The notes under the pieces: model-generated
Database searches by the model: none
The model's input: the letters and a program-made list of their open reading frames with translations, nothing else
What the model was told of the DNA's origin: nothing
Shown: positions 1 through 64,000 of the stretch, one piece after another
How the letters are laid out: each line of letters begins with the position of its first letter
How positions within the stretch are numbered: the first letter of the stretch is position 1
Assembly (NCBI GenBank): GCA_020725865.1
Contig: DYEC01000013.1
Span: 1 to 64,000, forward strand
Origin: Anaerolinea sp.
Lineage (GTDB): Bacteria > Chloroflexota > Anaerolineae > Anaerolineales > Anaerolineaceae
Direction: 5' to 3'
Length of the DNA: 64,000 bases
Program-made: the position numbers and the translations under genes

Positions 1-665
1 CGGTAATCCACTTGGGATAAAAGGATAGGAGCGCCTTCGAGGGTGTCCAGGCTGCCCAAGGGCAGGCTTCTTCCCCGATAATGCACCAGGGTCTCGGCTC
101 GCAGGCGAATGACATAGTCGATGTTATGCTCCTGCAGCCAGCGGATCAGCTCGGTTTGCCCGAAGCCGGCATCCGCCAGCACAACCAGGCGAGCGCTTTG
201 GGGCAGCAAGCCGGCCACCAGCGTGAGCATGCCCCGCTCGAGCTGGTTTTGACTTTTGCGCAGCCGCAGGGGGTGATAGACCCCATAAGCCAGCGGCAGG
301 GTGCGTTTCTTGCGGGGTACTGCCGCAAACAGCACATGTAAGTCATGCACTTTGGTCCAGTCCAGAACCACCGGGTACAACGGTGTGCGCCCTCCACCGG
401 GACGATAGGGCCAGATCACAGCTGCCAATACCTGGAAGCAGCGCTCGACTTGTACCCCCGGATTTTTGAGAAAGCGGTGCAAGCGCTTCAGCCGGTGGGT
501 GTGCCGCTGCGCTCCGAATGACTAGTGCCGTACGATGGCTGATAAGCTGCCGCTCTGGCTGTGTAGAATGCCATAGACCAACAAGATCAGATTACGCAGA
601 CGGGTCACTCGCATGTGTATCCCCCAGCGCTTGACAATTTGCTCGATTTCAAGATATCCTCTCAT
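1..665 (-). pseudogene. IS4-like DDE transposase, interrupted by a stop and cut by the window edge
   Basis: Reading from an ATG at 663-665 with a Shine-Dalgarno (SD)-like AAGGAGG just upstream, translation gives 47 codons, then an in-frame TAG at 522-524. The same frame then stays open to base 1. The continuing part contains VVLDWTKVHD and VVLADAGFGQTEL, which look like the first two Asp blocks of a DDE catalytic core of IS4-type transposases, with RFLKNPGV upstream as is usual. The C-terminal Glu block lies outside the window. The single stop in an otherwise intact frame suggests recent inactivation. Terminal inverted repeats could not be identified. Family assignment is by motif recognition only. 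Confidence 0.7.
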
Positions 666-799
666 CGCAGGCCTCCTTCGGTTTGGATTCGTGTGATAAC
701 AATTCAAAACCCGTTGGAGGTCTTGCGTTACGCTCCCCCCTTAAAGTGGGTAGACTTCAGCTGTAAGCCCGCTTGCGCAAAACGGGAATTTGGATAAAA

Positions 800-1010
800 T
801 AAAAGCAGATCGAGGGCGACCTATCCCGGTTGTCCGAATGTGCAAGACAGGCAGGCTACCCGCCGGACTGTTGTCCGTGCGGGTTTTCGTTTTATACGGC
901 TCATGGTCAAAACCGGACGCAGGGTGCAACTCCCGCAAGCCGATTCGTCTCAACAGGCTACCCGCCGATGAGATGGGACGTTAACAAGCGAACGGCCCAG
1001 GACATCGCCC
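800..1010 (+). ncRNA. Candidate structured RNA with a repeated AGGCTACCCGCC loop (unassigned)
   Basis: About 400 bases (708-1107) have no convincing gene. Inside them a 14-base word, CAGGCTACCCGCCG, occurs twice about 100 bases apart (near 851 and 954). Each copy can sit inside a hairpin: GTCCG...CGGAC around the first, GTCTCA...TGAGA around the second. Between them CCCGCCGGAC/GTCCGTGCGGG forms a strong stem with a TGTT loop, and GGTTTT...AAAACC can close another. This suggests a folded RNA or a DNA cruciform repeat upstream of the small membrane protein gene. It did not match the GEMM, cobalamin or twister consensus as recalled. Orientation is assumed from the downstream genes. Confidence 0.3.
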
Positions 1011-1113
1011 GCATAAACGCTCCACTTGGGGCAGGTTGTGGTCTTTCGTTCCTCTTCTCTGCCAGCGAGACGCGCTCTCTGTTAGAGAAGGGGAACGAAA
1101 GGAGGTGATGACC

Positions 1114-1278
1114 TTGATCGCCAGCGTGCTTTTTGTACCGGTTCTGCTTCTCGGCGCAGCGCTTGTGGGTCTTGCAGTCGTTATCGAGGCAGCAAAGATC
1201 GCCCTGATCATGTATGCCTTCAAAGATCAGGACGGAAAAGACCTGCTGATTGCGCTACTGTCGAGGGGCAGGAAGTAG
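1114..1278 (+). CDS. Small hydrophobic membrane protein
   Basis: A 54-residue protein with one long hydrophobic segment (SVLFVPVLLLGAALVGLAVV) followed by a short charged tail ending LLSRGRK. The TTG at 1114 is preferred because GGAGG at 1101-1105 is correctly spaced for it; an ATG at 1108 is too close to that site. The 3' end overlaps the peptidase frame by 29 bases. Function not recognised. Its position ahead of an M23 domain and a winged-helix protein suggests part of a mobile-element or conjugation-type module, as inference. Confidence 0.5.
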   Translation: MIASVLFVPVLLLGAALVGLAVVIEAAKIALIMYAFKDQDGKDLLIALLSRGRK

Positions 1279-1663
1279 TGAATGTCCCGGGATAGACTAC
1301 GGCTGCTACTTCCGCCCCGTGCCGGTTTATACCCCGATGGGCGGCAAAGTGGTCTTCGCGGGGTGGAGCGAGGTCGGCTACGGCAATCTGGTCATCATCG
1401 AAAACGAAAACTACCAGATTTTTCTGGCACACAACAGCGAGATGTTCGTCCAGGAAGGCGATGTCATCGAAGCGGGCGAGCCGATAGGTTTATGCGGCTC
1501 TACAGGCAACTCAACCGGCTATCACGTCCACTTTGAGGTGCGCCGCTGGAGCGAGACCAGTCAGCGATGGATGCCGGTGGACCCCAATGCAGTGGTGCTG
1601 CCGGGGCAGGAAGGCTACTGCGACTGGTACGCGCTGCAAACCGGAGAACCGCCAAAGCCATGA
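1250..1663 (+). CDS. M23 (LytM-type) peptidase domain protein, possibly N-terminally short
   Basis: 137 residues from a TTG. The body is a LytM/M23 beta-fold: GIDYG, VYTPMGGKVVFAG, YGNLVIIEN, GEPIGLCGSTGNSTG, then YHVHFEVR with the HxH zinc motif. In the family the first zinc motif is HxxxD; here the aligned block is CPGID, so Cys replaces His. No signal peptide precedes the domain, and the domain starts almost at residue 1, so the protein is either truncated or depends on the overlapping upstream membrane protein. A further Cys four residues after GIDY could form a disulfide instead of binding metal. It overlaps the next gene by four bases (ATGA), indicating translational coupling. Confidence 0.6.
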   Translation: MRYCRGAGSSECPGIDYGCYFRPVPVYTPMGGKVVFAGWSEVGYGNLVIIENENYQIFLAHNSEMFVQEGDVIEAGEPIGLCGSTGNSTGYHVHFEVRRWSETSQRWMPVDPNAVVLPGQEGYCDWYALQTGEPPKP

Positions 1664-2832
1664 GCGTTCGCGTAGGTACAGCGGTGTTCGATGACTGGTG
1701 CAGCCTGCCGATGCTGGGAGGCTGGACGGACACGTTCGTGTTCACCATGCCGGCGGACGCGGGTCTGCCGCCGGCGGACTACGCCCGCCTGCTGCGGCGG
1801 ATGGTACCGATCGTGTACAAACTGCGCCGCAGTGCCTCGTTATGGATACGCATCAGTGCGGCGCCTGGCAACTGGTACGGGAACGTGGTCAGACAAACGT
1901 TGTACGGAATCCCGCTGCCGTATGCTGTAACTCCGGCAGACTGTCCGCCAAAGGTGACCGACTTTTCGTTCCCGCCCTGGACGGATGTTGTTCCTTCGCC
2001 GCCCCCGCCGCCGGCGGACTTCAGCAGAGACATCGGATTGACACCCCAGGAAACCGCCGTCCTGCGCGTGCTGGCACGCCTGGCGGACGGCTACACCGCC
2101 GAGATTGCATCGCTGGCGGGCATGGAACGCAATCCAGTGCGCGCCGTACTCCGCACACTGTATCAGCAGAAGCTGATCGAGCCTGTGGCGAGCAGCGATT
2201 ACCCGCGCTGGAGCTCCACCCGCAAGGGCGTCAGCCTGGCTTTGCGCAGCTGGGGCGTACCACCGCAGATGCCGTTCACGGCGCGGCGGGAGAACCGTTT
2301 GCAGACCGGCAGCGAACATCAGCGCCCGGCGCGCCTGTGGCTGGCATGGCTGCGCCAGGCATGGCGGCACGCAGACGTGTGGGCGGGATGGAGCGAGCTG
2401 GCGCTCACCCGTAGTCTGTACCCCGACGCGCTTGCCTGGGGCAGACTGAACGGATACGAAACCTTATTCTGGCTGGAGGTAGAAACCGGACACCTATCGC
2501 GGGAGCAGATACGCGCGAAAACCTGCCGCCGCTTTCGGCAAGCAGCAGCTTATATTCGCAAACAAAACGTGCGGCTGGTGTTTTGCGTATTAGCTCTGCA
2601 TTGGGTGCGCGAGGCAGTAAGCATGGTTTTCGTGGACATCCCGGCGGACACGGCAGTGGTCATCGGTGACTGGAAATCCTTTGGCGATCTGCCGCTGGCA
2701 GGGTTCGGCGAGATGAGACTGACCGGGCAGCTCCCCGCTCCGCGCTATACGCGGGGGAGAACGAAAGCAGGAATCGGGCGGAAGCGGGCAGAACGAGCCG
2801 GCCATGCGGCTGAACGTGGTGCGCGGGTGTAA
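1660..2832 (+). CDS. Winged-helix protein resembling replication-relaxation family
   Basis: 390 residues starting at the ATG that overlaps the peptidase stop. The middle (about residues 125-190) has a winged-helix pattern, LTPQETAVLRVLARLADGYT, followed by EIASLAGMERNPVRAVLRTL and LIEPV. This resembles replication-relaxation proteins of plasmids and integrative elements. A Pro-rich linker (PSPPPPPAD) precedes it. The C-terminal half contains WLEVETGHLSREQI and VFVDIPADTAVVIGDWKSFG and may be a nuclease-like or partner-binding domain. Coupled to the M23 gene. The role as an element-borne DNA-binding protein is inference; no integrase or relaxase is visible nearby. Confidence 0.5.
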   Translation: MSVRVGTAVFDDWCSLPMLGGWTDTFVFTMPADAGLPPADYARLLRRMVPIVYKLRRSASLWIRISAAPGNWYGNVVRQTLYGIPLPYAVTPADCPPKVTDFSFPPWTDVVPSPPPPPADFSRDIGLTPQETAVLRVLARLADGYTAEIASLAGMERNPVRAVLRTLYQQKLIEPVASSDYPRWSSTRKGVSLALRSWGVPPQMPFTARRENRLQTGSEHQRPARLWLAWLRQAWRHADVWAGWSELALTRSLYPDALAWGRLNGYETLFWLEVETGHLSREQIRAKTCRRFRQAAAYIRKQNVRLVFCVLALHWVREAVSMVFVDIPADTAVVIGDWKSFGDLPLAGFGEMRLTGQLPAPRYTRGRTKAGIGRKRAERAGHAAERGARV

Positions 2833-2949
2833 AGCTGTTAAAAGCATATTCTTTCACTCAAAAAGTCAAATTTTCTGTAGCTCAACTGCCCAAATTTGTT
2901 GTAAACTTATTGCAGATGAACCTCTGAGCGAAAGAAGGATGGGAAAGCT

Positions 2950-4944
2950 ATGACGGTGAATCTGGTTGGTCAATCGTTGGGCAGGTATCACATCATTGAA
3001 CAGCTCGGGCAGGGGGGCATGGCGGTGGTGTACCGCGGCTACGATACTCGCCTGGAGCGCGAAGTGGCGGTGAAAGTGCTGCGTACCGATCAGTTTGCGC
3101 CGGCGGTGCTGGAGCGGGTGCTGAAGCGCTTCGAGCGGGAAGCAAAGGCACTGGCAAAGCTCTCGCATCCGAACATCGTAAAAGTGTATGATTATGGGGA
3201 ACATCAGGGTGCGCCGTATCTGGTGCTGGAATATCTGCCGGGCGGGACGCTGAAACAGCGGCTGAAGAAGCCGATGGCGTGGCGGGAAGCGGTGCGGCTG
3301 CTCTTGCCGATTGCGCGGGCGCTGCAGTTTGCGCATGAACAGGGCATCCTGCACCGCGATGTGAAGCCCTCGAACGTACTGGTCACGCTTTCCGGCGAGC
3401 CGATGCTGGCAGACTTTGGCATTGCGAAGATACTGGACATTGAAGAAGGGCAGACGCTGACGGCGACTGGGGTTGGGGTAGGGACGCCGGAGTACATGGC
3501 GCCGGAGCAGGCTTTGGAGAGCAAGAGAGTGGACGGGCGTGCGGATGTGTATTCGCTTGGGGTGGTGCTGTACGAACTGGTGACCGGGCACAAGCCCTAC
3601 ACGGCGGACACGCCGATGGCGGTAGTGCTGAAGCACCTGAACGACCCTCTGCCGCGCCCGCGGGGATACGTGGCGGATTTGCCGGAAGCGGTGGAGAAAG
3701 TGTTGTACAAAGCGCTGGCGAAGCGAGCGGAGGACCGCTATGCGAACATGGGGGAATTTGCGGCGGGGCTGGAGAAGCTGCTGGTGAGTGCAGGTGAAGC
3801 GGCGGAAGCGAAGCCGGAGGCAGCGGCAGTGGAAGCGAAGCTGGGGGAGCCGGGGATGGTGGCGGGGGTTGGGGAAGAGGAAACGCGGGACGAATGGCGG
3901 ACTGGGGAGAAGCCTGCGGAGGCGAAGCTGGGCGGCAGGGGGCGGTTATGGGCGGTGCTGGCGGGAGCGGGAGCGGTGCTGCTGCTGGCAGTGTGGCAAG
4001 TGATGGCGGGTATTCAAGCCGGCCGGGGAGCCGCAGCGGAGACGGGTACGGCGGAGGTGAAGTGGGTGCAGGTGCAGGGGACAGCGACGGGTCATGCACT
4101 GGCATTAGCGCAGACGGGTACGGCGGAAGTGCACCTAGCACAGACGGCGACCGAGCGGGTGCGGCCGACGCCGCGTGCAGGGGAGGTGCGGGTGCGGGAG
4201 GCGGACGGGATGGAGATGGTGTACGTGCCGGCGGGTGTGTTCTGGATGGGGAGTGAAGAGGGGGAAGGGGATGGTGATGAGCACCCGCGGCACGAAGTGT
4301 ATCTGGAGGGGTACTGGATAGACCGGTATGAAGTGACGAACGGGCAGTACGAGCGCTGTGTGGCAGCGGGGAAATGCAGTCCGCCGTCGCAGAACGGCTC
4401 TTATACTCGCGGGAGTTATTACGGGGACGAGCAGTATGCGGATTATCCGGTGATATATGTGAATTGGGAACAAGCGCGGCGGTATTGTGAATGGGCTGGG
4501 GGGAGGTTACCGAGTGAAGCGGAGTGGGAGAAAGCGGCGCGCGGGACGGATGAACGGCGGTATCCGTGGGGGGATGAATTTGACTGTCGGAAGGGGAACT
4601 TTGATGATGAGCAGCAGGATGATAGTTATGTTGTACCGGGAGGTCCGAACTGTGATGGGTATATAGATACGGCGCCAGTGGGGAGCTACCCGGCGGGGGC
4701 GAGCCCGTATGGGGTTTTGGACATGGTAGGGAACGTGTGGGAGTGGGTGGCGGACTGGTATGGTGGAAATTATTATGACAACTCGCCGCGCGAGGATCCC
4801 CGGGGACCGGAATCCGGGGTGTATCGCGTCGCGCGCGGCGGCTCGTGGAGCTACGACGACAACGTGCGCGCCGCCCTTCGCCTCTGGAACGAGCCATCCA
4901 ATTCCAACCGCGTCTTTGGTTTTCTGTGTGCGCTCTCGCCGTGA
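2950..4944 (+). CDS. Membrane Ser/Thr protein kinase (PknB-like) with C-terminal FGE/C-type-lectin-fold domain
   Basis: 664 residues. The Hanks kinase is complete: glycine loop GQGGMAVVY (residues 20-28), VAVK Lys42, HRDVKPSN near 135, DFG near 154, then PEYMAPEQA. An Ala/Glu-rich linker leads to one transmembrane segment (about 334-354, WAVLAGAGAVLLLAVWQ). The FGE-sulfatase fold follows from about residue 417 (GMEMVYVPAGVFWMGSEEG ... DMVGNVWEWVADW ... ARGGSW). Kinase inside, FGE domain outside is the expected topology. In FGE paralogues without catalytic Cys this fold is used as a ligand-binding C-type lectin. The coding strand is strongly G-rich up to about 4785, then switches to C-ending codons. 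The final 40 residues are Asn/Trp/Arg-rich, like DGR-diversified tails. Confidence 0.9.
   Translation: MTVNLVGQSLGRYHIIEQLGQGGMAVVYRGYDTRLEREVAVKVLRTDQFAPAVLERVLKRFEREAKALAKLSHPNIVKVYDYGEHQGAPYLVLEYLPGGTLKQRLKKPMAWREAVRLLLPIARALQFAHEQGILHRDVKPSNVLVTLSGEPMLADFGIAKILDIEEGQTLTATGVGVGTPEYMAPEQALESKRVDGRADVYSLGVVLYELVTGHKPYTADTPMAVVLKHLNDPLPRPRGYVADLPEAVEKVLYKALAKRAEDRYANMGEFAAGLEKLLVSAGEAAEAKPEAAAVEAKLGEPGMVAGVGEEETRDEWRTGEKPAEAKLGGRGRLWAVLAGAGAVLLLAVWQVMAGIQAGRGAAAETGTAEVKWVQVQGTATGHALALAQTGTAEVHLAQTATERVRPTPRAGEVRVREADGMEMVYVPAGVFWMGSEEGEGDGDEHPRHEVYLEGYWIDRYEVTNGQYERCVAAGKCSPPSQNGSYTRGSYYGDEQYADYPVIYVNWEQARRYCEWAGGRLPSEAEWEKAARGTDERRYPWGDEFDCRKGNFDDEQQDDSYVVPGGPNCDGYIDTAPVGSYPAGASPYGVLDMVGNVWEWVADWYGGNYYDNSPREDPRGPESGVYRVARGGSWSYDDNVRAALRLWNEPSNSNRVFGFLCALSP
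4800..4941 (+). other. Candidate DGR variable region at the 3' end of the kinase-FGE gene
   Basis: The last ~140 bp encode GGSWSYDDNVRAALRLWNEP, then SNSNRVFGFLCALSP. The framework residues match the usual C-type-lectin variable-repeat layout (GGSW-x4-NVRAA-x-R-x4-P-x-N ... GF-x-C). The non-framework codons AGC, TAC, GAC, CTC, CGC and GTC are what adenine substitution of AAC codons would give. The codon style changes abruptly from G-ending to C-ending at the start of this block. No reverse transcriptase or template repeat was found in the window, so this is inference. Confidence 0.4.
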
Positions 4945-4986
4945 GTACTGAGGTTCTGGTTTCTGGGATACTGGCGGGGAAGGGGG

Positions 4987-5018
4987 GCTGGGGGAAGGGG
5001 AAATCCCCTTCCCCCAGC
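4987..5018. repeat. Perfect GC-rich hairpin 3' of the kinase gene
   Basis: GCTGGGGGAAGGGGA pairs with TCCCCTTCCCCCAGC, a 15-bp perfect stem with an AA loop (or 14 bp with AAAT). It starts 42 bases after the kinase stop and ends 18 bases before the stop of the convergent ATP-grasp gene. There is no T-tract on either side, so it is a poor rho-independent terminator. A hairpin just downstream of the variable repeat is a known target-site feature in DGRs. Confidence 0.7.
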
Positions 5019-5036
5019 GAACAGATTTCATCAGTT

Positions 5037-6185
5037 TTAAGCAGACTTCATTGCTCGTGGGAGATTGATGTTTTTGGATACTACTGTTTGAATCAGGCAA
5101 GCTTTTCTTAATACTGCTTGCCAGGCTAGTAGGAGAGTTTTAGATGATGCAAGCACAGAGCATATGGGGGCGCCTTGTGGAATATACTCACCAGAACGTG
5201 GTACATCGCGAATTCCTATCGCAGTCCAGTTTGAAGTATCGGGAGTGACCAAGCCTTTTTGAGCATATAAGATTCCTTTACCCCAATAAAGACCTTGAAA
5301 CTTCCATGACTCAAACGGTGGTAAATTGCCATTACAAGCTTGTACATGAAGCTCAAAAGCGTTTATGCCATATATGCGTTCATACAGTTCAGTTGATCCG
5401 CTATAACGAGGGTTGATTTCGATCAGGTAAAGTCGGTTTTTAAAGATCACGAAATCTGCACTGTTCAACCCGGAAAGCCCAAAGGTTTTTGTGAGAGTGT
5501 TCGCAGCATTTTTTATTGCTTTTTCAATAGCTGGGTCAAATAATGGAGCGGCATTGCCACACCACCAAAATGGTTCGGCGCCCAATTCTGACAGGCCACT
5601 GTATTGATAACTTAAACCAATCAAACATGCTTGCTGTTTATTTGACAGAAAAGTTGCCGAGGCTAGTTTTCCAGGTATGAAACGCTGTAGAATTTCGTCG
5701 TTTGATAAAGGTGTTACTCCATCCCAAAAGTGCACCCCCATCCCCCCACTACTTTTTAAGTTTTTTCGCAGCCATTTACCATGTTTTTTTGCTCTTGGTA
5801 AAACCTCTGGAAATATTGTTGGCGCAATACAAACACCAGAGTTAATTAGAGCTTTAGAAACTTGCCGTAAGTCACGCACGTCAGTGATAGTTTCTGGAGA
5901 ATTTCCCAGCAATTGTTTCCCTTTTGCTAACTCCCAAAGAGCGGGTTCGCACTCCACTCCTGCACCGTAAACGACAGCATCTGCTTCCTTTACCAGCTCC
6001 ATACCTGCGCGTGCTAAATTGGAGAGGCTTAATTCAACTCCAAAATCCCTCTGCAACGAATAAGCTTTTGCCCCTTCTGGTTGATCTCGATCAGCAAAAA
6101 AATCCAGGCTGATAACAGAATAACCAGCTGCTGCGGCTGAGGTGGCTATATCACGGGTTGTAATTCCAACCACAAATACTTTCAA
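5037..6185 (-). CDS. ATP-grasp ligase of the C1-cofactor cluster
   Basis: 382 residues. An N-terminal Rossmann-like half (MKVFVVGITTRDIATSAAAA; ADAVVYGAGVECEP) precedes an ATP-grasp core. SSGGMGVHFW is the nucleotide-binding glycine loop, and LYLIEINPRYSGSTELYER is the metal-binding acid/Asn motif. Last gene of the C1 operon, 14 bases after the second ATP-grasp gene. ATP-grasp proteins accompany bacterial methanofuran and H4MPT genes, where they ligate glutamates (for example MfnD-type tyramine-glutamate ligase). A role in making the MFR or H4MPT side chain is therefore the best guess, but the substrate cannot be read from sequence alone. Confidence 0.7.
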   Translation of the reverse strand: MKVFVVGITTRDIATSAAAAGYSVISLDFFADRDQPEGAKAYSLQRDFGVELSLSNLARAGMELVKEADAVVYGAGVECEPALWELAKGKQLLGNSPETITDVRDLRQVSKALINSGVCIAPTIFPEVLPRAKKHGKWLRKNLKSSGGMGVHFWDGVTPLSNDEILQRFIPGKLASATFLSNKQQACLIGLSYQYSGLSELGAEPFWWCGNAAPLFDPAIEKAIKNAANTLTKTFGLSGLNSADFVIFKNRLYLIEINPRYSGSTELYERIYGINAFELHVQACNGNLPPFESWKFQGLYWGKGILYAQKGLVTPDTSNWTAIGIRDVPRSGEYIPQGAPICSVLASSKTLLLAWQAVLRKACLIQTVVSKNINLPRAMKSA

Positions 6186-6199
6186 AGTGAAAGAGTACC

Positions 6200-7078
6200 T
6201 TAGAGTTGTTCTAATATATATTCTACGAAAGCCGCTGCTATATCCTTGTCACAAACAGCTTGTAAACCAACCCAGCTTGGCATACTATTGACTTCCACGA
6301 CATAAAGCGTTCCGTCCTCTCCTTGTAACAAGTCCACCCCGCAATAATCTGCTTCCAACACATTGGATGCCTGTAAACTTAAGTCGATCATTTCGGCAGA
6401 TGGTGAACATGGATATGCCTTGCCACCCTGAGCTAGGTTACACTTCCAGTTACTAGAATGTCGTTCCATAGCCCCAATTAGACAATTTCCAATAATCAAC
6501 AGACGATAATCACGGTTGTAATGAGGAATAAAACGCTGGAGATAGTACAAATAACCGCCTAATTCAAGTGCCTGAAAAGCGCGCAAGGCCATGTCTTCGT
6601 TACTTAAACGAACCATTCCCCTGCCGCGACTTCCAAATAAGGGTTTAAGAATGACATCGCCTCCTAATAATTCAAAGGCTTTCAATGCTTCCTCTGTATT
6701 CTCAGTTAGGATAGTTTCTGGCGTCGGCAAGCCAGCATTTGCAAGCAGAAAAGAGGTGTAATATTTGTCGACCATTTTTTCTATAGTTTTAGGCTTATTG
6801 ATAATGCACGTCCCACTATCCTCAAGCTGATGAAGTACATCCATACGATAAATAATCTGTTCTAGTGAACCACTTGGTATGTGACGCACTAATAGTAAAT
6901 CAAGTTCTGAGAGGTTAATCTCTTTACTCCAAACTGCACATTTCTCTTTTAAGTAAACACTAAAACGGGATGCATTGAAAAAGTGGGGTTTGACACCACG
7001 TTTTTCTAGAGCGATTGTTATTTGTTGGTTTGTCCAATCTTCATGGCTGCCAATAATGCCGATTTCTGGAGTATTCAT
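6200..7078 (-). CDS. RimK-like ATP-grasp ligase, probable H4MPT/MFR glutamate ligase (MptN-like)
   Basis: 292 residues with the RimK order: an N-terminal domain (EIGIIGSHEDWTNQQI), a linker with INKPKTIEKMVDKYYTSFLL, PTPETILT, then VILKPLFGSRGRGMVRL (ATP loop) and DLLQGEDGTLYVVEVNSMPSW (Mg-binding Glu/Asn). RimK relatives add glutamate to H4MPT or F420 in archaea, and homologues sit in bacterial H4MPT clusters. The start overlaps the mch stop by four bases (ATGA), giving translational coupling. Assignment to tetrahydromethanopterin:glutamate ligase is from family plus context; ribosomal-protein modification is the alternative. Confidence 0.75.
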   Translation of the reverse strand: MNTPEIGIIGSHEDWTNQQITIALEKRGVKPHFFNASRFSVYLKEKCAVWSKEINLSELDLLLVRHIPSGSLEQIIYRMDVLHQLEDSGTCIINKPKTIEKMVDKYYTSFLLANAGLPTPETILTENTEEALKAFELLGGDVILKPLFGSRGRGMVRLSNEDMALRAFQALELGGYLYYLQRFIPHYNRDYRLLIIGNCLIGAMERHSSNWKCNLAQGGKAYPCSPSAEMIDLSLQASNVLEADYCGVDLLQGEDGTLYVVEVNSMPSWVGLQAVCDKDIAAAFVEYILEQL

Positions 7079-8025
7079 CTTTCACTCTCTAATAGGGTAG
7101 AACTAAGACGTACTGAATCAATTTCTCCAGCATGAAAGATGGTACCTGTAGAAAAATTTGCTAATGTGACCTCAGCTGGAGCAAAAATATCGGGATCGAT
7201 ATGATAAAAATCCCCAGCTTTTTCGAACTGCTTAGAAAAGGGTATTCCATAATTTGGACTGGAAGAAGCAGGGATTTTTTCAACCAATTCACTTAGTTCT
7301 TGGTCCGAGACATCTAATATAGAAAGCCATACTTGACTACCAAAGGCCATCGCATCATTTGTCTTGCATAAAGAACGATAATTATTGCCAGTTGGGATAA
7401 CCACCGGACATTTTCCTACCCCGCTATGGACATGACGTAGGTCAAAACCTAATCTGTTCAACTTATGTAATGCAGTTTCAATAGACCGAGCAGCAATTTG
7501 TACACAAGATGCCAAACTAGATGTTTGTGCAATCAAAATACATAAGTTGATTGGCAAAACACCAATATTTTTAGCGAGGATTTGACATGTGGCATCGTCA
7601 GGTATGCCATCCGCTTCTAATACTAATACGGCTGTTTCAGAATCCTCTGCATACAAATTAAGTATTGGATCTTCTTTTTTAAGAAGAAGGCAAGCGGGAC
7701 CTGATCCAAGTGCGCGAAAGTTTGGCATGTTGATACGATAGTGAGCTGCCTGGCTGGCAAAGCAGCCCCAAGCTGGTCGGTCACAATATAACTCAACGTG
7801 TGGCCAAGATATTCCAACGATAGCGTTGAGTGTCAATCTGACCGAAGCCAGTCCGCCAGTGCACACTTCCGCCATCCGTAAACCAATGTCATATCCACCT
7901 GGGGCTTCTATACCTGCATCAATTATTAGAGTACCGCAAGGCATGGATAAAACTTTACAACCCAATGATTCGTCATTATTCACTATATCGTCAACAAGTT
8001 TCTTCGCCCGTTTGTTAAGCATCAT
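7075..8025 (-). CDS. mch: Methenyl-H4MPT cyclohydrolase
   Basis: 316 residues, the normal size for Mch. It converts 5,10-methenyl-H4MPT and water to N5-formyl-H4MPT. Recognised by family-wide similarity, including an N-terminal NKRAKKLVDDIV helix, GGYDIGLRMAEVCTGGLASV, PACLLLKKEDPI, GVLPINLCILIAQTSSLA and RSIETALHKL, followed by HSGVGKCPVVIP. Sits between fhcC (11-base overlap) and the RimK-like ligase (4-base overlap). In the C1 pathway it works immediately before the FhcD formyltransferase. No methylene-H4MPT dehydrogenase gene accompanies it here. Confidence 0.92.
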   Translation of the reverse strand: MMLNKRAKKLVDDIVNNDESLGCKVLSMPCGTLIIDAGIEAPGGYDIGLRMAEVCTGGLASVRLTLNAIVGISWPHVELYCDRPAWGCFASQAAHYRINMPNFRALGSGPACLLLKKEDPILNLYAEDSETAVLVLEADGIPDDATCQILAKNIGVLPINLCILIAQTSSLASCVQIAARSIETALHKLNRLGFDLRHVHSGVGKCPVVIPTGNNYRSLCKTNDAMAFGSQVWLSILDVSDQELSELVEKIPASSSPNYGIPFSKQFEKAGDFYHIDPDIFAPAEVTLANFSTGTIFHAGEIDSVRLSSTLLESER

Positions 8026-8827
8026 AGATTAATATTTCTCCTTTTGCAAATATGTTACTCTGCCCAACAAAGCGTTGAAAACTCTTCCCAAACCAGTGTT
8101 CAGGGACGGGAAAGTTTATATGCTGTAATTTTTTTAAGTACAGACGTAACCAAAGGAAATCGGAGAAACCCGAGAAACGGAATCCAGGTAATAGCGGCTT
8201 GCTTTTTTCAGCGACGAGGCTACCACGTCGCATCCGGATGCCAGCATAGTCTCCTAAGCAGCCAAAGACAAAAATTGATCCAGCTATCATATCAGCCCCT
8301 GCATAAGTTCCAGTATTTTCTCCAATCACAATCAGGCCGCGACGCATCTTACGTCCTGCTTCATCTCCTGCACTTCCGCGAATTAAAATAATCCCATCAT
8401 TCATCCCGTGTTGGCTGCCAAGTTGGTCGCCTCCAACTCTATCACCCGCGTTACCCAATATGCTAATCAAACCACCCTGCATAACGATACCCAAACAATG
8501 GCCGGCATTTCCCAATATGATCAATTCGCCACACTTCATATGAGCGCCAGCCCGGTTTCCAACGTCTCCCTCAACGAGGATTCTCCCACAATCCATACCA
8601 GAACCCACACCTTGTAAATTATTGGTATTACCACACAAGATTACTTCTTGTTGTTGGCAATCTTGAATTTTTATGTGAGATATTTCCCCAAGTTGATAAA
8701 TTTCATCATCACATACCACCTGCAAGCGTTGGAGTTCGGGTAATTCCATGGAACATAAACGATTTGGAATGATAAAACTCGCATCTAATTCGCGTCCAGT
8801 AAAAAAAAGTTCAAGGGTGAGGCGCAT
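8015..8827 (-). CDS. fhcC: Formyltransferase/hydrolase (formylmethanofuran) complex subunit C
   Basis: 270 residues. The middle is a right-handed beta-helix of repeated G-x-x-x-G turns: VEGDVGNRAGAHMKCGELII, LGNAGHCLGIVMQGG, RGSAGDEAGRKMRRG, GENTGTYAGADM and GCLGDYAGIRMRRGS. This is the signature of FwdC/FhcC and the glutamate-synthase alpha C-terminal fold. In the known Fhc complex this subunit is structural and holds A, B and D together. Three bases separate it from fhcD. The final ~60 residues are less conserved, as is normal for bacterial FhcC. Confidence 0.92.
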   Translation of the reverse strand: MRLTLELFFTGRELDASFIIPNRLCSMELPELQRLQVVCDDEIYQLGEISHIKIQDCQQQEVILCGNTNNLQGVGSGMDCGRILVEGDVGNRAGAHMKCGELIILGNAGHCLGIVMQGGLISILGNAGDRVGGDQLGSQHGMNDGIILIRGSAGDEAGRKMRRGLIVIGENTGTYAGADMIAGSIFVFGCLGDYAGIRMRRGSLVAEKSKPLLPGFRFSGFSDFLWLRLYLKKLQHINFPVPEHWFGKSFQRFVGQSNIFAKGEILIYDA

Positions 8828-8830
8828 AAC

Positions 8831-9721
8831 TTACGATTCTTTCAAAATTTGATGTAAATAAAACTGGTGAGAGCCTAACCGACCACCGTAATTACCCGCA
8901 GTTATCTGAATTACACCAGGGCGAGAGGCAGCTAGGATCCCTGCACGCATGGCAGCCTCAATTGCCGTTCTGTCCAAACCATCGATTACAATTTCATAAA
9001 CGGCATTGGTCTCGAGAGGAAGCATGGTTGCAGTTTGTCCTCTGATGGTTGGACAATAAGCGTCATTTGTTGAAGCAATAAGACCTTTATAGCGTGAACC
9101 GATTTTGCTCGGAGAGCGACAGATGCCCCCAGGAAATGGCGTGATAACACCGTTAATTTGTGAAATAGCCTTAATAGCTGCCTGGGCAGCTTGAATAGCT
9201 GCTCTTTGGTTTCTTGCAAATATGATCAAATTGCCGCCGCCGATCCCTTGAGTTACTCCGAAAGCTTCTTCAACAATAAACTCGCCGTCTGCTACAGGGA
9301 TGCGCCAATACCGTGCACCATTGATTCTTTTACTTGATTGGTATCCATCACCAAAATAACGAACTTTTCTCCCCACCAGAAATTTTTCAGGAGAGTTTAA
9401 CCCATTGTAGCAGGCAGAAGTTGGTGACGGTAATACACCTTGGCTAATACGTTTAAACAACTCTGTTTCCAGCTCTTCTTTCGAGCGCGCGAATAGTAAT
9501 ACAGCCCATCCAGGTCGCCCATCAGGCGTATCATGCGATGGTATTGGACATTCCAGTCCTGCTTCACAATTACAACCAATAACCGAAACAGCCAATCCGG
9601 CAGCTGTCGAGGCTGCAATTTCTGCCCATTTCCTGGTGTTTGCTGTAATGATTAATCGCGCAGCCCACATATCGAAAGCCTCTGCAAAAGTATTCACAAT
9701 GGTTACATTGTTTATCTGCAT
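8831..9721 (-). CDS. fhcD: Formylmethanofuran:H4MPT formyltransferase (Fhc subunit D)
   Basis: 296 residues, the standard length of Ftr/FhcD. Transfers the formyl group between H4MPT and methanofuran. Recognisable blocks: INNVTIVNTFAEAFDMWAAR at the N-terminus, VIGCNCEAGLECP, TPDGRPGWAVLLF, VGRKVRYFGDGYQSSKR, EEAFGVTQGIGGGNLIIFAR, FPGGICRSPSKIGSRYKG and TNDAYCPTI. The start overlaps the fhcA stop by 10 bases. Together with fhcA, fhcB and fhcC it would form the four-subunit Fhc complex known from methylotrophic Proteobacteria. Confidence 0.95.
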   Translation of the reverse strand: MQINNVTIVNTFAEAFDMWAARLIITANTRKWAEIAASTAAGLAVSVIGCNCEAGLECPIPSHDTPDGRPGWAVLLFARSKEELETELFKRISQGVLPSPTSACYNGLNSPEKFLVGRKVRYFGDGYQSSKRINGARYWRIPVADGEFIVEEAFGVTQGIGGGNLIIFARNQRAAIQAAQAAIKAISQINGVITPFPGGICRSPSKIGSRYKGLIASTNDAYCPTIRGQTATMLPLETNAVYEIVIDGLDRTAIEAAMRAGILAASRPGVIQITAGNYGGRLGSHQFYLHQILKES

Positions 9722-11313
9722 GAAACTACCTCAATATTAGCCAATTCTTTGCCACACATGGATAGCCCATATTGTACTTTTGGAATAGTGATATTCCTAA
9801 AGAAAGACTGTGTGGTTTGCTCCTGTACACATTCGTCTATTGGTGGACGAACAAGCAATATTTTTCCATGTGGTAAATTGTTTTCAATTTTTCCTTCTCG
9901 AACCGTCACTTGCCCATTTTTAACTACTAGAACTGGGTCGGAGAACATTTTTACCAGATCAATCTGTGGTTTGTAACAGCGCAAATCCGCCAAAGCACCA
10001 ATTCCTAAATGGCCGCGGTCCAAAAGGCCTAACGCGCGCGCTGGTCCCCAGCTTGTCATAGTGATAATTTCATCGAGCGTGTATTCTCTCTCTATTGCAT
10101 ACAAATCGCAATAAGACATAGCAGCCGTATGAACCTTTTTCAACATTTCGCGGCGCGCATCGCGTTGCATTAACCAAGCAAGGATCTGTGGGTAAGCGGT
10201 GAATGAACCACCATTAGGATAGTCAACGGTCAAGAATAACCGCAAAGGATCCGGAAAACGAAGGAGTAACTCTAAACCAGTTGCCCATTGAATCGCACTG
10301 ACCGGATCATCTGGAAAATATTGGGTGGGTAAGGCTGCCATGGCACCTTCACCTTCCCACAGCTGATAAGACCATGCCTTATTAGTTAGGTTGTGTAGCC
10401 ACTCGATTAACTGCACATCTGCTGACAGGTTAACTGTTGGTCCAAAAGTAACCTGACCAACATCAAAAGTTAATTCCGTGTGTGAAACCAATTGATCCAG
10501 AACACAGCCTACAGCCGAAGATAATAAACCGCTCTCCTTTTCATCATATAGGTAAAACTGAATGTGGCAAAGGTGAGCAGGTAATCGTTCAAGGGATTCG
10601 ATGGTTTGGAGAAAATTTCTCCAACTTCCCGGCTGGCCTAAATTTCCAACATGCAAATGGAGGGGGTGTGGCAAACCCAAATTAACAATGGCTGAAGCTA
10701 CGGATTTTATCAACTTACGTTGTGTAAGAGCGGGATATATTTCATCGTTTAAAGAGGATAGTGCTATTCGTTTCCGCCACAGGGTAGCGACCCCAGGATT
10801 GGTTAGTTTTATTGCATAAGCCCCACAAGTTACTAGTAGCCAGGCTAATATCTCTCTGAGCGTCTTTTGGTCACCATGAGAAGCCACTTCAAGAACCAAC
10901 GCATGATCTCCCGACAGAACGTAGGCTCCTCGGTCAACACCAACCATCTCTTGCAAGTCAACATGCGTTAGCCAAGAAGTTAGTGACGGCATGGCAGCAT
11001 CCATTAGCGTTGTGTAACCCATTCTCAGGTATGCAGTGGCAATTTCTGCTGTTGGTGGGATCCACCCGCTTGCCTCTCGCTCCTCACTCAAGCAAAAATG
11101 ACGCGCCATCGTTAATGGTTGGCCACCAAGATGAGCATGAATCTCGATTGCACCCGGTGCAATTATCCACCCTCTGGCATCAATTACGGTTAGATTTACC
11201 GGGTTTTGGGGAGGTGCAACAATTCTGTCACCTTCAATCCACAAATCGCACACCTTTCCTTTTAGCCCATTTGCTGGGTCATAAACTTGCCCACCTTTCA
11301 AAACAATGGTCAC
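9712..11313 (-). CDS. fhcA: Formylmethanofuran hydrolase subunit A (amidohydrolase)
   Basis: 533 residues of the urease/dihydroorotase-type amidohydrolase superfamily, FwdA/FhcA branch. GAIEIHAHLGG gives the first metal-binding HxH. AYAIKLTNPGVATLW contains the Lys that family members carboxylate to bridge two metals. LPHPLHLHVGNLG and LPAHLCHIQFYLY supply further His ligands, and FLTVDYPNGGSFTAYPQILAWL is the Asp region. It hydrolyses the formamide bond of formyl-MFR to formate and MFR. Starts with an ATGA overlap on fhcB. Metal-ligand roles are taken from the family. Confidence 0.93.
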   Translation of the reverse strand: MTIVLKGGQVYDPANGLKGKVCDLWIEGDRIVAPPQNPVNLTVIDARGWIIAPGAIEIHAHLGGQPLTMARHFCLSEEREASGWIPPTAEIATAYLRMGYTTLMDAAMPSLTSWLTHVDLQEMVGVDRGAYVLSGDHALVLEVASHGDQKTLREILAWLLVTCGAYAIKLTNPGVATLWRKRIALSSLNDEIYPALTQRKLIKSVASAIVNLGLPHPLHLHVGNLGQPGSWRNFLQTIESLERLPAHLCHIQFYLYDEKESGLLSSAVGCVLDQLVSHTELTFDVGQVTFGPTVNLSADVQLIEWLHNLTNKAWSYQLWEGEGAMAALPTQYFPDDPVSAIQWATGLELLLRFPDPLRLFLTVDYPNGGSFTAYPQILAWLMQRDARREMLKKVHTAAMSYCDLYAIEREYTLDEIITMTSWGPARALGLLDRGHLGIGALADLRCYKPQIDLVKMFSDPVLVVKNGQVTVREGKIENNLPHGKILLVRPPIDECVQEQTTQSFFRNITIPKVQYGLSMCGKELANIEVVSCR

Positions 11314-12488
11314 TTAAATTCCTCCATAATGTTTTGTAGAATGTATTCAGCTGAGGGATTTTGGCTGGCAATCAAGGGAGAGAGATGAACAGGCACATTA
11401 TCTGCCCGCAAGAAAATCCCTTTATCGTCAACTCCAGGCAATGCTATTGGTAACCAGATGCCAACATTCTCCATCAGTGGGACACTATTGATGACAATTG
11501 TTGGTGTTTCCCTCAAACGATTTAAAGCTTTGGTGGAGAGCCAACCAATATCTCCAACCCCGATTACCAGATCAGGGGCGTTTTGTTCAATCAAGTTTGT
11601 TGCTGAATACATTATCGGGGAAAATTTAACTTGACGTGGCGAGAAGTGAACAGCACATGGGTAACCACTTTCAGCGCTCAGTGCCTGACTGGCACCAGGC
11701 CAGTTACTGCCACCTGGAAGATAAAGAGCTTGCCAATTGCAACGATGAGCCACAGATATTTTATGTAACAATCCGAATAACTCGATGGTCAACATTCGTC
11801 CCCCAGACACCAAGCGTGAGCTGAAAACAATTGCTCCTCGAGAAACATCAAGCATCTTTCCTATGGTATGACACAATTCAATGACGGGCTCTGTAAAAAA
11901 GTTGCTGAAACAGAGACGGAGATGAACTAGGGTCTTGATAAGCGGTTCATTGGGGTCTTGATCAGTAATTTGGAATAACTCATGGCTATTTATTTCCAGT
12001 AATTCGGGTTGTTGAGTTCCAGGTCGCCAGATGCGATTAGTAAAACGTGGATAATCCTCCTCCAAATGGATGTCAAGCAATATAAGAATCTCGGCGTTTG
12101 CTCTCAGTTCACCTAAAGTACAAGTTGTTAAACCCACCTCAACCGCAGTCCAGGGTAAAGCGCAACCCCCCAATGACGCGGGCGAATCAGCCCAGGCATT
12201 TATTTGGCGTGCTAAAGCAGCTGCCAATCGCTGAGCAGTGTAGGAAATTCCACCCCCTATGATTACCAGGGGGTGATGAGCTGTTTTAATAAGCTGAATC
12301 GTCCTGGTCCAGTCTTCTTTCCAATTCTCCGACGATTTGTCCTTTTTGTTAGACGCTAACGAAGAAAGCGCGTTTGAAAAACCATTTATTCCCTTGGGGC
12401 ATATTGGAAACAGACTGGTGAGATTTTGTTCCTCCAGGCTTATTTCAAGGTCATCACAATGCAAACTACAGAATGGACATGCGAACAT
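11310..12488 (-). CDS. fhcB: Formyl-MFR complex subunit B (molybdopterin-oxidoreductase-like, apparently without catalytic Cys)
   Basis: About 392 residues from ATG 12486-12488; the frame extends upstream to a TTG at 12551, and neither start has a good SD. The N-terminal CPFCSLHCDDLEI matches FwdB/FhcB. In methanogen FmdB/FwdB a SVCHGP-type block supplies the Cys that binds Mo or W. The corresponding stretch here, SPASLGGCALPWTAVEVGL before TCTLGELR, has no CHGP. Bacterial FhcB is known to be a non-redox scaffold that binds a glutamate-rich MFR cofactor, and this sequence fits that. The alignment was made by eye. First C1 gene after the ADP-ribosylglycohydrolase-family gene. Confidence 0.88.
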   Translation of the reverse strand: MFACPFCSLHCDDLEISLEEQNLTSLFPICPKGINGFSNALSSLASNKKDKSSENWKEDWTRTIQLIKTAHHPLVIIGGGISYTAQRLAAALARQINAWADSPASLGGCALPWTAVEVGLTTCTLGELRANAEILILLDIHLEEDYPRFTNRIWRPGTQQPELLEINSHELFQITDQDPNEPLIKTLVHLRLCFSNFFTEPVIELCHTIGKMLDVSRGAIVFSSRLVSGGRMLTIELFGLLHKISVAHRCNWQALYLPGGSNWPGASQALSAESGYPCAVHFSPRQVKFSPIMYSATNLIEQNAPDLVIGVGDIGWLSTKALNRLRETPTIVINSVPLMENVGIWLPIALPGVDDKGIFLRADNVPVHLSPLIASQNPSAEYILQNIMEEFK

Positions 12489-12572
12489 ATGGGTCAAGAA
12501 CTTGCCGTACACTGATACCAGACATCCATAATGGATGCAAGGAAAAACCAATGTTATAGAGTGGTTCCAATT

Positions 12573-13589
12573 TCACCAACTCCCCTTACTTTTTGTGTTT
12601 GAAATTTCTACCAGTTTCTCAGTTTCTGCTTCCAAATCAAACCCATTGATCTGTTGAATCTGTCTTAACAATTCCTGGTCAATTCTCTCAATACCAGACC
12701 ATGCGCCGCATATAGCGCCCGCTATTGCTGCAATGGTATCAGTATCTCCCCCGAGATTGACAGCCATGTATATGGCTCGCATCGGATCACCAGCTGCTAG
12801 ATACACAATACCCAATGCCGTCGCAATTGATTCACAAACCAACATATCTACTCCAACATAGTTATATAGAGCTCGTAAAGCACTCACCTCATCTGTAGCT
12901 TGATGGATTAGCTTTTTTGCCAACTCAATACGTTTTTCAAGGTTTGTACTCCACATCCATTTCCCTAAATTCTTGCTCTGTTGAGCACCTTGACTTGCAG
13001 CGTCTAAAATGGAGGATAGAGAAGAGTTGGGGCGCAGAGCTTCTGAAATTGCAAAAGCTACTGCAGTTGCCCCGGCAATTGCAGGACTTCCACAATGAGT
13101 TGGCAGGCAAGATTCTTCTACATCGTGCAATAGAAGATTAGGGGTATTAATATTGACTATTGCAATAGCAGCAACACGCATAGCAGCGCCATTAGTGTTG
13201 CTACAAACACCAGCCTCACGAGGGTTCGTTCCTTCTCTTATTCGGGTCAGGGCTTGTCGTGTGGTTGATCCAATTATTATTGCGAGGTGGTCTTCGCATA
13301 ATGCCCCCGACCATGCCAATAGCTCTCTGGCTACTGAATCAGCGGATAACCAACCGCTATCGTTATAAGCGTGGGCTACAGCCAATGATTGGCCTGTGTC
13401 ATCAGTGATTGCTCCTGGTTCCAAGATTGCATGAGGATGAAAAAAAGGGGCCTTGACCAAACTGCGAACTTGTCCATAAAACCCGGAAATCTGTTCGGTT
13501 GTCAAAAACTCAGTCGGCATTCCTAATGCATCCCCCAATGCAAGACCCGCAAGACAACCATAGGCTTTGGAGAAATTTAACCTCATCAT
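12573..13589 (-). CDS. ADP-ribosylglycohydrolase (DraG/ARH) family protein
   Basis: 338 residues. The N-terminal GLALGDALGMPTEF and ITDDTGQSLAVAHAY carry the first metal-binding acidic cluster. The C-terminal NLGGDTDTIAAIAGAICGAW is the second (GGDTDT). These are the di-magnesium site of the DraG/ARH fold, so the protein looks catalytically intact. It lies four bases after the ECF S-component gene and 21-84 bases before fhcB, inside the apparent operon. Family members remove ADP-ribose or cleave other ribosyl N/O-glycosides. A riboside substrate linked to transport or to the ribosylated H4MPT is possible but inferred. Confidence 0.88.
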   Translation of the reverse strand: MMRLNFSKAYGCLAGLALGDALGMPTEFLTTEQISGFYGQVRSLVKAPFFHPHAILEPGAITDDTGQSLAVAHAYNDSGWLSADSVARELLAWSGALCEDHLAIIIGSTTRQALTRIREGTNPREAGVCSNTNGAAMRVAAIAIVNINTPNLLLHDVEESCLPTHCGSPAIAGATAVAFAISEALRPNSSLSSILDAASQGAQQSKNLGKWMWSTNLEKRIELAKKLIHQATDEVSALRALYNYVGVDMLVCESIATALGIVYLAAGDPMRAIYMAVNLGGDTDTIAAIAGAICGAWSGIERIDQELLRQIQQINGFDLEAETEKLVEISNTKSKGSW

Positions 13590-13593
13590 TGGC

Positions 13594-14367
13594 TTATCTG
13601 TAAATCTCGGTAGCGTGGGGCAGTCGTGCGCGGTGGAGTCCTGTCAGCACCCCAACACCAATAATAGTTGAGATTACAATAATAACTGTATCCACACTTA
13701 CCCAATAGAGCCAGGTTGGTACCCAATACTGCCAACTCAAGTCATACATCCAATTCACCATCGCGTTTGTTGTAAGAAATTCGGCAGAGTGGGCTACAGT
13801 AACATATAGGAACATTGCCGGCCAGATTCTCACCCGGTCTAAAGACAAGATCTGTTTTCTTGCCCAATGTCGGAGGGGCGGGAAAAAGATAACCAGCAAT
13901 GTTACTGCAGTATAGGGCAAGGGAACAATCCACATCAGAGTTTGCCATGAATCCGGATTTACAAACCAGGTTGCAACAACCAGCAGTTCGACTACCCCGG
14001 CGAGTTTCCACCGATTTGCCAGGAGCAACCCAGAGACCAAACCACCAACAGTCACGGTGAGAAAGCTTAATGGACCTAAAAAAGCACCGAATGGAAACAG
14101 CAACATGGAAATGATTCCACCAGCCATGTTTGCAACAGCAGCAGCAGGCCCCAATACCACCCCCGATATTGCGGTCATGATAGCGTTGATGGTAATAACA
14201 CCTCCCATGCCAGGCACGGGTAACGCCGGAATAGCGCTAGCAGTTACGAACAAGGCTGCCCAGATGACCACCAGAGAAATCGGAATGCCCAAAATGCGAC
14301 CCTTTACATCCCAACGCCGACTTGGCTGGTCTATTGTGTTTTGAGTGGTTGATCGCTCGTCTTTCAT
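13594..14367 (-). CDS. ECF transporter S (substrate-binding) component, module 1
   Basis: 257 residues with about six hydrophobic segments, larger than typical ~180-200 residue S components. VPGMGGVITINAIMTAISGVVLGPAA and GGIISMLLFPFGAFLGPLSF have the Gly/Pro-rich pattern of ECF S components around the binding site. Identification rests on that pattern plus the directly adjacent T and two A genes. The vitamin or metabolite bound is unknown. It resembles the module 2 S component at 22825 in the VxGxGxxxNI and GPL.FL blocks, so the two may bind related compounds. Confidence 0.75.
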   Translation of the reverse strand: MKDERSTTQNTIDQPSRRWDVKGRILGIPISLVVIWAALFVTASAIPALPVPGMGGVITINAIMTAISGVVLGPAAAVANMAGGIISMLLFPFGAFLGPLSFLTVTVGGLVSGLLLANRWKLAGVVELLVVATWFVNPDSWQTLMWIVPLPYTAVTLLVIFFPPLRHWARKQILSLDRVRIWPAMFLYVTVAHSAEFLTTNAMVNWMYDLSWQYWVPTWLYWVSVDTVIIVISTIIGVGVLTGLHRARLPHATEIYR

Positions 14368-14397
14368 TTCTTCAATCCTTTCTGAAAAGCAATTTGT

Positions 14398-15189
14398 TTA
14401 TCCCCAGCGAATCCAAAGAGAAAACAATAGGAGTAAGCCTGAAGCCATGATCAAACTATAATCCACTGGGCGGAGATGGGTTTCAAGCAGGTATGTACGT
14501 TGAACTGGAGCACCAAATGCTCGGGAACTTATTGCCACTTCTAAAGTTTGCGAATCGCGAAATGCGCCTAAAATCAAAGGAATTAGTAAACTCGCTGATG
14601 CACGTAAACGGAGGATAAGGTTGCCTTGTTCGAAGTCCGCAACACCTCTGCATAGCTGCGCCTGTTGAATCAGCTCGGCCCGGTTCTGGATTGAAGGCAA
14701 TAAACTCATGGCGGTTGTGAGGATGAAGGCAAAACGATATGGAATTTTAAATTTTACCAATGCTAACATGAGTTCAGAAAGAGGCGTTGTCATGACCAGC
14801 AAGGGAGCGATTGTCAGAATGACAATGAGCCGCAGGATCAATGCCAGACCATATAGGACACCTTCGAGAGAAATATAACCACTAAACCCAATTAAAGGTA
14901 TTGGTCTTGAAAGATGAAGCAGGTAAATTTCGCCAGGGTAAAAAAAGAGCTGAATGCAGAAGATGAGTAGTGCAATACCACTAAAGTATTTAAAAATGTT
15001 GCCCAGGAAATTTAAAGGCAAGCGTGCAGCAAGCCAACTAAATAGCACAATGCCAAGCAATCCCAGAATATACACGGGATGGTCGAGAATCATTGCGATT
15101 GCCAATATTGTCAACAAGGCGATTAACTTGCTACGTGCGTCAAGTCGATGTAGAAAGGTATTGGCGGGAATGAAAGCAGATGTTGCCAT
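14398..15189 (-). CDS. ECF transporter T (EcfT/CbiQ-like) component, module 1
   Basis: Starts at ATG 15187-15189, preceded by GGAGG at proper spacing; an earlier in-frame codon at 15246 would overlap the ATPase gene by 55 bases. About 263 residues, beginning with the EcfT-typical NTFLHRLDARSKLIALL. Several membrane segments follow, then LCRGVADFEQGN, a coupling-helix region, and LRASASLLIPLILGAFRDSQTLEVAISSRAFGAP near the end, with the Ala-Arg-Gly-like motif. Couples the two ATPases to the S component in the membrane. Confidence 0.88.
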   Translation of the reverse strand: MATSAFIPANTFLHRLDARSKLIALLTILAIAMILDHPVYILGLLGIVLFSWLAARLPLNFLGNIFKYFSGIALLIFCIQLFFYPGEIYLLHLSRPIPLIGFSGYISLEGVLYGLALILRLIVILTIAPLLVMTTPLSELMLALVKFKIPYRFAFILTTAMSLLPSIQNRAELIQQAQLCRGVADFEQGNLILRLRASASLLIPLILGAFRDSQTLEVAISSRAFGAPVQRTYLLETHLRPVDYSLIMASGLLLLFSLWIRWG

Positions 15190-15191
15190 TC

Positions 15192-16043
15192 TCACGCCTC
15201 CGAGGTTTGATTTTGAACATTGGGCTTGATTCTGCTGGATAGCCAATTACAGAAATCTTTTGTGTTTAAAATTGCATGTTCGTCATGACCAAGTAAAGTT
15301 GCCAGCTGTGTAACTTGCGGTGGGCGTAGGGATAATTCTTCCAGAAAGTTATAGTTCTTGAAAGCCACAGCTGGCGGAGCATCTATGATAGATTGACCCC
15401 GATTCATAACGATCACCCGTGAAGCATATTCGGCTACTAGTCGCATATCATGAGTAATGATCACAATAGTGCAACCCTTGGTATGTAGCTCTTGAATAAC
15501 GGACATGATGCTTAATGCTCCCAGATGATCCTGACCTGTTGTTGGTTCATCAAAAACAAATATTTCTGGCGCTAGAGAAAGCACACAAGCAACAGCAACT
15601 CGTTGACGATCACCTAGGCTGAGTGCAAAAGGATGTTGAGTTCGGAGCCCTTGTAATTTTAACAACTCTAGAACATTTTCGACCCGATGATTGATTTCCT
15701 CTTTTGTAAAACGCAGCATACGTAATCCAAAGGCTATTTCTTCTTCAACAGTGCTACAGAAGAGCATATCGTCGGGGTTTTGAAAAACGTATCCAACTAA
15801 TCTGGACATTTCGGATACCCGACACTGGGTTGTATTGTATCCTTCTACCCAGACATTCCCTTGAGTAGGCTTTAGCAAACCATTGAAATGCTTTGCCAAA
15901 GTAGTTTTTCCGCTCCCGTTCTGTCCAACAATTGCACAGAAATCACCTTTATTAATGACAAGGTTGACACCACGCAGAGCTTCAACCCCATTCGGATATG
16001 TATAGCAAACGTCTTGTACAACAATCAGTTCTTTATTGGCCAT
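15192..16043 (-). CDS. ECF transporter ATPase (second A subunit), module 1
   Basis: 283 residues. Walker A GQNGSGKTT, Q-loop FQNPDD, signature LSLGDRQRVAVACVLSLAPE (Gly retained, degenerate second Ser/Gly), Walker B IFVFDEPTTGQD and switch His in VIITHDMRLV. The partner ATPase overlaps it by 11 bases and the T gene follows after two bases, so all four module 1 genes are stoichiometrically coupled. As in EcfA' proteins, residues around PPQVTQLA form a conserved C-terminal extension. Confidence 0.9.
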   Translation of the reverse strand: MANKELIVVQDVCYTYPNGVEALRGVNLVINKGDFCAIVGQNGSGKTTLAKHFNGLLKPTQGNVWVEGYNTTQCRVSEMSRLVGYVFQNPDDMLFCSTVEEEIAFGLRMLRFTKEEINHRVENVLELLKLQGLRTQHPFALSLGDRQRVAVACVLSLAPEIFVFDEPTTGQDHLGALSIMSVIQELHTKGCTIVIITHDMRLVAEYASRVIVMNRGQSIIDAPPAVAFKNYNFLEELSLRPPQVTQLATLLGHDEHAILNTKDFCNWLSSRIKPNVQNQTSEA

Positions 16044-16944
16044 CTTTCTCCAATCTTTTGAAAACTTCCACCGCTTCGTCTATTGTGATGGGCATTTGTG
16101 TTACTGGGGTCCCACGACTAAGTAATTCGAAGGTAATTTCGCAAACCTGTGGGGGTCTAATTCTGTATTGTTGCAGTAATGTTTGATTTGTAAAAACGTT
16201 TCTTGGCGTGTTATCTTCAACCAGATGCCCTTGATATAGAACAAGTACCCGATCCGCAAATCTTGCGACAAAGTCCGTGTCATGTGTAACTAACAATATC
16301 GTCTTGCCCAATTCACGATTGAGACGAGCGACGATCTTCATTACTTGCTCTGAACCCAGTGGATCCAGTTCCGATGTGGGTTCGTCGAGAACTAGCAAAT
16401 CCGGCCTCATTGCCAACACACAGGCAATTGCAACACGTTGTTGTTGTCCGCCAGAAAGTGTTGATGGCTGGCGATCTTCTAACCCATGGAGTTCCGTTAG
16501 AGCAAGGGCTTCTGTAACCCGCTGACGAATTTCTTCTGGCGGCATTCCCAGGTTTTCACAACCGAAGGCCACCTCGCTCAATACAGTGACGTTAAAGAGC
16601 TGACTGCGGGCATTTTGTAAGACCAGCCCAACATGCTGGGCTAAGACGGGTATCTCATGCTCGTAGGTATCTAATCCGGCGACCACCACTTTTCCCTTCA
16701 TCTCGCCGCCAAACAAGCGTGGAACAACGCCGTTCAAACAATAACAAAGGGTGGATTTTCCAGCACTTGTAGGCCCAAGGAGGGCTACAAATTGTCCTGG
16801 TGGAACCTGAAAGCTTATACTTTCCAGCGCTGGGCGCTCGGTATTAGGATATGTGTAGGTGACATGGGCAACATCAATCATCCATGACATTGAAACACTC
16901 TTTTCTTTTGGAAGTCGAGGGGGGTGGGAGGCAATCAAAATCAT
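16033..16944 (-). CDS. ECF transporter ATPase (first A subunit), module 1
   Basis: About 303 residues from ATG 16942-16944, which has GGGAGGT at good spacing. Walker A is GPTSAGKST (Ser-Ala in place of the usual Asn-Gly), Q-loop VLQNARSQLF, signature LSGGQQQRVAIACVLAM, Walker B LLVLDEPTSELDP, switch TLLVTHDTDF written here as ILLVTHDTDF. The ILVTHD order and LDP are canonical, so it should hydrolyse ATP. Pairs with the following A gene as an EcfA/A' heterodimer. Confidence 0.9.
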   Translation of the reverse strand: MILIASHPPRLPKEKSVSMSWMIDVAHVTYTYPNTERPALESISFQVPPGQFVALLGPTSAGKSTLCYCLNGVVPRLFGGEMKGKVVVAGLDTYEHEIPVLAQHVGLVLQNARSQLFNVTVLSEVAFGCENLGMPPEEIRQRVTEALALTELHGLEDRQPSTLSGGQQQRVAIACVLAMRPDLLVLDEPTSELDPLGSEQVMKIVARLNRELGKTILLVTHDTDFVARFADRVLVLYQGHLVEDNTPRNVFTNQTLLQQYRIRPPQVCEITFELLSRGTPVTQMPITIDEAVEVFKRLEKDGQ

Positions 16945-16978
16945 TGAGGATTTACCTCCCACCTTTCCTTTGATTTTT

Positions 16979-17455
16979 CTACTTAATCTTAGCTGTGGTT
17001 AACCACCACATCCATTGCTCATCTTTATATTTTTCTCGAGCCTCCTTGGGAAAGGCGATTTTTACCGGTCCTCCAGTTTTTTCGTCCAGGACTTTTCCGT
17101 CTGCCCAATGGACAAGCATGATCTCCCATTGCTTGGCATCTTCAATAGGGATATCAATGCCTTTACCATCTGTCGCAATTAAACTAATCGTGGACGCGTC
17201 GGCCTCAGCGCCAACCACTTCAATGAATTTGGAGAGCAACATCCCCTTGTATTTTAGTCCATCTCCCATCCAGGGATCATCAATGGTGCGCTCAACCGAG
17301 TTTTTCTCAAAGGTGGCCTCGTCCAGAGTGTAGCTTCCCCCTTTGACCTTCCCCTCCACCTTAAGAAGGACTGGGCTCTCGCTCTTAGGTGCGCAGCCTA
17401 TTAGAAATCCAAGGATAACGAATAGCGTAACAGCGAAAAGTAATTTTTGTTTCAT
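16979..17455 (-). CDS. Lipoprotein with SUOX/YedY-like (molybdopterin-binding fold) domain
   Basis: 158 residues from ATG 17453-17455, preceded by GGAGGG. Lipobox VILGFLIGC at residues ~14-22, then a single small domain: VKGGSYTLDEATF, YKGMLLSKFIEVVGAEADAS, LIATDGKGIDIPIED, MLVHWADGKVLDEKTGGPVKIAFP. This matches the short oxidoreductase molybdopterin-binding fold. The lipobox Cys is the only Cys, so the Mo-ligating Cys of YedY/sulfite oxidase is missing and redox catalysis is unlikely. It lies between the regulator and ECF module 1. A surface binding role, perhaps for a pterin-like or other ECF substrate, is speculative. Confidence 0.65.
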   Translation of the reverse strand: MKQKLLFAVTLFVILGFLIGCAPKSESPVLLKVEGKVKGGSYTLDEATFEKNSVERTIDDPWMGDGLKYKGMLLSKFIEVVGAEADASTISLIATDGKGIDIPIEDAKQWEIMLVHWADGKVLDEKTGGPVKIAFPKEAREKYKDEQWMWWLTTAKIK

Positions 17456-17536
17456 ATTGGCATCCCTCCATAACTGAAAATTGAAACGATACAACGGTTT
17501 GGTCTTACTTGAAGTTTGTGATAAATTTATTGGCGA

Positions 17537-18499
17537 TCACCTCCTTGTGCTATTGTCTGAAGCGAGCACGGCCTGGGCAGTATCGGTGTCTGTGATTAGC
17601 GTTTTTAAGTAACCGCCCCTCAAAGCGCCAAGCAATGCTTTTACTTTTTCTTGTCCACCAGCAACTCCAATTACTTCTTCTATGGCTCGCAATTGGTGCA
17701 AATCTATCCCAATCACACCAGCGCCAATGGTCACTGCCTCCCCTTGAATATTAAAAAACCGGCCGCAAACGTCGCCAATTGCTCCTTTGGACTTGAGCTG
17801 CCGTAAAGCGACAGACGAAATGTAGTCTGCAAAAAATAAAGACGACTTTTGGTGTAATTCCAGATGGCCAATCCCAACGATAGCTATGTTCACTTGACCC
17901 CAAAGAGTCGCAACATTTTTTACTTCTTGCATACGCATTAATGTATTCCAGGTTTGAACATCTTGTGTAAATGCTGGAACATGAATAAGACGATACGTAC
18001 CTTCAAATGCTTCGGCAAAACGACGGGCAATCTCGTTAACCTGAAAAAATGGCGACATATCACCAATCCCACCGATAAGAGGAATAACATGAATGGAGGT
18101 TCTGGGATTGTGTGGAAGCGCATTAACCACTTCGAAGAGGGTTCTACCCCAACCAACGCCTACTTTTATGTTGTCTGTTAGCGTCTCTGAAAGATAACGA
18201 GCAGCAGCCATGCCGATTGTGGAACGCAACTTTTCTGCACTTAACCCTTCACTAGGCACCAAAACCACATGGTGCAAACCAAACTTCTCCTTAAGAGTTT
18301 GGGATAGTTGGTTATCAGTAACTGTTGGATCATGGATTGAAATGCGCACGATGCCTTGGCGACGAGCTTGGTTTAACAAACGCGAGACTTTTTGTCGAGT
18401 GATGTTTAACCGCTTGGCAATTAACTCCTGGTTTAGATTGAGTTCGTAGTAGAGTCGGGCAACTTGAACGGCCAACAGAAGCTCTTCAGGATTGCGCAT
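17537..18499 (-). CDS. SorC/LsrR-family transcriptional regulator
   Basis: 320 residues. N-terminal helix-turn-helix (residues ~12-45: ARLYYELNLNQELIAKRLN, ITRQKVSRLLNQARRQGIV) followed by the SorC sugar-phosphate-binding domain, with VGVGWGRTLFEVV, VIPLIGGIGD and the C-terminal VAGGQEKVKALLGALRGGYL motif. SorC proteins sense phosphorylated sugars made by the kinase they regulate. Its start lies inside the last codons of the FGGY kinase gene (14-base overlap), so it is translated with it. The inverted repeats upstream of the first gene at 30244 are the most likely operator, by inference. Confidence 0.9.
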   Translation of the reverse strand: MRNPEELLLAVQVARLYYELNLNQELIAKRLNITRQKVSRLLNQARRQGIVRISIHDPTVTDNQLSQTLKEKFGLHHVVLVPSEGLSAEKLRSTIGMAAARYLSETLTDNIKVGVGWGRTLFEVVNALPHNPRTSIHVIPLIGGIGDMSPFFQVNEIARRFAEAFEGTYRLIHVPAFTQDVQTWNTLMRMQEVKNVATLWGQVNIAIVGIGHLELHQKSSLFFADYISSVALRQLKSKGAIGDVCGRFFNIQGEAVTIGAGVIGIDLHQLRAIEEVIGVAGGQEKVKALLGALRGGYLKTLITDTDTAQAVLASDNSTRR

Positions 18500-20012
18500 G
18501 TCTGTCCTTTTCTACAATATGTTTTGTTGAACCTATGTGTAAAACTGATCGTAAAGCTGGATAGAGCTTTCGATATCGCTCATAATTTGTTTGACAAATA
18601 TCAACAGCCGCTGAATTGGGGTGAATTTCTTTACCGAGACGAACCATTTCCTGGCAAGCTGCGCGCAGAGTGGGATATAAGCCAATACCAGTTGCAGCTA
18701 AGATAGCTGATCCAAGAGAACCGGTTTCAACAATTTGCGTCGGAATAATGGGACGCCCTAACACATTTGCCTTTATGAGGTTCCAGAATTGACTGGCAGA
18801 AGCACCACCACATACAACTACCTGATCAGCCTTATGTCCAACACTTGCTTCACATGTTTCCAAAATATGACGCACAACGAATGCTACACCCTCATAAACG
18901 GCACGTGCCAAATGACGACGATCATGGGTGATGGTAACCCCCCAAAAAATCCCACGGGCTTTCTTGTCCCAAATTGGGGCGCGCTCACCGCTTAAATAAG
19001 GCAAAAAGATTAGCCCGTTACAACCGGCTTCCGCAGTCTTGGCTTCTTTTTCCAATTCTGCAATGGCCTGTTCTACTGGTAAGTCAGGGAATAAATATTG
19101 CGCCAGCCAGTGTAATGTGCCACCGCCAGCTTGTGAAGGTCCGCAGAGAAACCGGCTCTGTTTATCAATCGTTACCAGGAATACCCCTTTTCCTTCCGTT
19201 TCTTGTTCAACACCAAGGGAGACAATTTCAGAAGTGCCAGCAATATCCACGGCCCGACCTGGCCAGGCAGCGCCACCTGCCAAACTATCACAATATGCAT
19301 CGATTGTTCCTACTATAACAGGTGTACCGGATCGAAGGCCGGTTATTGAAGCAGCTGAGGGTGAGATTTTTCCAAGAACATCAGTTGGCAATCGCAGGGG
19401 AGGTAAAAGGGATAATGAAATACCTAACTTATCCAAAAGTTCTTTCGAGTAAGCAATAGTTTCAGGATTGATTAGGCAAAAAGCTGTGTGTGGGTCGGTT
19501 GCAAGTTCGCCAGTCAGACGCAAGCCGATAAAGTCCTTTGGTTGGACAACTACCCAAGTTTTGTGCCATTCTTCTAAAAGTTGTCCCTTCAACCAAAGCA
19601 GGCGAGCCGGGGTCATTCCTGGATCGTCTAATTGAGAAACGCCCGTCCACCTTAGCATTTCCTTTTTAGATATGTGAGATTTGATCCATCTTGATTCTTC
19701 TAATGCCCGTTGGTCTCGCCAGATAATTGCTCGGCCTAAGGGTTCCTGACGCGCGTTTAGAAGAACATGACTGGGGCATTGGCCACTTAATCCCACTGCT
19801 ATTACTTTTTCTGGTTTAATCCCACTCAATACTTGTTGAAGGGTTTTCAAGCTTCCTCTCCACCAATCAAGTGGATCTTGTTCAGCCCAGCCAGGGTGAG
19901 GTGAATAGCAACACTGTGGAGAACGAGCACTGGCCAGCAGTTTGCCTTGCACATCAAACAAACCGCATTTGACAGCCGAAGTGCCAATATCCAACCCAAT
20001 AAGATAACTCAA
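18486..20012 (-). CDS. FGGY-family carbohydrate kinase
   Basis: 508 residues. N-terminal phosphate loop YLIGLDIGTSAVKCGLFD; GLSGQCPSHVLL; AIIWRDQRA; PKDFIGLRLTGELATD; TGLRSGTPVIVGTIDAYCDSLAGGAA with the catalytic Asp; C-terminal VVCGGASASQFWNLIKANVLG ATP-binding motif. Closest in feel to xylulokinase/LsrK types; the exact sugar cannot be decided. It phosphorylates a sugar or polyol, producing the substrate for the downstream aldolase and probably the inducer for the overlapping SorC regulator. A TGA/ATG overlap of four bases links it to the aldolase gene. Confidence 0.88.
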   Translation of the reverse strand: MSYLIGLDIGTSAVKCGLFDVQGKLLASARSPQCCYSPHPGWAEQDPLDWWRGSLKTLQQVLSGIKPEKVIAVGLSGQCPSHVLLNARQEPLGRAIIWRDQRALEESRWIKSHISKKEMLRWTGVSQLDDPGMTPARLLWLKGQLLEEWHKTWVVVQPKDFIGLRLTGELATDPHTAFCLINPETIAYSKELLDKLGISLSLLPPLRLPTDVLGKISPSAASITGLRSGTPVIVGTIDAYCDSLAGGAAWPGRAVDIAGTSEIVSLGVEQETEGKGVFLVTIDKQSRFLCGPSQAGGGTLHWLAQYLFPDLPVEQAIAELEKEAKTAEAGCNGLIFLPYLSGERAPIWDKKARGIFWGVTITHDRRHLARAVYEGVAFVVRHILETCEASVGHKADQVVVCGGASASQFWNLIKANVLGRPIIPTQIVETGSLGSAILAATGIGLYPTLRAACQEMVRLGKEIHPNSAAVDICQTNYERYRKLYPALRSVLHIGSTKHIVEKDRHAQS

Positions 20013-20785
20013 GTTTCGAGCTCCTTTATTGCTTGAGCAACATTTGCTCCACCATGAACCAATGCTGCTAATGCCCGGCAGATTGAACCCGGGTTGGGGT
20101 GTTGCCAGATGTTGCGTCCAATGGCAACTCCTGCTGCCCCAGCCTGAAGCGCTTCATAGACCGATACGAGCAGTTCGTCCTCTTCACCTCTTAAACCACC
20201 CAAGACAACGATCGGTCGGTAGCATTCTTGAAGTGCTGCCTGGTATTTCTCTATTGGACCAACATAATGTGTTTTGATGATATCTGCTCCGAGCTCCAAA
20301 CCAATTCGTATGGCAAAATGAACATCTTCTACCCCTGGTTGTTGGTCTTCGGTTTTCACTAACATTTCAGCCATCACTGGCATATTCCATTCAGCTGCTT
20401 CAGCAGAGAGGCTGGCCAAGTTTTTTAATGACGAAGGTTCTTCTGGAAAACCAATCATACCCATGCATACAACAGCATCCGCCCCTAAGCGAACCGCATC
20501 CTTAACTGAAAACAATTGCTCAATGGTTCCATTTCGGGGACTGCGGACAGTGGAGCCTCCATCAACACGTAAAATCAATCCTAAACGGCCAAAGTTCTTA
20601 CTAAAGGCGCGAGCAATACCAATCGTCGTGAGTACCGCATCCGCACCGCATTCAGACAACATGGTAAGTAATTTTCCCGGCTTATCCAAGCCAGGCAAAG
20701 GGCCCATGAAACCCGCATGATCAAGAGCAACAATCACAGTACGTTGGTCGGCAGCAAAGATACGACGAAGCCTAAATTCTTTCAT
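20009..20785 (-). CDS. Class I aldolase, DeoC/LacD/LsrF-type
   Basis: 258 residues of the (beta/alpha)8 class I aldolase superfamily. VIVALDHAGFMGPL near the start, LILRVDGGSTVRSP, DAVVCMGMIGFP, PVMAEMLVK, GADIIKTHYVG (Schiff-base Lys), PIVVLGGLRGEE, and GAAGVAIGRNIWQHPNP as phosphate-binding end. The family includes archaeal FBP aldolase, LacD-like enzymes and LsrF. Next to an FGGY kinase and SorC regulator it most resembles an LsrF-like arrangement, but whether it cleaves a C-C bond as an aldolase or acts as a thiolase is not decidable here. Confidence 0.85.
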   Translation of the reverse strand: MKEFRLRRIFAADQRTVIVALDHAGFMGPLPGLDKPGKLLTMLSECGADAVLTTIGIARAFSKNFGRLGLILRVDGGSTVRSPRNGTIEQLFSVKDAVRLGADAVVCMGMIGFPEEPSSLKNLASLSAEAAEWNMPVMAEMLVKTEDQQPGVEDVHFAIRIGLELGADIIKTHYVGPIEKYQAALQECYRPIVVLGGLRGEEDELLVSVYEALQAGAAGVAIGRNIWQHPNPGSICRALAALVHGGANVAQAIKELET

Positions 20786-20839
20786 GACATCACCTTTTTT
20801 CTTGAAAGTATCTCAATCGCCTTAAAAATTTTACGAAAA

Positions 20840-21862
20840 TCAAAAGAGGACGACGGCTTTTAACCCGGTTTGATTCATCGAGTAAGCAATAGCTTCACTT
20901 GTCGCTTCAAACGGAAAACAAGCCGTTATCAGAGGCCTGCCATTAACTTGTCCAGAATGAAGCAAATGCAGAGCTTTTCTTATATACGGCGGTGTTACTC
21001 CAAAAGAACCAGTTAGTACATACTGTTTATAATGCAGGTCGTGAACATCAAGATTTATACTAATACCTTTTGAAACACCAGCGAAAGCATTTACACTTCC
21101 ACCTGGCCTTACCAAATCAATGGCGGTTGCCAGAACTTCACCGCTCGAAACAGCCACAATGACCGCGTCAGCACCGCGTCCATCAGTGTATTCTCTAATA
21201 ACTGTTGAAAGATCTTCCTGAGTAACGTCAACTACCCGGTCTGTGTAATGCTCTTGAGCGATAGTAAGGCGATGTGAAAGCATACCGGCTACGATCACCG
21301 GGTAAGCGCCGTAAGCTCGCGCTGCGGCTGCACTTAACAACCCCATTGGCCCGTCGCCTATGACTAAAGTGGAATCACCTGGCATTATGCCAATGTCCTC
21401 TATACCTTTGACAGCACAACCCAATGGCTCAGCTAAGGCAGCAATTTCATTTGGCAGATCATTCGGAACGGGAACCAGACCACGTTCAGCAAGCATTTGG
21501 GGAACGTGTATCTTTTCGGCTAGACCACCAGGATGCAATGTGACCTTAAAAAGACTGGTACATAGGGTGAGTTGATTGCGGTGGCAATAATAGCAAGCAC
21601 CGCAAGGTAGATAAGGAACAGCCACTACTCTCTGGCCAATCTTCCAGGTACTGCTAGAAGGAGCGTTATTAATTCTGCCAACCACTTCGTGGCCTAAAGC
21701 GTAACGATTATCACTTGATCCTTTTCTAACCTGTTTCACATCTGTTGCGCAGATGCCACAAGCAGTTGGAGTGATGATGATATCGCCCGGGCCCATCGTA
21801 GGTTCAGGAAACTCTACTAACCTTACCTTCCCTGGTTCACCAGCTGCAAAACCTTTTATCAT
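20840..21862 (-). CDS. Zinc-dependent alcohol dehydrogenase (MDR, polyol/sorbitol-type)
   Basis: 340 residues. Catalytic zinc region CGICATDVKQ and GHEVVGRI; structural zinc Cys cluster CGACYYCHRNQLTLC; Rossmann motif LVIGDGPMGLLSAAAARAYGA. Likely oxidises a polyol or sugar alcohol with NAD(P). The catabolic neighbours (PfkB 13 bases upstream, aldolase 55 bases downstream) suggest it processes the imported compound before or after phosphorylation. Substrate not identifiable. Confidence 0.88.
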   Translation of the reverse strand: MIKGFAAGEPGKVRLVEFPEPTMGPGDIIITPTACGICATDVKQVRKGSSDNRYALGHEVVGRINNAPSSSTWKIGQRVVAVPYLPCGACYYCHRNQLTLCTSLFKVTLHPGGLAEKIHVPQMLAERGLVPVPNDLPNEIAALAEPLGCAVKGIEDIGIMPGDSTLVIGDGPMGLLSAAAARAYGAYPVIVAGMLSHRLTIAQEHYTDRVVDVTQEDLSTVIREYTDGRGADAVIVAVSSGEVLATAIDLVRPGGSVNAFAGVSKGISINLDVHDLHYKQYVLTGSFGVTPPYIRKALHLLHSGQVNGRPLITACFPFEATSEAIAYSMNQTGLKAVVLF

Positions 21863-21874
21863 AATAAACCAGCC

Positions 21875-22828
21875 TTATTGTTGATAAGATGAATGATGGG
21901 TAATAAATTCTTGCAATTCCGATGAGTTCGGCAAGCCATTACGGGCGCCGAAATGTGCGATCTTAATCGCGGCGGTAGCGCAACCTATTTTCGCTGCTTC
22001 ATACCAAGAGTATCCCGTCAGGTAACCGTGCATAAGACCAGCGCTAAAAGCATCCCCAGCCCCGGTTGTATCACAGATACGCTCCGGACGCCAAGCAGGT
22101 ACTTTAGAGTATTGACCCTTTACCATTAAAGCCACTCCCTCACTCCCCCGAGTTTCAATAATGATCTGCGGTCCATGCTGTTTCAAATTTGACAATCTCT
22201 GAGTTAATGGAATGTCTGGTATGAGCATTTCGGCTTCTCTTTGGCTGAGTATCAACACGTCGACAATGGATAACAAGGGCTTCAGCGCGGAAATGCCCAA
22301 TGAAACCAATAGGCCGCCTGGGGAGAAAATAACTGGAACACCACCCTGACGAGCCAGGGCAGCAGCTGCTAGAGCGACGTCAATATAGGTATCACCAATA
22401 TATAAGAGATGACAGTTTTGCAACATCATCACATTCAATTCTGACGCCTTTTCAAGAGGTGCAACACCGCCTAAGGCAAAGATAACCCGATTGCCTTTTT
22501 CGTCAATGGCAATGAAACAGCTGGCTGTACGCCTATGGGGATCTATGATCACTGCATCTGTATTTACACCTTCTTCCACGAATGACTTTAGCAAAAAGCT
22601 TCCCTCTTCGTCTGCACCAACCTTGCCGGCGAATGCAACGCGATGCCCTAGACGTGCCAGTCCCACAGCAACATTACCACCACTTCCACCTGGATAACGC
22701 TGACAGCTCTTTGCCAGCACAATCTCATCTGGCTGTGGTAGACGGCTGACAAGTACAGTAATATCTATAGCCGCTGCCCCTAATATGACTACATGAACAC
22801 TATCCCAAGTTTTCTTTATCTGTTTCAA
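21875..22828 (-). CDS. PfkB-family carbohydrate kinase
   Basis: 317 residues. VVILGAAAIDITV and YPGGSGGNVAVGLARLG near the N-terminus are the PfkB signature 1; ICDTTGAGDAFSAGLMHGYL is signature 2 with catalytic Asp. Ribokinase-like proteins phosphorylate sugars or nucleosides. Overlaps the S-component gene by four bases. The presence of two kinases of different families (FGGY and PfkB) suggests two different phosphorylation steps or two substrates. Resembles ribokinase/nucleoside kinase more than 6-phosphofructokinase. Confidence 0.9.
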   Translation of the reverse strand: MKQIKKTWDSVHVVILGAAAIDITVLVSRLPQPDEIVLAKSCQRYPGGSGGNVAVGLARLGHRVAFAGKVGADEEGSFLLKSFVEEGVNTDAVIIDPHRRTASCFIAIDEKGNRVIFALGGVAPLEKASELNVMMLQNCHLLYIGDTYIDVALAAAALARQGGVPVIFSPGGLLVSLGISALKPLLSIVDVLILSQREAEMLIPDIPLTQRLSNLKQHGPQIIIETRGSEGVALMVKGQYSKVPAWRPERICDTTGAGDAFSAGLMHGYLTGYSWYEAAKIGCATAAIKIAHFGARNGLPNSSELQEFITHHSSYQQ

Positions 22829-23559
22829 TCCTCCTCATCTTCGAATTCTTCTTCCTCTTCATAAATCATGGGTCCAACCGGGATCGAAATTTTTGGCAAA
22901 CCGATCAAAAGGGGTGTACCAACGACCGCAGCTGCCAGACTGAAGAGAATGCGTTCAATTGGCGCTATGGCTAAAACTGAAAACCAGATTGCTGGAGGTA
23001 AAGCAAACATCACCAGTGCCCATAAGTTGCCAATGGCCTGGGTGACGACAATACCGGCTGCTGAGGCACAAAAGAAACCAGCAAACATTTTGGCACGATT
23101 GCTTGAGGTTAGCCAATCTTTGCCCCAGACCCAACCTATCGTTATGGCTATAATGCCGACCAGATACAGCAAGGGTGTTGCCCATGCCTGACGACCTAGT
23201 GGGAATAGGTACCAGACCACCCCTAAAACAAGGATAAGAAGGAGAGGCCAGTGCCATTTACGTTGCATAGCCAAGCCGGCTGCTGCTGCTCCAAACACAG
23301 AGATGAGAAATTGCAAAGGACCAAACAACACTGTATGAGGGGCGATTAATTGGCCAATGAAGGAACCTATTCCAGCCGCGATTGCACCTGCCCAAGGCCC
23401 GAAAAGGATGCCAGCAATTGGCACCAGAGAGGCACCAATGTTTAACGTGGCACCCGTGCCAATGATTGGGAAAGCCGGTAACAAGGTTGCAACAGCGATG
23501 AGAGCAGCCCAGACGGCAATGATGGCTGGATGAGTGGTAACACGTTTCTTGTTTTTCAT
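22825..23559 (-). CDS. ECF transporter S component, module 2, with acidic C-terminal tail
   Basis: 244 residues with multiple membrane segments. FPIIGTGATLNIGASLVPIA and GILFGPWAGAIAAGIGSFIG plus HTVLFGPLQFLISVFGAAAA fit the S-component pattern and parallel the module 1 S protein. The last 14 residues (YEEEEEFEDEED) are almost entirely acidic. The matching T and A components lie upstream at 26278-28869, separated by the flavoprotein gene. The assignment depends on this context. Confidence 0.7.
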   Translation of the reverse strand: MKNKKRVTTHPAIIAVWAALIAVATLLPAFPIIGTGATLNIGASLVPIAGILFGPWAGAIAAGIGSFIGQLIAPHTVLFGPLQFLISVFGAAAAGLAMQRKWHWPLLLILVLGVVWYLFPLGRQAWATPLLYLVGIIAITIGWVWGKDWLTSSNRAKMFAGFFCASAAGIVVTQAIGNLWALVMFALPPAIWFSVLAIAPIERILFSLAAAVVGTPLLIGLPKISIPVGPMIYEEEEEFEDEED

Positions 23560-23604
23560 AGTTTATTCTCCTTGTTTATGAATAGCATTGCCCCAGGTTG
23601 TGCC

Positions 23605-26247
23605 TTACATAATATAAGGGCGTTGTTTTACTCGTATAAGGCGATTTGCTAAATTAGTAATATCCATTACCTCTAGGATCGTCATTTCTTTCCGGTGAGG
23701 GTCTGTTTGACCTCGTAATTGCATAAACTGAGTCAGACAAGCGGGACAGGCGGTTAACAAAATTCCCGCGCCTGTGTTCTGGGCCTCAGACCAGCGCTCA
23801 AGGCCGGCACTTTCAGCTAATTTTGGATAGTCTAAACGAACGAAAGCGCCTGAACCGCAACAGAAGGCGTCTCCGTGGTTTCTGGGCATTTCTACTAAAC
23901 GCATACCAGGAATGGCGTTGATTATTGTGCGTGGTGCGTCATAAATTTGCAGGTGGCGGCCTAATACGCAAGGATCATGATAAGTAACAACACTACCTGC
24001 AGACAACACATTGAATTCAACCTGTCCACTATTTATCTTCTCGGCTAAAAGCTCAACAAGGTGTAGTGTCTCAAAGGGTAATGGTTCTCCAAGTAGCTTA
24101 GGGGCATCGCATTTAAATGACTCATAGCAAGCTGGGCAGGAGAATACAATACGTTCTACCCCCAACTGTTTGTAATTCTCAATGTTATGGTGTAACAGCT
24201 CAGCCGCTTCGTTTTGCTTGCCAGTAACCATCAATGGATGTCCGCAACACCATTCTTTGGAAGCGATTGTATAATCGAGTTCAAGTTTGTTAAGTAGTTC
24301 AATTGCTTCACGGGCCATCGAGCGACGCACATACGAAGGTGTGCAACCCGCGAAGAATGCTGTGCGGCTCTTTCTGTCAAAATGGGTTTGGTCTCCCAAC
24401 CACTGAAAGCGGATAGCGTCTGGTTTATCATAAGGATTGTGATTTCTATAGGTTGCCTCAGCCGCCGTCCTTAACCCTTTTGGGATCAATCCGCGAGAAG
24501 CCATGTCTTGGCGCAAAGCAAGATATATACCATTCACCCTCACATTTTTTAGACAATCTTCACTGCATGCTCCGCATAGTGTGCAACTATAAATACGATC
24601 AGCTACTTTTTCGTCGTAGTCAATCTCACCTTCAAGTATGGCGCGAGCCACTGTAATTCTGCCGCGAGCGCTATAGGTTTCAAATGTACCATGTAGGTAA
24701 GAAGGACATTTATGATAATTACCAACCCAACTCACATCCAGACAGAATCCACAGCGAAGACATTGGTATAGCGATTCGGAAATCTCATTCAATCCTTCTC
24801 CGCGCCCGCTAACTTGCTCCAGAACAGGATTTTGCTTTGTCTTTCCGCCTAACATTAACACGCCGGGATTCAAGATGTGGTTGGGGTCTAAAGCGTCTTT
24901 TAAAGACTGCATTAAACGATAAGTTGAGCCAAGTTTATTCATGATATATGGAGCAATTCCTGCCACGATGCCGCCGGGTGACATCCAGCGATTGAAAAGT
25001 AATTCAGAAATATCCTCGCGAATCTTAAAGCCATAACGGTGCGATACTGGATTACTTTCTGGGTAAAGCGTATCTACCCATAAAAATGCGGCATTACGGG
25101 AGAAATATACATCTAATCCTTTTAATAGAATGCCGTGTTGTTGCCATTCCGATTGGTGTTCACGAATGTATTGTTCAAGTAAAGGAATAGCATCCTTTAG
25201 CGACTGAGTAGGAATAAAACCAGCTACCTCAGGGCAATAATAAGGACGACTACCATAGTAGACTTCGGGAGGCGCATTTCTTAACCACGAGTACATGTGG
25301 CCCGACCAATAACGCTGGGTGGCGTTAGCGTCTTGGGCGCGACCCTTGAAACTCTCGCATATAGCTTTACAGGTTTGATAACGTCTGCTTGCATTAAGCG
25401 TATTGTCACGAATAATAATATGTAAGAAATAATTGCCACTGATATTAGCTGGTTTGGGTCCTCCGAATAAACCGACAAGAAATGTAGCTGCTTGTTGGCT
25501 TTGAATGGCTGAAACAGCATCTACAATTTCACCTAACCTGTCAAATGCGTAAAACAAGAACTGTTCAGATTCTGGAATACGTCTTATCCGCAAAGTAGCG
25601 CGAGTGATGATTCCCAGTGTCCCACATGATCCAATGAAAAGCCCTGCCAAGTCAGGACCATTAGCACCGCGCTCAATGGGTAAATTACCGGCCGCATTAT
25701 TAGCAGCAGAGCCAGTTCGGATGAGTGTGCCATCGGGTAAAACAACTTCCAGAGAAACGACGTGTTCGCCAGTGATCCCATACTCAGTCATGGCGTGCGG
25801 AACAGCATTATATGCGATCGTTCCACCAACTGACGAAGAGAAAAGCCCGCCACCACCAGGGGCCGTTAATTCCCAGCCAAGTTTTTTTAGCTCACTATCT
25901 AACGCGTGCCAAATCACACCACACTCAGCAGTAACTATCTGGTTTTCGAGGTCGATTTCAAATTGATTGAGCAGATCAAGCGCAATAACAATAGAGCTTT
26001 CTGGGACTCCAGAATCAACAAAAGTAGTTGCCCGTCCCCACAAGAAAAGAGGTCGCTTAACCTGGTTCGCTAGTTTGACGATTTCAACCAGTTGGTTAAC
26101 ATTCTGAGGCCTAACCACATATGCTGGAGTACCACCCAGTCCGGGTCCGCAATCCCGGCGATAACATAGTCGATCAACCAGTTCGCTTGTTACTCGTCCC
26201 TCACCACAGATGGCCTGCAATTGATTTAATAAATTATCCATGCCCAT
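23605..26247 (-). CDS. FAD/Fe-S oxidoreductase, GlcD-GlcF-type fusion
   Basis: 880 residues. N-terminal FAD_binding_4 domain: YVVRPQNVNQLVEIVKLANQ, FSSSVGGTIAYNAVPHAMTEY, GITGEHVVSLEVVLPDG, followed by the FAD-oxidase C domain ending in LKDALDPNHILNPGVLMLGG. Then two 4Fe-4S motifs (CLRCGFCLDVSW...C and CTLCGACSEDC), then two CCG domains (CCGHPL; CCGSGAF) as in GlcF/HdrB. It should oxidise a 2-hydroxy acid such as glycolate or lactate and pass electrons on. In glycolate oxidase these parts are separate subunits. Context suggests it oxidises the hydroxyacid product of the aldolase branch. Confidence 0.88.
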   Translation of the reverse strand: MGMDNLLNQLQAICGEGRVTSELVDRLCYRRDCGPGLGGTPAYVVRPQNVNQLVEIVKLANQVKRPLFLWGRATTFVDSGVPESSIVIALDLLNQFEIDLENQIVTAECGVIWHALDSELKKLGWELTAPGGGGLFSSSVGGTIAYNAVPHAMTEYGITGEHVVSLEVVLPDGTLIRTGSAANNAAGNLPIERGANGPDLAGLFIGSCGTLGIITRATLRIRRIPESEQFLFYAFDRLGEIVDAVSAIQSQQAATFLVGLFGGPKPANISGNYFLHIIIRDNTLNASRRYQTCKAICESFKGRAQDANATQRYWSGHMYSWLRNAPPEVYYGSRPYYCPEVAGFIPTQSLKDAIPLLEQYIREHQSEWQQHGILLKGLDVYFSRNAAFLWVDTLYPESNPVSHRYGFKIREDISELLFNRWMSPGGIVAGIAPYIMNKLGSTYRLMQSLKDALDPNHILNPGVLMLGGKTKQNPVLEQVSGRGEGLNEISESLYQCLRCGFCLDVSWVGNYHKCPSYLHGTFETYSARGRITVARAILEGEIDYDEKVADRIYSCTLCGACSEDCLKNVRVNGIYLALRQDMASRGLIPKGLRTAAEATYRNHNPYDKPDAIRFQWLGDQTHFDRKSRTAFFAGCTPSYVRRSMAREAIELLNKLELDYTIASKEWCCGHPLMVTGKQNEAAELLHHNIENYKQLGVERIVFSCPACYESFKCDAPKLLGEPLPFETLHLVELLAEKINSGQVEFNVLSAGSVVTYHDPCVLGRHLQIYDAPRTIINAIPGMRLVEMPRNHGDAFCCGSGAFVRLDYPKLAESAGLERWSEAQNTGAGILLTACPACLTQFMQLRGQTDPHRKEMTILEVMDITNLANRLIRVKQRPYIM

Positions 26248-26277
26248 TAACCTCCAAAGAGTATATTGTTGTCCTGG

Positions 26278-28038
26278 TTAAGAGTTAATCTTCCCATTCA
26301 ATCGAGTAATAATTGCCCGTGCCATCTGGTCCACTGAAAGCGGGGTGCGCGGCAACCCAAGACTTTCTGGTAAGTACTGTCCCAACTCGGTAATTTGGGG
26401 TGGAATAATGTGCGCTTGCCTAACAATCTCTATTTGGGAAAAGATTTCTTCCGTGCTCCCATCGAGTAAGATTTGCCCGCCCCTCATGACGATAACACGG
26501 CGGGCATATTCTGCAACCAATGCCATATGATGGGTCACAAAGACAACAGTATGGCCTGTTTGGTTAAGTGCACGAGCAATCTGCATGATCTGGTGACAGC
26601 CTTTATAATCTTGTCCGGTAGTGGGTTCATCCAGAACAATGATTTGTGGGTCAAGTGCTAAGGCACTTGCAATAACCACTTTAGCCCGTTCACCTTTCGA
26701 CAACGCTGGTGGAAATTCGTTGCGCAACTCTTGCAAATCTACAATAGAGAGCACTTCTTCAACACGCTCACGAACCTCATTTTCGCTCAAACCGAGGTTT
26801 CTTGGCCCAAAAGCAATTTCTTCTTCAACTGTTTCCGCAAAAAGCTGTTGGTCAGGATTTTGAAGAACAAACCCAACATGACGAGCCATGTCAGCAACAG
26901 CCGCTCGGGATGTGTTTAACCCCGCTACAGTCACACGACCTGAGGTTGGTCGTAATAATCCAAGAAGGTTTTTTAAGACCGTGGTTTTACCTGAACCGTT
27001 TTGGCCGATGATAGCCATGAATTCACCCCTCGGTACAGAAAAACTCACGTTCATTACGGCATGGACGTTGTGCGGCTGATATATATAGTTTAAATTGTCA
27101 ACTTGAATGATTGGGGGTTCATTTGGTCGAAAAGATGAGAGTGGAGTGACAACAATGTTATCGCCAAGACTGTTGTGTGAGGATTTGTCGCTTAAGATCT
27201 CAACAATACCCCGGGCTGCCTCTTCAATGGTTATTGGGAAGACCGGCAAGGGATAACCAGCTTCTTTTAATTGGACGCCAAGTTGAGACACTTGAGGAGC
27301 ACGTATCATATGATGACTGAAAAGTTCGGCATCAGCAAAAACTTGGCGAGGTGTACCTTCAGCAATTAATCGGCCTTTGTCCAGTACTATAACACGGTCG
27401 GCTAGCTTGGCTATTTCTTCGCTCTGGTCGGTAGTCATTACGATGGTCATACCATATTTTTCGTTCAACTCTTTAACTACAGAGAGTACTTCAACAACAC
27501 CTAAAGGATCAACTTGTGAAGTGGCTTCATCAAGGATTAGAATCTCTGGTTTCATTGCAAGTGCTGCAGCAATTGCCAGTCGTTGTTTTTGTCCACCAGA
27601 TAGAGCTGACGGCATGCGGTCTTCGTAACCAGTTAGGCGCACTACGTCCAATGACCATTGAATACGCTGATATATTTCCTCAGGATCAACATTCAGATTT
27701 TCCGGACCAAAAGCCACTTCACTACGCACAGATGTGGTAAAAAGCTGTGTTTCGGGATCGTCAAGGACGATACCCACTTTTGTGGATAACTGAGCAATAT
27801 TGGCTTCCCGCGTATTAAGCCCAGCGATCTTCACTTTTCCCTTGAGTTGCCCACCAATTGAGTGAGGAATGATTCCATTGAGAATTCGACACAGGGTGCT
27901 TTTACCCGCTCCATTTTCGCCCATAATAGCCAGGAATTCACCTGGTTCAACAGTCAGGTTAATCCCACGAATAACAGTGTTTTTACTACGTGGATATCGA
28001 TAGGAGACATCAATTAGTTGGATGGCCGGTGTAGTCAT
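26278..28038 (-). CDS. ECF transporter fused ATPase (A-A'), module 2
   Basis: 586 residues with two complete ABC ATPase domains in tandem. First: Walker A GENGAGKST, signature LSGGQKQRLAIAAALAM, Walker B ILILDEATSQVDP. Second (from about residue 305): GQNGSGKTT, FVLQNPDQQLFAETVEEEIA, LSKGERAKVVIASALAL, IIVLDEPTTGQD, FVTHHMALV. Module 1 has the same pair as separate genes, so this is a fusion of EcfA and EcfA'. Located 25 bases after the T gene and 31 bases before the flavoprotein gene. Confidence 0.92.
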   Translation of the reverse strand: MTTPAIQLIDVSYRYPRSKNTVIRGINLTVEPGEFLAIMGENGAGKSTLCRILNGIIPHSIGGQLKGKVKIAGLNTREANIAQLSTKVGIVLDDPETQLFTTSVRSEVAFGPENLNVDPEEIYQRIQWSLDVVRLTGYEDRMPSALSGGQKQRLAIAAALAMKPEILILDEATSQVDPLGVVEVLSVVKELNEKYGMTIVMTTDQSEEIAKLADRVIVLDKGRLIAEGTPRQVFADAELFSHHMIRAPQVSQLGVQLKEAGYPLPVFPITIEEAARGIVEILSDKSSHNSLGDNIVVTPLSSFRPNEPPIIQVDNLNYIYQPHNVHAVMNVSFSVPRGEFMAIIGQNGSGKTTVLKNLLGLLRPTSGRVTVAGLNTSRAAVADMARHVGFVLQNPDQQLFAETVEEEIAFGPRNLGLSENEVRERVEEVLSIVDLQELRNEFPPALSKGERAKVVIASALALDPQIIVLDEPTTGQDYKGCHQIMQIARALNQTGHTVVFVTHHMALVAEYARRVIVMRGGQILLDGSTEEIFSQIEIVRQAHIIPPQITELGQYLPESLGLPRTPLSVDQMARAIITRLNGKINS

Positions 28039-28062
28039 TTTCCTTATCTACTCTCTATGTCT

Positions 28063-28869
28063 TTATAGCATTGCAGCCAGGACAATCACTCCAATCGAAA
28101 GGATTGTCGTTACCGCTATGAAAACCCAATCAAACCACTTTAGATTGATATCCTCAATATATGTACGTGTTTTCATGGCCCCAAAGGCACGCGAATCCAT
28201 AGCTACTGCCATGGACTGGGCACGCCGCATGGCACCAATTACTAACGGTGTGACGAGCGCGGGGTAAGAACGCAGCTTTTCCCAAAATTTACCTTTTTCA
28301 AAGGTTCGCATGGCGCGCAACTTTTGAGCATCTACAATAACACCGATTTCTCCCTGTAAAATCGGTACCATGTTGAGAGCTGCTGTAGTGGTATAAGCAA
28401 AACGGTATGGCAAACCAATACGTACCAGTCCTAAGGCAAGAAGATGTACTGGGGTGGTCATACTAACTAGTGGAAGGAGTATAACCATTGCCAACAGTCG
28501 GAACATGAGTAAAACGGCGAACAAGATACCCTGGAGGGTGATTCTACCTATCCCGCCGATCAGCGGTACAAAACGAGGGATGAGAGGATATATTAGAATG
28601 GTTTCTCCTGGGTATAAAATTGCCTGGACAATAAATAAAAAGATAAAAACAGGCAAAAGTGCTTTCAAAAAGCCCCAAACAATCGAAATTGGTAAATTGG
28701 CTCGCCACCACAGAAATACCATAACTACCAATATAAAGAATGACAAATATAAGTTCTGGATAGCAAATATCGCCACACTCACAAAAATCAAGAAAACAAG
28801 CTTGGCACGTGGATCCAGACGATGAAAAAAAGTTTGACCGGGAAAATACTGAACAAGTGAACCACTCAT
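28063..28869 (-). CDS. ECF transporter T component, module 2
   Basis: 268 residues. QTFFHRLDPRAKLVFLIFVS at the start is the EcfT hallmark. Several membrane segments follow, then KLRAMRTFEKGKFWEKLRSY and LVTPLVIGAMRRAQSMAVAMDSRAFGAM, the coupling-helix/Ala-Arg region. Lies 35 bases after the amidohydrolase and 25 bases before the fused ATPase. Works with the S protein at 22825. Confidence 0.9.
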   Translation of the reverse strand: MSGSLVQYFPGQTFFHRLDPRAKLVFLIFVSVAIFAIQNLYLSFFILVVMVFLWWRANLPISIVWGFLKALLPVFIFLFIVQAILYPGETILIYPLIPRFVPLIGGIGRITLQGILFAVLLMFRLLAMVILLPLVSMTTPVHLLALGLVRIGLPYRFAYTTTAALNMVPILQGEIGVIVDAQKLRAMRTFEKGKFWEKLRSYPALVTPLVIGAMRRAQSMAVAMDSRAFGAMKTRTYIEDINLKWFDWVFIAVTTILSIGVIVLAAML

Positions 28870-28903
28870 CGCAAAAATTCCCTTTCAATGTTGTTTTGGC
28901 TAG

Positions 28904-30244
28904 CTAATATCTAAATAAAGAGCGCTGCTTGTATAGACGCGATTCCACCAATTCAGCCTCTTCAATGATTGCTTTTTCGTTGACCCGGGTGATATGGCGG
29001 TTATGCATGACCAACTCGCCATTGATGATTGTGTCGCGTACATCACTGGATTTTCCACAAAAAATGAGGGTATTTAAAAGGCAATCTGGGTGTAAAGGGC
29101 GTAAATGAACTCCACCGAGGTCCACTACAATTAAATCGGCTAATCGGCCAGGGTCAATTTGTCCAGCGTCAACACGGCAAATTTTCGCTGGTTCAATGGT
29201 GGCCATTCGGAAAACATCTTGAGCACTGAGTGCTGCTGGGTCAGCAGTAGAGACACGTGCCAGAAAAGCCCCACATCGCATTTCTTCCCACATATCCAGC
29301 AGATCATTCGAACCACAACCATCAGTGGCGATACTTATAGGAATTCCAGCTTCGACCATGGCTTTAGCTGGCATAATGCCATCCGCTAGTTTCATGTTAC
29401 TTTTGGGGCAATGTACCACTCTAACACCAGTATCAGCCAATATTTTGATATCGGTATTACTAACGTGCACACAATGAACAGCACTCAAGCGTGGGCTCAA
29501 TAAGCCCAAACGATGCAGGCGTTCAACGGGGGTCATACCATGCTCCAATAGGGAATCTTCAACTTCGCCAGAAGTTTCAGCAATATGAATTTGAATATTA
29601 AGCTTCATATCTTCTGCAAGATCGCGCACCCATGAGAGCATTCCATCATCGCATAAAAAAGGGGTTGAAGGAGCAAGGCATACCTGTAATAATCCAGTAG
29701 GATCATGCCACTCCTGGATGAACTCAACTACCTTCTGACGACTTTTTAATTCTTCATTGCGAAGCTCCACCGGTACCCAAGTGTTTGTAAGGGTATATGC
29801 AGCCACTCCTCGTAGGCCAAGGTCCTGCCATGCAGTGAGTGAAGAACCGTCTGTTATATCCATATTGACGCAACAAGTTGTTCCGCCTCGAATCATCTCT
29901 ATACCAGCCATTGCTGTCCAGAGGTAGGCAGGACGATTATTCCCAGTTTTCGAGGCTTCTAGAATGGCAGCCACTGTGGGAAACAGCAAGTCATTGCACC
30001 ATGGAACTAATGTCAGGTCTTTTGATACGCCTTTTACAAAATTCTGGTAGAGATGAGTATGTGTATTGATTAGACCCGGCATGACGGCACAACCGCGGGC
30101 ATTGATAACCTTTGTATCGGATCGCGGCGTGAGAGTAGTACCAATTTGTGTAATTTTGTTGCCCTCAATAAGAAGATCACAGTCAGTTTCAATAGTTTCA
30201 GAATTTCTGATGAGAAAGGAAATATTTTGGATAAGAATATTCAT
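28904..30244 (-). CDS. Amidohydrolase of the TRZ/ATZ (SsnA/MtaD-like) deaminase family
   Basis: 446 residues. The metal site is complete: PGLINTHTHLYQNF (HxH), LNIQIHIAETSGE (His), SAVHCVHVSN (His) and ISIATDGCGSNDLLDM (Asp). The C-terminal GRLADLIVVDLGG is typical. Family members deaminate guanine-, adenosine- or triazine-like heterocycles or open rings. It is the first gene of the apparent 25-kb transcription unit, behind a good promoter. No clear SD precedes its ATG. In this operon a nitrogen heterocycle or nucleoside-like substrate would fit also the ribosylglycohydrolase and PfkB kinase; that is inference. Confidence 0.88.
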   Translation of the reverse strand: MNILIQNISFLIRNSETIETDCDLLIEGNKITQIGTTLTPRSDTKVINARGCAVMPGLINTHTHLYQNFVKGVSKDLTLVPWCNDLLFPTVAAILEASKTGNNRPAYLWTAMAGIEMIRGGTTCCVNMDITDGSSLTAWQDLGLRGVAAYTLTNTWVPVELRNEELKSRQKVVEFIQEWHDPTGLLQVCLAPSTPFLCDDGMLSWVRDLAEDMKLNIQIHIAETSGEVEDSLLEHGMTPVERLHRLGLLSPRLSAVHCVHVSNTDIKILADTGVRVVHCPKSNMKLADGIMPAKAMVEAGIPISIATDGCGSNDLLDMWEEMRCGAFLARVSTADPAALSAQDVFRMATIEPAKICRVDAGQIDPGRLADLIVVDLGGVHLRPLHPDCLLNTLIFCGKSSDVRDTIINGELVMHNRHITRVNEKAIIEEAELVESRLYKQRSLFRY

Positions 30245-30262
30245 GAGAAAAACCCGTGTAAA

Positions 30263-30282
30263 TTATGAGAAATTGCTCATAA
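30263..30282. promoter_or_regulatory. Inverted repeat TTATGAG-N6-CTCATAA in the operon leader
   Basis: Perfect 7-bp arms with a 6-base spacer between the predicted transcription start (~30298) and the first codon (30244). Could be a repressor operator or an mRNA hairpin close to the start codon. Confidence 0.5.
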
Positions 30283-30304
30283 CATTTTCTCATTCTCAAA
30301 TTTG

Positions 30305-30333
30305 ATAATAGCATGCAAATGTTTATTTGTCAT
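30305..30333 (-). promoter_or_regulatory. Promoter of the 25-kb C1/ECF transcription unit
   Basis: On the minus strand ATGACA (30328-30333), exactly 17 bases, then TATTAT (30305-30310). Start of transcription expected near 30298, giving a leader of about 55 bases. Confidence 0.6.
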
Positions 30334-30363
30334 AATGATATATGTCATATAAAATACATGACA
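30328..30363. promoter_or_regulatory. Array of three TGTCAT half-sites at 9-base spacing
   Basis: TGTCAT (30328), nine bases, TGTCAT (30343), nine bases, ATGACA (30358, inverted). The first copy coincides with the -35 element. The regular 15-base period and one inverted copy suggest a regulator site; SorC at 17537 is the only regulator in the run. Confidence 0.45.
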
Positions 30364-30429
30364 TTCGTCGCGCAGAGGCTGGTCATAATTAAAAACATAA
30401 ATCAGAGTAATAGAGCATCCTCGCAAAGT

Positions 30430-30900
30430 GATGTCCTCCGTCGCCTGAAAGCGACAGTCCCTGTCCGTTTCATCTTATGGTAAGAGGGGAACAAATAGCA
30501 GGAAAAAAACAACGTTGTGGACAAGAAACAGAAAGGCATGGTTGACACTAAAAAATTCCCATTATCGAGTCCCAATACAAGCTCAAAACCCCAAATTCCG
30601 CCGGTCTGCCGCTTGCTGACCGTTCGTCTGTGCGTCCGCAGCAGATACCGCAACAACGGTTTGTGCATACCTCTCCCCCGTAAATGCCAAACTCAACATC
30701 TCCTGCTGGGCAGGATTTTGCAGCAGCCCTTCGAGCGCACGAACCGCCGTTTCCTGCCAGCCTGCCGGTGAAACGTAATCCTCCGGGTGTGCTGTAATTA
30801 CTTCACGGATCAATCGGTCAATCTACTCACGATCCGCCGCAATGTGCAGGTGTCCGTCTCGACACTCGATCAGCCCTCTGCGCTCCAGCTTTTCCAGCAC
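30430..30900. other. Gene-poor stretch with a small hairpin repeat
   Basis: Between the operon promoter and the decayed gene. GTCGC-CTGAAA-GCGAC near 30448 forms a hairpin flanked by GTCC/CCTGTCC words, resembling dispersed repeats. No intact gene is supported; the right part overlaps the relic described next. Confidence 0.3.
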
Positions 30901-31141
30901 CCGGGCATCGAAGGCACATAAAGCCGCTCTGCGTTCACGCGGTGTCTCCGCCAGAAAGCGCAGGGCTTTCGCTTTGACGGCCGAGGTCAGCCCGGCTTCC
31001 CGCACCCTGCAGGGATTGACAGGTTTCGTCCAGCCCGTACTTGCGGGCGGCTTCTTGGATCGTAAGAAAATCTGGAAGTTTAAACACAAATAGCCTCAAA
31101 GCGCGAAACAAGCCACACACGCACTTTTCTGGCAACCGCAA
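30583..31141 (-). pseudogene. Decayed helix-turn-helix (excisionase-like) gene next to tRNA-Arg
   Basis: Minus-strand coding-like pieces lie in different frames. Piece 1 (from 31141) has KLPDFLTIQEAARKYGLDE, a MerR/excisionase-type helix-turn-helix start, then goes out of frame. Piece 2 continues with KALRFLAETPRERRAALCAF, LEKLERRGLIECRDGHLHI (winged-helix-like) and a stop. A further in-frame piece after the stop has HPEDYVSPAGWQETAVRALE. At least one frameshift and one stop separate them. GC-rich like region 1-2832 and unlike the adjacent operon. Location immediately 3' of a tRNA fits an old integration site. Confidence 0.5.
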
Positions 31142-31153
31142 GCTATTTCTCAG

Positions 31154-31227
31154 CGCCCCCGGCGGGACTCGAACCCACAGCCTACTGATTCGAAGTCAGG
31201 CGCTCTATCCTATTGAGCTACGAGGGC
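31154..31227 (-). tRNA. tRNA-Arg (anticodon TCG)
   Basis: 74 bases fold as a full cloverleaf. Acceptor GCCCTCG pairs with CGGGGGC (one G-U), D arm GCTC/GAGC, anticodon loop CTTCGAA giving TCG, T arm GTGGG-TTCGAGT-CCCGC. The top anticodon-stem pair is C-T mismatched. Discriminator G at 31154; CCA is not encoded. Its 3' end points toward the decayed excisionase-like gene and the 25-kb operon. Confidence 0.92.
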
Positions 31228-31298
31228 ATTCTCTTTAATTATACCGCAAAAATTGTCATATGTATTTCGTTTTTATAATTTTCGACTACGCGCAGCTT

Positions 31299-32441
31299 TT
31301 ATGGACCAATCCTTGGCTCCTGCCAGACCACTACGTCGCCCTCTGGGCCGCCATTCGTATTTACCAGAAACGTGAAACCAACCTGTTTGCCGGCATATTG
31401 CTTAAGATCAATTCCTATCCCCTCCACAAAGCCATCATAGTACTTATTCCATTCTGCCAGCACTTTTTCCTCGCCGCCATCCACGCTGAAGAGAATTTTC
31501 GCGTTAAAGTTACAGCGGGCATCCCCAAAAGCACAACTGATTGCACTGCGCAGGTAACTCCCAGAAGGAACCATTATCGGTGAAAAACGGGCACGGATTT
31601 CGCCATCCTGTTGCTGTGGGGGAACCATTACCAACGAATAACCAGCTACGATACCGCTTTCCACCTTCGGACTTTTTTCTTGTAAAAAATAACCAGCGGG
31701 GTCTTTCGACTTGGTCGGACAATACAAAAGTCCACTATTGTTACTCCATACCGCACTACAGGGGTTATCCACAAAGCTAAAGGTGTTTCCCGAACGTATT
31801 TTGACATAAAATGACCGGTCAGCACTTGTCCCCCAACCAAACACGCCGCCGCTGGTATTGCGTAATTTCCAATAGCTGATGAAAGAGCGACCCGGTTCAC
31901 CAGCCACTGGCTGAGGTGCAACAAACTCAACCGTTGCCAGCGCCATTTCACCTGGGTAAACTACCTGTCCTTCCTTAAGCAGGGGCACCTCTACCGGCGC
32001 GCCTAATTGATCACCACCTACCCAGACCAGAGAATAACTGCTATTCCAGGTGCACTGTCCGCTATTTTTAATCGCCCAGATTTTCTTAAACACAGTTCCT
32101 GGCGGGATCATGACATCATCCGGTATCGTCACATCGCCCAAAAAGGACAGGCTATCACAAAACCCGGTGAGAGGTGTGTCCTGGGGCTGCACAACCTGAA
32201 TCGTTGGACGCGGTGTCAGTGTTGGTGGTGCTTCAATAGTGGGCGTTGCTATAAAAGGCACAGCGGAAAGCGAAGCAACCCGCGTAGCTTCAAGTGCAGA
32301 TACCGTTTGCGCAACCGCGGTTGCCATGGCATCCTGAGGCAACGCAGTAATTGTCATTGCCGTTAGTGGCGTCAATGTTGCAGGGACACAACCCAAAAGC
32401 CCCATTGATAACATTAAAAATACCAGCAAAAGCTTTTTCAT
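31299..32441 (-). CDS. Lipoprotein with NBR1-type Ig-like domain
   Basis: 380 residues. Signal peptide with lipobox MLSMGLLGC (Cys at residue 18), then a Thr/Pro-rich linker. About residues 90-215 form an NBR1-Ig-like domain: IPPGTVFKKIWAIKNSGQCTW, NSSYSLVWVGGDQLG, PVEVPLLKEGQVVYPGEMAL and RSFISYWKLRNTSGGVFGWG. This domain is common in Chloroflexi cell-surface proteins. The C-terminal half has four Cys and may be a second beta domain. Surface binding or scaffolding role is likely; no partner is evident. Lies 28 bases downstream of the ABC-2 operon. Confidence 0.8.
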   Translation of the reverse strand: MKKLLLVFLMLSMGLLGCVPATLTPLTAMTITALPQDAMATAVAQTVSALEATRVASLSAVPFIATPTIEAPPTLTPRPTIQVVQPQDTPLTGFCDSLSFLGDVTIPDDVMIPPGTVFKKIWAIKNSGQCTWNSSYSLVWVGGDQLGAPVEVPLLKEGQVVYPGEMALATVEFVAPQPVAGEPGRSFISYWKLRNTSGGVFGWGTSADRSFYVKIRSGNTFSFVDNPCSAVWSNNSGLLYCPTKSKDPAGYFLQEKSPKVESGIVAGYSLVMVPPQQQDGEIRARFSPIMVPSGSYLRSAISCAFGDARCNFNAKILFSVDGGEEKVLAEWNKYYDGFVEGIGIDLKQYAGKQVGFTFLVNTNGGPEGDVVVWQEPRIGP

Positions 32442-32468
32442 TAGTTCCTCCAGGCGAATGGTGCTCTT

Positions 32469-33740
32469 TTAAGCCCGCCCCTGCAAAGCACTTATCAACA
32501 GCCTCCAGCGAAACGGTTGATTGGAAAGTAAATATTGAGCTCGAAACAAACCGGCTACTAAACGCATAACCAAAATTGCTGTACCCCATAGCAGCCCCAG
32601 TGCCAGCAAAGACTGCCAGATTGGCACCTCTGTCATTGTCATTCGCATTACCATTGCCACCGGAGATGTCAGCGGAAACAAGCTCAATACCGTTGATAAA
32701 ACTCCATCCGGATTCTTTAACATGAAGAGCAGAAAACCAATTGGTAATACCAGTGGAATCATTATCAGCACCGCTACCTGAGTTGCAGCCTTTACATTGT
32801 GGATTAGTGCTCCTATTCCTGCCATCAAACCGGCATAGATAGCATACCCTGGAATAAATAATAACCCACTCCATACTACAAGAGAAATAGGAAAACGAAC
32901 TTCGGCAAAGAAACGAAAAAGGCCGCCATTTAGCCAATTAAGGGCAGAGATGATCCCCAGCCAGACCGCAATTTGCAATAAACCAACCAGCCCCAAACCA
33001 ATAATCTTGCCAACGATGAGTTGTTCGGACGTGATGGACGTGATTAAAACCTCAATCACCTTGTTTTGCCTTTCTTTCTCGAGACCACCCAGCATCAAGC
33101 TGGCCGAACCATATAAAGAAGTGAAAAAAAACAATGCCAGCACATAAGGCAATAAAAAGCTAAAAACATCATTCCTATCGCTATAAGACTTGTGATTTAT
33201 ATAACAAATTTCTAAATTTCTCAATGGATAAGTAAACCGTTGAGCCAGTGATTCATCCTTGCTTAAGAGGTTGTAGGAAATATGATACTTTAGCCAGATT
33301 GAATCCAGTACACCCGATATGGGATTAAAATCCTTCCGAAAAACCGATACTTTGCCGCTTTCAATGTAATCAGCGGAAATCACATACAACGTCTTAATCT
33401 CATTACGTTCAAGCGCAAGGAATGCTTCTTCTCGATTAGGGTAAAGACGCACACTGCTTTGAAAATATGATGGAATGACACCCAATAATCCGCTTTCATC
33501 CACCAAACCGTCGATTTCTATACTTTCCTGTTCTATACTTTCCTGTTTACCAGGTTCCAGTATCAACTTTGCGACTTGTCCCTCTAGCGCACCGGAATTC
33601 TCTTCCGGCGAAGCAAGCGTCATAAGAAAGTATAGAAAAAAAGGTATCAGAGGAACAAGGATCAACGTAACGATATACGAGGGCTTAAGGATAATATAAA
33701 GAAATTCGTGCTTTAGAACAAGCCAGGTTCGATGACTCAT
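32469..33740 (-). CDS. ABC-2 type export permease (NatB-like), second subunit
   Basis: 423 residues. One N-terminal membrane segment (YIVTLILVPLIPFFLYFLM), a large extracytoplasmic region, then five or more C-terminal segments, with GGLEKERQNKVIEVLITSI (the ABC-2 coupling motif) and TSPVAMVMRMTMTEVPIWQ near the end. Overlaps the previous permease gene by four bases. Part of a Na+/drug/peptide-type export system. Confidence 0.87.
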   Translation of the reverse strand: MSHRTWLVLKHEFLYIILKPSYIVTLILVPLIPFFLYFLMTLASPEENSGALEGQVAKLILEPGKQESIEQESIEIDGLVDESGLLGVIPSYFQSSVRLYPNREEAFLALERNEIKTLYVISADYIESGKVSVFRKDFNPISGVLDSIWLKYHISYNLLSKDESLAQRFTYPLRNLEICYINHKSYSDRNDVFSFLLPYVLALFFFTSLYGSASLMLGGLEKERQNKVIEVLITSITSEQLIVGKIIGLGLVGLLQIAVWLGIISALNWLNGGLFRFFAEVRFPISLVVWSGLLFIPGYAIYAGLMAGIGALIHNVKAATQVAVLIMIPLVLPIGFLLFMLKNPDGVLSTVLSLFPLTSPVAMVMRMTMTEVPIWQSLLALGLLWGTAILVMRLVAGLFRAQYLLSNQPFRWRLLISALQGRA

Positions 33741-34942
33741 GTCACCCTCGCTTTAAAGAGCTCACATAGCTTCAAGGGCTTTCCATAGCGCAGCATTCCC
33801 AGGCGAAAAACGCGCCCTGCCACCAACAAAGCACCGATAGTGGCCAAAACTGAAAACCCAAGCGAAAGTACAATTTGCCAAAGGGGAACAGTCGTGAACG
33901 CAACACGTAAAGGCAACAATATTGGAGCTGTCAGAGGGAACAGGCTCAATCCAACCGCAAGCCACCAATTAGGATTTGTCACAATCACATTAAGTGCATA
34001 CAAAGGCGACATTATCACTAGCAAGAGCAAGCTGGAAACAAGCTGCGCACTATGATGATCTACCATTACAGTGCCAATCATTGCCAGAATTGCTGACACT
34101 AGAATAAATATCAATAACATTAAAATAAGTGATAACCAGAAAGACAATCCGATAAAGTTACTTGCCTTTAGCGATGGGATAAGAAATAATGCAGTCACTC
34201 CAGCCCAAAGCGGATATGTCATCCAAACTAACAACTGTGTCAGTCCGACACACACATTACCGAGAATTTTTCCCATCATCAACTCCGTGGGCGAAACAGA
34301 AGTCACCATAATTTCAATTGTTCGGTTTTCTTTTTCGTCCGTTAAAGCTTGAAGCAGATACCCGCCACTGGTACTGATTGCAATTATCAACATCGCTCCA
34401 CTTAGAAAAGGAAACACAAACTGTATCCATTGCCTATCACTTGTTCGAAGGCTTTGATCAGGCGTGCTGATTTCGAGACGCATTTGTGATAACAATCGCT
34501 TTTTTACCAGATCAGAATATTGCGATACCAGGTTGGCTTGCAAAAACTTACTGAAACGACTGATTGCGACCTCTGATGGGGGGATCTTCGCCATCAGACG
34601 AATTCTGCCGTTTGCCAGATAATCCTTATCCAATACAAAATAGAGCTGAATTCTATCAACTTCCAACGCCTGACGCGCTTTATCTTCATCAGTAAACCTT
34701 ATCACTTGAACATGTCTCACCAATGTCATATCTTCGGGATTAATATCCACAGGATTTGATAACAGACCCGAATAGTCCACATACCCAATTGGTCTGTAAT
34801 CCTCCATAAATAATAAGCTCATTCCAGCTACGATCACAAGTAATAAACCAAGTGCAGGCAGGCTCAGCAAAGCCAGCAAAAACCGCTTCTGGTTAACCTG
34901 CCGCCAGTATTCATGGGCAAACACCAACCAGAATTTCCTCAT
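33737..34942 (-). CDS. ABC-2 type export permease (NatB-like), first subunit
   Basis: 401 residues with the same topology and motifs as its neighbour: N-terminal segment, LQALTDEKENRTIEIMVTSV coupling motif, LFPLTAPILLPLRVAFTTVP near the C-terminus. The two permeases are paralogues and probably heterodimerise. Four-base overlap with the ATPase gene upstream and the second permease downstream. Confidence 0.87.
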   Translation of the reverse strand: MRKFWLVFAHEYWRQVNQKRFLLALLSLPALGLLLVIVAGMSLLFMEDYRPIGYVDYSGLLSNPVDINPEDMTLVRHVQVIRFTDEDKARQALEVDRIQLYFVLDKDYLANGRIRLMAKIPPSEVAISRFSKFLQANLVSQYSDLVKKRLLSQMRLEISTPDQSLRTSDRQWIQFVFPFLSGAMLIIAISTSGGYLLQALTDEKENRTIEIMVTSVSPTELMMGKILGNVCVGLTQLLVWMTYPLWAGVTALFLIPSLKASNFIGLSFWLSLILMLLIFILVSAILAMIGTVMVDHHSAQLVSSLLLLVIMSPLYALNVIVTNPNWWLAVGLSLFPLTAPILLPLRVAFTTVPLWQIVLSLGFSVLATIGALLVAGRVFRLGMLRYGKPLKLCELFKARVT

Positions 34943-35844
34943 TCCGACATCCCTGAGTTTTGAACCACCCGAATAAAAATCTCATCCAGAGACGGCATTA
35001 CGGTTTCAAAATGTTCAACAGTAATTTTCTGCTCCACCAACCAACGTAATAGCTGCTGAGGTGATACCCCTGAATTGAGCGTCAAATGTGCTCCACCATT
35101 CACCATCGTGACTGCTTCAACACCCGGCATCATCGGTGGTAAATCCTTAGAAGGGCTGATCAGCACTTCTCGCCCGGCAAACCGACGCCGCGTCTCATCA
35201 ACCTGCCCATATAACATTACTCGACCTTGGTGTATCAAAAGAACTCGGTCACAAAGCTCTTGCACTTGATGCATCTGGTGACTGCACATCACTACAGTTG
35301 TGCCTCGTTGTTTTTCCTCCCGCAACAACTCCTTGACCATCTGTGTGTTGATTGGGTCAAGAGCACTGAAAGGTTCATCCACAATGACCAGATCTGGTTT
35401 GTGGACCAATGCAGCAATTAACTGTGCCTTCTGCTGCATTCCTTTGCTCAATTCTCTAACTTTCTTCTTTTTATGCTCAGCAAGCTCAAACTTTTCTAGA
35501 AATTCAGCTACACGCCGCTGCGCTTCCGCTTTAGAAAGCCCTTTTAGTGTCGCTAGATAAACCAGCGTCTCTTCTAAACGTGTTTCCTGATACAAACCGC
35601 GCTCTTCAGGTAAATATCCAATTCTATCCAGTTTGCTGGTATCCATTGCACCACCCAATACTGCCACGCGCCCCGAGTCCGGTTTGAAAATATCCAGAAT
35701 GATACGGATGGTCGTCGTTTTTCCAGCGCCATTAGGTCCTAGTAACCCAAATATCTCCCCAGCCTCAACAGAAAAGGATACCTCATCTACAACCCGGCGG
35801 GAATTAAAGCTCTTTGTGATCCCTTCTACCTCAATTGTTGCCAT
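34939..35844 (-). CDS. ABC exporter ATPase (NatA-like)
   Basis: 301 residues. Walker A GPNGAGKTT, Q-loop GYLPEERGLY, signature LSKGMQQKAQLIAALVH, Walker B LVIVDEPFSALDP, switch VVMCSHQMHQV. A ~70-residue C-terminal domain (PSLDEIFIRVVQ) is typical of NatA/DrrA ATPases. First gene of the three-gene exporter, divergent from the UroD-like gene at 35975. Confidence 0.92.
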   Translation of the reverse strand: MATIEVEGITKSFNSRRVVDEVSFSVEAGEIFGLLGPNGAGKTTTIRIILDIFKPDSGRVAVLGGAMDTSKLDRIGYLPEERGLYQETRLEETLVYLATLKGLSKAEAQRRVAEFLEKFELAEHKKKKVRELSKGMQQKAQLIAALVHKPDLVIVDEPFSALDPINTQMVKELLREEKQRGTTVVMCSHQMHQVQELCDRVLLIHQGRVMLYGQVDETRRRFAGREVLISPSKDLPPMMPGVEAVTMVNGGAHLTLNSGVSPQQLLRWLVEQKITVEHFETVMPSLDEIFIRVVQNSGMSE

Positions 35845-35908
35845 TTTTCTATCTCCCAGAAAACATCGGCTTGATTATAACAAAGCTTCTAAATACAGAA
35901 CAAATATC

Positions 35909-35935
35909 TTACATAAGCTTAAGAAAAGCTATAAT
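35909..35935 (+). promoter_or_regulatory. Probable promoter of the UroD-like gene
   Basis: TATAAT at 35930-35935, with a weak -35 TTACAT at 35909-35914 (15-base spacer, shorter than ideal). It lies about 40 bases before the start codon and downstream of the divergent ABC exporter start. Confidence 0.4.
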
Positions 35936-35974
35936 ATTGTTATCAACTCAATAGCCAGAAAGGTAAAAAAGTCT

Positions 35975-37138
35975 ATGTCCCTTACCCCTCGCGAACGAGT
36001 GCTCGCCGCAATTAACCATGAGGAACCTGATCGTGTACCGATTATTCTGGGTACCAGCAATACCACCGGTATCAAAATGCCTGCCTATCGTCGTCTCAAA
36101 CAATTGCTTGGTTTTGAAGCTGAGGAACGATATATCTACGACTGGCCTGAGCTGGGAACTGCATTGATCGATGAGCCTGTACTGGAACGATTGCACAGCG
36201 ACGCTCGCGGTGTGCTAGACCGCTTTCCCGAGACAGTCTATGAACGAAACCGTAGCCGCCCTCCACATAGCCCCTTTATTGATGACTGGGGCAGCGGGCA
36301 AAAAGAAATTGAACCAGAGGTGTGGTTTCCTGGGGTTCATCCAATGGCTGATGCTACAACCATTGAAGAAATTGAAACCTATCCTTGGCCCAACATGGAT
36401 GACCCTACTCGCGTCGCTCATGTTCGCGAACAAGCTCGCAAACTTCGAGACGAAAACCGCTATGCAATTATCGGCACACCTTGGCTGCTTTTCCCGCTTG
36501 AGCGTGCCTTTGCCATGCAAGGCATGGACAAATTCCTGGTCAATCTGGCAACCAACCGTGACTTCGCCAAAGCCCTACTGGAAAAAATCGCCAGTCTGTG
36601 CAAACAATTGATGGGACATTTTCTGGACGAAGCAGGTGATTTGATTGATATTATTAAGATTGGCGACGATTTAGGCACACAGGAAAGCCTGCTGATTTCA
36701 CCTAAAATGTACCGCGAAATCCTCAAGCCGATTCACGCCGATTTCATCGCCTTCATCAAAAGTAAAACAAAAGCCAAAGTCTTTTTCCACACGGATGGTG
36801 ATGTGTTTAACCTGATTGATGATTTTATTGAGATCGGTGTGGACATTCTCAACCCTATTCAGACTTCAGCAGGTAAGATGTCAAATTTGCCAGAATTAAA
36901 AAAATGCTTTGGGGATAAACTGACTTTCTGTGGAGCGGTAGATACCCACCATATTCTGCCACATGGCAACCCGGAACAAGTTCGCCAAGAAGTACGCCGA
37001 GTTATTGAAATTATGGCACCCGGCGGCGGGTATATGGTTTCTTCAGTGCATACAATTATGAATGATGTGCCGCCCGAAAACATTCTTGCCATGGTGGATG
37101 CAGTTGAAGAATTTGGCCGCTACCCCATTCAAGCGTAA
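35975..37138 (+). CDS. UroD-like (uroporphyrinogen decarboxylase/methyltransferase superfamily) protein
   Basis: 387 residues from ATG 35975, which has AGAAAGG upstream; the frame is open further 5' only as overlap with the divergent ATPase. TPRERVLAAINHEEPDRVPI is the standard UroD-like N-terminus. Later VFFHTDGDVFNLIDDFIEIG (His272) lies where MtaA-type methyltransferases carry His-x-Cys-Gly; the Cys is Thr-Asp here. PGGGYMVSSVHTIMNDVPPEN is the usual C-terminal block. Most such proteins in sugar/ABC loci are uncharacterised; heme synthesis is unlikely. Confidence 0.85.
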   Translation: MSLTPRERVLAAINHEEPDRVPIILGTSNTTGIKMPAYRRLKQLLGFEAEERYIYDWPELGTALIDEPVLERLHSDARGVLDRFPETVYERNRSRPPHSPFIDDWGSGQKEIEPEVWFPGVHPMADATTIEEIETYPWPNMDDPTRVAHVREQARKLRDENRYAIIGTPWLLFPLERAFAMQGMDKFLVNLATNRDFAKALLEKIASLCKQLMGHFLDEAGDLIDIIKIGDDLGTQESLLISPKMYREILKPIHADFIAFIKSKTKAKVFFHTDGDVFNLIDDFIEIGVDILNPIQTSAGKMSNLPELKKCFGDKLTFCGAVDTHHILPHGNPEQVRQEVRRVIEIMAPGGGYMVSSVHTIMNDVPPENILAMVDAVEEFGRYPIQA

Positions 37139-37154
37139 AACAGCCACCATAAAA

Positions 37155-37183
37155 AAGCCCCTCTGCTTCTATTGGAGGGGCTT
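37155..37183 (-). terminator. Rho-independent terminator of the BMP transporter operon
   Basis: AAGCCCCTC (37155-37163), 11-base loop, GAGGGGCTT (37175-37183). On the minus strand the stem is followed by CTTTTTTATG, a proper T-tract, 10 bases past the last permease stop. It may also slow transcription from the convergent UroD-like gene. Confidence 0.85.
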
Positions 37184-37192
37184 CAAGTTTGC

Positions 37193-38458
37193 TCATTCTT
37201 TTTCGTACGGCTGACCGCCTGCCGCAGGAGGCTGCCCGCGTCCGATGATCCCTGCCAGTACAATCATGGTCACAATATATGGCGCCATCTCCAAGAACTT
37301 GTTATGGATCGGCACCCGCAGGATTGTCAGTTTGCCGGCAAGCGAGTCCGCGAAGCCAAACAACAAACCTGCCCCAAACGCGCCAAACGGATTCCAGTTA
37401 CCAAAAATCATCGCTGCCAGTGCAATAAAACCTCGTCCGGCAGTCAGCACTTCATCAAAACGCCCCACAGAACCCAGAATAAAATACGCACCTGCAAAAC
37501 CCGCCATCGTACCGCCCAGTAAAACCGCCATATAGCGGGTTCGATTCACCTGAATCCCCAATGTATCAGCGGCTTTCGGATGCTCCCCTACCGATCTCAA
37601 CCGCAAGCCCCAACGAGTGTAGAACAACGCAACCGTCAGAACGATGAGCAAAATATACATCGCATACACAAACAAATTGTGGCTGAAGAAAATTGGGCCA
37701 ATAAAAGGAATTTGAGAAAGACCGGGCACATCCCAGGTTGGAAAACGGCCAGGATTATTCAAATATTGATACTTCTGCAAAAACTTTGCAGAGAGAAAAG
37801 AGGTAAGACCAGTTGCAAAAATATTGATCACTGTTCCAGCAATGATCTGATTAACCTTGTACTTGATCGCTAAAACTGCCAACACCCCGCCAAGGACTAG
37901 TCCGCTAATCATAGCCGTTAACAATCCGAACCAAATGTTAACCAGACTGCCGAATAACGCAGCACAAAACGCGGCTGTCAACATCATACCTTCGATTGCG
38001 ATGTTGAACACCCCCGAGCGTTCACACAGAATACCGGAAAAAGCCCCCAGCGTGAGCGGTACCGAGCGAATGACCATCACTCGCAATAATCCGGATAGGT
38101 TCAACGATAATCCAGAAGCACCCCATGCCAGAAACGCGAAAATAAAGAACCCAGAAATTACCCCCAGAACAATATTCGTATAGCGTTTAAATCCCCTGAC
38201 CAATTGATATACAGCCAGCGCAATGCTTAAGAATAGCAAGATATTCAAGGCAGTATAGGTTTCAAAGACCCAGTCTGGTGTCTGTACCTGAGAACCACCT
38301 GGCGTCATCCCAAAGGTTGTCTCTACTCCAGGAGTAGTATTACGAATGAAAAACACCCAGATCGCCGCGGCAATGATCAAAAAGAGAACGCCCATTACCC
38401 GCTCCCGGGTGGGAGAGATATAGCCCGTTGCTGATTTGGTCATTGTCTGTGTCGTCAT
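37193..38458 (-). CDS. BMP-type (nucleoside) ABC transporter permease 2
   Basis: 421 residues, about ten membrane segments. SVPLTLGAFSGILCERSGVFNIAIEGMML and GAYFILGSVGRFDEVLTAGRG, then GFIALAAMIFGNWNPFGAF, are diagnostic of the YufQ/NupQ branch of BPD_transp_2. N-terminal ~100 residues add an extra region with two membrane segments. Starts four bases inside the permease 1 gene (ATGA overlap). Confidence 0.9.
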   Translation of the reverse strand: MTTQTMTKSATGYISPTRERVMGVLFLIIAAAIWVFFIRNTTPGVETTFGMTPGGSQVQTPDWVFETYTALNILLFLSIALAVYQLVRGFKRYTNIVLGVISGFFIFAFLAWGASGLSLNLSGLLRVMVIRSVPLTLGAFSGILCERSGVFNIAIEGMMLTAAFCAALFGSLVNIWFGLLTAMISGLVLGGVLAVLAIKYKVNQIIAGTVINIFATGLTSFLSAKFLQKYQYLNNPGRFPTWDVPGLSQIPFIGPIFFSHNLFVYAMYILLIVLTVALFYTRWGLRLRSVGEHPKAADTLGIQVNRTRYMAVLLGGTMAGFAGAYFILGSVGRFDEVLTAGRGFIALAAMIFGNWNPFGAFGAGLLFGFADSLAGKLTILRVPIHNKFLEMAPYIVTMIVLAGIIGRGQPPAAGGQPYEKE

Positions 38459-39720
38459 GATGAACCTCCAGCACTGCTTGTTTGTAAGCGGATCTCAGGT
38501 TCCTTTGGCGGCTTCAGGCGATAAATTGTGCGGATAATCGCTGGAGCAGCAATAAAAGCCAATATCATAGCCTGAATAATTGAAATAATGTCTATCGGGA
38601 TTCCTGCGGTTAGCTGCATTTGGATTGCGCCATTCCGCAAAAATCCAAACAGTAATGAAGCCAGCACAACACCTAATGGATGACTGTTACCCAAAAGTGC
38701 CAGGGCAATGCTGTCAAAACCATAACCCGAGGAAAATGCCACCCCCAAATTGCGGTTGACACCCAACACCTCATTGGCACCGGCTAAACCAGCCAGCCCT
38801 CCCGACAGCGCCATAGTAATCACCATGCTGCGCACAATATTCATCCCCGCATATCTTGCGGCACTGGGATTGGCACCCACTGTCCGCAATTCAAAACCCC
38901 AAGTAGTTTTGAACAACAGAATATACACCAGTAATGCCATAAACAGAGCAATAAAGAAACCTGCATGAAAACGATTTGGGTCCGGGAACAAGCGTGGAAT
39001 CCAAGCGCTTCTTTCAATAGGAGCACTAATGGGCGTTGTTTTGGCAGGATCGCGCAAAACCCCTGTTAACAAATATTCGCTGAGGCGAAAGGCAATATAG
39101 TTCATCATGATGGTGTTGATCACTTCATGTGCGCCTGTTTTCGCTTTCAGCCAGCCGGGAATTAAACCCCAGATCGCCCCCCCCAATCCGCCAATCAGCA
39201 GCGCAAGAGGAGCGTGAATAATGGGGGGTAATCCTTTGATAAAAACCCCTGCCCAAACTGCTGCCAGCGCCCCGACGAAAATTTGCCCTTCAGCGCCGAT
39301 ATTGAACAACCCAACCCGAAAGCCCAATGCCACTGCCAGACCAGCAAAAATGTACGGGGTAGCCTGAACCAAGCTCTCAGCAAATGGGCTCAAAGCGCGG
39401 TTGATCGCGTTCAGATCACCGCTCTGCAAAGCTGACACAATTCTTTGTGGGTCACCAAAAGCTCCTAAAAACAAAGCTTTATAGGTGTTCCATGCTGCCT
39501 GTAAGGCAAGTTTCAGACTTTCACCCAACGAACTCTTCAAAGCGGCATACACATTCTCAGTTGTCAATGCAGCAATTACACCGCCCAGGAAAAGCCCGGT
39601 TATGATAGCTAAAATGTTTACCATCATTGGGCTTCTCGTTATCTCGTCCAAAAACACAGCCAGAGGTTTTTGAGGAGTTTGCGCTTTTGCCTTCTCTATT
39701 TTCATCGGCTTTTTATCCAT
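38455..39720 (-). CDS. BMP-type (nucleoside) ABC transporter permease 1
   Basis: 421 residues. ATPYIFAGLAVALGFRVGLFNIGAEGQ and KAKTGAHEVINTIMMNYIAF are hallmark blocks of the YufP/NupP permease. The C-terminus has SGYGFDSIALALLGNSHPLG. Follows the ATPase gene by 28 bases. Confidence 0.9.
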   Translation of the reverse strand: MDKKPMKIEKAKAQTPQKPLAVFLDEITRSPMMVNILAIITGLFLGGVIAALTTENVYAALKSSLGESLKLALQAAWNTYKALFLGAFGDPQRIVSALQSGDLNAINRALSPFAESLVQATPYIFAGLAVALGFRVGLFNIGAEGQIFVGALAAVWAGVFIKGLPPIIHAPLALLIGGLGGAIWGLIPGWLKAKTGAHEVINTIMMNYIAFRLSEYLLTGVLRDPAKTTPISAPIERSAWIPRLFPDPNRFHAGFFIALFMALLVYILLFKTTWGFELRTVGANPSAARYAGMNIVRSMVITMALSGGLAGLAGANEVLGVNRNLGVAFSSGYGFDSIALALLGNSHPLGVVLASLLFGFLRNGAIQMQLTAGIPIDIISIIQAMILAFIAAPAIIRTIYRLKPPKEPEIRLQTSSAGGSS

Positions 39721-39748
39721 TTAGCTCAGAGATTTTGAGAATAATACT

Positions 39749-41269
39749 CTATGCAGGCACGACACCCGCCATATACAAACCTATTTGCTCTTTAGTGACT
39801 TCTTTAGCATCCACAGTAACAATAATTCGTCCACGATACATGACCGCAATACGGTCTGAAAGCTCCATAATTTCGTCCAACTCGGTTGAAACCAACAGCA
39901 CAGCACAGCCTTCATCACGCTTTTCAACCAAGCGATGGTGTATGTACTCGATCGAACCGACATCCAATCCGCGCGTGGGCTGCGAAGCAACAAGTAACTT
40001 GATCGGGCGCGAAAATTCGCGCGCAACGATCACCTTTTGTTGATTACCACCTGAAAGAGAACTGAGCATTGTCATAACACTCGGAGTACGAATATCAAAC
40101 TTTCGCACCAGTTCCTCAGCGTTTGTATAAATGCTCGGCTGATGCAACATGACACCACGTGCAAAAGGCGGGTGATAATACGTATTCAGCACCAAATTAT
40201 CCTTAACAGGATAAGTTAACACCAGACCATCTTTTTGTCTGTCCTCAGGAATATGCGCAGCGCCAAGCTCGAAAAATTCCTTTGGGGTGGCATGAGTAAC
40301 TTTCTTTCCCAAAAAGCGGATTTCTCCACTGATCGGATGAAGCAACCCTGTCACCGCTCGCACAAGCTCAGTCTGACCATTCCCCTGCACTCCAGCAATT
40401 CCCAGAATCTCCCCTGCTCTTACATCAAATGACACATCATTTACTGCTATCAGGTTCCGGCTATCAAGAACTTTTAAATTGCGAACCTGCAAAACCACCT
40501 CACCAGGCTCGGCAGGCTTCTTTTCAATTTGAAGCTCAATTTGGCGACCAACCATCATAGCGGCCAGTTTATTCTGGTCAGCCTCTTGTGGGGTGGTTGT
40601 TCCAACCACTTTGCCGGCTCGAATAACCGTGATGCGATCTGAAAAGTCCATCACCTCACGCAGTTTATGGGTGATAAAGATGATGGATTTGCCATGCTCC
40701 ACCAAAGACTTCATGATGCCGAATAACTCATCCACTTCCTGTGGGGTCAATACTGCAGTTGGCTCATCCAGAATCAGGATTTCGGCTTCACGGAATAACA
40801 ATTTGATAATCTCAACCCGTTGCTGCAATCCTACTGGCAAATCCTTTATATAAGCATCTGGGTCAACCTGCAAATTATACTGTCGAGATATTTCCCGAAT
40901 ACGAGCTGCCGCTCTACGGCGATCCAAAAAGCCCCCGCCCCGCACATATTCATCTCCCAGCATAACGTTATCCGTTACAGTAAACACCGGCACCAGCATA
41001 AAATGCTGGTGAACCATACCAATGCCCTGAGCAATCGCGTCACTGGGAGAATGGATATCAATTTTCTTGCCTCTGACAAAGATTTCCCCCTCATCAGGTT
41101 TATACAAGCCATACAGAATATTCATCAGGGTGGTCTTTCCTGCGCCGTTCTCGCCCAACAAAGCCAACACTTCACCCTGATTTAATGTCAGATCAATATG
41201 ATCATTTGCTAAAACACCGGGAAATTGTTTAGTGATGCCGCGCAGTTCCAGGATAGGAGCCATGAGCAC
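39749..41269 (-). CDS. BMP-type (nucleoside) ABC transporter ATPase, two-domain
   Basis: 506 residues with two ABC domains, as in YufO/RbsA-type ATPases. First: GENGAGKTT, ILILDEPTAVLTPQEVDELF. Second: GVQGNGQTELVRAVTG (degenerate Walker A), LSGGNQQKVIVAREFSRPI, LLVASQPTRGLDVGSIEYIH. The non-canonical second site is normal in this family. An N-terminal ITKQFPGVLANDHIDL marks the purine/ribose subgroup. Confidence 0.92.
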   Translation of the reverse strand: MLMAPILELRGITKQFPGVLANDHIDLTLNQGEVLALLGENGAGKTTLMNILYGLYKPDEGEIFVRGKKIDIHSPSDAIAQGIGMVHQHFMLVPVFTVTDNVMLGDEYVRGGGFLDRRRAAARIREISRQYNLQVDPDAYIKDLPVGLQQRVEIIKLLFREAEILILDEPTAVLTPQEVDELFGIMKSLVEHGKSIIFITHKLREVMDFSDRITVIRAGKVVGTTTPQEADQNKLAAMMVGRQIELQIEKKPAEPGEVVLQVRNLKVLDSRNLIAVNDVSFDVRAGEILGIAGVQGNGQTELVRAVTGLLHPISGEIRFLGKKVTHATPKEFFELGAAHIPEDRQKDGLVLTYPVKDNLVLNTYYHPPFARGVMLHQPSIYTNAEELVRKFDIRTPSVMTMLSSLSGGNQQKVIVAREFSRPIKLLVASQPTRGLDVGSIEYIHHRLVEKRDEGCAVLLVSTELDEIMELSDRIAVMYRGRIIVTVDAKEVTKEQIGLYMAGVVPA

Positions 41270-41343
41270 CTCGATTTTTTGATAAGCTGCCTTGCAGTGA
41301 TTTTTATTTTACCATGAAACTCGACGAACTATCTCAAAAAATT

Positions 41344-41370
41344 AGAGCCAGGCAAGATATGCCTGGCTCT
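41344..41370 (-). terminator. Intra-operon terminator/attenuator after the BMP lipoprotein gene
   Basis: AGAGCCAGGCA (41344-41354), 5-base loop, TGCCTGGCTCT (41360-41370); on the minus strand it is followed by AATTTTTTGAG. Its place between the binding-protein gene and the ATPase gene would give more binding protein than membrane complex. Confidence 0.8.
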
Positions 41371-41389
41371 GAGTGTTTCGGCTTTTGGC

Positions 41390-42532
41390 TTAGTACACGC
41401 CCTCAGGGACAGTCTTGATTTCGCCAGAAATGATCTTCGGAATCAAAGCTTCAATTTCCTTCTTCAGTTCCTCTGGGACTTTGCCTTCCCAAGCAGAGCC
41501 GTACTTCAAACCAACACCACCGTTCTCCAGCGTTCCAATCCAGTTACCGGACTGCCATTTGCCTTCTACAATCATGCCGATAGTTTCTGTAACAAACAGA
41601 TCCATGTTCTTCATAGCGTTGCTCAGAATATAATCGGCCTTATCAGGATTGGCGAGCGACCAGTCATTGTCAACGCCAATGAGTAAACCGCTCTTGCGCT
41701 CTTCCATCACTGCCAGCGTACCCAGACCAACCGGACCAGCCACGGGCATGATGATGTCTGCACCTTCGTCCATCAGGGTTTCACCCATCTTGCGGCCGTC
41801 GTCGGTGCTTTCAAAGTTGCCAACTTCCAAACCCTGACGCTTCTCAACATCCCAGCCCAAAACTTTGACGTTTGTGCCGTGCACTTTATTGTATTCAGCC
41901 ACACCCAGTGCAAAGCCATCCATGAACCTCGTGGTGGCAGGGAAGGCAATACCTACATAGGTGCCCACCTTGCCGGTTTTGGTCATACCAGCCGCCAGAT
42001 AGCCATTCAGGAAGGTCGCCTGATCAATGGCAAAGCCACTACCACGCAGGTTATCATAAACCAGATAATCCACGTCAATCGTAGCAAATTTCTGATCAGG
42101 GTTGGCTTCAGCGGCCGCCTTGGTGGCATCTGCCAACAGAAAACCGACGGTGATGATCAAGTCGCATTTGTCTTCCAGGAAGGCATTGATGTTGACTTCA
42201 TAATCCGCCTGTTGCTGGGATTCAAGGTATTTCCCTTCAACATTTGGATATTTCTTCATCGCATCTTCAACACCCTTCCAGGCGGTTGCATTGAAGGATT
42301 TATCATCAATACCGCCCACGTCTGTTACCTGACAAGCTTTTACCTTAGGCTGCTCGGGGGCTTTGGTGGGTTCTGGCGCCTTGGTCGGCTCGGGGGCCTT
42401 GGTGGGCTCTGGCGCCTTGGTTGGCTCGGGGGCCTTAGTGGGTTCTGGCGGCGGTGTAGCTGCAGGAGCACAGGCAGCCAACAACATCGAGGCTAAAACC
42501 AGAACAGACAGAAGCAGATACAACTTTTTCAT
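41390..42532 (-). CDS. BMP-family substrate-binding lipoprotein
   Basis: 380 residues. Lipobox LASMLLAAC (Cys at 21), then five tandem EPTKAP hexapeptides ending EQPK as a spacer. The domain follows: VKACQVTDVGGIDDKSFNATAWKG, KCDLIITVGFLLADATKAAA, GKVGTYVGIAFPATTRFMDGF and GADIIMPVAGPVGLG, all typical of the PnrA/BmpA family that binds nucleosides. AAGGAG precedes the ATG. Confidence 0.92.
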   Translation of the reverse strand: MKKLYLLLSVLVLASMLLAACAPAATPPPEPTKAPEPTKAPEPTKAPEPTKAPEPTKAPEQPKVKACQVTDVGGIDDKSFNATAWKGVEDAMKKYPNVEGKYLESQQQADYEVNINAFLEDKCDLIITVGFLLADATKAAAEANPDQKFATIDVDYLVYDNLRGSGFAIDQATFLNGYLAAGMTKTGKVGTYVGIAFPATTRFMDGFALGVAEYNKVHGTNVKVLGWDVEKRQGLEVGNFESTDDGRKMGETLMDEGADIIMPVAGPVGLGTLAVMEERKSGLLIGVDNDWSLANPDKADYILSNAMKNMDLFVTETIGMIVEGKWQSGNWIGTLENGGVGLKYGSAWEGKVPEELKKEIEALIPKIISGEIKTVPEGVY

Positions 42533-42618
42533 ATCGTTCTCCTTCTCCTCAAATATGGGATTTGAAATTTTGGAGGGCTTATCATGCTGATTTTATTTTT
42601 ACCCTCCCATACGACACA

Positions 42619-42647
42619 AGTATAACCTGTTTCAAAACGGGATGCAA
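42619..42647 (-). promoter_or_regulatory. Promoter of the BMP transporter operon
   Basis: On the minus strand TTGCAT (42642-42647), 17 bases, TATACT (42619-42624). Leader of about 75 bases before the lipoprotein ATG. Confidence 0.65.
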
Positions 42648-42668
42648 GATGGCTTGTTGGATCAAGTT

Positions 42669-43427
42669 TCAGGTTCTCTCTAACTTGTCACCTTTGCTGC
42701 TCTCTTCTTCAAGATGTTGTAAATATTTTCGGTCTGCTTCGCTCAAATCAGCCGCTTTGAGCAGATCAGGACGACGCAGCCAGGTGCGCCTGAGCGCTTG
42801 TTCTCGGCGCCAGCGGGCGATTTCAGCATGATGCCCCGAAAGCAAAACATCTGGAACACGCCAGCCGCGAAACTCCACAGGGCGGGTGTAGTGAGGGTAT
42901 TCGAGCAAACCTGTTGCATAGGAGTCGTCTATTGCACCATTCGGATCCCCCAAAACTCCTGGTATCAGACGGGAAACTGCATCAATAATTACCAGGGCTG
43001 GAAGCTCCCCGCCGGTTAATACAAAATCCCCAATCGAAATCTCATCGCTGACCAGATGCTCACGCACGCGCTCGTCAACACCCTCATAATGACCACACAA
43101 TAACCCAATGCGTGGAAAAGACAATAATTCCTGGGCAACTTTTTGGGTGAATAGCCTTCCCTGCGGTGTCAATAAGATTACCGGGTGTTGCGGTGGGCTT
43201 CCCAAAATTGCCTCAACAGCATTGAAAATTGGCTCCGCCTTCATCACCATGCCCCCTCCCCCTCCGTAAGGGGGCTCGTCGGTCACATGATGTCTTCCCG
43301 GCGCCCAAGCGCGTATGTCATGCAAACGTACCGTAACCAGCCCGCGAGTTATGGCACGCTGCAAGATACTGGCTTGCAGATACGAGGTGAACATATCCGG
43401 AAAAAGAGTGAAGACATCGAATTCCAT
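42669..43427 (-). CDS. trmD: tRNA (guanine-N1-)-methyltransferase
   Basis: 252 residues, normal TrmD size. [13 protein letters not shown] and [20 protein letters not shown], then [31 protein letters not shown] and [17 protein letters not shown] are the knotted SPOUT-fold motifs that bind AdoMet. Methylates G37 of tRNAs. Here it stands alone between the BMP operon and xylB, not with rimM and rpsP as in many bacteria. Confidence 0.95.
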
Positions 43428-43505
43428 ACCTGCATTCTACATCAGTCTCGAAATTTTTGTCAGTGGTGTCTCCACTCTGCTCCATAATTGCCGCGAATTA
43501 GAAGT

Positions 43506-45008
43506 TCAATACGAAGAGAGACGGTTAAATGTGGGACTCAATGCTGGATATAAAGTTCTGTATTCCTCATACAATCGCTGATAAACTCTCACTTGGTCCA
43601 ACTGCGGTGTAACTCGTTCCACTGGGTGAACAACAGTCTGACAGCAGGATTGTACCGAGTCCCAACAACCAATACCCACACCTGCCAAAAGTGCCGCCCC
43701 ATAGGCAGCACCCTCCACCGTGTTAACAGTAACCATCTCAGTATCCATCACATCTGCCAGTATCTGACGCCACAGCGCACTGCGTGCTCCGCCGCCGGAC
43801 ACACGAACCTGTCGAATCTCCGCTAAACCCGCCTGGCGCATCAATTCCATACTATCTCGCAACCCAAATGCTACCCCCTCCAGAACAGCGCGGGTCATAT
43901 GTGCCTGGGTATGGCGAATTGTTATCCCGACAAATGCGGCGCGTGCCAGAGGGTCCGGATGCGGGGTGCGCTCGCCGGTCAGATACGGTAGAAACAACAA
44001 TCCTTCACTTCCTGCAGCAATTTGCCGCGCCGGCTCCAGCAAATCGTCGTATCCCCAATTGGATGCAAACGTATCCCGATACCACTTCAACGACCCAGCC
44101 GCCGAAAGCATTACACCCATCAGGTGCCATGTTTGCGGAATTGCATGACAAAAAGCGTGTAACCGTCCCTGTGCCTCAATTACCGGTTCAGAAGTACTGG
44201 CAAACACAACTCCGGATGTGCCTAAGGTCAGCGCAACAATGCCAGGTTCTACTGCGCCCACACCTACCGCTTGAGCTGCCTGATCTCCTCCCCCGCCAAC
44301 AACCGGCGTCCCAGATCTCAAACCGGTTTCCTCAGCAACCTGTTGCGTGATTGTCCCTGTGATTTCGGTTCCCTCAAAGGTCTTTGGCAGCCACATCCTT
44401 GGAATCTGCAATTTATCCAAGACTTCATCCGACCAGTCACGCCGCTTCAGGTCAAAAAGGAGCATCCCGGCACCATCCGCTTTATCTACTGCAAACTCGC
44501 CCGTTAGACGATAACGAACATAATCTTTAGGCAGTAAAATATGCGCAATGCGAGCATAGACCTGCGGTTCATGCCTGCGCACCCACAAAATCTTCGGCGC
44601 AGTAAAGCCAGTGAGCGCTTTGTTTCCTGTAATCGCCAAAAGGTTCTGAAACCCTACCAGCTTTGTGATTTCCTCACATTCTTCCCCTGTACGCTGGTCG
44701 TTCCATAAAATCGCCGGGCGCAGCACATTTCCGCGTTCGTCCAAAAGCACTAAACCGTGCATCTGTCCGGTCAAGCCAACCGCAGCGATATCCCCGCCTT
44801 GAACACCATGATCTTGTAAAACCCGACGAACGCCTAAGACAGTATTTCTCCACCAGAGATGGGGGTCTTGTTCCGCCCATAACGGTTTGGGAACTTGAAA
44901 GTCCTGCTCGATAGAGGCGGATGCCGGAACCTGACCGCGTGTATCCACCAGCAATGCTTTAACCGCAGTGGTCGAAACGTCAATGCCCAGAAGGTATTTG
45001 CCACGCAT
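43506..45008 (-). CDS. xylB: Xylulokinase
   Basis: 500 residues. YLLGIDVSTTAVKALLVD phosphate loop; GLTGQMHGLVLLD (xylulokinase MHG motif); AILWNDQRT; LPKDYVRYRLTGEFAVDKAD; GGGGDQAAQAVGVGAVEPG with catalytic Asp; VRVSGGGARSALWRQILADV. Phosphorylates D-xylulose to xylulose-5-phosphate. Last gene of the UroD-like/GH31/xylA/xylB operon, two bases after xylA. Confidence 0.93.
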   Translation of the reverse strand: MRGKYLLGIDVSTTAVKALLVDTRGQVPASASIEQDFQVPKPLWAEQDPHLWWRNTVLGVRRVLQDHGVQGGDIAAVGLTGQMHGLVLLDERGNVLRPAILWNDQRTGEECEEITKLVGFQNLLAITGNKALTGFTAPKILWVRRHEPQVYARIAHILLPKDYVRYRLTGEFAVDKADGAGMLLFDLKRRDWSDEVLDKLQIPRMWLPKTFEGTEITGTITQQVAEETGLRSGTPVVGGGGDQAAQAVGVGAVEPGIVALTLGTSGVVFASTSEPVIEAQGRLHAFCHAIPQTWHLMGVMLSAAGSLKWYRDTFASNWGYDDLLEPARQIAAGSEGLLFLPYLTGERTPHPDPLARAAFVGITIRHTQAHMTRAVLEGVAFGLRDSMELMRQAGLAEIRQVRVSGGGARSALWRQILADVMDTEMVTVNTVEGAAYGAALLAGVGIGCWDSVQSCCQTVVHPVERVTPQLDQVRVYQRLYEEYRTLYPALSPTFNRLSSY

Positions 45009-45009
45009 T

Positions 45010-46179
45010 TTAGCGAATTCCTAAAAGGATTTCATTGGCCAACTGATCCAGTTTCTCGTATTGTAATCCCCGGCTGGCAATTTTATCCACATCAAACTCA
45101 AGTGATTTGAGTTGCTCAGCCTTTTTCCGGGAGTATTTTCCTGTATACGGCAACATACTGCCATCGTCCGCATTGACTTCCTGCAACAGTCCCTGTATCT
45201 CCGGATCAGCATTCCAGCGGCATGCCTTTTCTTTCAGGACCAAATAAGTCCGCATGCAGCCGCGTGCAAAATCCTTGACGCCTTCATAATCCTCAGTGCG
45301 ATAGGCATGTGCATCAAAATGTCGGCTGCCTTCATAACCCACATCTTCCAAAAACTTGACCAGGAAAAACGCCTGCTTAAGATTCTGTGCACCAAAACGC
45401 CAGTCCTGGTCAAAACGCACATAGTTCTGGTCGTTCAAGTCAATATGGAACAGCTTGCCGGCTTCCCAAGCTTGAGCAACAGCATGCAAAAAGTTTAAGC
45501 CAGCCATATGCTCGTGAGCGACTTCCGGATTCACACCCACCATTTCAGGATGATCCAGCGTATTGATGAATGCCAGATACGCCCCTGTGGTTGGAAAATA
45601 AATATCCCCGCGCGGTTCGTTCGGCTTTGCTTCCAGCGCAAACTTAAACCCATATCCCTGGTCAATGTTATATTCGCACAGAAAATTGATCGCCTCACGA
45701 AACCGCTTGATGGCGTCCACCGGGTTTTTCGCCGCATCCGTATCCACGCCTTCACGACCACCCCAGAACACATACACTTTGGCGCCCAGTTCAGCTCCCA
45801 AATCCATGGCTCGCATGGTCTTCTGCAATGCAAAAGCTCGCACTCGTGGGTCATTCGATGTAAATGCCCCATCTTTGAAAATGGGATGACCGAACAAGTT
45901 CGTCGTTGCCATTGGGACGACAAGTCCTGTGTCCTTGAGAGCTTGCTTGAAGCGCTTCAAGATCGCTTCCCGCTCGGACGCGCTGGCACCAAATGGGATT
46001 AAGTCGTCATCATGAAAGTTCACGCCATATGCACCTGCTTCTGCTAATAGATATACCAGCTCCCAAGGCTGTAATGCCTGACGTACCGGCGCGCCAAACG
46101 GATCGCGTCCTACACTGCCTACCGTCCATAATCCAAATGTGAAACGATGTTCTGGCTTTGGTTGATAGAGATCCTCCAT
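45010..46179 (-). CDS. xylA: Xylose isomerase (class I)
   Basis: 389 residues, the shorter actinobacterial/Thermus-type length. [31 protein letters not shown] with catalytic His, [30 protein letters not shown] with metal-binding Glu, [14 protein letters not shown] and LFHIDLNDQ. It interconverts D-xylose and D-xylulose. Operon position directly between the alpha-xylosidase and xylulokinase genes matches its role. Confidence 0.95.
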
Positions 46180-46195
46180 TTTCCCATCTCCTCAT

Positions 46196-48667
46196 CTAGC
46201 TAATAACAAGTTCTATTTGGCTTCCTGACCGACCATCAAAACAAATCAAGCTGCCACCATCAATTGGAGTAATTCTAGCCGAATTTTTATTTATAGTAGC
46301 ACTACCGACGCTTAAGCCATACACGAATAGCTCTACCTGTCCGACAGTCGGGCTGATTTCAACCCCCAAATTACTATCGTGCTGACGATACTGTACATGA
46401 ATCTCAGGATTTCTCGAATCGTAAATCACAAAATGCTTTTCACCAGTCGGAAAATACAACTCAACACTCAACGGATCTAGTGGTTTCTCATCCACGAATT
46501 GTTGTACAGGTCCCATAGGAATAATGCTTCCCGCCCGCACCCATAGGGGTAACTTTTCCAAAGGCGCTTTAACCTTGAGCCACCTATTGCCCGGAACAAC
46601 TCGTTTGCTCCAATAATCTATCCATTGCCCCTCTGGTAGATACACCATACGTTCATTTGACGGTGTCATGATTGGCGCAACAAGAAATGAGTCACCAAAA
46701 AGATACTCATCCTCAATTGTCGCAACTGTTGGATCATCCTGAAACTCTAAGACCAATGCGCGTAACATTGGTAGGCTCTGGCGCACACACTCCACTGCTT
46801 GAGAGTATATATATGGAATTAAGCGATAACGAAGCTCCATATACCGACGATAAATGGCCTCAGCGCGCTCACCGTAGTACCATGGTTCGCGCGGCGGTTC
46901 ACCATGTGCGCGTGCATGAGAAGTAAAAGCTGCTAACTGTACCCAGCGACTATATAATTCTGGGGTTGGATTGCCAATAAAACCACCAATGTCATGACTC
47001 CAGAATACAAAACCGCTTAACCCAAGACTCAAACCAGAACGCAGGGTACACGGCAAATCGCGCCAGGTTGCACTACCATCACCCGACCAGTGCAACGGAT
47101 AGCGCTGACTGCCCGCCCAGGCAGAACGCGCCCAGATCAGGGCATTGCCTTTCCCAAAGAACTCTTCACTCACCTCAAAAACCAACTTGTTGTAAAGCAA
47201 TGGATACAAACACCGCATTGCCCGACTGGGGAAGCGGTGATATACCCCATCTGGAGGTGCACCTTCTCCAAAGTCTACTTTGATAGCAGAAACTCCTTGA
47301 CGGAAAAGTTTGCGGTATTTTTCCTGAAGGAAAGCTACGACTTCGGGATTAGTTAAATCTGGCATTCCACAGTCATCCTCGTAACCGGGACGGTTATAGG
47401 GAACGCCCTGCTCGCGCATGACTAGCCCTTGCCTCTCCTTAAGTTCTGCATACAGCGAGTTATTAACGGGAATATTACACGTTTGCCATAATGACAGATG
47501 AAAACCCATTTCCTTCAAACGTGCCGTCATTCCCGCTGGATCAGGAAAACGAACTGGATCGAACTCCAAATCACAGTTATTAATCGTCTTAAACCACCCT
47601 GTATCAATATGCATGACGTCAGTAGGAATGCGATGCGCGCGCAATTCTCTGGCAGTCCGTTCAACTTCCTCTTGAGAAGTATATGTAATTCGCCCCATCC
47701 AATGTCCAAAAGACCACTTCGGCGGCATTTGGGGATCGCCTGTAATCTGCGTGTAACGTTTCAGAATTTGTTTGAGTGTCGGCCCGTATATTAAGTAAGT
47801 GTCCAGCATAGGAGCATAGTCCACGATTAAAGACAAAGCCGCCGCAGTGAGATCGCCAATCCGCACGGTCACCGGAAAAGAAGTATTGATAAACATCCCG
47901 TAACCGCGCGTGCTCATGAAAAAGGGAATATTTTTATAGGCGCCGCTGCTGGTATTGTTGTACACCTCTTCCGGCCAGAGATGGATTTTTTGCCCACGTT
48001 TATCGAGAGCAAGGTAACGTTCGCCCAAACCGTATATATGTTCGTCATGCCGCAGATCAAACGAATTAAAAACCTGAACACGTTCCTCATCTCGCCGTGC
48101 AATTCCCAAGGGATAGGCATAACGATGATAAAAATTCCAAGTTGGATCGAAGTTCACCACTCGCTTTGGTTTGACAATCGGCATCCCCAGACTGCGTGTA
48201 CAAAACACTTCCTTACCTTCTGAAACATCACCCGCTTGATATACCTTCATTTGCCACGGCTTGCGATACAAAACAACTACCAGACTGGAGGTTTTTAGAG
48301 TAATATCCTCTTCCGTCTCCACAACCTCAATCGAGACTGGCTCAGGAAATTCATTAACCACCATAGGTGTATTTCTTAACCCCGGCAAATCACAATCTGG
48401 TACTGTTTCACCGTCAGAAAACCGAATGCGAATGATTTCTGGCGTACAAAAATCCAGCCGAATTGTTCCGATCCTGGCTTTTTCTACGGGTAAATGTACA
48501 TTCTCATAAAAAGTCCCATAAGAAGGATACAGACGCGGTCGAAATTTCATCATTTGGAGTTTCATAACCGCCGTTTTTCCCGAAAACTCAAAGGATAAAA
48601 TATCCTGAGCCAACTTGACAACGGCTGTTTCTTCTAGAAACTGCGGAGTTTCATACGAATCGCGCAT
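46196..48667 (-). CDS. Alpha-xylosidase, glycoside hydrolase family 31
   Basis: 823 residues. YGLGERYLALDKRGQKI substrate-binding region; PKWSFGHWMGRITYTSQEEV; catalytic nucleophile in SAIKVDFGEGAPPDG (Asp465); WSGDGSATW acid/base region; LSGFVFWSHDIGGF. The KVDFGE form is that of alpha-xylosidases (YicI-like KTDFGE) rather than alpha-glucosidases. No signal peptide, so it acts on imported xylosides such as isoprimeverose-type oligosaccharides. Three bases after the UroD-like gene. Confidence 0.9.
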   Translation of the reverse strand: MRDSYETPQFLEETAVVKLAQDILSFEFSGKTAVMKLQMMKFRPRLYPSYGTFYENVHLPVEKARIGTIRLDFCTPEIIRIRFSDGETVPDCDLPGLRNTPMVVNEFPEPVSIEVVETEEDITLKTSSLVVVLYRKPWQMKVYQAGDVSEGKEVFCTRSLGMPIVKPKRVVNFDPTWNFYHRYAYPLGIARRDEERVQVFNSFDLRHDEHIYGLGERYLALDKRGQKIHLWPEEVYNNTSSGAYKNIPFFMSTRGYGMFINTSFPVTVRIGDLTAAALSLIVDYAPMLDTYLIYGPTLKQILKRYTQITGDPQMPPKWSFGHWMGRITYTSQEEVERTARELRAHRIPTDVMHIDTGWFKTINNCDLEFDPVRFPDPAGMTARLKEMGFHLSLWQTCNIPVNNSLYAELKERQGLVMREQGVPYNRPGYEDDCGMPDLTNPEVVAFLQEKYRKLFRQGVSAIKVDFGEGAPPDGVYHRFPSRAMRCLYPLLYNKLVFEVSEEFFGKGNALIWARSAWAGSQRYPLHWSGDGSATWRDLPCTLRSGLSLGLSGFVFWSHDIGGFIGNPTPELYSRWVQLAAFTSHARAHGEPPREPWYYGERAEAIYRRYMELRYRLIPYIYSQAVECVRQSLPMLRALVLEFQDDPTVATIEDEYLFGDSFLVAPIMTPSNERMVYLPEGQWIDYWSKRVVPGNRWLKVKAPLEKLPLWVRAGSIIPMGPVQQFVDEKPLDPLSVELYFPTGEKHFVIYDSRNPEIHVQYRQHDSNLGVEISPTVGQVELFVYGLSVGSATINKNSARITPIDGGSLICFDGRSGSQIELVIS

Positions 48668-48670
48668 TGT

Positions 48671-49828
48671 TCATGTCCTTCCATGAGAGAATATTTCGTC
48701 TGCAACCCGTGGAGAGAGATTTGCCCCGTGCCCCCACACTGCGCGGACAAGCTTGGTAAAGTAAAGATAATTCTGGAGTGGCACATCCGGCGGCACTAAA
48801 TGATCACAAAAGCCGATAAAACCGCCTTCTTCCACTAAAGGAAGCAAGCGGTAAACTTCCTTTTCTATCTCTTTAGGAGTCGAAGCCAAAATTCGTTTGC
48901 TGAAACCGCCCATCATGCGCAATTCTCTTCCAAACTGTCGGCGGTAACGTAACGGATCACCATCCCAAGTACCAACCTCAACGGGCATTACGCAATTAAT
49001 TCCACAATCCAACCACAACGGAATCAGCTTTTCAATATTACCATCGCTATCTACCCACCGAATCCCCACTCCATAATGATCCAGCAGATCCGTGATACGG
49101 CGGTAGTGAGGAGAGAGAAATTTCTTAAAATGCCGCGGGCTGATCAACGGTCCCGCATTGTAACACATGTCTTCCCAGAAAGCGCAGGCATCCACGTTTG
49201 CACCCGCTTCCAGCAACCGCCCTAAGGTTGCTAGAATACAATCGGCAATCGTTTCCACCATTTCTTCAAAGAAAGCCGGATCGTCATAGATAATCAGCGA
49301 AACCGCTTCAACCCCCATCCAATCGCGAATCCAGCCATACAATCCACCAACCCAGGGTACTACCAGTTCGCTGTAACCTGGCTGTGCCCAACGCATGACT
49401 CTTTCCGAGAGGTCAGGTGGCATTCTATCGGGGTGATCCGGACTCAAACGAGGTTTGTAATATTTTTCCCAGGACCCACGATCTACTAACAAATGTCCAA
49501 GATGTGCCGGAATGGTGTCGTGAAACTTTTTCCGTAATACTCGAACTCCATCAGCTTGCTGCACAACCTCTTCTTCACCGCGATCTTCCAGAATAATCTC
49601 ATCAAACGGCGGAACTAATCCGGCATTAACACCCGTTGCATACGTCGCATCACTCAAGCAAAAATCAAACCCCCAAAAAAGATGGACGTTCTTACTAGTA
49701 AAGTTTGCAGGCAAACCTTCTGAACGCCAACGCTCTAGCGTTTCATTCCAATAGCCGAAATCAAACAGTGGAATGCGGTCAGCAGATTCATAGCGCATCA
49801 CACGACCAAAACGTTCCCGCAAGTTCAT
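48671..49828 (-). CDS. UroD-like protein, first gene of the xyloside operon
   Basis: 385 residues. NLRERFGRVMRYESADRIPL is the UroD-like start; later ISPRHFKKFLSPHYRRITDL and GIRWVDSDGNIEKLIPLWLD. At the position where MtaA-type enzymes have His-x-Cys-Gly this protein has Asp-Ser-Asp-Gly, so a zinc-thiolate methyltransferase site is not conserved. First gene behind a promoter/operator pair, transcribed with GH31, xylA and xylB. Role in xyloside metabolism unknown. Confidence 0.85.
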   Translation of the reverse strand: MNLRERFGRVMRYESADRIPLFDFGYWNETLERWRSEGLPANFTSKNVHLFWGFDFCLSDATYATGVNAGLVPPFDEIILEDRGEEEVVQQADGVRVLRKKFHDTIPAHLGHLLVDRGSWEKYYKPRLSPDHPDRMPPDLSERVMRWAQPGYSELVVPWVGGLYGWIRDWMGVEAVSLIIYDDPAFFEEMVETIADCILATLGRLLEAGANVDACAFWEDMCYNAGPLISPRHFKKFLSPHYRRITDLLDHYGVGIRWVDSDGNIEKLIPLWLDCGINCVMPVEVGTWDGDPLRYRRQFGRELRMMGGFSKRILASTPKEIEKEVYRLLPLVEEGGFIGFCDHLVPPDVPLQNYLYFTKLVRAVWGHGANLSPRVADEIFSHGRT

Positions 49829-49846
49829 GGATCATTCTTCCCAAAA

Positions 49847-49862
49847 ATGTGAACGTTTACAT
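49847..49862. promoter_or_regulatory. LacI-type operator of the minus-strand xyloside operon
   Basis: ATGTGAACGTTTACAT is a near-palindrome with central AACGTT, matching ATGTTAACGTTAACAT at 50029 in 14 of 16 positions. It touches the -10 element of the minus-strand promoter. Confidence 0.7.
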
Positions 49863-49889
49863 AATAACATAAGCGTTTTCAGGTGTCAA
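49861..49889 (-). promoter_or_regulatory. Promoter of the UroD-GH31-xylA-xylB operon
   Basis: On the minus strand TTGACA (49884-49889), 17 bases, TATTAT (49861-49866). The adjacent operator would block polymerase. The SD GGAAGAA-like stretch lies within the short leader before ATG 49828. Confidence 0.75.
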
Positions 49890-49989
49890 CCACCTTTTTC
49901 TCTCCCCCGAACAATATAATAGAGCCATCAAAAGACATTTTTACAGCCGATTTTCAGTAAATTCACATCACGAAAGACAAAATTACCAG

Positions 49990-50018
49990 TTGACAAACCC
50001 AGAATAATCTTGTATTAT
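49990..50018 (+). promoter_or_regulatory. Promoter of the UroD-LacI-UroD-ABC operon
   Basis: TTGACA (49990-49995), 17 bases, TATTAT (50013-50018). Transcription should start near 50025, immediately before the operator. Confidence 0.75.
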
Positions 50019-50028
50019 ACAAAAGGGT

Positions 50029-50044
50029 ATGTTAACGTTAACAT
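50029..50044. promoter_or_regulatory. Perfect LacI-type operator
   Basis: ATGTTAACGTTAACAT is a 16-bp perfect palindrome with central CG, the usual form of a LacI/GalR-family site. It sits just past the plus-strand -10. The LacI gene at 51191 is in the operon it would control (autoregulation). Confidence 0.8.
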
Positions 50045-50078
50045 CATTTGTATTCCCTGATTCCAATATCAATTTTAT

Positions 50079-51194
50079 ATGACCACTCTTCTCCAGTTTT
50101 CAAGCGACCATTGGCACAAATTGCAAAATGATTGGGCATTGTGGTGGCAAGGCAAACTTGACCGCCCCCTCATAGTTATTGAGGCATTTGATGCTCATAG
50201 TGGTTTGACCTATGAACATCTTTATCCTAACCTTGTTCAATTTGGCTTAAACACATCAGCGAAGAAAATCCTTGACCAGATTGAACCGGTTATCCAATCT
50301 GTCCACTGGCTTGGCGACGCATATCCGCGATGGTGGCTAAATTTCGGCCCAGGCATTTTGGCTGCATTTCTTGGCAGCCAAGTTAATTGTGTCAACGGTG
50401 TAACTTGGTTCGCACCCTCACTGCATAACAAGGAACTTCGAACAATCACCCTCTCCCTTGACCCAAATGCGCCATGGTATCGGTACACCCTCACGGTTTT
50501 TGAAGCGGCAGTACAACGTTGGGGTAATTCGATCGTAATTGGGTACCCAGACCTTGGTGGAATTCTAGACATTCTGGCAAGTTTGCGCGGTACGGATAAG
50601 CTGCTTCTTGACGTTGTTGATACCCCAGAGGAGGTCTCACGACTCTGCAGCGAGATTACTCGGACCTGGCTTGAAGTCTTTAAGCAACTCAACCAAATTC
50701 ACAACAGTAGCGCTACACTTGGTTTTTCAAGCTGGGCACCGCTCTGGATGCCCAATAGTGGCTACATGCTACAATGCGACTTCAGTTACATGATCTCGCC
50801 ACGTATGTTCCAAAAGTTTGTGTTACCAGACTTAGTTACATGCTGTCAGGAAATGCACTTTCCCTTTTACCACTTAGATGGCAAAGGACAACTGGTACAT
50901 TTGAAAAGCCTGCTGGAAATCGAACAACTAAAAGGCATCCAATGGATACCCGGCGATGGCGCTCCACCTGCAGAAGATTGGCTAGAGTTACTCGATGAAA
51001 TTCGCCAAAAACAAAAACTTTGCCAGGTATATGTTACTCCCGCTGGAGCACAGAAAATCGTCCGTGAACTGGGTGGCCAAGGATTTGTGCTATCACTTTG
51101 GGAAAAAGACGATAACGGTCGCTATCGCAACCTGACCCTCCAAGAAGCTGAAATAGCCCTGGAGACGCTTCACAAAGAAGGCATCTCAATATGA
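50079..51194 (+). CDS. UroD-like protein, divergent operon
   Basis: 371 residues. LQNDWALWWQGKLDRPLIVI replaces the typical UroD start, so it belongs to a divergent branch. SYMISPRMFQKFVLPDLVTC and FPFYHLDGKGQLVHLKSLLE are recognisable; the HLDG block is in the place of His-x-Cys-Gly and lacks the Cys. No good SD before the ATG. Overlaps the LacI gene by four bases. Function unknown; probable TIM-barrel enzyme of sugar metabolism. Confidence 0.75.
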   Translation: MTTLLQFSSDHWHKLQNDWALWWQGKLDRPLIVIEAFDAHSGLTYEHLYPNLVQFGLNTSAKKILDQIEPVIQSVHWLGDAYPRWWLNFGPGILAAFLGSQVNCVNGVTWFAPSLHNKELRTITLSLDPNAPWYRYTLTVFEAAVQRWGNSIVIGYPDLGGILDILASLRGTDKLLLDVVDTPEEVSRLCSEITRTWLEVFKQLNQIHNSSATLGFSSWAPLWMPNSGYMLQCDFSYMISPRMFQKFVLPDLVTCCQEMHFPFYHLDGKGQLVHLKSLLEIEQLKGIQWIPGDGAPPAEDWLELLDEIRQKQKLCQVYVTPAGAQKIVRELGGQGFVLSLWEKDDNGRYRNLTLQEAEIALETLHKEGISI

Positions 51195-52252
51195 GAAAAA
51201 GTTACCGATGCACGATTAAGGATATTGCAAGCCGGGCAGGCGTTTCAGCCCAGACGGTTTCGCGCGTGATCAATAATTCACCAAATGTCTCAATTGAAAC
51301 CCGACAGCGAATTCAAAAATTGATTCACGAGCTTGGTTATCAACCCAATTTGGTTGCGCGCAATCTGGTTAAGCAGAGTTCGATGAATGTTGGCGTTATG
51401 GTCAGCAGTTTGGAGTACATTGGCCCGCATCTTTTCCTGACTGGTATCGAAAGACAGGCTGTTGAATACGGCTATTCGCTGATACTGACCATTTTGGATG
51501 ATCCAATCCCCGAGAATCTCGAAGAACCAGTCCGAATGCTGCTTGCGCATCAAGTCAGCGGGATTATTTGGGTAGTGCCAGAATACGGTAACAATTATGC
51601 TTGGTGGCGCAAGCCAGGACAGGCTGAGTTTCTAGCAAATTTTCCGATCGTGTTTATGAATGCGCGTCCCGTGCCTGGCACGTCGGTTGTAAGCCCAGAT
51701 GATCGGCATGGGGCATATCTTGTAACTCGACATCTGCTCGAACAAGGGTATCGTCAAATTGGTATCATCACCGGACCTTCGGATGGGTGGGAAGCAAATC
51801 AGCGTCTGGCCGGCTGGCGTGACGCCTTACTGGAAAAAGGGATCTCCCCTCAAGAAAATCAGGTTGCTGTTGGAAATTGGAAAGCAGAATGCGGCGAGCC
51901 TTGCCTGAAGAAGTTATTAAAAGATTATCCAGAGATGGATGCTCTTTTCGTCAGTAGTGACCAGATGGCTCTTGGTGTCTTATCCGCAGCTTTTCGGCTT
52001 GGTATTCATATTCCTGAAGACCTTGCAATTGCAGGGTTTGACGACTTCCCTGAAACCGCTTACTACACACCACCGTTAACCACAGTTCGGCGCAAACACA
52101 TCGAGACGGGAAAACTGGCAATGCGCGAGTTACACAGAAAAATTCAAGCATATAAAGCTGGAAAACCTCTTGAACATGGCAGTGTGTATATGCAACCGGA
52201 ACTGATCATTCGGAATAGTACTCCCCCAAAAACTCCTGCCGAAAAGCATTAA
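51191..52252 (+). CDS. LacI-family transcriptional regulator
   Basis: 353 residues. Helix-turn-helix and hinge TIKDIASRAGVSAQTVSRVI at residues 7-26, hinge near ELGYQPNLVARNLV. Periplasmic-binding-like effector domain with IGIITGPSDGWEANQRLAGW, ALFVSSDQMALGVLSAA and IAGFDDFPETAYYTPPLTTV. Likely binds the paired AACGTT operators at 49847 and 50029, controlling both divergent operons in response to a xyloside or xylose. Confidence 0.93.
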   Translation: MRKSYRCTIKDIASRAGVSAQTVSRVINNSPNVSIETRQRIQKLIHELGYQPNLVARNLVKQSSMNVGVMVSSLEYIGPHLFLTGIERQAVEYGYSLILTILDDPIPENLEEPVRMLLAHQVSGIIWVVPEYGNNYAWWRKPGQAEFLANFPIVFMNARPVPGTSVVSPDDRHGAYLVTRHLLEQGYRQIGIITGPSDGWEANQRLAGWRDALLEKGISPQENQVAVGNWKAECGEPCLKKLLKDYPEMDALFVSSDQMALGVLSAAFRLGIHIPEDLAIAGFDDFPETAYYTPPLTTVRRKHIETGKLAMRELHRKIQAYKAGKPLEHGSVYMQPELIIRNSTPPKTPAEKH

Positions 52253-52261
52253 TGGTCAGCT

Positions 52262-53476
52262 ATGGAAGTTGCATCCGCCTATGTCAAAGAGCATAACGCC
52301 GAAGCAGCAGCCGTATGGCAAGCATTCCATGCCGGCAATCCGATCAGACCGCCAGTCTTTCTTGGTACCAATACACAGTTCTTTATCTTCAATGATGACT
52401 TGAATCCCAATGAAGCGATTAGCTTTGAAAAGTATTCGACGGATGCGCGGACAATGTTTGAGTTCCAGCTCCAAGCCGCACTGTGGCGAGCCGAAAACAT
52501 CGCACCCTATTGCGATGACTCAATAGGATTACCAGATGAATTCTCCGTCAAAGTAGACCTGCAAAATTTTGATGAAGCCGCTTATTTTGGCGCACCTGTG
52601 GTCTTTTTACCGGGTCAGGTACCAGATACCCGCCCCATTCTGGAAGGCAACCGCAAATATGCTTTGTTTGATCAGGGTCTACCCGACCCTCTTTACGGTG
52701 GCTGGTATCGCAGGGCGCATGAAATGTATGAACAGATGCAGGTGCTAATTAAGTCACAGCCAACCTTCAGTGGTCGCCCAATACGATTGGAACCGTTTGG
52801 CATCTATACTTGCGGAATTCTGACCGTAGCACATTCGCTACGCGGAAATGCATTATTCACTGATTTTTATGATGACCCTGATTATGTACACCAATTGCTC
52901 AAGTTTATCACAGAGGCTACTATAGCCCGTATTCGTGCTCATCAGCGTCTGTTTGGTTTAGGCGAACTTGCACCATCCCTGTTCTTTGCTGACGATTCAA
53001 TTCAATTGATCTCGACCAAACTTTTAAAAGAGTTTGTTCTTCCACTTTATAAACACTTGAAAGCAAGCGTGACTACCGCCGAACGAGTCAAGATCCACCT
53101 ATGTGGCAATGCCCAACGCCACTTTAAGTTGCTACGTGATGAAATCGGAGCCTACGGGTTTGATACAGGCTTTCCAATAGACTTTTCCACCCTACGCCAA
53201 GAACTAGGAGAGGAGGTCACAATCTGGGGCGGGCCAAACGTTATGCTACTCAGAAACGGTACAGAAGAAGAAACCTGTAAGGAGACCTTACGCATCTTGA
53301 ATTCGGGAATATGTAAAGGTGGCAAGTTCATCTTGCGTGAAGGGAATAATCTTCCACCGTATACACCTCTTAAGAATCTTGAAGCAATGTATCAGGCAGC
53401 GCGGTCCTGGAGTTATTCCACCAATGAGATTGACTTTTTTCGGATAGGAGGTGAAGCCCAGTATTCCAAAAAGTAA
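52262..53476 (+). CDS. UroD-like protein with intact His-x-Cys-Gly motif
   Basis: 404 residues. UroD-type TIM barrel with LFFADDSIQLISTKLLKEFV and VKIHLCGNAQRHFKLLRDEI. HLCGN (His279, Cys281) matches the zinc-binding His-x-Cys of MtaA/MtbA-type corrinoid methyltransferases, unlike the other three UroD-like proteins in the window. Ten bases after the LacI gene. A methyl-transfer role is possible but no corrinoid protein is encoded nearby. Confidence 0.8.
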   Translation: MEVASAYVKEHNAEAAAVWQAFHAGNPIRPPVFLGTNTQFFIFNDDLNPNEAISFEKYSTDARTMFEFQLQAALWRAENIAPYCDDSIGLPDEFSVKVDLQNFDEAAYFGAPVVFLPGQVPDTRPILEGNRKYALFDQGLPDPLYGGWYRRAHEMYEQMQVLIKSQPTFSGRPIRLEPFGIYTCGILTVAHSLRGNALFTDFYDDPDYVHQLLKFITEATIARIRAHQRLFGLGELAPSLFFADDSIQLISTKLLKEFVLPLYKHLKASVTTAERVKIHLCGNAQRHFKLLRDEIGAYGFDTGFPIDFSTLRQELGEEVTIWGGPNVMLLRNGTEEETCKETLRILNSGICKGGKFILREGNNLPPYTPLKNLEAMYQAARSWSYSTNEIDFFRIGGEAQYSKK

Positions 53477-53545
53477 AAACCACAAAATAAAATCTATCCT
53501 ATTTCCATTTGAGATGAAAACTTTTGAGCTTTGAGGAGGAATATC

Positions 53546-54883
53546 ATGAAGAAAGTATTTTTTGTGATTTTCGCAATGTTGACCGTCGCCATGATGGTAT
53601 TGACTGCCTGCGCGCCGGCCGCTGTCCCCACTCCCGAAAAGGTTGTGGAAACTGTGGTTGTGGAGAAAGAGGTTGAAAAGACCGTTGTGGTTGAGAAGCC
53701 TACTGAAGCAGGTGAGCTAAATATCTGGGGGTTCTACGACCTCACCAATACCGAAGATAGCCGCCCTGTGATGCTAAAACAGGCAATTGACTCCTTCCAA
53801 GCAACCACTGGTATCAAGGTCAATTATGAACAGGTTGCTTGGGATCAGATGGCGAAGAAGGTAGCTCTGGCTGCTCAATCTGGCGGCGATATGCCCGATC
53901 TGATCATGATTGCTTATGAATACGTGCAGGGTCTGGTTAATGCAGGCGCACTGATGGATATCAAGAGCCAGATCGAGTCAACTTTCTTCTACAATGACTT
54001 GAACGAATTTGAAAAAATGCTCAACGAAGAAAAAGGCAAGCGCTATGCCGTTGGCACCTTTGTCGGCGGTGGCAACTGGTACTACGACGTCGAAATGCTG
54101 CCCAACGGGCTACCAGCTCAAGCCAATGACTGGATGGCGGAATGTGAGCGCCTTAAAAAGGAGGGAAAGTTTCTTGCTACTTTCTTTGCAGGGCGACACT
54201 CTGCAGCAGTGCAGCAAGGCCTTGCCCCTCTGGTATGGTCGGCGGGTGGACAAATTTTCGATGAAGAAGGGAAACCTGTATTTGCAAACGAAGCTACAGT
54301 AGAAGCCATTAACTGGTGGCGCACTCTATTGCAGAACAAATGCGTCCCTGAAGTGGCATTCACCGGCGACTGGTCAGCAACAGAAGCCCCATTTGTAGAT
54401 CGGAGCGCCGCCGCAGTGCGAGGTGGCACTTGGTCCTATATTTATATCACTGGACTCAAAGAGCGTTTCGAGTCTGGTAAAGTAAAGATTGGTGTGCCTC
54501 CCGGTATGAAAGGTAATCAGGGTTATGTTTTCATGAACACTGAAACCTGGGCGGTTACCAGCGGCGCTAAAAATGTGGATAATGCTATCGCCTTTATCAA
54601 CTTCTTCTACAACCCAGCCGTGTTAGCTCCTTGGGCAAAGGCAAATTATGGTATTCCTGCCACTGCTTCAGCTTTGCAGAATCCAATTTTTGAAAGCCAG
54701 TTCTACGCTGATAGCCGCGATAATCTCACGAAACATGGACATAAGTCCGACGTTAGCCCGTACTATAACGAAACCATGGATGCTCTGGCAGCCGTTACCC
54801 AGGAATTGGTATTGAATCCTTCGCTGGATGTAATGGAGAAACTCAAACAAGCCCAGGACGAAATTCTGACCAAATACTGGTAA
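53546..54883 (+). CDS. Sugar ABC transporter substrate-binding lipoprotein (family 1)
   Basis: 445 residues from ATG 53546 with GAGGAGGA upstream; five more codons upstream are in frame but lack this SD. Lipobox MMVLTAC, then a VVEK-type charged repeat linker. Family 1 binding-protein domain: TGIKVNYEQVAWDQMAKKVA, GDMPDLIMIAYEYVQGLV, LPNGLPAQANDWMAECERLK, VWSAGGQIFDEEGKPVFANE. Expected to bind xylo-oligosaccharides or xyloglucan fragments given its operon. Confidence 0.92.
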   Translation: MKKVFFVIFAMLTVAMMVLTACAPAAVPTPEKVVETVVVEKEVEKTVVVEKPTEAGELNIWGFYDLTNTEDSRPVMLKQAIDSFQATTGIKVNYEQVAWDQMAKKVALAAQSGGDMPDLIMIAYEYVQGLVNAGALMDIKSQIESTFFYNDLNEFEKMLNEEKGKRYAVGTFVGGGNWYYDVEMLPNGLPAQANDWMAECERLKKEGKFLATFFAGRHSAAVQQGLAPLVWSAGGQIFDEEGKPVFANEATVEAINWWRTLLQNKCVPEVAFTGDWSATEAPFVDRSAAAVRGGTWSYIYITGLKERFESGKVKIGVPPGMKGNQGYVFMNTETWAVTSGAKNVDNAIAFINFFYNPAVLAPWAKANYGIPATASALQNPIFESQFYADSRDNLTKHGHKSDVSPYYNETMDALAAVTQELVLNPSLDVMEKLKQAQDEILTKYW

Positions 54884-54900
54884 CCCAATCATTTCTTGAT

Positions 54901-54932
54901 AGGTATGCAGGCAAGTTGATGCCTGCATACCT
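54901..54932 (+). terminator. Hairpin between the binding-protein and permease genes
   Basis: AGGTATGCAGGCA (54901-54913) and TGCCTGCATACCT (54920-54932), 13-bp perfect stem with 6-base loop, followed by TAACTTCTG with only a weak T-run. Probably a partial terminator or 3' stabiliser raising binding-protein mRNA over permease mRNA. Confidence 0.65.
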
Positions 54933-54978
54933 TAACTTCTGAAAATCCTGATTATGGTTAAGCATTCGGGGTAGTGTG

Positions 54979-55845
54979 ATGAAAAACAAAAACTCTTTTT
55001 ATCCTTATCTGCTTACCCTTCCAGCAATCCTATTCCTGATGCTGGTGAGCCTCTACCCTACGTTGTATAGCTTTTATCTTTCGATGACGCGCAGTAAACA
55101 AGGTATTACCGAATTTGTCGGATTGCGTAATTACGAAGTCATCCTCAGAAGCTCCGATTTCAGACAGAGCCTTCAACTTACTATTATTTTTACAGTCTTC
55201 TACGTATTTCTCACTGTAGCCATTGCGTACATCTTAGCGCTTATGCTCAACCGAGGCTTAAGGCTGACTGGAATATACATGACGATCATCTTTCTTCCAT
55301 GGGTACTCTCTGAGATCACCTCTGGTGTAGTATGGCGTTGGATGTTTTATCAGGACTATGGGATCTTACAAAATCTAATCGGCCCGATATTGGGTGGTAA
55401 GGCAATTATTACTACAAACTGGGGAGCAATGGCAATTGTTATCACTGCAACCACATGGCGATCAATCAGCTTTGCCATGCTGTTACTTCTAGCAGGTTTG
55501 CAAACAGTACCAAGAGAAATCTATGAGGCCGCATCAATAGACGGATCTGGTGGATGGAGTACCTTCTGGCGTATTACCTGGCCCCTAGTCAGACCAACAA
55601 CAATTGTAACCATTGTCTTTATTACAATTCAGGCAATCAATGGCGTTGGGATGGTCCTGGCAATAACAGAGGGCGGTCCCGGTCGTGCTACCGAAATCTT
55701 AGGGGTTCACATGTATCGCGAGGCAATGGAATTTTTCAATTTCGGTTATGCTGCGGCTTTATCTGTCGTATTGCTGATCATCAATATTATTCTTGCGGCT
55801 TTCTATCTGCGTTCGATGCAACAAGAAAGTGCTCTAGCGTCATAA
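54979..55845 (+). CDS. Sugar ABC transporter permease (MalF/UgpA-type)
   Basis: 288 residues, six membrane segments. YPYLLTLPAILFLMLVSLYP at the start; EAASIDGSGGWSTFWRITWP is the EAA loop that contacts the ATPase; LAITEGGPGRATEILGVHMY near the end. ATG 54979 used; GTG 54976 is one codon upstream. No ATPase gene in this operon, so a shared MsmK-type ATPase elsewhere is expected. Confidence 0.92.
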   Translation: MKNKNSFYPYLLTLPAILFLMLVSLYPTLYSFYLSMTRSKQGITEFVGLRNYEVILRSSDFRQSLQLTIIFTVFYVFLTVAIAYILALMLNRGLRLTGIYMTIIFLPWVLSEITSGVVWRWMFYQDYGILQNLIGPILGGKAIITTNWGAMAIVITATTWRSISFAMLLLLAGLQTVPREIYEAASIDGSGGWSTFWRITWPLVRPTTIVTIVFITIQAINGVGMVLAITEGGPGRATEILGVHMYREAMEFFNFGYAAALSVVLLIINIILAAFYLRSMQQESALAS

Positions 55846-55861
55846 AAACGGAGGCCCCACC

Positions 55862-56689
55862 ATGATAAGACGAAAACAAGCCATTAATGCTTTTCTGAAC
55901 GCTTTCTTAATCAGCTTCTGCGCGATTATGCTGTTTCCAGTGATTTACGCAATATTGGTTTCTTTGCACCGCCCGGGGTACGGATTCTTCAGCATCATCC
56001 CTGATATCTGGACATTGGAAAATTACAACCGGCTCTTCGTGTACGGAAAGTTTCCACGCTATATTTTGAACAGTGTAATTAACGCCGGAGGAGGTGCACT
56101 TGTTTCCACCATGTTAGCTACACTTGCAGCCTATGCTTTTGCACGTCTCGAATTTAAGGGGAAAAAGATCATGAATGCCTTTGTCTTAGGAATGATGATG
56201 TTACCGGGGTTGGTAAGTATCATTCCAATCTACCGTATCGCCAGTGACCTCAAACTACTCAACACTTACACGCTCATGATCGCTGTTTTTGGTGCCTACG
56301 GGATCCCTTTGGCGATTTGGATCATGAAAGGCTTTTTTGAAAGCATTCCCCGCGCTCTTGAGGAAGCTGCAGCCATTGATGGCGCGACCCCGGTGCAGAC
56401 TTTCTGGCAGATTGTACTGCCCTTAACAACACCGGGACTGATTGCCACCTTTCTGATCAATTTCGTGTATAGCTGGAACAATTTTTTCACACCACTCGTG
56501 TTAATCTCAAAGACTGACATGAAAATGGCTACAGTCGGATTATTCGACTTTCAACATGTTCTGGAAGGGAACCAGGATGAACTGCTTGCCGCAGCCTGTG
56601 TGGTCATCATGGTGCCGGCAATCGTTCTATTTCTCGTCACGCGTGAATACTTCATGCGCGGAATGGTTGAGGGAGCTGTAAAAGGATAA
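55862..56689 (+). CDS. Sugar ABC transporter permease (MalG/UgpE-type)
   Basis: 275 residues, six membrane segments. YILNSVINAGGGALVSTMLA, TLAAYAFARLEFKGKKIM, EEAAAIDGATPVQTFWQIVL (EAA loop), FLVTREYFMRGMVEGAVKG at the C-terminus, all typical. GGAGG before the ATG. Forms the channel with the upstream permease. Confidence 0.93.
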   Translation: MIRRKQAINAFLNAFLISFCAIMLFPVIYAILVSLHRPGYGFFSIIPDIWTLENYNRLFVYGKFPRYILNSVINAGGGALVSTMLATLAAYAFARLEFKGKKIMNAFVLGMMMLPGLVSIIPIYRIASDLKLLNTYTLMIAVFGAYGIPLAIWIMKGFFESIPRALEEAAAIDGATPVQTFWQIVLPLTTPGLIATFLINFVYSWNNFFTPLVLISKTDMKMATVGLFDFQHVLEGNQDELLAAACVVIMVPAIVLFLVTREYFMRGMVEGAVKG

Positions 56690-56720
56690 AAGCTTATAGG
56701 ATTAATTTCTCTTGGGAGAC

Positions 56721-56755
56721 TTTTACCCCTTTGCCTTAAGCCACCAGGGGTAAAA
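56721..56755. terminator. Probable terminator after the sugar ABC operon
   Basis: TTTTACCCCT (56721-56730), 15-base loop, AGGGGTAAAA (56746-56755), 31 bases after the last stop. The stem is A/T-flanked but lacks a long 3' T-tract on the plus strand. Confidence 0.5.
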
Positions 56756-56862
56756 AATAATATTCCCCCCACGCGTTAGAATACTATCAAACAGATAACT
56801 TGTAAACTGCCAATTACACTACCACCTTGACGGTTAATTTCAATGGATGGTAAGATGAATTT

Positions 56863-58179
56863 ATGTACTTAAAGGGAAGCAAGCTGAACTATACAAGGCG
56901 GCGAAAACGCTCCAACCCCTGGCGTATTCTGGTGTTGGTTGTGCTGGTGGGAATTGCTCTTTACTTTAACGAAATAGTAGTACCGAAAACACCTCCCTTG
57001 TTTATTCCCACTTCCACCCCAACGCGATCACCCGAATCGTTCGTCAGCGAAGCACAAACTCTTGAAACACAGGGCAAAATTAACCAAGCGATACAGGCAT
57101 ATAAAAAAGCGGCAGAAGTTGATCCCAAAAACCCGATTAATTATATTGCTATGGCTAGACTGCAAATCTATGCAGGCAACTATGAGGAAGCCGCAACCAA
57201 CGCAGCTAACGCCTTGTTGTTAAATCCCAACAATTCCACAGCTCATGCCCTGCGCGGCTGGGCGCTGGGCTTCACTGGCGATTTCTTAGAAGCTGAAGGA
57301 GCGTTGCGAAGAGCCCTGGAGCTCGATCCCAATAATGCGGCTGCTTATAGTTACCTTGCCGAAGTAACTATTCTTAAGATCCAAGCCGGTCAAGGTGACC
57401 TAAACTCACTGCAAAAAGCGATCGAAAATTCACGCAAAGCCGAAGAACTTGCCCCTGGTCAAATGGAAACCCATCGTGCCCGCGGGGTGGTTTTAGAACA
57501 CACTGCTAACTACGAGGAAGCTGTTCGTGAATTTGAAGCTGCTATTGCCCGCAATCCGAATATAGCTGACCTGCATTTAGCATTGGGTCGTAATTACCGG
57601 GCTTTACAACAATACGATAAAGCAGTTGAAGAATTTAACCGCGCAAATGCTCTCAATCCGACCGATCCCCTCTCGTTAACCTATATTTCCCGCACCTATG
57701 CAACCGTTGGTGAATATGCAAAGGCAATTCAGTTTGCCCAACAGGCATTGAAAATCAGTCCCGATGATCCTTTTTTGTGGGGGAATCTCGGACAGATGTT
57801 GTATCGTAACCGCGAATACCCGAGTGCAGTCAGAGCCTTACGCCTGGCCGTTCGAGGCGGCGCAACAGAAGATGGCACACTGGTTAAGGGACTGCCGTTG
57901 GATTATGGACGCGTTGCCGAGTACTATTATACATATGGGCTGGCACTTGCCCGTCAAGGAGAATGCGGCGAAGCCCTGGAAATCTCGCGCACACTTATGG
58001 AAGGTGTGCCAAATGATGAGACAGCTGTGTATAATGCTCAGGAAATCATCAATATCTGTAAAGAGATTGCCCAAACACCAGGCAGTTCATCCGGTGCCCC
58101 AACCCCAGTCCCAACTGGTCAGTTAACTTCCGAATCCGGAAACTCCACGCCAGTGCAACAGGGAACGCCAAACCCTTAA
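56863..58179 (+). CDS. Membrane-anchored TPR protein 1
   Basis: 438 residues. Basic N-terminus (YTRRRKRS), one membrane segment (PWRILVLVVLVGIALYF, about 23-39), Pro/Thr linker, then TPR units: EAQTLETQGKINQAIQAYKK, DPKNPINYIAMARLQIYAGN, YEEAATNAANALLLNPNNST, DAWALGF-type GDFLEAEGALRRALELDPNN and further repeats to about residue 350. Pro/Thr-rich C-terminal tail. Extracytoplasmic scaffold of unknown partner. Paralogue of the next gene. Confidence 0.85.
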   Translation: MYLKGSKLNYTRRRKRSNPWRILVLVVLVGIALYFNEIVVPKTPPLFIPTSTPTRSPESFVSEAQTLETQGKINQAIQAYKKAAEVDPKNPINYIAMARLQIYAGNYEEAATNAANALLLNPNNSTAHALRGWALGFTGDFLEAEGALRRALELDPNNAAAYSYLAEVTILKIQAGQGDLNSLQKAIENSRKAEELAPGQMETHRARGVVLEHTANYEEAVREFEAAIARNPNIADLHLALGRNYRALQQYDKAVEEFNRANALNPTDPLSLTYISRTYATVGEYAKAIQFAQQALKISPDDPFLWGNLGQMLYRNREYPSAVRALRLAVRGGATEDGTLVKGLPLDYGRVAEYYYTYGLALARQGECGEALEISRTLMEGVPNDETAVYNAQEIINICKEIAQTPGSSSGAPTPVPTGQLTSESGNSTPVQQGTPNP

Positions 58180-58195
58180 CCATAGTCTGATAATC

Positions 58196-59521
58196 ATGAT
58201 TTTGACTGGCAAGAAACCCACCTTTCGACAAAAGCACACTCAGACCAATCCCAATCGAGTCCTGATCCTGTTAGGACTACTCATCCTCAGCTTGTTCTTG
58301 TTACGAGCGGTGGAAAATGGACAGGTTCATTCACCGTTTGCGCCCACTCCTGTCCCTACCCGTTCAGCAGAATCTTATGTTCTGGAAGGCGAAACTCACT
58401 TCGTTGCCGGCAATCTGCCGGAGGCAATTGTTGCCTATCAACAAGCAACACGAATGGAACCAAACAACGCGCAGATTTTTTCGGAGCTGGCCCGCATCCA
58501 GACCTACTCATCCGCTTCACTTACTACAGATGCTCAGAAAAGTGCTCGTCTACAAGAAGCGCTGTTATCCGCTGATCAGGCAGTAGCAATAGCCCCTGAG
58601 GACAGCACTGCTCACGCGATACGCGCTTTCGTGCTGGATTGGAATGCCAATCCAAATCTGGCAGGAGAAAAAGCAACTCAATACCTGCTAGAAGCAGAAC
58701 AAGAAGTCGTACGCGCTTTACAATTAGACAACCTCAACGCGCTTGCCTTGGCTTATTACGCTGAGATCCTCCTGGATCAGACAAAATACTTGCAGGCAGA
58801 ACAATACATTCGGCAGGCAGTTGAACGAGACGATTCGCTAATGGACGTACATAGGATATACGCCCTTGTGCTGGAAACCTTGGGGGATTATGGCGGAGCC
58901 ATCAACGAATATAAGAAAGCCATTCAAATCACCCCCAACCTTACGTTTTTATATATTTCTACCGGTGTAAATTACCGACAACTCAAACAGTATGATATCG
59001 CCCTGGAATACTTTTCTCAAGCTGCTCAAATCAACGAACAGTTGGGTATTAAGGATCCAATTCCGTATCTGGCAATTGGAAAAACTTATTCTCAAATGGG
59101 AGAATTTTTTGCCGCATCACTTAACGTGCGCAAAGCACTGACCTATGATCCTGCAAACCCAGATACTTACGGATCGTTAGGGGTCGTTTATTTCAAGGCG
59201 CGCAACTATGAAAGCGCCATTCCCGCCCTTAAATGTGCTGTTCGCGGTTGTACCGCCGAAGAAAGTTGTGCTGTGCGCCGCTGTGACCCAGCTCAAGACC
59301 CGGAGATTGAGATTAAAGGCTTACCCCTTACGGGCTCGACGGTGGTATATTATTTCACATATGGCTCAGTCCTGGCAGGAATGCATCGCCCTACCGACAA
59401 TAAATGTGAAGAAGCTGTCAAAGTACTAAAAGAAGTGCGTACCGGTTTTTCAAATGATCCGACCATCATGCAAATTGTTGAAGCCAGCGAGCAGATATGT
59501 GCTTCATTTGGTTATCGTTGA
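58196..59521 (+). CDS. Membrane-anchored TPR protein 2
   Basis: 441 residues with the same layout: N-terminal segment VLILLGLLILSLFLLRAVEN, PTPVPTRSAESYV linker, TPR units (AGNLPEAIVAYQQATRMEPN; LDQTKYLQAEQYIRQAVERD; LGDYGGAINEYKKAIQITPN; LKQYDIALEYFSQAAQINEQ). Cys-rich insertion (CAVRGCTAEESCAVRRCDP) near residue 345 is absent from its paralogue. Separated by 16 bases from gene 1, so they are co-transcribed tandem duplicates. Confidence 0.85.
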   Translation: MILTGKKPTFRQKHTQTNPNRVLILLGLLILSLFLLRAVENGQVHSPFAPTPVPTRSAESYVLEGETHFVAGNLPEAIVAYQQATRMEPNNAQIFSELARIQTYSSASLTTDAQKSARLQEALLSADQAVAIAPEDSTAHAIRAFVLDWNANPNLAGEKATQYLLEAEQEVVRALQLDNLNALALAYYAEILLDQTKYLQAEQYIRQAVERDDSLMDVHRIYALVLETLGDYGGAINEYKKAIQITPNLTFLYISTGVNYRQLKQYDIALEYFSQAAQINEQLGIKDPIPYLAIGKTYSQMGEFFAASLNVRKALTYDPANPDTYGSLGVVYFKARNYESAIPALKCAVRGCTAEESCAVRRCDPAQDPEIEIKGLPLTGSTVVYYFTYGSVLAGMHRPTDNKCEEAVKVLKEVRTGFSNDPTIMQIVEASEQICASFGYR

Positions 59522-59558
59522 TGAATATCAGAAATTTATAAGAATTTTCCCGCCGCTC

Positions 59559-59587
59559 TTGACTTCCTAAATAAATACGGTTATTAT
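59559..59587 (+). promoter_or_regulatory. groESL promoter
   Basis: TTGACT (59559-59564), 17 bases, TATTAT (59582-59587). Transcription should start at about 59594, inside the edge of the CIRCE element. Confidence 0.8.
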
Positions 59588-59596
59588 AAACGCAGT

Positions 59597-59623
59597 TTAG
59601 CACTCAAACATAAAGAGTGCTAA
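59597..59623. promoter_or_regulatory. CIRCE operator (HrcA binding site)
   Basis: TTAGCACTC, nine bases, GAGTGCTAA: exact match to the CIRCE consensus, placed at the transcription start. It indicates HrcA repression of groESL with heat-shock release; hrcA is not in this window. Confidence 0.97.
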
Positions 59624-59663
59624 AACATTTCAAGTCCACAAACTCGAATGAGGAGGTATAAGC

Positions 59664-59960
59664 ATGGCAATTAATCTCAAACCCCTTGGGAATCGCCTCG
59701 TGGTAGAACCCATTGAACAGGAAGAGATCACCGCGACAGGCATCGTTCTTCCCGATACTGCAAAAGAAAAGCCGATGAAAGGCAAGGTCATTGCCGCTGG
59801 ACCCGGCGATCGGGACGAAGCAGGAAAGCGTATCCCGATGGATGTTTCTGTTGGTGACACCGTGTTGTTTGCCAAATATGCCGGCACAGAGATCAAGATT
59901 GATAACAAAAAACTCTTGATCCTGCGCGAAAGCGACCTGCTGGCGATCATTGTTGAATAA
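59664..59960 (+). CDS. groES: Co-chaperonin GroES
   Basis: 98 residues. [18 protein letters not shown] at the start, [20 protein letters not shown] mobile-loop region, [20 protein letters not shown], and [10 protein letters not shown] end. GAGGAGG precedes the ATG. Caps GroEL, encoded 31 bases downstream. Confidence 0.97.
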
Positions 59961-59991
59961 TCCCTATCATTTATTATAAGGAGTGTCTAGA

Positions 59992-61623
59992 ATGGCTGCG
60001 AAACAACTCGTTTTTGCCGAAGAAGCTCGCCGTAAGCTGAAAAACGGCATTGATATTCTTGCTACTGCTGTAGCTACCACTCTGGGACCCAAGGGCCGTA
60101 ATGTTGCCCTGGACCGCAAATTTGGCTCCCCGACCATCACGCACGACGGTGTGACTGTAGCCAAAGAGATCGAATTGCAGGATCCCTTCGAGAATATGGG
60201 CGCTCAGCTCCTCAAAGAAGCTGCGACCAAAACCAATGACATCGCTGGTGATGGCACAACCACCTCTACCGTTTTGGCTCATGCGATGGTCACAGAAGGT
60301 TTGAAGACTCTGGCTGCTGGCGCCAATCCCATGCTGCTCAAGCGCGGTATTGAAGCAGCCGCCAAAGCCGTATCCGACGCCATCAAAGACCAAAAAATTG
60401 ATGTAACTACCAAAGAAGACATTGCTAATGTGGCTGCCATTTCTGCCCAGGACCGCGAAATTGGCGATTTGATCGCCGAAGTAATGGACAAAGTTGGCAA
60501 AGACGGCGTTATCACGGTAGAAGAGGGCAAAGGACTGGGCTTCGAGAAAGATTATGTTGAGGGTATGCAATTTGATCGTGGTTATATCTCACCCTACTTT
60601 ATCACCAACACCGACAAGATGGTTTCTGAGATCGAAAAACCTTCTATTCTAGTGTATGACAAGAAGATCTCAGCTGTGGCCGACATCCTGCCCTTGCTTG
60701 AAAAAGCTGTGCAATCGGGCCGCCGAAACCTGGTAATTATTGCCGAAGATGTTGATGGTGAAGCCTTGGCTACCCTCGTGGTCAACAAACTGCGCGGCAT
60801 TATGAATGTGCTGGCCGTCAAAGCCCCGGGTTTTGGTGATCGCCGCAAAGCCATGCTGCAAGATATCGCCATCCTTACCGGTGCTTTCTTGATCTCGGAG
60901 GAAACCGGGCGCAAGCTGGAGACCGCTACAGTGGCTGACCTCGGTGAAGCGGAGAAAGTGATCGCTGACAAAGATAACACAACCATCGTCGGCGGCAAAG
61001 GCAAAGAGGCTGACATCAAAGCCCGTATTGAACAAATCCGGGTGGAGATTGAAAAAACCACCAGCGACTATGATCGCGAAAAATTGCAAGAACGCCTTGC
61101 CAAACTTTCGGGTGGTGTGGCGGTTATCAAGGTTGGTGCAGCTACCGAACCTGAACTTAAGGAAAAGAAACATCGCGTCGAGGATGCCCTCTCTGCTACT
61201 CGTGCCGCAGTTGAGGAAGGTATCGTGCCGGGTGGTGGTGTTGCTCTGCTCAATGCCATGGCTGCATTGGATAACCTCAAGATGCAGTATGACGATGAAC
61301 AAATTGGTGTGAATATCGTACGCAAGGCTCTCGAAGTTCCTACCCGCAAGATTGCTGAAAATGCCGGCAAAGATGGGTCTGTCATCGTAGAAAATATCCG
61401 CCAGGCTCAGAAGAAAGAAAACAACAATAAGATTGGGTATGATGTCTTGCGCGATGAGTATATTGATATGGTCAAAGGCGGTGTCATTGACCCGGCAAAG
61501 GTCACACGCGGTGCGTTGGAGAATGCTGCTTCTATCGCAGCAATGATTCTGACCACTGAAGCGCTAATGACTGATATTCCCGAAAAAGAGAAACCGGCAC
61601 CTCCTCCGATGCCGGAATACTAA
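59992..61623 (+). CDS. groEL: Chaperonin GroEL
   Basis: 543 residues from ATG 59992 with AAGGAG upstream; an in-frame GTG at 59983 adds only three codons. [39 protein letters not shown] (ATP site with catalytic Asp), [40 protein letters not shown] are canonical. The C-terminus ends [10 protein letters not shown] instead of the usual Gly-Gly-Met repeat tail. Confidence 0.98.
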
Positions 61624-61643
61624 ACCCAAAAAGTAACTCATAA

Positions 61644-61680
61644 AAAATCAGGGCAGATTTCAGCACGCTGCCCTGATTTT
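61644..61680 (+). terminator. Rho-independent terminator of groESL
   Basis: AAAATCAGGGCAG (61644-61656), 11-base loop, CTGCCCTGATTTT (61668-61680) followed by ATTTTC. The A-tract upstream makes it usable on the minus strand as well, for the convergent transporter gene. Confidence 0.9.
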
Positions 61681-61711
61681 ATTTTCAAAATGTTCTTTGA
61701 CTGCGAAAGGC

Positions 61712-62416
61712 TTACCATAAGCTAAAACGGGTATAAGTATCGTAGTAGTCCTCCCGCTCGGAACGTTTCAGAATTGCAACTATCTGATAGGTAAATGGTG
61801 TCATAACGGCTTCAACTGAAACTTTGAATATGTAATTGGTTAGCGTCAGGCTGGCAAACAGTTCCCAGGGAAATACTCCCGCCAGGGTCGCAACGAAGAT
61901 AAAGACGGCAGTATCTACGCCCTCTCCGACCAGTGTGCTGCCAATCGTGCGCATCCAAAGCCAGCGCCCACGCGTAGCAACCTTCATTTTTGCCAGTACA
62001 ACCGAGTTGCTGAACTCTCCTGCGAAATAAGCCACCAAACTTGCCAGGACAATACCTCCTGTACTCATCCCGCCCAGTATAGCTTCATAAGCTGTCTGCC
62101 CTGCATAACTTTCCCAGCTTGACTCACCAGGCAGAAAGCGGACAATTCCAAGCACCAGAGCACTTAATGCCAGACAGGCAAAGCCCGTCCAAATCACGCG
62201 GCGTGAACGCCGAAAACCGTAAACTTCGGTTAGCACATCCCCAAAAATATAACTCACCGGAAATAGCAGCGTCCCTGCGTCAAATGAAAGCGGTACCCCG
62301 AATAGCGATACCCCCCAATCAACAATTTTTGCCGAGGAAGCAATATTACTGATGATTAATACAGTGACGAATAACGCCATCACCAGATCAAAATAACGGT
62401 ATTCGCGATTCACCAA
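61712..62416 (-). CDS. Queuosine precursor transporter (VUT/YhhQ family)
   Basis: About 234 residues. Several membrane segments; FDAGTLLFPVSYIFGDVLTE and VYGFRRSRRVIWTGFACLAL are diagnostic, and later VAYFAGEFSNSVVLAKMK, TIGSTLVGEGVDTAVFIFVA. Imports a queuosine precursor such as preQ0/preQ1. Start uncertain: TTG at 62416 (or GTG 62413) follows AAAGGAG; the frame stays open to 62479 but with no better start. Confidence 0.88.
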   Translation of the reverse strand: MVNREYRYFDLVMALFVTVLIISNIASSAKIVDWGVSLFGVPLSFDAGTLLFPVSYIFGDVLTEVYGFRRSRRVIWTGFACLALSALVLGIVRFLPGESSWESYAGQTAYEAILGGMSTGGIVLASLVAYFAGEFSNSVVLAKMKVATRGRWLWMRTIGSTLVGEGVDTAVFIFVATLAGVFPWELFASLTLTNYIFKVSVEAVMTPFTYQIVAILKRSEREDYYDTYTRFSLW

Positions 62417-62629
62417 TCCAACAAAATCTCCTTTTTGGTTTTTTTCTTTGTTGCATAAAAATTTCCAGAATAAAAACAAATCAACGATAAATTCAAATTA
62501 CCCGAAAGGCTCTTGATTATGATTTATACCACAAACAGAAACTTGGACAACAAGAAAAATAGACAGCCCGCTTAATCATGAGTGCAGCGGACCGTCTATC
62601 AATACTTTCAGCTGGAAGTAATGGGATGG

Positions 62630-63355
62630 TTACTTTGTCCCACCAACCAGAAGACTCATTAAGGTGTTGGCAATAATGGTGGCAGATTGTGCGCGATGGG
62701 GCGTTTGCCCCATTTGGCTACCAGCTACAATAGCCTGCACCAACGCTTCCATATTTGAGCGACCCTGTTGTTTGGCTTGCAAAAAGTTCATTCCGATGTT
62801 CAATCCCATGCTCAATAACTGAGACGTATCTGGAGCCTGCTGTGGTGGCTGGTTTTGAGGCTGATTCTCACTGCCTAATAACGCGCCCAGTAAATCAGCA
62901 ATGGGCGATTCTGCACCGGCAGGCGCCTGCGCTTGGGCTTGTCCCCCACCCAAGAACGTGCCCAACAAATCAGCAACGGGTGATTCTGCACTGGCAGGTG
63001 TCTGCGCTTGACTTTGTCCACCGCCCAATAGCGCGCTGATTAACATCATGGCATTATTAGAGGTGAGTTGCTGACCCTTGAACTGATTAGCCGCCTGAGC
63101 CAGTCCTTGCGCGTAAGCCTGCCCGGATCCAGACTTGGCTCTCTTGCTCAAATAATCGCTGGCATAGGCAAGTTGTTCAGAAACATCGGCTCCTTTCTTA
63201 GTTTTGACAGCTTTGGTGACCATTTCAAAGACCTGGACAATATTATCCCCATGGTCGTGGTTGTAACTATCAGCCTGATTGAGCACATCCCGGTTCTGTG
63301 CCAGGTTTTTCGCAACCGCCTGGAATACTTTCACAAGATCTACGTTATCTGTCAT
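62630..63355 (-). CDS. DhaL-like (Dak phosphatase fold) protein of unknown function
   Basis: 241 residues. The N-terminal half has LNQADSYNHDHGDNIVQVFE, in the place of the DhaL/Dak ATP-binding LNxLDxxxGDGDTG motif, and KSGSGQAYAQGLAQAANQFK, similar to the later SGP block. The catalytic Asp cluster is changed to His-Asp-His-Gly-Asp, so kinase activity is doubtful. The centre carries Gln/Pro repeats with ESPVADLLGTFLGGGQ and ESPIADLLGALLG as tandem copies. Twenty bases upstream of the LysM gene in the same direction. Confidence 0.55.
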   Translation of the reverse strand: MTDNVDLVKVFQAVAKNLAQNRDVLNQADSYNHDHGDNIVQVFEMVTKAVKTKKGADVSEQLAYASDYLSKRAKSGSGQAYAQGLAQAANQFKGQQLTSNNAMMLISALLGGGQSQAQTPASAESPVADLLGTFLGGGQAQAQAPAGAESPIADLLGALLGSENQPQNQPPQQAPDTSQLLSMGLNIGMNFLQAKQQGRSNMEALVQAIVAGSQMGQTPHRAQSATIIANTLMSLLVGGTK

Positions 63356-63375
63356 CTCTTGCTACAACCCCTGTT

Positions 63376-63891
63376 CTATTTCTTCTTCATTTCTTCTGGC
63401 AGCTCTGGGATTTTCAACACCATACCCGGCTTGATAATATTGGGGTTGTCTCCAATGACTTCCTTATTGGCTTCATAGATCAGCATCCAGTAAGGACGAG
63501 TAGCATTTCCATAATACTTCAGCGCAACATGACTAAGTGTTTCATCCCAGCCTTTGACTTCATATTCTGCAATGAATTTGGGCGCGGCAGCGGCCGCAGC
63601 AGCCGCTCGAGCAGCTGCCAACCGAGCCTCATGCTCTCGCATCTCCTGCAAAACCTGTTCAGACTTTTCTCGGGCTTCTTTTTGTCTTAATTCTTCTTCC
63701 AGTTTTTTGGCTTTTGCCTCTGCCTCAGCAATTTTAGCTTCAGCCTCCCGAGCACGTTGTTGGGCAGCCTGAGCTTCCTGTTCAGCAGCAAGTGCTGCCT
63801 GGCGAGCTTTTTCGGCCGCTTCTTTTTCATCGCGGCTTGTCAATGCATCAACCGCTCGATCAAATATACCCTTCTTTTTTTCTTCTGCCAT
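63376..63891 (-). CDS. Coiled-coil protein with C-terminal LysM domain
   Basis: 171 residues from ATG 63889-63891, which has GAGGAGGAAGG upstream; eight further codons upstream are open but unlikely. Residues ~15-105 are a charged Ala/Glu-rich coiled coil (EAEAKIAEAEAKAKKLEEEL). The C-terminus is a LysM-type unit: YEVKGWDETLSHVALKYYGN, PYWMLIYEANKEVIGDNPNI, IKPGMVLKIPELPEE. No signal peptide, so it is likely cytoplasmic, like YgaU-type LysM proteins. Not encoded with any cell-wall enzyme. Confidence 0.8.
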   Translation of the reverse strand: MAEEKKKGIFDRAVDALTSRDEKEAAEKARQAALAAEQEAQAAQQRAREAEAKIAEAEAKAKKLEEELRQKEAREKSEQVLQEMREHEARLAAARAAAAAAAAPKFIAEYEVKGWDETLSHVALKYYGNATRPYWMLIYEANKEVIGDNPNIIKPGMVLKIPELPEEMKKK

Positions 63892-64000
63892 TTTCCTTCC
63901 TCCTCTCAAACTCAAAAAATTGAATTATGTAATGTTATTTTAGCACAAATCGAATCGATCAACACAATATCATTCAAACCAGGCAAATGCAAAGTTCATA

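Follow-up and report, generated by a model that had tools for sequence, protein, structure and literature searches.

Why a run of uptake and sugar-type catabolic genes in a member of the Anaerolineales should lead directly into the Fhc and Mch genes of one-carbon (C1) metabolism, and what would supply the C1 unit, are the questions raised by the window analyzed here (64,000 nucleotides of an Anaerolinea sp. contig). The Fhc/Mch branch is known from methylotrophs, where it oxidizes formaldehyde downstream of Fae and MtdB. A formaldehyde role of this branch is also given in PMC8141765. In the present case, the branch is conserved across genera downstream of an apparent operon for a complex organic substrate, and its usual entry enzymes and the known carrier-synthesis enzymes were not found over cut-off in the carriers tested, which points to either a new way of loading C1 onto the pathway or a new source of its cofactors. 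No such unit was described in the titles or abstract openings among the literature matches listed, in a coverage that mostly excludes subscription journals.

The ORF check recovered all 23 consecutive minus-strand genes that the sequence-only reading had placed between 30244 and 5037, with intergenic gaps of -55 to +54 bases and overlaps at 9 of the 22 junctions, and the gene identities agreed with Pfam and NCBIfam profile searches. The first part of the unit encodes ECF transporters, a deaminase-type amidohydrolase, kinases, an aldolase, a SorC regulator, and an ADP-ribosylglycohydrolase, and the second part encodes Fhc in the order B-A-D-C, Mch, and two ATP-grasp ligases:

28904..30244, minus: amidohydrolase, deaminase type (Amidohydro_1, E 3.9e-66)
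28063..28869, minus: EcfT1, ECF transmembrane component (CbiQ, E 6.3e-34)
26278..28038, minus: fused EcfA-EcfA' ATPase (ABC_tran, two stretches)
23605..26247, minus: GlcD-GlcF type FAD/Fe-S dehydrogenase fusion (FAD_binding_4, Fer4_8, CCG)
22825..23559, minus: EcfS1, substrate-binding component (ECF-ribofla_trS, E 2e-9)
21875..22828, minus: PfkB-family (ribokinase-like) kinase (PfkB, E 3.4e-56)
20840..21862, minus: Zn-dependent alcohol/polyol dehydrogenase (ADH_N, ADH_zinc_N)
20009..20785, minus: DeoC/LacD (DhnA-type) aldolase (DeoC, E 1.3e-33)
18486..20012, minus: FGGY carbohydrate kinase (FGGY_N/C)
17537..18499, minus: SorC-family regulator (Sugar-bind, E 3.4e-72)
16979..17494, minus: small Oxidored_molyb-domain protein (PF00174, 26.6 bits, cut-off 24)
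16033..16962, minus: EcfA of the second ECF module (ABC_tran)
15192..16043, minus: EcfA' of the second ECF module (ABC_tran)
14398..15246, minus: EcfT2 (CbiQ, E 5.4e-24)
13594..14367, minus: EcfS2, probable second S component (similarity to EcfS1 only)
12573..13589, minus: ADP-ribosylglycohydrolase-family enzyme, probable ribosyl hydrolase (PF03747, E 2.6e-62)
11310..12551, minus: FhcB, diverged (one_C_dehyd_B, 160.7 bits, cut-off 327.8)
9712..11313, minus: FhcA hydrolase subunit (one_C_dehyd_A, 441.6, above the cut-off of 392.8)
8831..9721, minus: FhcD formyltransferase, Ftr (one_C_fhcD, 401.8, above 292.6)
8015..8827, minus: FhcC (one_C_dehyd_C, 201.6, above 130.7)
7075..8025, minus: Mch, methenyl-pterin cyclohydrolase (one_C_mch, 291, above 228.8)
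6200..7078, minus: RimK/MptN-like ATP-grasp ligase, probable MyfB (MptN_Meth, 268 bits, cut-off 350)
5037..6185, minus: ATP-grasp_3 ligase, probable MyfA (PF02655)

The nearest NCBIfam models of the amidohydrolase belong to the N-ethylammeline chlorohydrolase/5'-deoxyadenosine deaminase group (best 342.5 bits, cut-off 609), the nearest solved structures of the aldolase are MJ0400 and then LsrF, and those of the ADP-ribosylglycohydrolase-family enzyme are MJ1187 and DraG. The FGGY kinase scored 296 bits with the XylB model, below the cut-off of 380. The first ECF module is complete, with EcfA, EcfA', EcfT, and an S component together; in the second, the S component is assigned by weak similarity only, as EcfS2 had no family match in the Pfam and NCBIfam searches and EcfS1 and EcfS2 homologues in relatives share 25-30% similarity. 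The predicted EcfS1 structure is similar to S components, with TMt values reaching 0.70 but nothing passing E <= 0.001, and a fold search for a substrate name returned the general S-component fold alone. By eye, the N-terminus of the Oxidored_molyb-domain protein is lipoprotein-like.

Parts of the catabolic half are familiar from other systems. The lsr autoinducer-2 operon likewise has SorC/LsrR, FGGY/LsrK, and DhnA/LsrF-type proteins adjacent to one another, whereas our unit has no Lsr-type transporter or LsrG among its 23 proteins and has a C1 module attached; with LsrK, LsrR, and LsrF scores of 156, 169, and 156 bits against cut-offs of 528, 486, and 297, an autoinducer-2 system was rejected. 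The XdhD, YgfK, and YgeX families of a reductive urate degradation cluster were not reported among the 23 proteins. Gene sets of Bacillota, Thermotogae, and Spirochaetes (L103, L105, L108, L129, L163, L177) share the ADP-ribosylglycohydrolase, DeoC/LacD aldolase, Zn-dependent dehydrogenase, and FGGY or SorC, but no C1 genes were found in the stretches of flank covered.

The two halves are repeatedly found together. Five carriers including the window (G000, G004, G018, G561, G009) contain both, so that the unit recurs in four other genera, spanning two families, with its gene order preserved and protein identities of 24-80%, and this preservation of order is more than chance; a sixth genome, G517, shows the junction of the halves only. 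The amidohydrolase was present in 5/5 full carriers (the G009 copy is interrupted by a contig end), and a CUT1-type sugar transporter is present in four other carriers. In searches of the unit contigs, G018 had no DeoC or ADH of this kind and G009 had no GlcDF. The relatives are draft assemblies of 87-97% completeness, one with 10% contamination, and six contigs (L099, L100, L104, L107, L110, L140) were left out of the count, for or against, because each stops inside the ADP-ribosylglycohydrolase gene or 0.5-4.7 kb beyond it. Pairwise identities of one half are correlated with those of the other (r 0.90 over 10 pairs that are not independent). The trees of both halves join G018 and G009 at 100/100; outside this pair they disagree, at low support values (65 and 44). 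Either half can also be found by itself in other genomes; as the neighborhood search placed Fhc genes with ECF and SorC genes in relatives, the halves are not conserved solely apart, and the joined unit that the sequence-only reading had proposed survives. That the catabolic and C1 halves are functionally coupled, and that this coupling is conserved, we regard as very probable.

A related arrangement was observed at the G472 locus, where the genes MyfA-FhcBADC-Mch-MyfB are again linked to ECF genes forming a module and to an amidohydrolase, here with 40% identity; MtdB was not found in this genome, nor were the sugar genes of the unit within the 40 kb searched. Mch-only paralogues adjoin BMP nucleoside-type transporters, amidohydrolases, or xanthine-dehydrogenase-type genes (partly recognized by eye). 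SelD, XdhC, YqeB, and molybdenum-hydroxylase subunits were recognized by eye around the G472 locus, and an assignment of the carbamoyltransferase beside the G561 unit as YgeW was not supported, its best score being to an N-acetylornithine carbamoyltransferase-like family, below all cut-offs.

The C1 half resembles an Fhc of the non-redox type that releases formate. The fhcA, B, C, and D genes are adjacent, and the FhcA motifs (HxH, Lys, His, and Asp), which we take to be metal-site residues, were kept in the five carriers aligned. FhcB retained four FeS-type cysteines and had lost the Mo/W cysteine motif in 5/5 carriers aligned (G009 lay outside the alignment) and in G472, so hydrolysis to formate is predicted, and formate is the likely output of the unit, in line with the earlier proposal. 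The lost SVCHGP-type motif led us to reject a Mo/W formylmethanofuran dehydrogenase (Fmd/Fwd), and profile searches found no molybdopterin-dinucleotide-binding (FwdD) subunit among the 23 proteins. That the unit might hold a second, dedicated C1 module in addition to a canonical one was likewise discarded, as the genome has a single FTR (FhcD) match. Mch kept R-x-x-E and had Cys at position 112 in all six carriers, a position occupied by Arg or Lys in the other homologues aligned; this change may signal an altered carrier. Literature searches on the role of this Arg, on Mch with purine degradation, and on purine pathways yielded nothing that settles the mechanism.

In methylotrophs, too, FhcB has lost the Mo/W motif. 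The Fhc and Mch system of Methylorubrum extorquens shares FhcA, B, C, D, and Mch, and its MyfA and MyfB, with roles as given in PMC8141765, have probable counterparts in our two ATP-grasp ligases; these adjoin fhc, but neither reaches the NCBIfam cut-off of its model, MptN or MfnD (probable MyfA against MfnD_Meth, E 1.9e-8, far under cut-off). Unlike that system, our C1 genes are embedded in an ECF/SorC catabolic unit, with FhcB bearing the four FeS-type cysteines and Mch the Cys at 112, and the carriers had no match over cut-off to Fae, RFAP synthase of H4MPT synthesis, or MfnB furan synthase (0/4 tested for each; G561 and G517 lay outside the Fae test) or to MtdA/MtdB (0/6). C1-only clusters of other Anaerolineae (G046, G087, G113, G151, G311, G583, G590) share homologous FhcD (53-56% identical), FhcC, Mch, and MyfB, but differ from the carriers in having MtdB in 7/7 genomes and FhcB with SVCHGP in all five aligned; they also possess a molybdopterin-binding subunit (G590; others by eye) that the unit lacks, and show no ECF/SorC half within the stretches read.

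The lack of Fae and MtdB means that the known enzymes for formaldehyde or methylene entry are wanting. The sequence-only reading had a one-carbon fragment from cleavage passing to H4MPT, and this step was not supported as worded: besides the missing entry enzymes, G018 retains the C1 half on a contig with neither DeoC nor ADH, which disfavors the aldolase as a necessary C1 source, as does the G009 contig without GlcDF. On these gene inventories, formaldehyde released by the aldolase is probably not the form in which the C1 unit is delivered. FTCD_N was found in 3/4 carriers searched, yet also in 6/6 other genomes, at loci on contigs other than that of the unit.

In the reading we favor, C1 enters at the methenyl or formyl level and derives from an N-heterocycle that is taken up by ECF transport and deaminated. 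This heterocycle, with a sugar or polyol group attached, would be imported by the ECF transporter(s), undergo deamination by the amidohydrolase, and lose its ribosyl-type group through the ADP-ribosylglycohydrolase-family enzyme; the sugar part would be phosphorylated by the PfkB and FGGY kinases and oxidized and cleaved where the genes exist. A ring carbon would then be passed to an H4MPT-type pterin at the formimino, methenyl, or formyl level, after which Mch would open the pterin-bound C1, FhcD would move the formyl group to methylofuran, and FhcAB(C) would hydrolyze formyl-methylofuran to formate. The reading is supported by G472, which repeats the amidohydrolase, ECF, and Fhc/Mch combination without the sugar genes, and by the company that the Mch-only paralogues keep. 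Against it, no formimino- or formyl-transferase onto pterin and no ring-opening enzyme was recognizable among the unit genes, the kinases, aldolase, and CUT1-type transporter fit a sugar as well as a nucleoside, and the known H4MPT and methylofuran synthesis genes that would account for the C1 carriers were not detected. A catabolic unit of the Anaerolineales joined to a complete hydrolytic formyl-transfer module, with substrate and C1 donor as outlined, is proposed tentatively, and a C1 unit drawn from the heterocycle ring is possible but somewhat doubtful.

That the C1 unit is instead formaldehyde or a methyl or hydroxymethyl group of the substrate, as the sequence-only reading implies, reacting spontaneously with the pterin and oxidized by an unrecognized dehydrogenase (ADH, GlcDF, or an LLM-type flavin enzyme, for example) in place of MtdB, is unlikely: the unit does encode oxidoreductases, an LLM-type protein nearest the Mer models adjoins the C1 half in G561, and the C1-only clusters of relatives are accompanied by MtdB, but Fae and MtdB were not detected in the carriers and the G018 and G009 contigs lack the very oxidoreductases or aldolase concerned. 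A similar LLM-type protein was seen by eye near the C1 half in G517.

The missing synthesis genes could also be read as a sign that the ECF transporter(s) bring in the C1 carriers, or precursors of them (methanopterin- or methanofuran-like, from methanogens or methylotrophs), which the amidohydrolase, ribosyl hydrolase, and kinase would remodel and to which the ATP-grasp ligases would add glutamates. ECF transporters are typically vitamin importers, EcfS1 has a weak folate-family match (24.7 bits, cut-off 60), MyfB-like ligases occur in 5/5 carriers with MyfA-like ones mostly kept, G472 again has ECF adjoining C1 genes, the Mch Arg-to-Cys change would fit an altered carrier, and a 444-aa protein of the G087 C1 cluster has no relative in the six carriers. 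This would, if true, be the first known salvage of archaeal-type C1 cofactors in bacteria that lost their synthesis. However, the kinases, aldolase, GlcDF, and CUT1-type transporter appear catabolic, G590 also lacks the 444-aa protein, and six genomes with MtdB and FTR (G046, G087, G098, G114, G165, G407) likewise have no RFAP synthase or MfnB over cut-off, so missing models are no proof of missing synthesis; the RFAP synthase model also fails on other FTR-positive relatives, and partial matches in G000 and G009 reached 19-20 bits against a cut-off of 113.5. We consider such salvage to have a low probability, and the specific version with ECF uptake of methanopterin- or methanofuran-like cofactors, finishing by MyfA/MyfB-like ligases, and a Cys-type Mch using an altered pterin to be rather improbable. 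Co-expression without shared carbon flow, in which the C1 half detoxifies or disposes of C1 units from general metabolism after its capture by a well-induced catabolic operon that then spread as one piece, accords with the occurrence of each half alone and with synteny being linkage rather than flux; it is quite unlikely given that the block persists across five genera and two families despite divergence and single-gene losses and that the ECF-amidohydrolase-Fhc link recurs in G472.

The claim of one strong promoter was not established. The best promoter-like site just upstream (30333-30305, ATGACA-17-TATTAT, 10/12) is equaled by sites within the unit at 25836, 24293, and 10570. Promoter-like sites on both strands numbered 42 in 12000-31500 (29.8 +/- 5.2 in shuffles) and 14 in 4600-18000 (23.0 +/- 5.3), and terminator-like sites showed no excess (22 against 20.3 and 15 against 13.2, respectively); a single transcript is not established by these counts. 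Riboswitch control was rejected, as Rfam matched nothing in the window except a tRNA (31154-31227), and the SorC regulator of the unit is its probable controller.

All 23 minus-strand open reading frames from 30244 to 5037 were confirmed as the sequence-only reading had described them, with neighbour spacings of -55 to +54 bases and overlaps at 9 of the 22 junctions. The claim of one strong promoter at the start of the unit was weakly founded, and the sequence does not demonstrate a single transcript. In the genome set compared, the window corresponds to G000:C11:1-64000. Matches to Pfam and NCBIfam gave an upstream half (genes 1-16) and a C1 half (genes 17-23):

Genes 1-5, minus strand: amidohydrolase; EcfT; fused EcfAA'; GlcD-GlcF fusion; EcfS
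Genes 6-11, minus strand: PfkB; Zn-ADH; DeoC/LacD aldolase; FGGY kinase; SorC; small Oxidored_molyb protein
Genes 12-16, minus strand: EcfA; EcfA'; EcfT; probable second EcfS; ADP-ribosylglycohydrolase
Genes 17-21, minus strand: FhcB; FhcA; FhcD; FhcC; Mch
Genes 22-23, minus strand: MptN-like ATP-grasp protein; MfnD-like ATP-grasp protein

Outside the unit, 2950-4944 encodes a protein kinase domain fused to an FGE-sulfatase-type domain, and a second, adjoining minus-strand cluster (37193-49828) holds a BMP-type ABC transporter, an FGGY kinase, an AP_endonuc_2 TIM barrel, a GH31 glycosidase and a URO-D family protein.

The coupling of the two halves is real, conserved and built of known parts. 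The unit's gene order, on a single strand, is repeated in four other genomes of Anaerolineae relatives (G handles; L handles denote compared loci or contigs): G004 (L025, L024), G018 (L237, L027, L026) and G009 (L235, L236, L023; one contig end cuts the amidohydrolase and another lies inside FhcD), all found via Mch relatives, and G561 (L211, L212), found via FhcA relatives. The latter search also found G517, which carries the junction only, from the end of a sugar-binding protein (recognized by eye) through FhcB to MyfA. Both halves were recovered in five carriers, the window included; with G517, the carriers span five genera (G517 and G561 sharing one) and two families, with genome completeness of 87-99% and, for G004, contamination of 10%. 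Protein identity to the window ranged from 24% (FhcB) to 80% (EcfS1). The proposal that the halves form one unit is upheld by this order, shared by the window and four other carriers, and conservation only apart fails. Among the papers listed by literature searches for the combination, none described it in its title or the start of its abstract. When seven proteins of the upstream half and five of the C1 half were aligned and concatenated, pairwise identities between carriers were 53-65% and 47-57%, respectively, and were correlated (r = 0.90 over 10 non-independent pairs). G018 and G009 were joined at a support of 100 in both trees; the remaining branches differed between the trees, with weak support (65 and 44).

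All five full carriers have the amidohydrolase, EcfT, EcfAA', EcfS1, PfkB, FGGY kinase, SorC, Oxidored_molyb protein and ADP-ribosylglycohydrolase upstream, and FhcB, A, D and C, Mch and MyfB in the C1 half. Between ADP-ribosylglycohydrolase and FhcB, the units of G004, G018, G009 and G561 contain four extra genes absent from the window unit: a TIM barrel, two permeases and a binding protein. In G561, the TIM barrel matched AP_endonuc_2, the first permease BPD_transp_1 and the binding protein SBP_bac; the label CUT1 for this transporter is ours rather than a family match. The second ECF module is missing from the G004 unit, and the 28 kb examined past MyfB there contained no MyfA; the G018 unit lacks ADH and DeoC, and that of G009 lacks GlcDF.

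Each half also occurs apart. Among 79 loci gathered via ADP-ribosylglycohydrolase, two (L101 and L114, taken as G018 and G004) have the C1 half, and the archaeal L158 has its own Mch 8 kb away. No C1 genes were found in 10 kb downstream in L102 (Anaerolineales UBA2200), or in the flanks examined for Bacillota L103, L105, L108 and L177 and for several loci from Thermotogae and Spirochaetes that have DeoC, SorC and ADH; the Chloroflexota contigs L099, L100, L104, L107, L110 and L140 end too early to judge. L102 also encodes a 630-aa open reading frame (9774-11666) with four tandem stretches resembling the unit's small Oxidored_molyb protein. C1 clusters lacking the upstream half in the stretches examined occur in G046, G087, G113, G151, G311, G583 and G590. 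Within the class, 22 of 396 genomes have FTR, that of the window among them.

The metal-site motifs of FhcA and the R-x-x-E pair of Mch are kept. The SVCHGP motif of FhcB, aligning with the W-ligand region of FwdB, is present in 5/5 aligned C1-only relatives and lost in 5/5 aligned carriers and in G472, a further relative; all of these sequences retain the four N-terminal cysteines. A molydopterin-binding subunit adjoins the C1 cluster of G590, similar short proteins were seen by eye near those of G046, G087 and G113, and the window unit has none. From the kept FhcA and Mch motifs, the lost SVCHGP and the missing subunit, the product of the C1 half would most likely be formate, by hydrolysis, in line with the output first predicted. 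Other Anaerolineae complexes (L214, L218, L219, L220 and L222) may be redox formylmethanofuran dehydrogenases, not hydrolases, because their FhcB keeps the Mo/W cysteine motif. By family and position, the unit's two ATP-grasp proteins would correspond to MyfB and MyfA, the glutamate ligases of methylofuran synthesis (PMC8141765).

Models for Fae, the MtdA/B N-domain, RFAP synthase and MfnB, the first, third and fourth run on these four genomes among the carriers, gave no match over cut-off in G000 (the window's genome), G004, G009 and G018; partial RFAP matches in G000 and G009 scored 19-20 bits, where the cut-off is 113.5. MtdB was also not found in G561 and G517, and occurs in 14 of 21 other FTR-positive class members. 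A 444-aa protein of the G087 C1 cluster, putatively an H4MPT-biosynthesis protein, was found in none of six carriers; of the 18 genomes searched, 6 have it, G087 counted. These missing matches do not prove that the C1 cofactors themselves are missing, since MtdB-positive G046, G087, G098, G114, G165 and G407 lack matches over cut-off for both RFAP synthase and MfnB, and G590 and G472 lack the 444-aa protein.

The C1 fragment had been proposed to come from aldolase cleavage, a reading not favoured by the G018 unit without DeoC and ADH and by gene associations elsewhere. A second arrangement occurs in G472 (L215, L216), where MyfA-FhcBADC-Mch-MyfB sits together with an ECF module, its EcfAA' and EcfT assigned by similarity and its S component by eye, and with an amidohydrolase sharing 40% identity with that of the window; the unit's sugar genes were not found in 40 kb, nor MtdB in the genome. 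By eye, the surrounding genes resemble selenium/molybdenum-hydroxylase accessory and structural genes, with SelD, XdhC, YqeB, molybdenum-hydroxylase subunits and LLM proteins recognized there. Mch paralogues outside Fhc clusters (L003:9487-10443 on G000:C10, L028, L029, L030, L031, L033-L037), 24-35% identical, neighbour BMP transporters, deaminase-type amidohydrolases or xanthine-dehydrogenase-type proteins, some checked by family search and the rest by eye. Given G472, these neighbours and the individual carriers whose units have no DeoC, ADH or GlcDF, we favour, by inference, an N-heterocycle over the aldolase as C1 source. All three paralogues tested (G000, G004, G007) passed the curated one_C_mch cut-off. 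Because G007, G023, G026 and G034, all with such paralogues, gave no FTR match, H4MPT may not be the substrate of these proteins. Of 10 genomes searched, 9 have FTCD_N, whether they carry the unit or not, on contigs other than the unit's. At Mch position 112, the sole such column, Arg in 8/8 other cluster proteins is Cys in 6/6 carriers, with Arg or Lys in the remaining aligned homologues; this may offer a hint on the C1 cofactor.

After the unit, G561 (L212:13335-15438, copies tested) and G517 (L213:7964-10072, by eye) carry an N-acetylornithine-carbamoyltransferase-like gene and an LLM-type oxidoreductase, nearest Mer in G561; the Mch paralogue of G000:C10 also has a carbamoyltransferase of this type nearby.
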